From Ectocarpus siliculosus (lineage: Eukaryota; Sar; Phaeophyceae; Ectocarpales; Ectocarpaceae), in assembly GCA_000310025.1 (NCBI GenBank), contig FN649741.1, forward strand, positions 1,782,772 to 1,819,354: a DNA stretch of 36,583 bases, in the 5' to 3' direction. The stretch's first letter is position 1. The number at the start of each line of letters is the position of its first letter. This document shows, in pieces, positions 1 through 36,583 of the stretch. Under the pieces are notes generated by a model. The model was given only the letters and a program-made list of their open reading frames with translations, ran no database searches and was not told the DNA's origin. A program made the translations under genes and the position numbers.

Positions 1-399
1 AGTGTGTGTTTTTCCCCAACCCCTTTTGGAGGAAAAAGGGAAGCCCCTTTTGGGGGGGTTGGGGGGGTGGGGCCCAATTTTTTTTTTTGGGGGGGGCGGT
101 TTTTTTTTGTTTCCCCCCGGGGAAGGGGGGGGGCCCTTTTCCGAAACAAAAAAGGTGGTGGGGTTCCCCTTTCCCGGGGGGGGGAAACCCCCCGGTTGGG
201 GTTGGGGGGTTTTTTCCCCTTATTTTTTTGGGTCCCGGGGGTTTGAATTTCCCCCCCCCCAAAAACCCAAGGGGGGGGGTTTTTTTTTGGGGCCAAAAAC
301 AAAGGGGGGGGGAACCCTTCCCCCCCCCTTTTTTGGCATTTTGGATTTGGAAAAAATTGGTTTTTTTTCCCCCTTTCGGGGTTTGGCTGGGCCCGGGTT

Positions 400-436
<37 letters not shown>
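1..436. other. Low-quality sequence, homopolymer-stretched read end
   Basis: The sequence is almost entirely runs of one base (G, C, T and A blocks of 4-25 nt), ending in a C run of more than 30 nt at about 403-436. Normal complexity begins abruptly after it. This is what degraded base calls at the end of a Sanger read look like, and the three overlapping ORFs across it are compositional artefacts. Nothing here should be interpreted biologically. Confidence 0.85.
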
Positions 437-437
<1 letters not shown>

Positions 438-457
438 CCGGACGGCGTTACTCTCAG

Positions 458-3400
458 ATGGAGATCCTGGATTTGTACGAGGCCGTGAAGCTAGGGGGCT
501 ATTCTAAAGAGGCGAGACATTGGTAGTGCTCGCAGCTACCCGATCCCTTTCTTCTTCGGCACCGTCGTCGAGAACTAAAGAGGCTTTTCAGCTCTTGTTG
601 CTGCGGTTTCTGTGCTTCCTGCTGCGGGTTCTCCTTGATCGGCATCCTGAGCTATGTACTGGCCATGTTGCCGTCAGTGTTGCTGTGGGGGTTGTGGTGG
701 TGATACTGTTTTTTTTCGCAGTGGACCGCGAAAACGGGCGAAGTTGTCAACGCCAACAGCGGCTATGTTGCACGAATCCCTCTCGGTTATGTTTCCATCT
801 CGTTTATATCTGCTTGTTCGTATTAGTTTGGTTTGTTTTCGTTTGTAAGGTTTGTCGTCGAGTGACTATCCACGCAACCATCGCACCTCAACAGCGCTTT
901 CCACGCGCCGATCCGACATTCGCACACAGGCCGTGATGGTGAACGTCTGCGTTGCCTTAGAAGGCAGCAAGGTCAAAGATGGCGACGGCGACGACGACGA
1001 CAACACCAGCGCCACTTCTGGCTCCAACGACGTGGCCTCGTCGGCCATCACGTACATCATGTCGCAACACCTGGTGCAGACGTATGTGCCCCCCTCGCCG
1101 CAGTACCTGACGGCCGTGTACCGAACCCTGACGTCGAGCTTCCCCGAGTTTTTGGACAGGCCGCTCGAAATTTGCGACTACACGGGTGAGAGGGCTGACT
1201 AGTCGAATGGTTTGATTTTGGCTTCTAAAGAATAGATGGACTGCGGTAGATCGCGTTGCGATGGAGGAACGACCGAGTTGTACGAGTACCACTCAACGTT
1301 CAAATAAACAAGGCAGTCAGTCAGGGGTGCCCGCGGTATTGGGTACCGAGCGAGTGTCACCGAGGTATGGCGGGCGCAGGAGGGGTGAAGGGGGATGGAT
1401 ACCTGCCTTTGTTAGCTGGTACCGTTTTGTAGACTAAAAACCGTCTAACAACCGTCTCTGTTGCTTACTGTGGTGGTGGGTTCCAAATGATTCAAAGCTC
1501 TCTCCTTCTGCTATGCCGTGATATCTTTGCGAAGGTTTTTTTCTTTTGCGGCGTTCCCCTTCACCGGCTGTAGTGACGCACCCTGCTCCGGCCGTTTCGT
1601 GCGACCCCCGCCCCTCCCACCCTCCCCTCTTGCTCCGATCTTCTCCCACCCTTTTCTGGTGACTCAGGCGGCAAGAGGTCCGATTGGACATACCCCGGAG
1701 TTCGGGGGCTGCCGCTAGAGGCTTTCTTGTTAGAGGTGTGATTATTGTCTTCCCCTCCGCAACCCCGTGCCCAGTTAGTTTCGGAGCGAGTCCACGAACG
1801 AGCGCCGTTTAGAACAACGCACGACAAGAATGGTCCGCCCGTGACGCTCCTTTTGTCACGGGAATGCCACGGTCGTGATGATGGCGTATGGAAATTAGTT
1901 CAACATGTCGGAAGTCCGGTGTCCAGCCTCAGTTTTTCTTTAACGGATGACCGAGCCCCGAGAGGCCAGCTACCACCCTCTCCCCCCCCCCCCCTCCCCG
2001 CTCCCCGCCTCCCCAAGGGTACAGTACACACCGTAGGAAAGTGCCGTAGTGATGCGAGGGGTTATCGCAGTCCGCGCAGACGGTGTCTAAGCGATAAAAA
2101 GCGTCTCAATGCGATATACTCCTCTTTAAGAGACCCGTGGTCAATTTCTCGAAGGCCTTATCAAAGACGAGCAACATCTGAGACCCCCTCGCCCCGCGCC
2201 TGTCATGACACCGTCTCCGCTACTGGTGACCTGGTTTTTCTCCCGAGACAAGGTGGGGCTTCGAGAGGATCCGCCCTGGACGTTTCCGACGGTGTTGAAG
2301 CCGCTCACTGATCGCTTGGCGTCGGCGGGGGTAACGACAACGGACGAGCTGTGCGAGGCGGCCACGAGCGGGGTCCTCTTGTCGAAGTGAGGAGGTTTTC
2401 ATGAATCGGGGGGGGGGGGGGGGTACTTATGTCAATGCATGCCGTGATCAGTGGACGTGGCAAAAGCGGCGGACGCGAAATCTCCCGACAACATTGAAAA
2501 TCCACGTTCAAACATCTGTACTCATTTTGCACGTTGTCGGCGTTCTGCACGTTGTCGGCCGCCTTCCTCAACAAGAAAACACGGCCAACTTGTACTCTCC
2601 TTCCCGTAAAGGGGGCAGGGAAAAAATCATCCTCAAATGCACGCTCCGAAAGTACGTCAAGATTGGGTTGTTGCAACCTTGCCACCGCGGTCAATGACAT
2701 GTTTTCCGAGACTGCTGAATCCCGTGGGAGGGACAACGCTCCTGAGAGTGGGGGAGACACCAGACAAAACCGTAGGTACTACGCTGACACCGTCGAGGAA
2801 CCTCGCTGGTTGCAGCGGACACGAGTCCTCAGAGGGGATCACACCAGAAAGTGTACTCGGCACACCGGGGGTCACAAACACCGTTCATGCATACCTCACC
2901 CAATCAAGAGCCGAAGCCAGAGGGGAGCTGTTGTGGCGGGACCAGAGGTCACAGGCGCAGCAGTTGGTAGCGTGTGGTCGGACGAGGAATATTGGCAGTA
3001 CAAGACCGGAGCAGTAACCCTGCAGCGAGCCAAGGATAGGTGGTGACGCACGCGACTAGTTTGGTTATCAAAACCAGCCCCAAGAACAAAAGCTTCAGCA
3101 ACGGTAGCAGGTAGCCCCTTATCCCCCCGTTCAGCAGCAGCCAACCCCCAGCCCCATACGCTTCTCCCGCGCCCTCAGCGGGAGCACCTCCATCGACAGG
3201 GGGGGATTTGCATGCGTGCGTAGTTCGGCTATATTCAGGCGAGTGTGAGAAAGGTGTGACGGGGGTGTGAGGGGTTGGCTCTGGTCAACATGATGCCTGT
3301 TCTGGCAAAAGTAGCAGAAGATAAACGGCTCGTTGACGCAGGTGCCACAAATCACACGGCCGGAAACGCGTCGGGAATGTATGACGCGATCGAGTCCCCC

Positions 3401-6400
3401 GCTGGTGGCGAGAGGGTCCAAATTGGCGATGGTTACACTATTCGGGTGGTGGCTATGGCTACTATTTAGACTAGCAATAGCCCAACACCCGAATGGTGTA
3501 ACTATGGCCAATTTGGACCCTCTCGCTACCAGGCGTCGGCTCTAACGCGTCATGCTTTACCGACGCGTTTCCGGCCGTGTGGTTTGTGGCACCTGAGTCA
3601 GCTAGCCATTTATCTGGTGCTACTTCGTCTGCCATGACAGGCAGCACGTTCACCAGAGCGAATCCCTCACGCCCCGTCACACCTTTCTCACCATCGCCTC
3701 AATCAAGATGGCCGCACTACCCACGCATCCAACCCCCCCCCTGTCGATAGAGCTGCTCCAGTCTGAGGGCGCGGGAGGAGCGTTTGGGGCTGGGGTTTAC
3801 TGCTGCTGAACGGGAGGAGAGAAGGCGCTGCTGTGGTTGTAGTTCTTGTTCTTGGAGCGGGTGTTGATAACCAACCAGTCGCGTGCGTCTCCACCTATCC
3901 TTGGCTCGTCTGCTCCGGGCTCGTGCTGCCAGTGTTCCTCGCCGCCCGCAGGAGTGAGCCGCTGCCTACCTCCAACAGCAGGGCGCCGGCGTGGCGCGCT
4001 GCATGCAGACGTGCCAGATGGCCTGCCGCGATGGACAACACGGATGGTTGTGGCCCAACTCGTTTAATGTCTCACTCCTCTTTCGGGGATCAGCGGCATG
4101 GATGGGTGGCACGTTACCCGGGGGGGAGGTAGAGGTTAGGGTGGTAGGCACGATAATCACGGGGGTAAGCAGGTAGATTGCCGCCAGGCGGTCCGGGGTG
4201 AGGGGCGCCTCCACCTCACCCCCCGGAAGCACCGCCACGGCCCGCCATGTCGTCCTCCAATCCGCTGCTGCTGATGTTGGTGTCCACGTCCTGATCCTGA
4301 AGGGCGCCGCCCCCCTTGCTGTGGCCCGTGCCTTCCGCCGTGGCTCGCACCATCGCCGCCCGAGGGTACCCTCCCCACCTCGCTGCAGAGTCAACTCGGG
4401 CTTGGCCTACATAGTGGCCCCTTGAACCTCACATTCTGGACGGTTGCAATGAACATAGTGTTGTTTAGCATCTGTGTCAGTCTGAACCAATGATACACCT
4501 CCAGTTTGTGGCGTATTTGCTGCGGCCGTAGCGAAAATATTCTTGCGCGACTCCCCCTTCCTTCTGTTTGGGGCTGTTTGGAATTGTACCACTGACGGTG
4601 AACGTCCAACTTGTCGGTGGCAGCGTGGACCTTGAAATGCTTGTTGAATGCTGACCTTCCCCGCGTTGAGAAAGGAGCAATGGAGTAAAACTGGCAGACA
4701 AGGCCCTGCTTGCATGGCAGAGACTGAAAGCAAAGATTCAGTTCTGGACAGATATTCCCTTAATGATGGCTCATGGGTGCGCAAGAGAGTATTAGACACA
4801 ATATAACTTGGGCACCCACTAACCATCCTTGAGGGGGATGACTGGCCGTATTCTCAGTTGGGCACCCACTAGCCATCGTTTAGGGGATCACTGGCCAAAA
4901 CTGAATCTTTGCTGTTAGCTTCTGTCATGCCTTCAGGGTCTTGTCCACCTTTCGTACCGTACTCCATGCTCCTCTTTCAATGCGGGAAGGTCATCATTTA
5001 TCTGGCCTACATACTATGATGCACACTCGCGCGACTCAATCGCTTCTACGCAGTTCTGTTGGCCCATCAGGACTTGAGTTAGCTACATCTGAATACCATA
5101 ACAGCTAACAGAAAACATCGTCATCCTTCATGAGGTTGACGTCAAACGGCGTCACGTTTACACTATGGGGTGCCCTTAGGGGGTAACTCTTCCTGGGTTT
5201 TCAACCCCGGTTGAATGCTGACCCGACGCATTGCCCGCGCGAGGGTCTCAGCGACCCGAAGTTCCCTTAGCGTTTGGGGCTGGTCTTGGTGTCTCGGGCT
5301 CGACTCCGTTTTAGCCCACTCTCTAGCTGGGTGTCGTCTCCTTCCGAAAGCTTTCTCATAGGAAGTAAACATAATTTCACAGAAAGACTACCCGTTCGAG
5401 AGATAACCCCGGTCGAAAGCTTGTTCTCGCTGTCTGAGGCGGGGCTCTCTTCTGCTGCTGCCCCGTAGAAAATTCTTGATGCCTGGATATGCGCCTCCAT
5501 TGCGAGACGTTGCTCTTCGCTGATTTCGGATAAATAAATCCATGACGACGTGGCCTCTTAGCCGAACGAACCCTGTGTAGCTAGCCTTACCTTCGGGTAT
5601 GATATCACGCTTGAAGTGTGTGGGGATGATCCGAATTGGGGTAGGTAGCTTGTCGTGGAGACGTTTGTTGCATAGGATATCGGCAACTCGGCGTGCACGC
5701 GCCAAGGAGAAATTTAGTGGCGTGCTAACCTCGTCCAGTCTTTGCCCCGATAACGGGGGCGACACCGTACACACCCCGGCGATTATCTATACCGTATACG
5801 GAGTACCAAACAATTACCCCGTATTCCTCTTCATCACATCACATGGAACTTACCGTACCATCCATTTGGCATTTCTTCAAGTACTCTGTCAGAAACGCTT
5901 CTATGGGTCGATTCTTCCACGCTTTGGATTAATGTGTTCCCGTGAACCCTACTTTCTTCCAAATAGCTTTGATCCACATCCCTCACTAGCGTTTTGGCCA
6001 ATCGCCGGGGGGCGGGCTGTTTTTGGTTTGTCGTGGAGGGGGTTCAAGTAGGAGATGCCGCTAGGTGTTGGAGGGCGATCCAGCCGGCGTATGCTAGTAC
6101 GAGATACACTGGAGCCGGGACACGGGCTTCTGGGGTTTCGGGGGAGTCTACAGTCTACAGCTGCTTAGTGCAAAGCGCGTGGCGACGAATATGACAGCGG
6201 CGATTTCACGCGGCGAGATAGCTGACCGAAGGCGGGCGGGGCATCCTCATCTTAGTCGTTCTGGGTGGCAGGTGCCAACACAGTCAGCAGCTGGAATGGT
6301 GCCGATGAGACTTGGCGCAGTGGCTAAGTGTGGGTACCACCGCCAAACGTTGCGGTCCAGTGCTTTTGAAACTATTTCCGGGCTAATGAACGTTTTCATC

Positions 6401-6840
6401 GGCGATAGACGTCGTCGGTGTTATGGGTTCAGGGGCAAAGGGCACGTCGGCTGTTTGGTTGCTGATTCACTTCGCTTTTTGCAACGCGTTCACGCGTTGG
6501 TCAATGTTTCTTTTCCCGCAGGTTAGCAGCGGCGGCAGCACCAGCATCAGCAGTAACAACCGAAAGAGCAGAGACACCTGCTAATACGGCTGACATTGCC
6601 GCCGATAGCAGCGCGGAAAATTTGCACGGTGGCGGGGGAGCGGAATCAGCCGGCGGTGGCGGCGGCGGTGGCGGCGGCCACGGAGCCTTGCCGACAGAAA
6701 GTGAAGCGGGAGGAAGGTCCGAAGAGTATTCCGAATGGGCGGAAGCGCTGAGGAACCTCCAGTCCCGCGCGACCGTGCCAGACTTCACCGAGCAGACGCT
6801 AGACATCATCGCACGCATCGTTTCTGGCCAGCACAAATGA
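458..6840 (+). CDS. Unidentified protein, 3' exons of a gene that begins left of the window
   Basis: I do not recognise this gene. Four exons can be proposed: 458-522 (after ctctcag, before gtagtg), about 962-1185 (before gtgaga), 2266-2386 (after ttcgag, before gtgagg), and 6522-6840 (after the pyrimidine-rich ttttcccgcag, ending at TGA). The last three share compatible phases: G|AG at the first joint and AA|G at the second. Exon 2 opens with an acidic Asp-rich stretch. The last exon is Ala-rich, then poly-Gly/His, then an amphipathic tail ending in SGQHK. The first exon (LDLYEAVKLGGYSK) faintly recalls the start of an ARID helix, but the rest of that domain is not visible and the link from exon 1 to exon 2 is unsure. 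Intron 3 is about 4.1 kb and could hide more exons. Convergent with the uricase gene. Confidence 0.5.
2407..2422. repeat. Poly-G run
   Basis: About 16 consecutive G within the large intron of the left gene. Similar G or C runs of nine or more occur near 1981, 6921, 17818, 18911, 25139, 30331 and 35937. They may be real simple repeats or partly miscalled. Confidence 0.6.
3275..3469 (+). mobile_element. Ty1/copia Gag-Pol protease fragment, left arm
   Basis: The open frame contains LVDAGATNHTAG, then GGERVQIGDGYTIRV, the pattern of a copia-type aspartic protease (D-S/A-G-A-T-x-H followed by a v-x-I-G-d-G strand). It ends at a stop in the repeat centre. Only the protease core remains; no integrase or reverse transcriptase follows, so it is a dead fragment. 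The first active-site triad reads D-A-G rather than the family's usual D-S-G. Confidence 0.7.
3471..3680 (-). mobile_element. Ty1/copia Gag-Pol protease fragment, right arm
   Basis: The minus-strand frame contains LADSGATNHTAG and then GSERVQIGHSYTIRV, the inverted partner of the fragment at 3275-3469. This copy keeps the canonical D-S-G active-site triad. No downstream integrase or reverse transcriptase is visible and the upstream frame is broken, so it is a relic. Confidence 0.7.
3980..4620. other. Intronic stretch without recognisable gene
   Basis: GC-rich sequence with overlapping short ORFs on both strands. None shows a domain I recognise or a convincing splice context. It lies between two inverted repeats within the large intron of the left gene and may be further decayed retroelement. 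Confidence 0.4.
4630..5010. repeat. Inverted repeat with about 150-bp arms and an extra partial copy in the loop
   Basis: The left arm (about 4640-4785) and right arm (about 4857-5005) match as reverse complements through several blocks: gaccttccccgcgttgag against the complement of a matching block near 4985, caatggagta near 4678, gacaaggccctg near 4697, and agcaaagattcagtt near 4730. The loop (4808-4850) holds another copy of the gggcacccacta...actggcc segment in the right-arm orientation. No coding capacity is evident. It resembles a decayed foldback or MITE-like element. Confidence 0.6.
5267..5774 (-). pseudogene. Decayed coding relic of unknown family
   Basis: A minus-strand frame runs 128 codons without a stop (5774->5388) and contains LARARRVADILCNKRLHDK and THFKRDIIPEGKASYTGF. 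A second frame (5500->5267) continues with AMEAHIQASRIFYG, so the two may be one protein broken by a frameshift. The composition is protein-like (balanced charge, alternating hydrophobic residues), but I cannot name a family. Its place among retroelement debris inside an intron makes a mobile-element origin likely. Confidence 0.3.
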
Positions 6841-9118
6841 AGCGCCGCGCTGTGGAGGCCCGCGCGCGGGGTGTTGTTGAGTCAGCCGATGAAGATAAGC
6901 CCATGAGAATCGCCGGTTACCCCCCCCCCCCAGTTGGGTCGGTGAAACACACGGGTTGATGGAGGGCCCTATTGAGCGACCAGGGCGTTGGTGGTGGCGG
7001 TCAAGATGGGAGAAGGCGACACGGAGGTTTCAAGGGCGATCGTGCGATGCATGCGAGACTTGATTGGAAGGAGACGATTTCTACGAAGCGGCCTGTTGGC
7101 ACCCAGGACGACGAGTCACTGCTCCACTCTGTTTCCATCTAGATTTGATGATTGGCTTGGGTTCATTCGATTCGTGTGAGGTTCGGGTCAAGAAAGACGG
7201 TACGGATTCAAGAAAATGTTTTTCAGTTGTTTGACGACCTTCTACGCATTTAGTCGAAATCGATAGTAGAAGCAGACATAGGAGTGAACTACACAGTAGT
7301 GTAAGCAGCAGTTGCGCGAATAATTTTGTTTCCGTCGGCGCCGAGGATATTTGTTGGGAGGATTTACCGTAGTTTGGAGCGCTTGGTGTGAGATGAATTA
7401 AAATTAGTAATTTGTCGTTGATCTAAACCATTCACTTATCTCCTGGGTGCCTCTATTTCAAAAGAAAAATATCTTCCCGCGACAAAGAAGCCCCAAAACA
7501 GCGCTCAGCGGAGGGCGCAGCACCCCATGCTAGTCGTATCAGGGCTTCTTAAGAAGGCATGCCCCAAAGGTGGTGCTGCTTTCAAGCGAGAGACTAGACG
7601 AACACGGGGAGGGTTGAGACGAAAGTGAGGGGTTCTCACCAGCAGAGCGTGAATTTTCAAACATGATTTGGTTCCAATTCCCCGCTCCTTCGCAAGCCTT
7701 TTTGTTTCCTTGAACGAAAAGCGATCCATTGTTATGCGCTCTCGACCGCCAGCGTGTTTCGGCCAAAGCCTTAAACACCAAGGCCATGCCCCAGAGGACC
7801 ACATATGGTGTAATGTCCAGCACGCGCGATTCGGCCACGAGCTTGCGCGGCGGACCTGGTAGAAGAGGCCATTAGCATCCAATCGATAAACGCAATAGAC
7901 AGCAAACAGGCGGTAACCCGTTCGAACTACCTCCGCTTCACTAATAGGCACACGTGGTGAAAGGAGAAACCTTAAACCTCGTTAGAAGTGAAATGTGTGA
8001 AGCACCAGAATGTCAACAAGTGTTTGTGTCTCTTTCGGCCGGAAGGCGTGCTAAACTCAGGCATCTTATTTATCAACATCGTCGAACCCTCGAAGTACGC
8101 CTGTGCGTGCCTTTATTAAATGTATCTACACATTCACCCTTACTGGGGGCTGGAAGATCTGGAAAACGTGTGTGCACTACGATCGGGGTGCGGAATTCAA
8201 AACTGGCCGATGGCGATTAATGGAGATCGATCGTCCCGCACACAAACATACGTATCTCCCTGCCGAACGCTCCTCACTCCCCCTCCCCACATTTCGACCA
8301 CAAAATTCTCGTTATGCAAAACGACAGAGAAGGGTCAAACGCGAAAGTCAAAATCTTGTAAGCACGAAAAAAAAAATCGGCGTGACCTGTTTCTGAACGA
8401 AAAAATGTTGGCTTTCGCCTCGAGTGGGTATCGCTACACATGTCTCGCATCATCACGCGACTGCCAACGGAAAGGCACGAGACATTGGACAAGGAAAAAC
8501 ATCACCGTTCGAGTCGAGTGCTTGGAGTCCCCCGCGGAAGGGGGAGGGGTGGCGGTTCGACCGTGGTGTGTTTTTCGCCTGCCAAAAAAACTCCGCAGAC
8601 ATTTGTTCGATTTCAAAATATGCTGCGTTAAGAGAGTGCTGAAACGTGTCCTCATGGACATCATCAATAATATCTACCAAAGGGGCATACCACGTGGTGG
8701 GTATCGAATGACCCCTCAAAATGTGGTGCTTGGTTGTTCCATCCCACATACATAGTTCCGGCCAAATGGAGAGGAAAATCCGTAGCTTCCGACATCAACC
8801 AGAACTCACAACGCATTAGGGTGAGAATCCATCCCCAATCGCCCATGACACAACACCCCGCTGAGACGGCAATAGCCGATCCCAAGTAACGCCTCCAGAA
8901 ATGGGAACACCTTCCAAAAACGTACTAAATGCGGGCGAAAGTACGTGGAATTTTGTCGAATGGACTTCCCAGGGTCTTCACCACAAGGGACAATGCCACC
9001 CGAAAGCAAGGCAAGAGGCGCCATGAAATACATGCGTTGTTGACCGCAGCGGCGTAGTGCTACATGACTACGCCGCCAACCATCCATGCACAACAAAATA
9101 CAAGCGTCACAAGACCTC
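6841..9118. other. Intergenic spacer between two convergent genes
   Basis: No gene is recognised. A 211-codon plus-strand ORF (8120-8755) and minus-strand open frames (8453-8749, 8806-9144, 7505-7951) overlap here without recognisable domains or splice structure. The minus frames contain protein-like stretches such as WYAPLVDIIDDVHEDTFQHS and TPYVVLWGMALVFKALAET. They could be relics of an old element, so I record them without assigning a gene. Confidence 0.4.
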
Positions 9119-9440
9119 GTTTTTTTTTTTCTTCTTGTCTTCACTTCAAATCAGCGCTCACAGCGCTATTATAGTGCCGTTTACTCCAACCCGTGGTCAC
9201 ACAGAAGGGCCCTTCTCTACGCTCCCCTCCTGCGGTACGTTGCCTTCGATTTTTAATGTGAGAAGAGTTCAGCACTCTCTTCCCTCACACGAACTAGCGC
9301 TATCCACTATTAGGCCAGGAGCGGAAGCGAGAGAAAAACTCACTTTGCAAGAAAAGCTCGCTTACGCCGGGATTCGAACCCCTGACCTGACCTCTAGAAG
9401 GTTTCGAGGATACCAACTAGACCACCGGGGCGACCGGCAC
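9119..9440 (-). mobile_element. tRNA-derived SINE
   Basis: Read on the minus strand, a tRNA-like head comes first. An A box TGGTCTAGTTGG (about 9424) and a perfect B box GGTTCGAATCC (about 9377-9367) are separated by about 35 nt, as in RNA polymerase III internal promoters. A tRNA-unrelated body of about 230 bp follows, then an A-rich tail (gaagaaaaaaaaaac, 9134-9119). The acceptor stem and anticodon arm do not pair properly, so this is not a working tRNA gene. I see no clear target-site duplication. It sits just beyond the 3' end of the uricase gene. Confidence 0.7.
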
Positions 9441-9610
9441 GTATGTTCACCATGACAAAAAAAACGATCCCCGCACGCACGCATCCGTAAAAAAACGCCG
9501 CTCGTCTTACGTTGCAGCACGAACAATCAGTGCGCCACTTAAAACCACCCCTGTGTAGCGGGCTCCCTACACTCTTCCAACCGTATTTTTTCTTCGTGCC
9601 TTAGCGCACC

Positions 9611-12600
9611 CTAGAGCTTGGACGACGGGCGCTTCATCGTGGCCTGGATGATGCCGTGCGGCTCGTCGACGGGGTAAAATATGTGCGGCAGCCCGGTCTG
9701 GTCGGCGTTGACCAGCCCGTACTTGGCGAGGTCGAAGGGCAGATTGTGGACGTTCGGCATGTAGAACGTGCACTCCGAGACGCTGGGGACGGTGGCCAGC
9801 ACGGCGGAGCCCATCTGGAAGCAGGTCACCTGCACCGACGGGCTGTAGACGCCCTTGTCCGCCGGCCCGGCGAACTGCTCCACGAGGACGTCGATGATCT
9901 TCGCGCGGTCCCCGGAGAAGTCGGGCGAGCGCAGCACGTCGTACTCCCACTCCCCGTCCATGCACGTGCCCAGCAGCCTTCTCGCCGAAAGAGGAGGGTC
10001 AGAGGCGAGCGCGATACGTTAGGGCGAAGAGCACGAACAGAGGGAGAGGGATCTTGGAGAGGGTCAAGGGCGCTTCAACGGATGTGCGTGCTTTGGCGAC
10101 AGACACCCTTGATAACTTCCACGGCTCGCTTTTTTTCGATGAAGCAAACGCAAATCAGTTTAGCGAAAACTTGTCATCCTCGAAGAGACTCAAAACTGAT
10201 TCAAACGCCATCCTCGATGTATGTGCGTCGGAGAGATGTCATTGGATACAGAACAAATTATGGCCCAGCTGCCTTGTGAGTGATATGCATGGGGAAAACG
10301 CCCGCGTGCCACTTCGACGCATGACCAGCTGTGCCTGCCACAACAACACATTCGCGACATCGCACTCCACTGGTAGCTCGGGCGCTGTCCGGAGAGGACA
10401 CTGTGTTCGTACCCTGACAATACCTAACAGCCTTTTGAGCCCGCGGGTGCTAAGGGTGGGAGCCGCTTCTTTAGGGCACAACTCGCCGGTATGTTTCCAC
10501 GGCCGCCGGTCATCATTTCGTGACAAAAGTGTGCGTTTACGCCTCCATCGTTCCTCCTGGACACCCTCACCTGTCTTCCGCCTCGGGCAGGGAGGTGTTG
10601 TTGTCCTTGTGGAAGTTTGTGAAGGACGACTGGGTGGTCTTGAAGAGCGTCAGGCCCTTGACGCCACCGAAGGCTCGGATGCTGATCCGCCCGCAGGGCT
10701 GCCGCGTGCCCTCGCTGCGGCCGAACAGGTAGTGCGGCCCCGCCTTGAGGAACGCGTGGTCGTGATCCCTGGTCTTCCCGGTGCTGTCCGCCGTCCGTAC
10801 TCGCTTCCAAGTGTCCTCTTTAACCATCACCCGGCACCGATGGACGAGGTCCGGGTATGTCGCCAAGAAGTGTCTGCGGGGTCGTGCGCCAAGGGTGAGA
10901 AACGCGAGAGGGAGGGAGGGACGGACGGGCGAGGGAGTTGAGGCACCACCACGGCAGCACGAAGGAATCGAGAGGTCGTTGGACTCTCCCCTCGTGTACG
11001 TTTATTTAAGACAAAGTCCCCTCGGGTACGTTCATTTAAGACGAAGCGCAGGGAGCAGCAGGATAATCTCGTGCTATTTTCAGAGACACGTTAGCCACGA
11101 CCTTCGTCGCAGGTAGACATCTTGCGCATCTTGGTTTTTTCAATCCGTGCAGGGTCAGTCGATCACATGTTGGTTTGTGGTCGCTGACGCAGTCAACGTG
11201 GTACCCATACGCTGCATAAGACACCACACATCCCCGTGCGATTTTCAAAGCGCAGATACTCCGCAACGAAGAGGACGCCAAATTCGAATGGTACGTTTTC
11301 GAAAAGCTTTCGACAAGGAGGTTTCAACGCCGCTCTTTTCGGGACCATCGTTACGTTTGTTACGGAGTAACCGGGCTGTGGGAATCGGTCCACGGTGTAC
11401 AGTATCTACGCGCAACCTGGGGTACTATAGTTACGAAAAATCAGCGCAGCGAGCACCAACACCCTTTTCGCTATTTTCAGCGACACGTGAGCCAAGACTT
11501 TCACAGGTAGACTATCTTCGTTTCTTCAATCACTGCATCGGAGTGTCAGCCAATCACGTGCTGGTTTGCGGTCTCTGGCGCAGTCAAAGTTGTACTCATT
11601 GTGATAACAACCAAAGCGTTTGATACGTATTGATAAACAGCGCCGACCCTACGGAGCGCCACCGCGTAGGTACTAGGGAGCAGCAGCAGCAGCAGCAGCA
11701 GCAAAAACACCCACTTTGCAACGATGATGGCGAACTGCTCCGCGCAATCGAAAGAGGTGGTCTTGGCCAGGACGTACACCGTGTTCTTTTGTGTGTCCGT
11801 CGGGATGATGAGCGAGTTGTCCGCCGCGGTAAAGGCGGCATTTGTCGGGCCATCCAACAGAATCTCAACGTTGAACTGCAGCACTGAGTGTACCGGACCC
11901 CGCCTGATCACCTTTGTGGTTGTGTTTTAGGACAGCAGCCGCACCACCAGCAGGGTGCAGGATACATCGGCGACAACACAGACGGGGGCAACACGTTTGT
12001 TTCAGTCCTGGTGCAATGGGCGGCAGTTCATCACAGTTCCACATGTGTAGCACGAGAAACAGCTGTGGGTGGTTCAGTTGGCGCGTGTTCGTGCCTCTAT
12101 ACGTGACAATTGACATCTTGAAAGGCCATCTACGCAGACGGTGCTAGGTCTTTACAGCTGTGTAAATGCCAAAAGCAGCTTCATTCCGACCGGCGCTGAA
12201 ACCGTGACGATACACGGGGACACGGGGACCCTCTTTTACGGTGTGCTGCTCTTGGCGGCACTCCCTCTCTTGCATCGACCCTTGTCGCCCTCTGGTGACG
12301 GTAAATACACTACGGAAACAAGTTTCACTTGATAAATACGCGGAGAAGTGTGGATGTCAGGTATAGAGTATATTGGAAGAGTAGGTTTTGACACATCCAA
12401 CGTGCAGGAACCGATCCTTAGAAGCGTCCTGACCACCATGGTACTGTACCAGGAGACCACCGGTGGCCGACCACTATGGTCACGGAAGACCACTACTTGT
12501 ATTGGATCACGGTTTTTCTCTCGACGAACCTGGTGCATAGTACTAATATCACAAGAGGACATCCTAGAGCAGCGGGGGGTGCGTGTTGGCGCGCTCAAAT

Positions 12601-15600
12601 CTGCTTCTGTGGTGGTGATAACGAGGGTTGTACTACAGTAGTGGCCTACAATCTCCGCAAATCTCCGCAAATTAGACCAACACCCAGTGTATTGTACTGC
12701 TTGTGCGCGCCGCTACTGACCCCAATCTCCTGAACTGCGGGTTTACAGCAGTAGCTGATGCCACTAACTCTCATTCATAGGTCTAACAAAGCAAAGTTAA
12801 ATAAATTGGCGCGAAGCGCAAAAAGAAGGGGCAAAGTGAGACATCAAAGCAAGCGTAGATAGATATGGGTGGAACCTACGCCACCACAGAGGTCACCAGT
12901 GCACACGCTCACACCTCACCCGACACCACCAGTCAGCCAGGGGATGAATGAGAGCGCTGTGTAGTTCTCATCATCATCAGCTACATGTAGCTGCTGCTGC
13001 TGCTGCTGCTGTGAGTGGATGGGTGTGCACTTGCTTTCCTCGTTTTCGCTGCTAGCAGCGGGCAACGGGCTCTGAAATCGGTCCCATCCTACGATGTGTG
13101 TATTTGGCCGCCCTTGGCCTACAGCGTTGTGTACGTCTCACTTGTCTCTATTTCGGGGGTGCTTCTGTGATGGAAGCAAAGATCGGCCTGCAGACGAAGA
13201 TAGACCACAGACAGATTTGACTTGTGCGCACTCGCAGGTCCCCTTGCTTACGCTGCTAACAGCAGGCCTCGGGCTCTAAAAATAGCTCCCGACCCCAGGC
13301 ATGATGTGTGCCTTTGGCCGGCCTTGGCCTACAGCGGTGTGTACGTCTCGTTGTCTCTGTTGTGGGGATGCGTCTGTGTGGGAAGCTCCAAAGATCGGCA
13401 GTAGTAGAGGATGATTCAGACAGACCGCCGATTGACTTGCGTCGTCACTCGCTTGTGCTGCCCACAGCAGGCAACGGGCTGTAAGAGTCACACCCGACGC
13501 CTCCTATGATATGTGCCTTTCGCTGCCCTTGACCTACCGCAGTCTCGTATGCTGCTGTGCTGGTTGTTTCGTATATTGTCCAACATGCGCTGCTGCTGTG
13601 CTGCGTCATTCAAGAAGATTTCGGGGATTCTCCCCGAGCGTCGTCCCATCGCCCAATCATCTGTCTCTGTCTTACACAATGTCTTACAAGGTCGACGTGT
13701 GATTGGTGGGAGATGGGTATCTACCCGGCTCTACCCCTAAAACATACCAGTAGATGATTGTTGGAAGTTCCTCCGTATATTACAAAAATTGCCCTACTGT
13801 ACGTATGGGTGCGCTGCCAATATTTCAGCTCCAGTATGGGGGGACTGCTGTCGCCATAATAAATGAAGTACAGTCGTGGGCCCTGTTCAGCGGTCCATGG
13901 TGTCACGAAATTTTATAACCGCGATTCAGGGCATCGCCGCTAAACCTCTTTAGCGGTTATGAACCGCTAAACCGGGAGGCTCAACAGCGCTGATGAACCG
14001 CTAAACCGGGAAAAAGCCCATTCTTGCCCACCAAGAGCAGCGTCGAAAGTTCATCTTGATACGGCCTGCATGTGTCTCATTGCAGCAGTCATACGAAGGT
14101 GCAGATGAAGAAGTATCGACCCTAAGGATGACAACACAGCAAGCACATTAGTGAATTTCAATTCACGAAAGCGTAAAGCTCTTTTTCCCTGATGGACTGT
14201 ATGCCCTTCTTCATTACGACTGACTGGAAAATCGTTCCCGTCTGTAAGGAACGTGGGGCACAAGTTCGTGACAACGCAATGGCAACCAACCACTTGCTTG
14301 AGCAGCAGCTCATTGGTACTATTTGTCGCGTGTATCGATCATGCTTAACCCAACACCTCTCTGATATTCGCTGCGAGGAACGCCATTTTTGCCTTGCGAA
14401 GATAGTGTGCTGCCTCGCCCACGCCACACAACTCCACGCACTCTTCAAGCTGGCCAAAATGCACCGATAGCTCCGAGTAGGGGGCTGCACCATCACCCCC
14501 TTTCGCTTTGCACCGTCAACTTCTGCGGTGCAATCTCGCTCTAGCTTTAGCTCTAACTCGTCGTCGGAGGGGGATAGGCCCCTCCATGTACATACTGGAG
14601 AACTTCTCAACGAGCTTGTTATTCGATCCTTCTGCAAAGCTTCGATCTATTCCTGCGCGTTATTTCTGAGTGCGCTACCTTGTAGTCAAGAATATTCAAA
14701 ACCTCAAACTTCTTGGCAAAGTTGGGCCGCGTGCGGGGCCGTCGTGTAGCTGCAGCGCGAGTTGTTTTTTTCCGCGCCTGGTGCTAGAAAGCCACTTCCC
14801 GCCTCTTTGCGCTTGGTTGGGTGGATTCGAGAAGCTAGGGGAACTCCGGGCCTTCTTGGTTGCACCCTATTGTTGGCAAAGGCCGTGCATCGGGTTGCCA
14901 TCAGGATCCTCCACCTCTCCATACATGCCGTGCATGCGGCCACCACAGTCACCTTTACAATCGTGCGCGCCGCTCGGACTCAGTGGCGCATCTGAAAGCT
15001 ACAGTAGTTCTCCATCCGCGCACCGCATAGTGTGTGTGTGTGTTGCTGTGTGCTTCTACGACGAGCATCGACGACGCTAAGCGGCTGATCAATGTCGCTG
15101 TGTCGCTACAAAATTTGAGCCGATACTGTAACCGCTATTGGTGGCTGAAAAGATGCCCAGTAACGCTATTGAGGGCACGACCGGTTAGCAGTTGCTACGC
15201 TAAACCGGGGTGCAGCCGTGTCACAAGGTTTTGTAACCGCTATTCAGGGTATCCCGCTAAGCAGGGAACCGCTAAACCGGGCCCACGACTGCAGGACGAA
15301 AACAGCAGCAGCACAACCTGAACGTGCCAGCACGCACAACGCCTCTTGATGGTGTCCTCCACTGACACTATTTAGTACTAAGTACATACCAGGTTCCTCC
15401 GGCGGGAAGGTTTTTTCTTTCTTTATGTGGGATTAAAGTACGAGAAAAGAGCCAGCATCAATACCCCTGTGCTGAACTCTGAACCCTATGCGGTCGACTG
15501 CTGTACCTAGTGTTGTGCCGTAGCTTGCGTAAGATATCACACCCCCTGGCCCGAGATGCAAAGCTCTCCGAATACTCGGCAGGAAACACAGCAGTGACGG

Positions 15601-15893
15601 TGCCGGAATGGCGGCGTTGGAATTCTCTCGTCGAGAGATTGCCGAAAATGCATCAGTTGAGTTCGGCATCCTCTTAGCCGTGGAACAATGGAGGTTTGAA
15701 GTTCGGTCCAGGCAGGGGATGTGCAGGGGTGTGGTCCCTTGATGCAACCCCCATGTGCTGAAAGCGCTCCAACGTGTCGGAGAACTCGCACTTGGGCACC
15801 TGAACCAACGATATCAAACCACATTCACACACTCACTTTCGTGACTCGGACCCTCCCTTTTCCATGGTGGTTTGATGCAAGCACGGCAGCCAT
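9611..15893 (-). CDS. Urate oxidase (uricase), peroxisomal, complete, 4 exons
   Basis: Oxidises urate to 5-hydroxyisourate and H2O2 in purine breakdown. Exons run 15893-15837, 11911-11715, 10873-10571 and 9977-9611. They total 924 bp (307 residues plus TAG), normal for the family. All introns are GT-AG and phases agree at each joint. Residues match the uricase active site: Lys12 in HGKGRVRV, Thr57-Asp58 in IPTDTQKNT, Arg186 after LPEAED, Gln235 in SPSVQVT, and Asn261/His263 in MPNVHNLP. The KTTQSSFTNFHKDNNTSLPE segment is the family's typical core. The C-terminus is SSKL, a canonical PTS1 signal, so it should act in peroxisomes. Intron 1 is 3.9 kb and hosts a mobile element and tandem repeats. 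The residue before Gly11-Lys12 is His where Tyr is usual. The permease gene lies upstream on the same strand. Confidence 0.95.
10987..11044. repeat. Tandem duplication, about 27-29-bp unit, two copies
   Basis: The unit tcccctcgtgtacgtttatt followed by taagacaaag is repeated immediately with three to four substitutions. It lies in uricase intron 2. Confidence 0.7.
11065..11600. repeat. Diverged direct repeat pair (about 11070-11215 and 11463-11597)
   Basis: Both copies run in the same order through gctatttTcag-gacacg, then gccaagac or gccacgac, caggtagac, tttcttcaatc or tttttcaatc, cagtcgatcac or cagccaatcac, tggtttg-ggtc, gcgcagtcaa and gta-cat. The spacing between copies is about 390 bp. 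They lie in uricase intron 2 and carry no coding signal. Confidence 0.6.
11679..11702. repeat. (AGC)n microsatellite
   Basis: Eight AGC units, sitting 12 nt past the donor of uricase exon 2. On the gene's sense strand it reads (GCT)n just inside intron 2. A second CTG run of about seven units lies at 12991-13011 in intron 1. Confidence 0.9.
13020..13560. repeat. Tandem repeat, about 205-bp period, about 2.6 copies
   Basis: The landmark caacgggctc or cctcgggctc recurs at about 13064, 13268 and 13473, giving periods of 204 and 205 bp. Each unit also contains atgtgtg-atttggccg, cttggcctacagcg-tgtgtacgtctc, and aagatcgg. Divergence between units is roughly 20-25%. It lies in uricase intron 1. 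Confidence 0.75.
13895..15285 (-). mobile_element. Dispersed element, copy A, bounded by direct repeats
   Basis: Two direct copies of a roughly 70-100-bp sequence bound the unit, at 13898-14010 and 15213-15280. Each reads gtgtcac-a-ttttgtaaccg, attcagggcatc and ccgctaaaccggg. Inside, the minus strand carries pieces of a Cys/His protein: CGGRMHGMYGEVEDPDGN then MHGLC (about 14950-14880). Further on, near 14478-14350, it carries HYLRKAKMAFLAANIREV, broken by stops. The same sequence occurs in the opposite orientation at 26340-26855. No transposase family is recognised. It is inserted in uricase intron 1. Confidence 0.6.
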
Positions 15894-18056
15894 AGTGCTC
15901 GCTGCGTAGAAGTGTAACGTCGTTGGACTGAACAACACGAAGGACAGAATCAGGAGGGATTTTTGCTGATTGAGATCTACCAGATCTCCGTCCAGATCTC
16001 CGTTTTCGGAACTCAGGAGATCCAGTGAAGTCTGCTGTGTGGCTGCATGATATCTGCACATCTGCACATGTTTGTATCAGTGTGCATGTGAGAGCACAAC
16101 CCAGCACTCATCATCACCATGCATACACGGCGGAAGATATGGAAGAAGCGCGAACAGTCGGGATCCAACCACATCTATCTATCCGACGGCAGCAGCAGTA
16201 TTGGTACTCTCCCGTGTCTCCGATATACTGCTGTACTGCTGTTGTGTAGTCTAGACATGTAGCTCTCACCAAACGAAAGGGCATGCAGTGAGTGATATTA
16301 GCGTCACACCCACCACATCCTGCGCATCTTGCCACTAACGGCGAAGCGGGGCGGGTCTTTCGAAATGAGGGCCGCTCGGCAGCGGATATCCACTCCCTAC
16401 CCGGGTAGGTCTTCTCTCCGCCGATGATACTATAATACAATTGTTGTTTGTTTAGTCTACTACTCTGTATTGTACATGATGCTGCTTGCAAAGTAAAACG
16501 AGTGAGCGATATTGTTGTAATAATGATGCTGTGTACGACTGCTGTCGCACCAGTGGACATACCTGCAGTGCCGGCCGTGTCAACAAATATCGTCGCACGC
16601 AAGTGTTCTCGTCTAGGCTCGTACTGGACCAAGCCGCCGGCACTGTACATACATACATAGACTAAAGCTTTTTGACCCTTGCTCAAAGCAAGTGTTGCCA
16701 GCACTCTCTGTGCCAATAGGTGGATCGATGCAGCTGAGAGAACCTACCTGTCTGTGTGCTCCCAGTTCCGGTCAGTTGTTGTCACCGCTAAGCGACGCCT
16801 ACTGTCTATATACAGAGAAAGTTTGTAATCGTGGGGTCGGGTAAGCCCTTCATTTCGTACCATATTCACATCACACGGCTACATCCAGAGAGGAAGAGAC
16901 ATTATTGTGGGTCGCGCAAGTTCGGAAGTGCGGACGTGCACCGTATCCCATCTCTATTTCCCTCTCTCTCTCCCGCCCTTCAAAATAGACAGCAATTTTG
17001 AACCACCCAGGATCGTTATTTCTCTCGCGGTGACCTCACCCTGTTTGCTTTTTTACCCCCGCCCCGCGGTGCTTCACCGACACTATTTATATCACTGCCA
17101 CTACCTCACTACAACGTCTTGTCACTAACAATGTGGCAAGGTGCGTGGTAAAGGTGTACCCGTGTCGACTGGCAGTTATATCTTCCAATGTTTTGAACGT
17201 GATTACACACACCACATGCTTGACTGAAAAGGGCAGGCGAGGGACGGCGGTGTGCACCGGGAAAAGGGATGGAATGGAGCGCAATGCACGCAACAGCAAC
17301 AACAGGTAAATTTGCAACAATCAATATCCTACCGCTGTAGCGCGAAGTGTATATACTCCTTTCAAGATTACGAAGCTGTCCTCTAGACCAGAGACATTTA
17401 TACTGTTTGTCGCGCCTGCGCTCACATCCAGGGTAGTAGGGTGTGCAGGGGACAAGGAAGAGGAGATGATAATATGAAATGTCATCGTGCCGGAAAACAC
17501 AACCAACCAAGACCATCCGCTCAGCAACTTCTAATATCCGCACTGATGGTCCAACTGAGGCGGATGCCTTCCGTGGTCACAGACCAACTGCCCATAAAAG
17601 TTACACCGTTTGGACAACAAAGAAACTAATCATAAAATGGAGGTGGAGTGAGTGTATTCGCCGTCGGAAATGACACCGGCTGAGCCAATCCTCACACGCC
17701 CATCCAAAACAAAATCATGCGTGGGTGATTCAAGATCGCTACACCGGGACAACCTAATATAAGGAAAAATACAAACACAAACAAGATGACAATTATCACA
17801 TCGGGGGGCATTGAGAGGGGGGGGGGGTTAGCGATACAAATTTGTGAGAGGGACACGAAAAAACTTTCACCAATATGATATTTCACAGGCGACGCAGTCT
17901 ACAGCAGTAGAATATACCACGACACAGCATGCCGGCTGGGTCTTCCAAATACATATTCATTCTTGGGACCTCTCCCTCTCCCGATGATGGGGGCATGATC
18001 TAGAGAGAATGAACAACACGCCTTTTCAATTGTATACAACAAACCTCCTACTTGTT
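15894..18056. promoter_or_regulatory. Upstream region of uricase; no gene recognised
   Basis: The region upstream of the uricase start. A 200-codon minus-strand ORF (16716->16114) has no recognisable domain and no splice partners. The stretch from about 17530 to 17700 is a dispersed repeat, listed separately. The uricase promoter must lie near 15894 upward, but I see no clear TATA element or other motif to place it. Confidence 0.3.
17530..17700 (+). repeat. Dispersed repeat, copy 1
   Basis: The sequence atatccgcactgatggtcca, then actgaggcggatgccttccg, and further on ggagtgtattcgccgtcgg with accggctgagccaatcct, matches 25975-26272 in the same order and orientation with moderate divergence. 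It is non-coding. Confidence 0.55.
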
Positions 18057-18325
18057 GTACGCCTCATGTGATAAAAATGATAACTCTGCACGCCGGTGCA
18101 CAAGCTATAGAACCTAGGTACTTCAAAAATGGAAGTCAGCCGTGTGGCCGGCCGACGTCAGCTCCCCCAAGAAAACGCCTTGTGAGAGAAGGCATCAACC
18201 TCGTGGCTCCTGCGGGTACGCCTCATGTGATGAAAAATCTGCACGGTGACATCAAGCTAAGACCTACATATAAAATGGAGTCAGTCACGCTCAACAGCTG
18301 ACGTCGACTCCCCAAGAAACCCCCC
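18057..18325. repeat. Tandem duplication, about 157-bp period
   Basis: Two copies begin gtacgcctcatgtgat-aaaa (18057 and 18214) and end gacgtc-(a)ctcccc(c)aagaaa-cc (about 18155 and 18303). In between they share ctgcacg, ctaagacc or ctaggtac, and aaaatggagtcag. It lies downstream of the permease 3' end and upstream of uricase. Confidence 0.6.
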
Positions 18326-18923
18326 TCCGAAGACGTCACAACCTCGTATCCCAGGGCCCAAACTGCACACGCCGTTGCGCTACCCTATCACATAATACGT
18401 TCCACTTTTTCAACCACTACTGTGTGCAATTTACTTGGTGTTATCCTTACGACGAAGCATCAATCCTTCCATTGTGATACTATCATAGAATACAACTCTC
18501 GTAAGAAGGGAAGAGTGGGCCGCGGGCGTGGTACACGCGTGAACGCGGAAGAGCGACGGAGGCAAAGTTTTGCGACGGGCGCGCGCGTCAAAAAATGAAA
18601 AAAAGAAACTTGAGCCGAAAACTCTCCCCCGGGCAGCATTGCCAAGGTCTTGTTCGACTTCGGACGAAATCACTGTGAACAAGCTTGGACGAACAGCCCG
18701 CAGTTCGAGCAACAACGCTAGTTTTCTTCTCGCCTCGTACAGCTTACGGGTATAAAACATACTTGGCCTGCCGTGAAACAGGCGGGCTCCCCAAAACCTT
18801 GGTGTGCGGTGCACATCGCAAGGCTGTTCCTTCGCGACCTTGAGCTGACGCGGAAGCTTCAGCCGGAAAAATAATGGTTTGTAGAAGGGGGGTCCCGTAA
18901 TTTCTTACAAGGGGGGGGGGGCG

Positions 18924-18974
18924 TTAGATGGCTTTCTTGGCCACGGGCGCGACCTCTTCGGTGCCCTCCTCTTA
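18924..18974 (-). other. Open extension beyond the permease stop codon
   Basis: After IFE-TAA the same frame continues for 15 codons, EEGTEEVAPVAKKAI, to a second TAA at 18924-18926. The extension is acidic then basic, like a cytoplasmic tail. A GAA-to-TAA change, a sequencing error or occasional readthrough could each explain it. Confidence 0.45.
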
Positions 18975-21900
18975 CTCGAAGATGGCCTTTGTGACGGGCA
19001 GCTCTTCCTCCATGGCCTCGTTGGGGATGATTAGGTTGAGGATGATGGCGGCCGCGCACCCCATGCTGTACCCGGTGCTCAGCACCAGGATCACGCCGTC
19101 GCGGAAGGACTGGCGCGGTGTCATGTTGTTTGTTGGTGACGGTGCGGGGCGGGGAGGGACGACGGGGCATCGGTGAGCGGCAAAGGGTGGGGCAGGGGGG
19201 GAGGGCGTACGTAGTACAGGCACGGAGTGCGGCCGGGTGACCCCCTCGCGTTGTGGTCTAAGCGTATACTGGTTGTGTGGGCGGTTGGCAATGACGGAGA
19301 GGGCGTTCCATGCAGCTTGATCCTTGACTTGGCGACTGCTCGTCATCTTCCCCCTAACCCCTGTGGTCTTTCTCCGAAGGAGCATACCCTTGGCGACGTT
19401 AACGCAACCCGTGGTTCTCATTAGTATCATCTTCTCCCCCTCTCGTTCGACTTCCTTGCGGCTTTACCGCTCGGTACCCCGGCCCTTTTCAGTTCCACAT
19501 TCTTCTCTCATAGGTTGCCGTGCAACACGGCTGCTTCCCAATTGATTTTATCAACTGCAATTTGTTGGTTGTCTTTGTACGATGGCGTCACGAACGGGGA
19601 TAGAAATGCACTCCAGCTGCTGTGTGCTGCTCAAAACTCCAAGAATAAAAATCTCGGTACGACGCTCCACACTTTTCTTCTCACCCGGAGTTCCTCCCCG
19701 CAGTCGGAACACGGCCAGAGGTTGTTGGTGGCCCAGGCCGGGGCGATCGTCACGCCCAGCCCGAGACCCATGGAGCAGGCCACGATGAAGCGGCTACGGC
19801 GGGAGTCCCCCGCGGAGGAGAGGATCTTGATCCCCGAGACCGCGACGTTGGCGAAGAGGAAGGTCGTCATGCCGCCCAGCACGCAGTCCGGGATGGACGT
19901 GAAGAACGCCGCGATCTGCGATGATGGTGGCACACAAGATGTTCATCGGTTTTGCCCCATCAGCCAAGTGGTGTGTTTGAGTTGGTGCTTTGACCCAGGC
20001 ACCATCCATCGTGCCGTCGATCGACACCGAAAAGTGAACCAGGGGGTCAATCGATGAACCAAGAGGGGGGTTAAGACGGAGGGTCGGGGTAGCTTTATGG
20101 GTGTTCAAGAGAGCGTAGAGGGAGAAGGGTAGGGTCAAAGGTTCGGAGAGGTGGCGGGAGGCGGCGGGTCAGACAATGGGGGAGGCTTTTACATAAAGTG
20201 TTTAGGAGGTCGAAGTTTTGGGCGGGGAAGACCGAAGTGTTTGCCTTTTAACACATGAATGTCACGTATGTGTACCCGGAGGAGATGACAAAAAATTAAG
20301 ATCGAGATCACACACAACGCTCCAGGGGCATACACACATGAATATCTTGAACGACACGGCACTTTACTCTAACTTCAGGAGTACCGTAAAAGTGCGTGTC
20401 ATTGCACAGCGGTGCCATCGTTTTTTAAACCACCTTTCGTCGCTTTTTATCGCACCCCGGTGTCATAACACCGAAGGGTGCCATATCACCGATACCGGTG
20501 CGGAAAATCAATCTAATGAAGTCGTTCTAGATTTCCAACGCAGCCCCTGTGCGATGACGTCGATGGGTGACATACGGAAAAATCATAGTGTCATTTTACG
20601 GTGATTGTGGGCCTTTTCTGAGCTCACAGCCTCGACAGGACGATAAACATACATGAACGGAATGGCGCCCCAATTGATACCTACCACACCCTCACAGCCG
20701 TGTGATACACGCAGTTCAACGGAAGCACGCAAATTTGTGTCCTAGCAGATTATATATCGTTGACATCGCACCGCGGGTGCGTTATCATCGACACCGGTGC
20801 GGAAATGCAACTAAATCATGAATCATGCCGTTCTCTACCCTTCTTTGCGCACCCCGGTGTCATAACCCCCATGGGTGCCATGCCACGCACTTTTTCGGTA
20901 TTGGCTACCAGGGCGGCATCGAGACATATCTCGACCCCTGTTAAACGACCTTTTGTCAGACAATTGTTACTGCGCCAAAAAGCCCAGCACACCAACCCCA
21001 CCGGTCCCACCGGTGTTGCTCAGCGGAGACCGCCCGCCCGTGACTTCCCCTCTTTAATCTTCACACAATATTACAAGCAAGCGATTCCACGTGCCCAAAA
21101 GCGACTGTTTTTTTTCGCAAACGGCAGGCAAGGCTGAACACGACACGCCTATATACCGTACCTTGGCGAGGATACCGAAGACGATCAGCCAGCAGGCGCA
21201 GGCAAGACCGGCCCGGCGGGAAGCGCACCGCGTGAGGGCGATAACCCCGTTGTTCTGGGAGAAGGTGGTGTTGGGCATGCTAGTGCCGAGGGCGGCGAGG
21301 AAGCTGGAGATTCCGTCGCCAAGAAGACCCCCGCGGATCCTCTGGTGAAGATATTGTCGTTACGTACGAAGGGCAGAGGAGAAGAGGAGAGGGTCGGGGA
21401 AGGGAGTCGGTGCGTGCGACTACGATCGCGTTGCGAGCGGCTACGATCGCGTTTGGCTGATTTGTCTGTGTTTGCAAAAGAGAAACCCGAAAAGACAAAC
21501 GACGACGACAAGAACACGAGACACCCTAAACACGGTTGACCAATCAGCGCTGCCGTTGGATTGTATAAGCACCGGCGGCTGCCGCCCGGAGAGGAGCTAG
21601 AGTGGAGAACGGTGGGTGGTGCACTGCAGGTCGCACAAGGAAGCACCCAAGAAGGGTACTGACACATTGTTGTTGTGTTACAAGTAGGTCTCATGTAGCT
21701 CACATACTTATCAAGCTTTTGCTGGACAGGGCGGAAGTCTAGCTGTGGCACATGTGTCTGCACGTCATCATGCTGTGATGTCGGCTGTGAGTAAGAGGAT
21801 GGCGCACACCGCTTTCGCGCAGCATCGATCACTGGTGCTGTTTCGCCTAACCTGGAAGTGCTCTTCGGAGTCGACGTTGAGCCTGGACACCTCAGCCGTG

Positions 21901-24767
21901 GTGGTGACGTCGCCGATCGTCTCGACGGTCGTCACGATGAAGGCGAGGATGCTGGGAAGGATGAGGGGCGGGTACACCGACAGCGGGTACGTGAACACCC
22001 ACAGGAACGTGATGCTGTCGGCTGGAAGGGGAGGGAGGTGGGGGGACAACATTTGATGCGCGCGAGAAGGGAGACGGGGCGGGGGTCGTAGTGTTTGTCG
22101 ATTTGAGCGGGAGCAGCACAACGGAGGGGGGAGGGCCCTTGACACGACACCCTGCGCGAAGTCGGCCGCCAGTACTATTTTTTTTTGTGTTGTGGAACGA
22201 CGAGTAGCGAACGAGTTCCGCCGCACACCCTGCCCCCCGGCGTTATCGTCTCCCGTCCGCCTTGTTCACTAGAAAAAAAGATAAGATGTGCGAGGTTTTT
22301 GTCCCCACGCATGCATGCACACACCTGCGTCGATCTTGTCGCTGACGACGTAGTCGTTGCCGTTGTTTTCGGAGACGGCCGCCACGAAGTAGCCGAAGAG
22401 AAGGGCCACGACCACGTTGATGCTCCGCATGAAGGGAGAACCAAACACTTCGAGGNNNNNNNNNNNNNNNNNNNNNNNNNNNNNNNNNNNNNNNNNNNNN
22501 NNNNNNNNGGGGGGGGGGGGGGGGGGGCGAGGGGGGGTTACTTAAAGTCGTACATGCCGTAGTCGTTAGACCATTGACCTCGCATCCCTACAAAGCCGGG
22601 GCGGAGCACGCCGGGTTCTCACCGGACCAGGCTCTCACATCACCAAGCGCGAAGCGCCGTGAGGTATTCGGCGAGTCGCATGAAGGGGGCGCTGCATCCT
22701 GCTAAGGGTGTTCGGCATCTTGTGCTTACTTCCTTGCGTGCGAATGACAGCTGCGTATGACTTCATTTTTTTCTGGTGCTTTAACTTCCAGAGACAGCTG
22801 TAAGCACTGTGTAACTGCCTCGAGGGTGCTCGACCAATATAACACAACGTGGTGCGATTATCCCCCTTGCACAGAGCGAGGGTTCTCCACCCCGCACAAC
22901 ATGATCTACTCGACCACCATTCATGGTTGCCGCAAAAAACAAAAAACGAAGGCAAAAACAAAAACGGTAACCTGGTTGCCGAGCTCACGAAGTGATAGGC
23001 TTGTTTTAGCAACATCGTTGCCAAGCGACGAAATCCCAACCCCGATGGCAAACACCGGGGGGGGCGGTGGAGGGGGGTTAACAAGGAAAAAATAACGAAA
23101 GAAAGGCGTTTAGTTGGCTGTACGCTGGTCGCACATGCAACAACATACGCACGACTCATCTCGACAGCTGTAGCGGCGGTATCGTACGCGGGGCACACGC
23201 CCCCACGTGCGGCTCTACCTAAGCATTAGTCTTCACGGCCGTTTTTACACGGATCTACGAAGCACAATCAAGGTCGGCGTCTTGCTTTGGGGCGCGGTGC
23301 TACGCGATGGAATGTACGTACCAGCATGGCGAACACGGAGAACCCGAGGCCGACGTAGACGGCGGACCCGAAGGGCAGGACCACCTCGCCGTTTCCTCTG
23401 CGACAGGAGGAGATTTGGAGAGCACAACAGATTGTTTGCAAACGAAGGAGACACCCACCCACAAACACCGCCAGGGAAACCACGCGTCCAGTTTTTTTCT
23501 GTTACTGCTACACGGTATCTGTCTTTAATCCGGAGAGTATCATGTAGCCTCCCCTATGACAGCTCCTCACGGGGTCCCAGATCATGGCATTTGGAAGAAT
23601 TCTGTAATTTTAACCGCACTGAGACTGACATCTTTTCATTGGTCATCCGGTTGGCGCGGTCGATGCTAACGATGAAAAAACACACACACACACACCGCAC
23701 GACAGCCCATGGTGCCAATCGTGGGTACAGGAGCCAGAAAGGTGAACCGAATGAATGCGCGTGTGGGTGAGGAGAAACAACGGATGCTCCTCGAGGCTCG
23801 GCTATCTACGGTTGGTCTAGTTAACGCTGCGCCGCAGATAATTCCACACGTGTCAAGTTCCACGCATGTGGGCCGCTCACCCGCACAGGATGTCGATCGC
23901 GTAGTTGTCAGCACAGAAGGCACCGCCTCCCCAGTACTTGAAACCCGTGCCCACGAGGGCCGCGCCGATGAGGAACACGGTGACACCGGTCACGATGGGG
24001 GGGAAGACCTTGCGCAGGGCCTGTACATGTATGGTGATAAATGTTGCGTAACCAAGCTAGATACTTAGTAGGTCAAAGGAAACTTGCAGAAGGGAGCGAA
24101 CGGTGATTTTCCAGCAGCAACCTCAAGATCATTTCGCTACATAGGTTCCAACGTTAGAGACGCGCCGTGTCAAAATGGAGTGGAGGACAAAGCACATGTG
24201 GACGCTGCGGCTGGTTGAGCTGAATGACCCGGTGTGTACTGCCAAGCAATACAGGAGCAGCGTACACAAGCCCTCCTACATTGGGCTTGATGAAGGCGAG
24301 GAAGATCTCCACCCAGGAGCAAACGAGGAACGTTCCGAGCACCGCGCCGTAGGCCTTCACGCCGTCAAATTCGTCGTTGTCGTCGAGGAACTCAGACTTT
24401 TCCTTCATCTGCGACGAACGAAGGAAAGAACGAAATGTACAACAGTGGTTACACAACACCCCGCGTATGTCACTGGCATCACCCACTCATTACCTGGATG
24501 CACTAGGTACAACACACGCTGCGACAGACAAAGAGAGAGGCAGGCACACAAGCAACACACCCAACACGTTGTGGGTACAAATAAGACGATTTTCTTGCGA
24601 TTTTCTTGCGCCTGCGCCAGACATATCGATCGATCCGGGGACCAAGACGGGAGTGCATGCATCCATCCATGCGCATTGGAATCGCATCGGAAAATAACAC
24701 AACACACAATGTTCTAACAACATCGCCCAAAGACTTGAGAGAGAGCGAGCGAGAGAGAGAGGGAGCG

Positions 24768-24839
<72 letters not shown>

Positions 24840-27800
24840 GACGCTTCCGCATTGCCCGGCTGCGGACTCCTGTAGGCTCTGTGTTTTGCTAATCCGTTGC
24901 CTTGCCTGGGATATGGCATCGCGCGCCACCGGGAGGAAGGTGAAAGAGGTCCCCATCACGGACACGAGGCCCGTGCCGATGACGATGTTGGTCTTGGGGA
25001 TCTTGACCTGCATCACTTGGATGATGGAAGTGATTCCCGAGACGATCAGGGCCGCGGAGATGAGGTACTGAATCTGCTCCGCTGGACTGCATTTTCGCAG
25101 AGCAGCACAAGTTGTTTCACGAGCATTGGAGGGGGATCGGGGGGGGGGAGGGGGGGCGTGCTCATGTTTTGCATGTGTGTAGACCATGGACCACGCGTCC
25201 TCGAGGATGGAGCATCTATTCTCATGCAGGACCGATCACCGATGGCCAATCGTCCCTTCCTAAATACTTTGCCACCGGAGGAGGAATGGACGACGAAGTT
25301 TTGAATTGTACGATGATGGTCGATGACGGTGCCTCGCCGTCCAGGCTGTCGGCGAGGAGAGACACGGTATGAATACCACAACCTGCCGGATGACGTTGTG
25401 TTTCTCATTGCATCGTTGCCGCATAAAGTAACATCAGACCGTTGCCGTTGACCACAAATACCTAGACTAAGTACGAGGATCAGGCATGATGCAAACGTTT
25501 GCACTCACAGGTTCGCGTCGAAAGTACCGGCGACAAGCAAGGGGACCGTGATCACGCCTCCCACCATGGCCAGCGCGTGCTTCAAAGTTTTTTTCGCAGC
25601 AAGGACGCACGAAAGGGGGGGAATTCATCACAGCGAGAACACGAGCGAGGGAGAGAAGGGGGATAGAGAAGATATTAGGTTCTCGCGTTGCTTGCGATTG
25701 GACGGCATATAGTTGGCACGTCTCGTCAATCTGATCAGGACGAAGCGAGACTTAACATGTTGGAGGTATCTCCTCCTCCAAACAGAAACAAAACGAAACA
25801 AACCAACGGTTTTTGTTGTTGTTGCTGCTGTTGTTGTTGACATGTTGGAGGTATCTCCTCCTCCAAACAAAAACAAAACGAAACAAACCAACGGTTTTGT
25901 TGTTGTCGCTGCTGCTGTTGTTGTTGTTACCTTTATTTATATCAATAACTGTTCCGGTCTCCGCAAAGTACGTTCTAAGATCCGTACTGGTCCAACTGAC
26001 GCGGACGCACCTTCCGGGGCACGCCAACTACCCAACAAAGGGTACACATATTTGCAAATAAATAAATAAACGGGAAAAAAAGATAAGACCCAGACAAATC
26101 TTCCGAATGGGATAGATAATACCGGATCATGAATCAAATCGGGAGACGAGGCAACCCGGCAAAAAAAAAGTAGAACAATAGGAACGCCTCATCCAAACGA
26201 AAAGAGTATGAGGGAGGGAGCCGGAGTGTATTCGTCGCTGGGGATGCACCGGCCGAGCCATTCCTTACAAAAAAAAACACGTTTATGTGTATCCGCTACT
26301 ACAGTAGAAGTAGTGTAGATGGTTAACCAACACCAACACAACAGTCGTGTACCGGTTGGTAGTGGTTCCCTGTTTAGCAGGATGCGCTGAATAGTGGTCC
26401 CAAAAATTCGTGGCACGGGTGCATGCCAATCAATGTAGCTCGGTTAGTAACGCTAAAAAAAGTTTTAGCCACCATTACGGTTATCAATTCAAAATTTGCG
26501 GAGCGCGTGCTTGCGCTTGGACACAGATAGCGAAAGACATGAACACACCATGCGGTGCGCGGATGGATGCAGAGTTGTGCAAGCTTCCAGATGCGGCACT
26601 GGGTTGTTGTGGCCGCATGCATAGCGTGGGCGGGGAGGTGGAGGATCCGAATGGCAATGAGATGCACCGCGTTTGCCACTCATGTGCAACCAAGACGGCG
26701 CAGGCCTCCCCACGCGTGCGTCTCGAATCCACCCAAGCGCACAAACAGGTGGCAGCTTTCTATCTATGTAGCACCAGGTACGCGCAAGAAACCAACTCGC
26801 GCTGTACAGCTGCACGCGGGAAACGAACCAAAATACCTACGGTAGAGTGTTAGTGTGCGCGTTCCTGGGATAACATAGTACACAGTCTCAACACCACAGA
26901 CCGCTGGGGGCGGCAGTGCACACTAACATAAGAGTCTAGGACAACCCACTTCGTGTACACTCTTGACAGACGTGTAGAAAACATTATTATCCAGAACCTA
27001 CACAACAATCGTAGTCTATGGCTGCTGTAGTGAGACCATGCGTAACCGTAAGAGTAGCTTTTGACGATGTTTTTGTTTTGAGCAAAAAATGCCCTTTCCC
27101 GGTTTAGCAACTCTAAAGAGAGGATGGCGGCGATGCCCTAAATAGAGGTTACCATACATAGAAGTAGATGATTTCGTGACAATATGGACCGCTTTCCACG
27201 ACTGCTGTACTTTTTTCAAAAAAATATATGGCGAGTACTTACTGCTGCGCCAAGCCCTTCCCAATTATAATTAGTATTCCAGATCATGGCAATTCATCAC
27301 TGATAACCTTGAAAATACAAAACAGCTGGTAGGGCCCTCGCGGATCTGATTTGGTTTGTGAGAGGTAGAATATAAATACATCTTCTTGCTTCTTCTGTCA
27401 TCGCAAATAACAGACAATCATCTTTGCACCGCCACGCCGTGCGCTCCGCATGCCCAAACCCATCTTTACCTCTGGTGATAGATCGTCATTTCTACATAGC
27501 AAGTTTTCTTTGATGCGACCGCTGTTCGCCAAAGAGAAAACTCGAGGAGAGGAGGGTGTTTTTTCGACCACCACCGGTGCGGTGTCTCGTGGTCTATCTG
27601 CACGACGTCCTGGCGGCAAGTCGTGGGTTCGATTCTTCTCTCTGGAGGGTTTTTTCCCGGGATTTATTTCCAGTAACCTGTGGTCGAAAGCAATCTACAG
27701 CAGTAGGTCGTGAGCGAGTAAACAAAGTTCGGCTTCACGGTCGACGAGGGAAACGGATGGCTTATTAACCCTTCCGCGATAAAACTAAGGCAAGCACCGT

Positions 27801-28892
27801 AGGTGGAAGGTGGGGCAACAAAGCAAAAAAATAAAAACATGCTCCTTCTGTCTGTATGACCTTCCTCTTGTGTGAACCCGGCTGATGTACGTCAGGTATT
27901 TTCACCGCAAGGGCAGTAATCCGGCTCCAGAATAGATGGGACGAGCAGACACATATACATAGCACTGACTGACGCCTTTTCATTGGTCAGCCGGTTAGCG
28001 CGGTCGATGCTAACAATGAAAACACACACACACACCCGGACTGGTCACAGGGCTTTTGTACCGAGCACCAGTACAAGTAATTAGCAAGAACGAAGTGTCC
28101 GCAGAACCTTCGCGCCCAAAATGAAAAGGGGTCGATTCCTGTGTATGCCTTTGGCTTCGGAAGGACAAAAGCGTCCCCGCGTCCCCTCACCTGAAGACCC
28201 ATGACAATTGCAACAAAGGGGGCAACGGCATCGTCGTGTCCGAAGAAAGGCGGCTGCTCTCTCGCCTCCCGCTTGAACTTTATTGTGTTAGTGTGTGAGG
28301 CCGATTCGTACACGGGCGTCGGCGGGGGAGTCTCGGAATTAGTTGAAGTTCCCAAAGAGCTATTCTACAGATCGATCGAAATTCGGCAATCCACCAGGCA
28401 CCGCAGAGAGACCGATGTGCCTATCGATCTACAAGCAGTATCTACAGGATGTAGTTGCTGGAACCGTTTTCTCCGTAGGTCCGCAGCGAGAGACGACAGC
28501 ACACACCTTACATGTAATGAGGTCGTGCGGCGTGTGACGACGGAAGAGAAAGGCAGTCACATGTAATTGGATCTTCGTATGCATATGCTACTACAGCAGC
28601 AGCGGTATACTTCAGTGAGTTATTTCTTCGTCACCCATTGTTTATGTGCATGCGTTGACAGGGCCGCGTTCGACATGCCCACCAGGCAGCACATACATCG
28701 TATATCCAATGGACGGTTAGGCTGCTCTCTACACAAAACAAATAGTTTCGACATTTCCCATCTCGTACCTCAACAAACGGCACGCAGAGTGCATCTATCT
28801 GAAGCGCTCTTTCTCTCTCACTGACTACTTACCGGATTTGGCGGCAGGCAAAGGAACTTCCAGTCATAGCTTCCAAAAAATCGTTCCGCCAT
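18972..28892 (-). CDS. NCS2/NAT urate-xanthine permease (UapA type), 12 exons
   Basis: A plasma-membrane proton-coupled nucleobase carrier. Exons run 28892-28833, 28364-28191, 25579-25509, 25086-24906, 24408-24280, 24020-23881, 23397-23322, [gap]22455-22325, 22021-21852, 21341-21162, 19915-19685 and 19109-18972. All joints keep frame, giving about 565 residues against about 570 for UapA. The TM1 QH motif is split by an intron (VIVMGLQ|HALAMVGGVITVP). TM8 carries VETIGDVTTTAEVSRL with its Glu. The NAT signature QNNGVIALTRCASRRAG follows, then FFTSIPDCVLGGMTTFLF and LSTGYSMGCAAAIILNLIIP. QNNGVIALTR is the motif seen in urate/xanthine rather than uracil or ascorbate members. Intron 4 uses a GC donor (CAG|GCAAGG). 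The start of exon 8 is lost in the assembly gap. The reading frame stays open for 15 codons past the TAA at 18972-18974. Divergent from the deaminase. Confidence 0.95.
20440..20890. repeat. Direct repeat pair in permease intron 10
   Basis: Two blocks share gcaccccggtgtcataac, gggtgccat and accggtgcggaaa (about 20452-20510 and 20785-20885). The order of sub-blocks differs between copies. The caccccggtgtcataacacc segment can itself fold into a small hairpin. It is non-coding. Confidence 0.5.
22456..22508. other. Assembly gap (53 N) with degraded G-rich flank
   Basis: An N run is followed by a roughly 17-nt G run and gcgaggggggg to about 22537, typical of poor base calls next to a gap. It removes the acceptor and the first few codons of permease exon 8, immediately before LEVFGSPFMRS. 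Confidence 0.95.
23633..23697. repeat. tRNA-like hairpin followed by (CA)n, copy 1
   Basis: The segment ttttcattggtcatccggtt continues ggcgcggtcgatgctaac and gatgaaaa, then (CA)n. Its near-identical partner is at 27977-28035. TGGTCATCCGG resembles a Pol III A box and the layout recalls the D and anticodon arms of tRNA-Ile/Val, but no B box follows. It lies in permease intron 6. Confidence 0.55.
24736..24837. repeat. (GA)n microsatellite, about 100 bp
   Basis: Nearly uninterrupted GA dinucleotides with a few GCGA and GGGA variants. It lies in permease intron 4, about 70 nt downstream of that intron's unusual GC donor, and reads (CT)n on the sense strand. Confidence 0.95.
25755..25927. repeat. 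Near-perfect 85-bp tandem duplication
   Basis: The unit starts acatgttggaggtatctcct (25755 and 25840), contains the self-complementary ggaggtatctcctcc, and ends in a GTT/GCT trinucleotide run. The two units differ at only a few positions, so the duplication is recent. It lies in permease intron 2. Confidence 0.9.
25975..26272 (+). repeat. Dispersed repeat, copy 2
   Basis: Shares taagatccgtactggtccaa, ctgacgcgga-gcaccttccg, ggagtgtattcgtcgctgg and caccggccgagccattcctt, in order, with the copy at 17530-17700. About 100 bp of AT-rich extra sequence lies between the blocks. It is in permease intron 2. Confidence 0.55.
26340..26855 (+). mobile_element. Dispersed element, copy B (shortened, inverted relative to copy A)
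   Basis: This is the reverse complement of part of copy A (about 14740-15285). A plus-strand frame of 147 codons (26410-26853) stays open and includes LGCCGRMHSVGGEVEDPNGN, then MHRVCHSC. That gives a C-C-x-x-x-H ... C-x-x-C arrangement like a small zinc-binding domain. The boundary sequence with gtttagcagg and gctgaatagtgg is at 26375-26400. An isolated end fragment, tttcccggtttagc, lies at about 27096. The copy is within permease intron 2 and is non-autonomous. Confidence 0.6.
27583..27640 (+). repeat. Degenerate tRNA-like segment
   Basis: TGGTCTATCTGCACG resembles a Pol III A box. About 35 nt later GGTTCGATTC resembles a B box. Acceptor and anticodon stems cannot be formed convincingly. 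It is possibly the head of an old tRNA-derived SINE in permease intron 2. Confidence 0.4.
27977..28035. repeat. tRNA-like hairpin followed by (CA)n, copy 2
   Basis: Terminal inverted bases ttttcattg / caatgaaaa enclose an inner inverted pair gttagc / gctaac, followed by (CA)n. It matches 23633-23697 almost base for base. The TGGTCAGCCGG stretch fits a Pol III A box. It lies in permease intron 2. Confidence 0.55.
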
Positions 28893-29528
28893 CGTTGCAC
28901 TCGTTCTGCTGGAACCGAGGAAACAGAGATTGATGTCGTGGGGAAAATTATGACGTTGGTTGGTGGAACGGTCTTCTCCCAACAAGCAAGCGCGGAGCGA
29001 GAGAGAGGCAGACTTCCCTTGGCGTGGACAATCTCTACTCAAGAGCTCGAGCAACGCTCGCGCCAAGACAGGCACATCCTTTGCTCTAGCATGTTGCGGG
29101 CAAGACAACCAAGGGGTGAGACGATATCCTATTTTTTTCTTTCCCCTGCTCTGTTCGCGAAACAAATGAACGGAGATCAACAGCCCTACCCCAGCAGGTG
29201 GTGGCACGGAAAGGTACGCTCGCAACTCTTGTACTTTGAATTACGCGCCGTGCAGGGCGTGGGGAGGAGACGAAGGCAGAAGGGGGAGAGGTGTAATGCC
29301 CCAAAGAGAATGAGTAGACTAACAAGCCATCCCCATCGGCCCTGCGTAATATTCGGAAGGGCGGCATCATGACGTCACGAGACTGTGGGATTTGGATATT
29401 TTCGTAGATTCGGACTATTCATGGCTGGGTCTCCTTTTATTCCACCGCATCACCGCGCGTGTCGGCGTTCTGCTGTAACTAGCTTACAGGCAATCAAGGG
29501 AGGGCAGGGAGCAAGAAGCAAATAGAAG
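28893..29528. promoter_or_regulatory. Bidirectional promoter region, permease (-) and deaminase (+)
   Basis: The two start codons are 636 bp apart on opposite strands. A perfect palindromic TGACGTCA (CRE/bZIP-type site) lies at 29370-29377, about 150 bp before the deaminase ATG. No convincing TATA element is seen. A 144-codon ORF across the region has no recognisable domain and I treat it as chance. Shared control of the two genes is inferred from geometry only. Confidence 0.5.
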
Positions 29529-32500
29529 ATGGAGGCATCAGGTCTTGCTCCGGAGGAAGTTGTGCTCAGACTCCTCGACGTCATCGAGAAGGATATTGTT
29601 CCAATCACCACGTGAGACAGCCAGAAGCGGGGTGGCAGGCAGGTCATGAGGCAGGACCAGCTGGGCAGGACTTGATATTTGACGCTCCAACCCACTTCAT
29701 CTTTTTACGTAAGGCCTCTGGCGCCTACCTACCCGAAACGGTTTAGAATACCACTTATACATGCAGTAGCTGGACGTGGGTTTTTACGGTGGTTGTACCA
29801 GAGCGTTCGTTGCAGAACTCATTACTTGTACCTTTTCAACTAAACCAAACAGCAAGCTTGGGCGCTCTTTCAGCCGTGAGTACCTCAACTCACCTGTTGA
29901 ACACGAGCGATATTGCACGCCCTTGTATCTGGCACACGCCCTTGCAGCAGCGACGAGCAGAGTGAAACAATAACCCTCCTGGCCTGGCTGAGGCGTAACC
30001 AGCCAGAGCGTGCTGGCGTGTGTTGGACAAGTGCGACATCTTCGTAGGTCCTATTGTAGCACACGTGTGTGCTGTTGCTGCTGTTGTTGCTCAGGTGTCG
30101 TCTTCACTTTATCACCTGGGTTACACAAGATAGCACCCCCCCCACACAAATACAACTCCCGGTGATATGTTTCCCAAACGCAAAAAAATTCCCCGGGGTG
30201 TGTTGGCTCATGTTGTATAGGGTATCCATGCCAGCCCCTGCCAATTAATTATCGTTCACACCGTGTGCATTTCACCTCTGCAACAGCAACAGCAGTAGTT
30301 GTTGCAACACCCAATCTAACCCCGCATCAGCCCCCCCCCCCCTCAGAGAGAGGTAAACAAGTACGTGCAAGCCCACATGTTGTAAGTAGTATTGTAGTCG
30401 ATCTGACTCCAATATTCCCCATCCTACAGTCGGTACCTCCATCTCGTTCATTGGTAGAAAATCATGCTGCAAAGCAAGATAATTATTTAGTGTACGCATT
30501 TTGTCAGCGAGACCGTGGCCATCATCTCTCCTTGACACCGTGGAGAAGTGAACGACAGCCTGTACCACGCTTGTCCGACAAGCTACATGTAGGCTATGCG
30601 ACATCGGGTGACAAACGAAGTAGTACCATAGGACCTTCCCCACACGCCGGGTGTACGCTTTGACGGTTGTGGTGGCACTTTTATGGTAGGTAGAGTATAT
30701 GCATGACCGCAAGTTTCACCTCGTGCCACTAAGCATGTTGTACAGGATGGACCTTCGGCTGGCGCGTGAACTTGTACATTATTTGCAGGAGACAGCACAA
30801 CATCGGATCCAACTGTTGTAGATAGCTCTTGAAGATGCTGAAGAGCGACTCTAGTAAACAGCCACCGCCTCCCCCAAACAACAACCACCTGCAGGGAAGC
30901 CGTCAAGAAGGGGAACAAAGTTTTCGGCGCTGCCATCCTCAAGCTTTCCGACCTCAGCCTAGTTGTGGCGGGAACCAACACCGAGATAGAGTGCCCTCTC
31001 TGGCATGGCGAGGTGAAAAAGCCGAATATCGATGTACAAGATAGGAGAGAAGGGGGAGGGGGGGAACCTCAATCTTAAGATCACGATCAATTTCCACGCC
31101 CAGTCGTACGAAAAATAGTCATTCAGTGATGCCGACGTTTCGTGGCACCTGAACTCTCGTTGTCGGCAAAACGATGCCGTCTAACCCGGGGATCCCCTCG
31201 TCCTCCACTCGTGCCCCCACCCGTCTGGCCTCTGGGGGCGGGGCTGTTCCCTCCCATGTTCAACTTTGGTGTTGGATACGATGCTCAAGGGTAATATCTG
31301 CGCGGTTCTTGACACCATGAAATTCAACATGAGAATACAGGCACGGGTCCATGCGGAAAGTCGTGTCCCAAGGATTGCAATATCCATAGTGTGGTAGCAC
31401 AAACAGCAGACATATGCATAGGCGCGACACAATTTTACTGTCAAGAGTGTTTTCCGGAAATGTGTACATAGCTTGTGTTACACCCACGTTCTAGCGCCCC
31501 TCCTTTGTGCATTGCCTGCACGCTGCTCCTACCTCTGGTGCTGGTGCTGCTGATGCTAAAGGTTGCGTGCATTAAGAACTTTTGGAATCTACCCGAAGAA
31601 GGACGTCCCCTCCCGTCCGAGTGCCTCATGCTGGCCACCCATGAACCGTGCTCAATGTGTGTCAGCGCCATCACCTGGTCAGCCTTCAAGGTGATGAGTG
31701 TTGGGCTCTGTGATGTTTGGGTACTCTACTCCGCCGCGTCGACCAACGGACCTATGAAATGGCCACCGTTGTATGCACGGTCCTCCGAGCGGAGGCAGAA
31801 TTATCGTGCGTATGCGGTTGTGCTTGTGTAGGTGCGGGCTTGTGTGTGTTCCAACATACAAGTACTCTTTTGTCGAGACATCTTGCATCGTTTGCCGGCC
31901 TATGTTAGGTATGTACTTCGCGTAAGCTGTCTACACGTTCGTGCGTGCCAGCTGTTCTTGCGCATGTGGTTGAGCATGGCTTTGTGCATACCCTTTGTGT
32001 GGACAGGAACGTAGACAGAAAGCTTACAACGCACTTCAGTACTTGAATTGTCCGGAAGTCCAAAAAAGGCTGGGCTGTCTTCAATAAAACGGTTTGCGGG
32101 CACTATAAATGTACAGCGCGGAACAACCTGGAGTAGCCCCCCCTCCCCCTGCGTGTCTGTGCGTCTTTCCAACCAACCAGGAAATACACTTCTTGTTTTC
32201 GATGGAAGACTCGCGGGATGCTTTCAACATCCCGCACGACCTGCGAATCTACCAGGAGGTGTTCAAGTGCGAGCGAGCGACGAGGGAAAACAAATTCTGG
32301 AAGGCGTACGACCTGCCAAAGGTAGACCCTGGCACCACCCTGCCCGTGCTTCATTGGCCAGCAGTACCTTGACGACGGCTGTCGGACGGCCGCAGAAGAT
32401 CAACGATATAGTCAAAGGAAACATGAAAGTTTCTCGGGTACCTGTCTCCTGGCTGGTCTATAATTGCACTAGCCAAACCGAAGTCTAAGGTTTCTCCTGT

Positions 32501-32828
32501 TCATGAGCGCTAACGACCGAAACTCCTGTTGTTGACGGCCTCCCCTGGTTCTCTGTTGGTAGATTTCCGGCATATCCCCACGATGCACCTGCAATCATCG
32601 TGTCGGCCGAAGCTCAGTGTGACACGAAACGGAATCAAAATCGCGGCGTTCCTTTATTCGATGATGCCTCCCCGTTGCTTGCGATCTATCAAGGTGGTTG
32701 AAACCCTGCCAGAGAATGGAGCGTTGGGGGAAAAGGTGACCATGCTGAGGGAGACGTACGCCTCGTTGTCGGAGCTGTACCAGGACTCCAAGGGCGGGGC
32801 GAGCAGCACGCGTATCCCCCTTTCGTAG
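29529..32828 (+). CDS. CDA-fold zinc deaminase, complete, 5 exons
   Basis: A hydrolytic deaminase of the cytidine/deoxycytidylate deaminase superfamily. Exons run 29529-29611, 30895-31012, 31562-31690, 32181-32321 and 32694-32828. They total 606 bp (201 residues plus TAG), with GT-AG introns and compatible phases. Family marks are GNKVFGAAIL then LVVAGTNTEIECPLWHGE, with zinc ligand His65 and catalytic Glu67. THEPCSMCVSAITW supplies zinc ligands Cys97 and Cys100. The middle part (FSMEDSRDAFNIPHDLRI) belongs to an uncharacterised COG0590-like branch and differs from classic guanine deaminase and TadA. No signal peptide or membrane segment is apparent, so it is probably cytosolic. Its divergent pairing with a urate/xanthine permease and nearby uricase suggests a purine base as substrate, for example guanine to xanthine; this is inference. 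Confidence 0.9.
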
Positions 32829-34989
32829 ACAATGAGATCCTTTGTCATGGGGTCATTTTTCGTGCAGTGTCATCCATGCATACGGCGGGAGTGCGAGTAT
32901 GCTTCTTGGCATGAAGCTGTACGTTGTACAAGGTACCCCTTTCGGGACGTGGGTGCCAGTCCCCCGGGGGTGACGCAAGCCGAACAGGAAGGCGTGACGT
33001 CATGGTTTTAGTGTTGGTATAGTGTCCGTGCAACACCTCGCATGTATCATGGGACGGTGGAGGTGGAAACGGTTGACCCACGTGGGTATGTCTGATTTTG
33101 AATGTTGAAGTACAACTGTTGTGTCGCATAGGCAGTTGGATCTCCCATGAGATGGAGGTACTCTGGGAAACTTGAAAGTACTACTCTGATTTTTTTCCAG
33201 CAATGATGGAGTCGTGGAAGGTATTTTCTCCGGAGCCTGGTATGGGGTTGTGGAGGTTGGTGGGAACGTGTTGAATGAGTTGCGTGTTCTGACCAATAAG
33301 TACATATATATGTTAGGGTCGTCGAATACTCGACGAGCGCTGCATCTACCGTGGGTAGGCATGCTCCATCACCGATTTCGTTTTTCAATTTGCCAAGATC
33401 CTTGACTCTCGTTGGTGGTGTTTTTGTTGCCGTTGCTGCTGACGGTACCATTGCTGTTGGCCATGGTCACATTGCCGCGCCGTGGCCATGGTGACTTATA
33501 AATCATACTTGTAACTTCGCCCACTTCGCATGGCCATATCCGCCTCGAACGGTGTTGAATCCAACCCGTTTGTCGTGACAAGAAGAGCGCCCGGAGCTCG
33601 ACAAGCAGTAGTACGAGGAGGGGGGCTGTTTAGGGTGGAAGTGCAACGGGTTTGTTAGGCGTAAGCACGCTTTCTGTACGATTGATGCCCCGCCATAAGA
33701 TACCAAGAATGGATTCGAATTCGGGTCTGCCCAATACGCGAAGCTTGTTGAATTGGATCGAGTCGAAGGATATATTACCGAAGGTACTCGACGAGGTTTG
33801 GTTGGTGAGGTATGGCTTCTTGTAGAGGAAGGTTGGTCCTAGCTTCCACACATATTTTGTATTCCTGCACCCCTCCCTGGATGTTTGCGCGTGCGTGTGG
33901 TTGGGACGACCTCACAGAGAGTTGTCCCAAAGCTGCTTCTATTTTACCGATTACTCGTGGGCCCAACTTACTGACTGACTGAGTTGATTGGTCCCCACGC
34001 AACGTGTTGCCCCTCGTAGGTGTTGATCGACTGATTTCGAATTTGATGTGGCCAACGCGCCTCGCCCTCATGGCAGCCTCCTCCACACGCTGCATGGATG
34101 GTATGCATAAATTGGCGGTATTGTTATTGTGATGTCTCCCGAAGAAAAGGAGGGGGGAATTGGAGGCCTTCGTTGTCGTTGTTACTGTCTTCTTGTTTGC
34201 CAGTGAAGACCATGTTGTTCGTTCATTCACACAATCAACCCAGAGGATTGTAGTATTGGTCGAATTGGTAGATTAGCATGTTGTCCGACTGTTCGAATCA
34301 TATTGTAGTGGTCGAATCTCTCCATTATTTTTGCCCAGACACACACACGCGCAGGGCATAGATAGATGATTGCCCCACATGCTTTCACATATACAGTACG
34401 TGGGAGTCAAATGTACGTCTAACATAGTCTACCACTTTTGATCACACCCAGTGTGCGTGTGTGTGTGTGTGTTTTTTTTTTTTCCTCTCGAAACTTCAAG
34501 GACACTAAACTACAACAACCGCAAGGCGTAGTACATAGTCTACACTTGTTTACACATCAGCAGTAGGTTCCCAAACCGAAAGACTGCTGAAAACTATGCA
34601 CACTGTAAATCTATGTTTATTCCCCGAATTAGTCTTCTCGCCCATGCATACAACACACTTTGGTATTGAGACCCTTCTCCTTTCGCGCGTGTTTTGCTGG
34701 TAATCCAACGATTTCGTTGAGCTGCTTACGGCGGTGCGTTGCAGCAGGCACAACATGCACCACCAGATCCGTCGCTGAACCCCCCCTCTTATCCCCGCTC
34801 CCAGATCGCTAGGTGCGCCTCCGTGGAAACCCTCAGCAGCAATCGTCCCGCTTTTTCCCCCCGCCGTCCGCCGTCCGCCGTCCGCCGTCGCAAGCTCGGC
34901 AGTTCCTCCACCGCACACTATCACAACGCATCCATCTTCGCTGACGAGCACACCATAGCAACACCAGCAAGCTTCACCTCAAGACGAGT
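32829..34989. other. Intergenic spacer between deaminase and GST; no gene recognised
   Basis: Minus-strand open frames (34230->33775, 33851->33630) have no recognisable domain. Simple features seen are a repeated ggccatggt-ac motif around 33459-33492, a (TG)n-T run at 34453-34482, and a sevenfold cgccgtc-type run at 34862-34888 close to the GST start. The GST promoter must lie in its right end but no defined element is seen. Confidence 0.35.
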
Positions 34990-35283
34990 ATGGCTCCCAA
35001 ACTCATCCTCACGTACTTGTGAGTGCTTGTTGCGTCGATGCTCTGTTGAGGGCAGAATTGCAACTCTCTTACCGCGCACGATCTTCTTGTTGTAGGTCCC
35101 CGTTTAGCCCGTCACTCTTGTTGCGGTCATCATCATCTCTCACATCCTCTGTTCTGTCGCCACCCCCCGGTTGCAGCGACATGGCCGGTGCTGCGGAGCC
35201 AGTCCGCTGGGCATTGGAAAAGGGAGGGCTCGAGTGGGAAGACAAGCGCTTGACCAGGGAGGAGTTCGGGGCGCTGAAGCCAG
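34990..35283 (+). CDS. Glutathione S-transferase, sigma type, N-terminal exons only
   Basis: Exon 1 (34990-35018, before gtgagt) and exon 2 (35177-35283, after ggttgcag, before gtgttt) join in frame. They encode the thioredoxin-fold start of a sigma-like GST: MAPKLILTYFDMAGAAEP, then VRWALEKGGLEWEDKRLT and REEFGALKP. Tyr9 in the LTYF motif is the expected glutathione-activating residue. The next block of the family (the PFGQLPVLE-type strand) cannot be found in the remaining 1.3 kb. The rest is therefore beyond the window behind a long intron, or missing. It is oriented away from the purine genes and there is no evident functional link. Confidence 0.85.
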
Positions 35284-36009
35284 GTGTTTGTTCTAGCACC
35301 GCACTTGCACCGATTGGGTGCACGCAAAGCAAAGCAGAGCGCTACTAGTAAAGTCAGTCTAGAGCTGCTTGATGCTTCTAGTGCCAAACTCTCGCCCCTG
35401 GGCATCTGGTATTGCCCGTGCCGCTAATGGTGCCCTCGAGTTGCCCCGGCTTTGGGGACGGAGAGGGAGAGTCGGAAGCACCATGTGTCTCTTTGGTTGG
35501 CAGCAGGGGGAGATCTTTGTGTTCTGGTTTCTGGGATTGCGCTGGCTTTGTTACGGACACGTGTAGCTTTTTCCGAAACACTCTGCTTCTGCTTCTGCTT
35601 GTGCAATCCCTTAGTGGCACGTGCAGCAACACCGGACGTATGCTGGCCTGGCGTTTCTGGTTGGCACAGGAATGTGTGTTGGATCCGACCCACACCCGCA
35701 CCTGTGTGCCAACATGTCGCAAGGGAGTTCGTCGCTGGCCATATACAATCGTGTGGAAGAACAGACAGTGGGTAAAAGGACACTGGCTCTTCCCTCCCAC
35801 CCCCCCCACCCCCCAGGCCCCATTCAAACGCCCCGACCCGACATCAAGACTCGTAGCTCTTGCCTTATGAAACCCTTTCAGCATGAACGGCTTTGCAGCA
35901 CTCTCATGCACACATGGCAATGGATGATTCGATTTCCCCCCCCCCTGTTCGCAAAATTTGAATAGGTTGGCGTCGAGTGGCACCGACGCTGTAAAACAAG
36001 CCACCAGCC
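35284..36009. other. Presumed GST intron sequence, no exon recognised
   Basis: Several ORFs of 100-208 codons overlap on both strands, but none shows the expected GST continuation or another domain. C runs occur at 35802-35815 and 35937-35945. Confidence 0.4.
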
Positions 36010-36440
36010 CCTAGACATGAAATAATTGCACTAACCAAATTTTTATTTTCCCATACCGTAACACAAACCCGCCAAGCCAGACATGAAAGAGCTGAACTAA
36101 CCGATCTTTTATTTTCCCATACTGTAACACAAACCTGACAAGCCAGACATGGAAAAACTGAACTAACCGACTTTTTATTTCCCATACTGTAACACAAACC
36201 TGAAAAGCCAGACATGGAAAAACTGAACTAACAGACTTTTTATTTCCCATACTGTAACACAAACCTGGCAAGCCAGACATGGAAAAACTGAACTAACCGA
36301 CTTTTTATTTTCCATTCTGTAACACAAACCTGACAAGCCAGATATGAAATAATTGACCTAACCGACTTTTTATTTCTCATAACGTAACACAAACATGACA
36401 AGCCAGATATGAAATAATTGAATCCAACGAAATACATTTC
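36010..36440. repeat. Tandem repeat, 65-66-bp unit, about 6.5 copies
   Basis: The word acacaaac recurs at 36061, 36127, 36192, 36257, 36322 and 36387, giving periods of 66, 65, 65, 65 and 65. Each unit also has gccagacatg, gaactaaccgactttttatt and a ccata-tgtaa block. The last units drift (gatatgaaataattga). The array is AT-richer than its flanks. Repeated minus-strand ORFs across it are only a consequence of the unit length. Confidence 0.95.
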
Positions 36441-36583
36441 CAGACGCTTGACCATTTTTGTTTTTATTATTATTATTATTTTTTTTTTTTTCTTCCATCA
36501 GTTGAAAACGCAAAAGTAAGCAAGAGTAGAAGGTTATTGGCCACCTTACATACATACCAACACGAAAACGGAAACGAAGCATA

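Follow-up and report, generated by a model that had tools for sequence, protein, structure and literature searches.

A probable purine-catabolism gene cluster in the brown alga Ectocarpus siliculosus, with a deaminase gene that is probably of bacterial origin

Genes at the locus

The window, by which we mean the whole stretch of 36,583 nucleotides that was analysed, corresponds to C16:1782772-1819354 of the 189.5-Mb assembly (492 contigs), and its DNA is Ectocarpus-like and nuclear. It contains three intron-bearing genes, coding for a uricase and an NCS2 permease on the reverse strand and a CDA-fold deaminase on the forward strand (Table 1). The exon maps were made by aligning brown-algal relatives onto the window and then solving the splice sites, and the introns of the trio are GT-AG with a single GC-AG exception. 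The three consecutive genes named in a preliminary description of this DNA are all present according to Pfam matches and these maps, but the end points given there were too short; the first uricase exon was absent from it and the permease start lies at 28892. Because first exons had been missed, the genes are closer together than was originally stated. The preliminary description had also recognised no unrelated gene between the members of the trio, which agrees with the absence of Pfam matches in all four open reading frames inside the 3078-bp stretch and in the one scanned of the three that overlap the 636-bp stretch, in a scan of frames of at least 100 aa that could overlook genes built of short exons.

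Table 1. Coordinates of the three genes and the stretches between them, in window positions
Feature	Position	Strand	Basis and remarks
Uricase, 4 exons	15893-15837, 11911-11715, 10873-10571, 9980-9611	-	PF01014 and exon mapping; 308 aa
Uricase-permease intergenic stretch	15894..18971	.	3078 bp; four ORFs of at least 100 aa, all without Pfam match
UapA-type NCS2/NAT permease (predicted urate-xanthine), 12 exons	28892-28833, 28277-28191, 25579-25509, 25086-24906 (GC donor), 24408-24280, 24020-23881, 23397-23318, about 22454-22325, 22021-21852, 21341-21162, 19915-19685, 19109-18972	-	PF00860 and exon mapping
Permease-deaminase intergenic stretch	28893..29528	.	636 bp between divergent start codons; 53% GC
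CDA-fold deaminase of purine-operon type, 5 exons	29529-29611, 30895-31012, 31562-31690, 32181-32321, 32694-32828	+	Exon mapping; 201 aa

No Pfam match was obtained for ten further open reading frames in the window's flanks, and Rfam and tRNA scans of the window were empty. The 10 kb before the window and the first 4029 bases after it are all N, and to the right of it a frame at L122:5683-6027 matches Rieske [2Fe-2S], an indication that an apparently unrelated gene follows. Within the window, a forward frame at 34959-35348 looks by eye like the beginning of a glutathione S-transferase (MAGAAEPVRWALEKGGLEWEDKRLTREEFGALKPG), with no match in Pfam or NCBIfam. An inverted repeat occupies 3309-3625 (arms of 144 nt, 85% complementary, spacer of 29 nt) and a tandem repeat with a 65-bp unit in 6.3 copies occupies 36013-36422.

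The uricase reading frame is intact, with PF01014 found at or above the cut-off in three exons and the family match running along the protein, and the first exon is followed by an intron of 3.9 kb. The protein is 93% identical to a uricase of E. fasciculatus (P0241) and matches PDB uricases with E-values down to 1.5e-48. The gene model ends in SKL, the PTS1 type of peroxisomal signal that had been claimed for it, and targeting to the peroxisome is predicted from this tail. In a six-frame search of the assembly the uricase family was found at a single locus, which is the present one.

PF00860 (Xan_ur_permease) was found at or above the cut-off in two exons of the permease gene, and this family, too, has its only locus here in the six-frame search. 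The exon at about 22454-22325 has its 5' edge inside a 53-base assembly gap (22456-22508), hence its approximate coordinate. The window exons match the orthologues P0122 (Pylaiella) and P0121, and comparison with Aspergillus UapA was made through P0122, which shows full-length similarity to the solved structure (5I6C, E 5.7e-133) and matches four UapA sequences over about 515-525 residues with E-values of 2.6e-131 to 3e-134. The signature motif of the window permease, TFSQNNGVIALTR, is of the nucleobase type with Q and not P at position 4, a residue that is tied to nucleobase transport in the NCS2/NAT family according to a published account (PMC5972032). The permease differs from UapA in having TFSQ instead of TFAQ, and its gene adjoins those for a uricase and a deaminase. 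The identification as a UapA-type NCS2 carrier is borne out by the Pfam match, the similarity of the orthologue and the motif, and urate and xanthine are its predicted substrates. Towards the top of its match list the brown-algal permease has named green-algal and cryptophyte relatives with 48-57% identity. Two of the Chlamydomonas NCS2 permeases (P0156 and P0170) have close locus numbers (10g442600 and 10g442800), both on a contig of 6,576,019 bases. The introns of the window permease hold a direct repeat of 69 nt, 91% identical, at 23623-23691 and 27967-28035.

The deaminase and its bacterial relatives

A deaminase exon matched PF00383 with an E-value of 9.7e-5 and 22.6 bits, under the gathering score of 25 bits, and the joined draft matched no NCBIfam model. 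The draft is 99% identical to a protein of Ectocarpus sp. 8 AP-2014 (P0001), and the gene has a single locus, here, in the six-frame search of the assembly. The database protein of Ectocarpus CCAP 1310/34 (P0002) seems to keep intron 3 unspliced, and the model is probably wrong there. The nearest PDB relatives of the deaminase are chains of the guanine deaminase of B. subtilis (1WKQ/1TIY; E 8e-6 by sequence and 2.1e-10 by profile), followed by a deoxycytidine deaminase (5JFY, 7.9e-7) and a plant guanosine deaminase (2.7e-6), and chains 2G84/7C3S are also matched. Fold family and zinc ligands are shared with the B. subtilis enzyme: the H-x-E and P-C-x-x-C motifs read HGE and PCSMC, and their H, E and both C are invariant in 38 rows. 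The equivalents of N42, W92 and D114 of the B. subtilis enzyme, which we take to be residues of its guanine pocket, are aligned in the algal protein and invariant across its family. Unlike the B. subtilis enzyme, members of the family are extended on the C-terminal side, where they have conserved positions of their own, and they co-occur with a canonical guanine deaminase.

Of 5853 deaminase matches 120 were listed, and the named non-algal ones among these are bacterial; judged by these sequences the family is bacterial in type. A tree of 80 rows was built from four algal sequences (P0001, P0003, P0004 and P0005), the first 70 bacterial or unnamed matches of at least 180 aa and six plasmid rows; the EukProt entry P0003 was counted as brown-algal on 86% identity, and the set was made without P0002, which retains an intron, without the P0023 and P0027 fragments and without lower matches. 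In this tree the algal deaminases group in a single clade among the rest (SH-aLRT 99), with a weak neighbouring branch and a root placed by midpoint only. The simplest reading is that the gene is bacterial in origin and would have been acquired before the sampled brown-algal lineages split.

In bacteria the relatives sit among purine-catabolism genes. A prokaryote genome scan, run from an alignment headed by a Nitratireductor protein, gave 563 confirmed loci, of which the best 80, all chromosomal, were taken. Nearly all are Rhizobiales by title, and every one (80/80) has purine-catabolism neighbours, namely ureidoglycolate lyase (80/80), PuuE/OHCU decarboxylase (79/80), a cupin of inferred ureidoglycine type (79/80), xdhA (77/80), HIU hydrolase (77/80), xdhB (75/80) and xdhC (71/80). 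Since they mostly represent one inherited cluster these loci are not 80 independent observations, and the counts stand without a control gene. An NCS2 permease was near the deaminase in none of these best 80 loci. The Rhizobiales arrangement (guaD - xdhCBA - HIU hydrolase / puuE - cupin - allA - deaminase) resembles the algal one in having the same deaminase family among purine-catabolism genes. It differs in that much of the pathway lies on one stretch and that the best 80 loci are without an NCS2 permease, whereas the alga has three intron-bearing genes and a PF01014 uricase.

A plasmid set comprised 15 regions from 17 records with a relative, H2 and H3 being omitted because their identity, E-value and bits equal those of H1. 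An NCS2 permease lies near the deaminase in 11 of the 15, from Phyllobacterium (five), Shinella, Ensifer, Pararhizobium, Rhizobium, Sinorhizobium sp. RAC02 and the actinobacterium Tsukamurella, the Rhizobium record having its permease only in pieces; the four loci in which it is not nearby are L082, L084, L092 and L093. Purine-catabolism genes were found near the deaminase in five of the 15 plasmid loci, all from Phyllobacterium, so that six have the NCS2 permease alone and four lack both it and all eight purine genes that were looked for. In two loci (L094 and L095) the deaminase match covers only 62% and 53% of the query, with no deaminase gene listed and an NCS2 permease adjacent; these are possibly broken copies. 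The plasmid permeases are of two types with no mutual match at the threshold used, and the algal permease is a third: two brown-algal proteins are 25-31% identical to the UapA-like permeases and have no match to the Phyllobacterium type. The idea that permease and deaminase were transferred together from a bacterium was considered and rejected, both on this identity of 25-31% to the four UapA-like permeases beside a bacterial deaminase and because the brown-algal permease, without a match to the Phyllobacterium type, is closer to its green-algal and cryptophyte relatives.

What the deaminase acts on is less clear than the preliminary description had it, in which the enzyme may feed purine bases into the pathway, although the setting of the bacterial relatives is in line with such a role. 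Out of 25 loci with the CDA-fold deaminase, the genomes of 24 were covered; a canonical guanine deaminase was over the cut-off in all 24 genomes, and in the 12 stretches from 12 of these genomes it always belonged to the cluster of the CDA-fold gene, at a distance of 10.4 to 14.4 kb. Given this co-occurrence and shared cluster, the CDA-fold enzyme is an additional deaminase. 'Guanine deaminase' was rejected as a settled name since the canonical enzyme is also present in the alga as well as in the 24 genomes, and an adenine deaminase role was weighed against the canonical adenine deaminase that is already over the cut-off in 23 of the 24. The name 'purine deaminase' is well founded when drawn from the purine-catabolism neighbours of the bacterial relatives, and we commit ourselves to a putative aminopurine deaminase that would feed the xanthine-urate route. 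Guanosine or a modified purine is a possible substrate, and so is guanine if the enzyme works under other conditions.

Linkage in other algae and the rest of the pathway

Linkage in other brown algae was read from an identical size of the longest contig per match, a fingerprint in which order and distance are not visible. By this measure the deaminase (P0004) and permease (P0124) of Ascophyllum nodosum share a contig of 1,448,011 bases, the deaminase (P0002) and permease (P0133) of Ectocarpus CCAP 1310/34 one of 108,678, and the permease (P0126) and uricase (P0241) of E. fasciculatus one of 20,910. In Discosporangium the deaminase lies on a short contig of 35,967 and the uricase on another of 20,997, which says nothing for or against linkage. 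The matching contig sizes suggest that linkage may be partly conserved, for pairs in Ascophyllum and E. fasciculatus; all three genes on one contig were seen in this window only. The 72 uricase matches, in which clusters at 90% identity could hide names, include none that is named as coming from Ascophyllum or Undaria, and for this reason the trio is seen only within Ectocarpus. Both of these algae have the permease, and the absence of a named uricase could represent a lineage-specific loss.

For three given single-copy loci to come together by chance in 23.2 kb of an assembly of 189.5 Mb the probability is about 4.5e-8, and for any such triple over 500 pathways of 8-16 genes it is 0.001-0.013, the number 500 being an assumption. 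The linkage of deaminase and permease in Ascophyllum gives further support against chance, its contig amounting to some 0.1% of that genome. Overall, the cluster is real and unlikely to have arisen by chance. The 636-bp stretch between the divergent start codons, in which neither TATAAA nor TTTATA occurs, is a candidate shared promoter region for permease and deaminase. According to a study on Ectocarpus, 61.7% of the genes next to TSS-adjacent intergenic regions belong to divergent pairs, whose median gap is 409 bp, and the two members of such a pair are uncorrelated in transcript abundance (0.042, and 0.054 for gaps under 600 bp) (PMC7784034). Since divergent pairs are, by that account, both common and uncorrelated, the head-to-head order alone is no evidence of co-regulation. 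Selection for co-expression under nitrogen limitation, put forward in the preliminary description, is at this point a hypothesis.

The trio is related by pathway, as the preliminary description had it, but is not the whole pathway, because other members sit on other contigs. Two genes of xanthine-dehydrogenase type (MoCoBD_2) lie on C8 at 4274691-4277134 and 4303408-4305660, in the same orientation and about 29 kb apart, and HIU hydrolase lies on C55. A canonical amidohydrolase guanine deaminase, with the yeast guanine deaminase as its best solved relative, is found at C11:5478767-5482550; its joined exon pieces cover profile positions 2-261 of 401 and score 263 bits, short of the 375 required for the whole protein, probably for want of the final third, which is unjoined. 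OHCU decarboxylase had no match in the assembly in a search in which 4 of 14 controls rang, and exon splitting could explain this. Allantoicase (PF03561) had no assembly match with controls equally silent, and nothing follows from it.

Interpretation of the cluster

We consider it fairly probable that the locus is a small eukaryotic purine-catabolism gene cluster of a permease, an aminopurine deaminase that probably came from bacteria, and a uricase predicted to be peroxisomal. Three unrelated adjacent genes of one pathway are found, the deaminase being assigned to it by bacterial association only. The permease would take up urate and xanthine, the deaminase would convert an aminopurine to an oxopurine entering the xanthine-urate route, and the peroxisome would be where the uricase oxidises urate. 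Bacteria would have supplied the gene for the deaminase to a common ancestor of the sampled brown algae, in which or after which it was placed head to head with the permease, and selection rather than chance may hold the genes together.

That uricase and permease are accidental neighbours, with an ordinary deaminase gene landed alongside and no selection involved, seems unlikely to us. The scattering of the remaining pathway genes and the fact that the full trio was seen in this window only would be in line with it, as would the frequency of close divergent pairs in Ectocarpus and their lack of co-expression (PMC7784034); against this stand the three single loci within 23 kb of 189.5 Mb, the same-sized contig for deaminase and permease in Ascophyllum, which belongs to another order, and the fact that the deaminase family adjoins two other NCS2 permease types in bacteria. 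A role of the deaminase outside purine catabolism, for example in pyrimidine or nucleoside salvage, which would leave only a permease-uricase pair as the cluster, is more doubtful still. CDA-fold enzymes do differ in substrate, the deoxycytidine deaminase 5JFY comes directly after guanine deaminase among the PDB matches, and two annotated plasmid loci have no purine neighbour at all, but such a role is difficult to reconcile with the purine-gene neighbours of all the best 80 of 563 loci, the NCS2 neighbours on plasmids and the W and D positions held in common with guanine deaminase.

A more serious alternative, which we regard as possible without preferring it, is that the protein is a second guanine deaminase of bacterial type that converts guanine to xanthine in a different compartment, tissue or stage of the life cycle. 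Its nearest solved relatives and the alignment of the guanine-pocket positions fit well with this, as do the matches to plant guanosine deaminase and 2G84/7C3S. The canonical enzyme on C11 weighs against it, and the presence of a canonical enzyme in all 24 bacterial genomes, within the same cluster in all 12 stretches, argues for a different job. In a speculative extension, to which we give only a small chance, the enzyme would belong to a third purine deaminase family distinct from the guanine and adenine deaminases, which may turn 8-oxoguanine or isoguanine into urate or xanthine and which evolution would have paired with NCS2 permeases at least three times (two bacterial types and, after transfer, the eukaryotic UapA type), so that the alga would hold a captured and rebuilt urate-supply module.

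The aminopurine-deaminase cluster that we prefer is of a kind already known, the eukaryotic metabolic gene cluster. The DAL (allantoin) cluster of yeast is a physical cluster of nitrogen-scavenging genes for purine breakdown that includes a permease, and in being eukaryotic, devoted to purine breakdown and provided with a permease it is comparable to the trio. It differs in that DAL begins at allantoin and has other genes, whereas the algal genes act at or above urate, one of them is of bacterial type, and the lineages are unrelated. None of the three genes is an allantoin-degrading DAL gene, and the sample of open reading frames scanned had no other Pfam match. Purine-gene clustering in brown algae was the subject of none of the papers listed in the literature searched, some of the lists being capped (in one case at 20 of 2178). 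A survey of 317 conserved gene neighbourhoods in green algae is without the words purine, xanthine, urate and uric in its main text (PMC7826186).

The recurrence of this deaminase beside unrelated NCS2 permeases, and its co-occurrence with a canonical guanine deaminase in all 24 genomes, hint at a purine reaction that is so far unassigned. A gene for a bacterial-type enzyme that lies beside a eukaryotic permease of the same pathway also lets one test whether horizontally acquired genes stay where they are useful.
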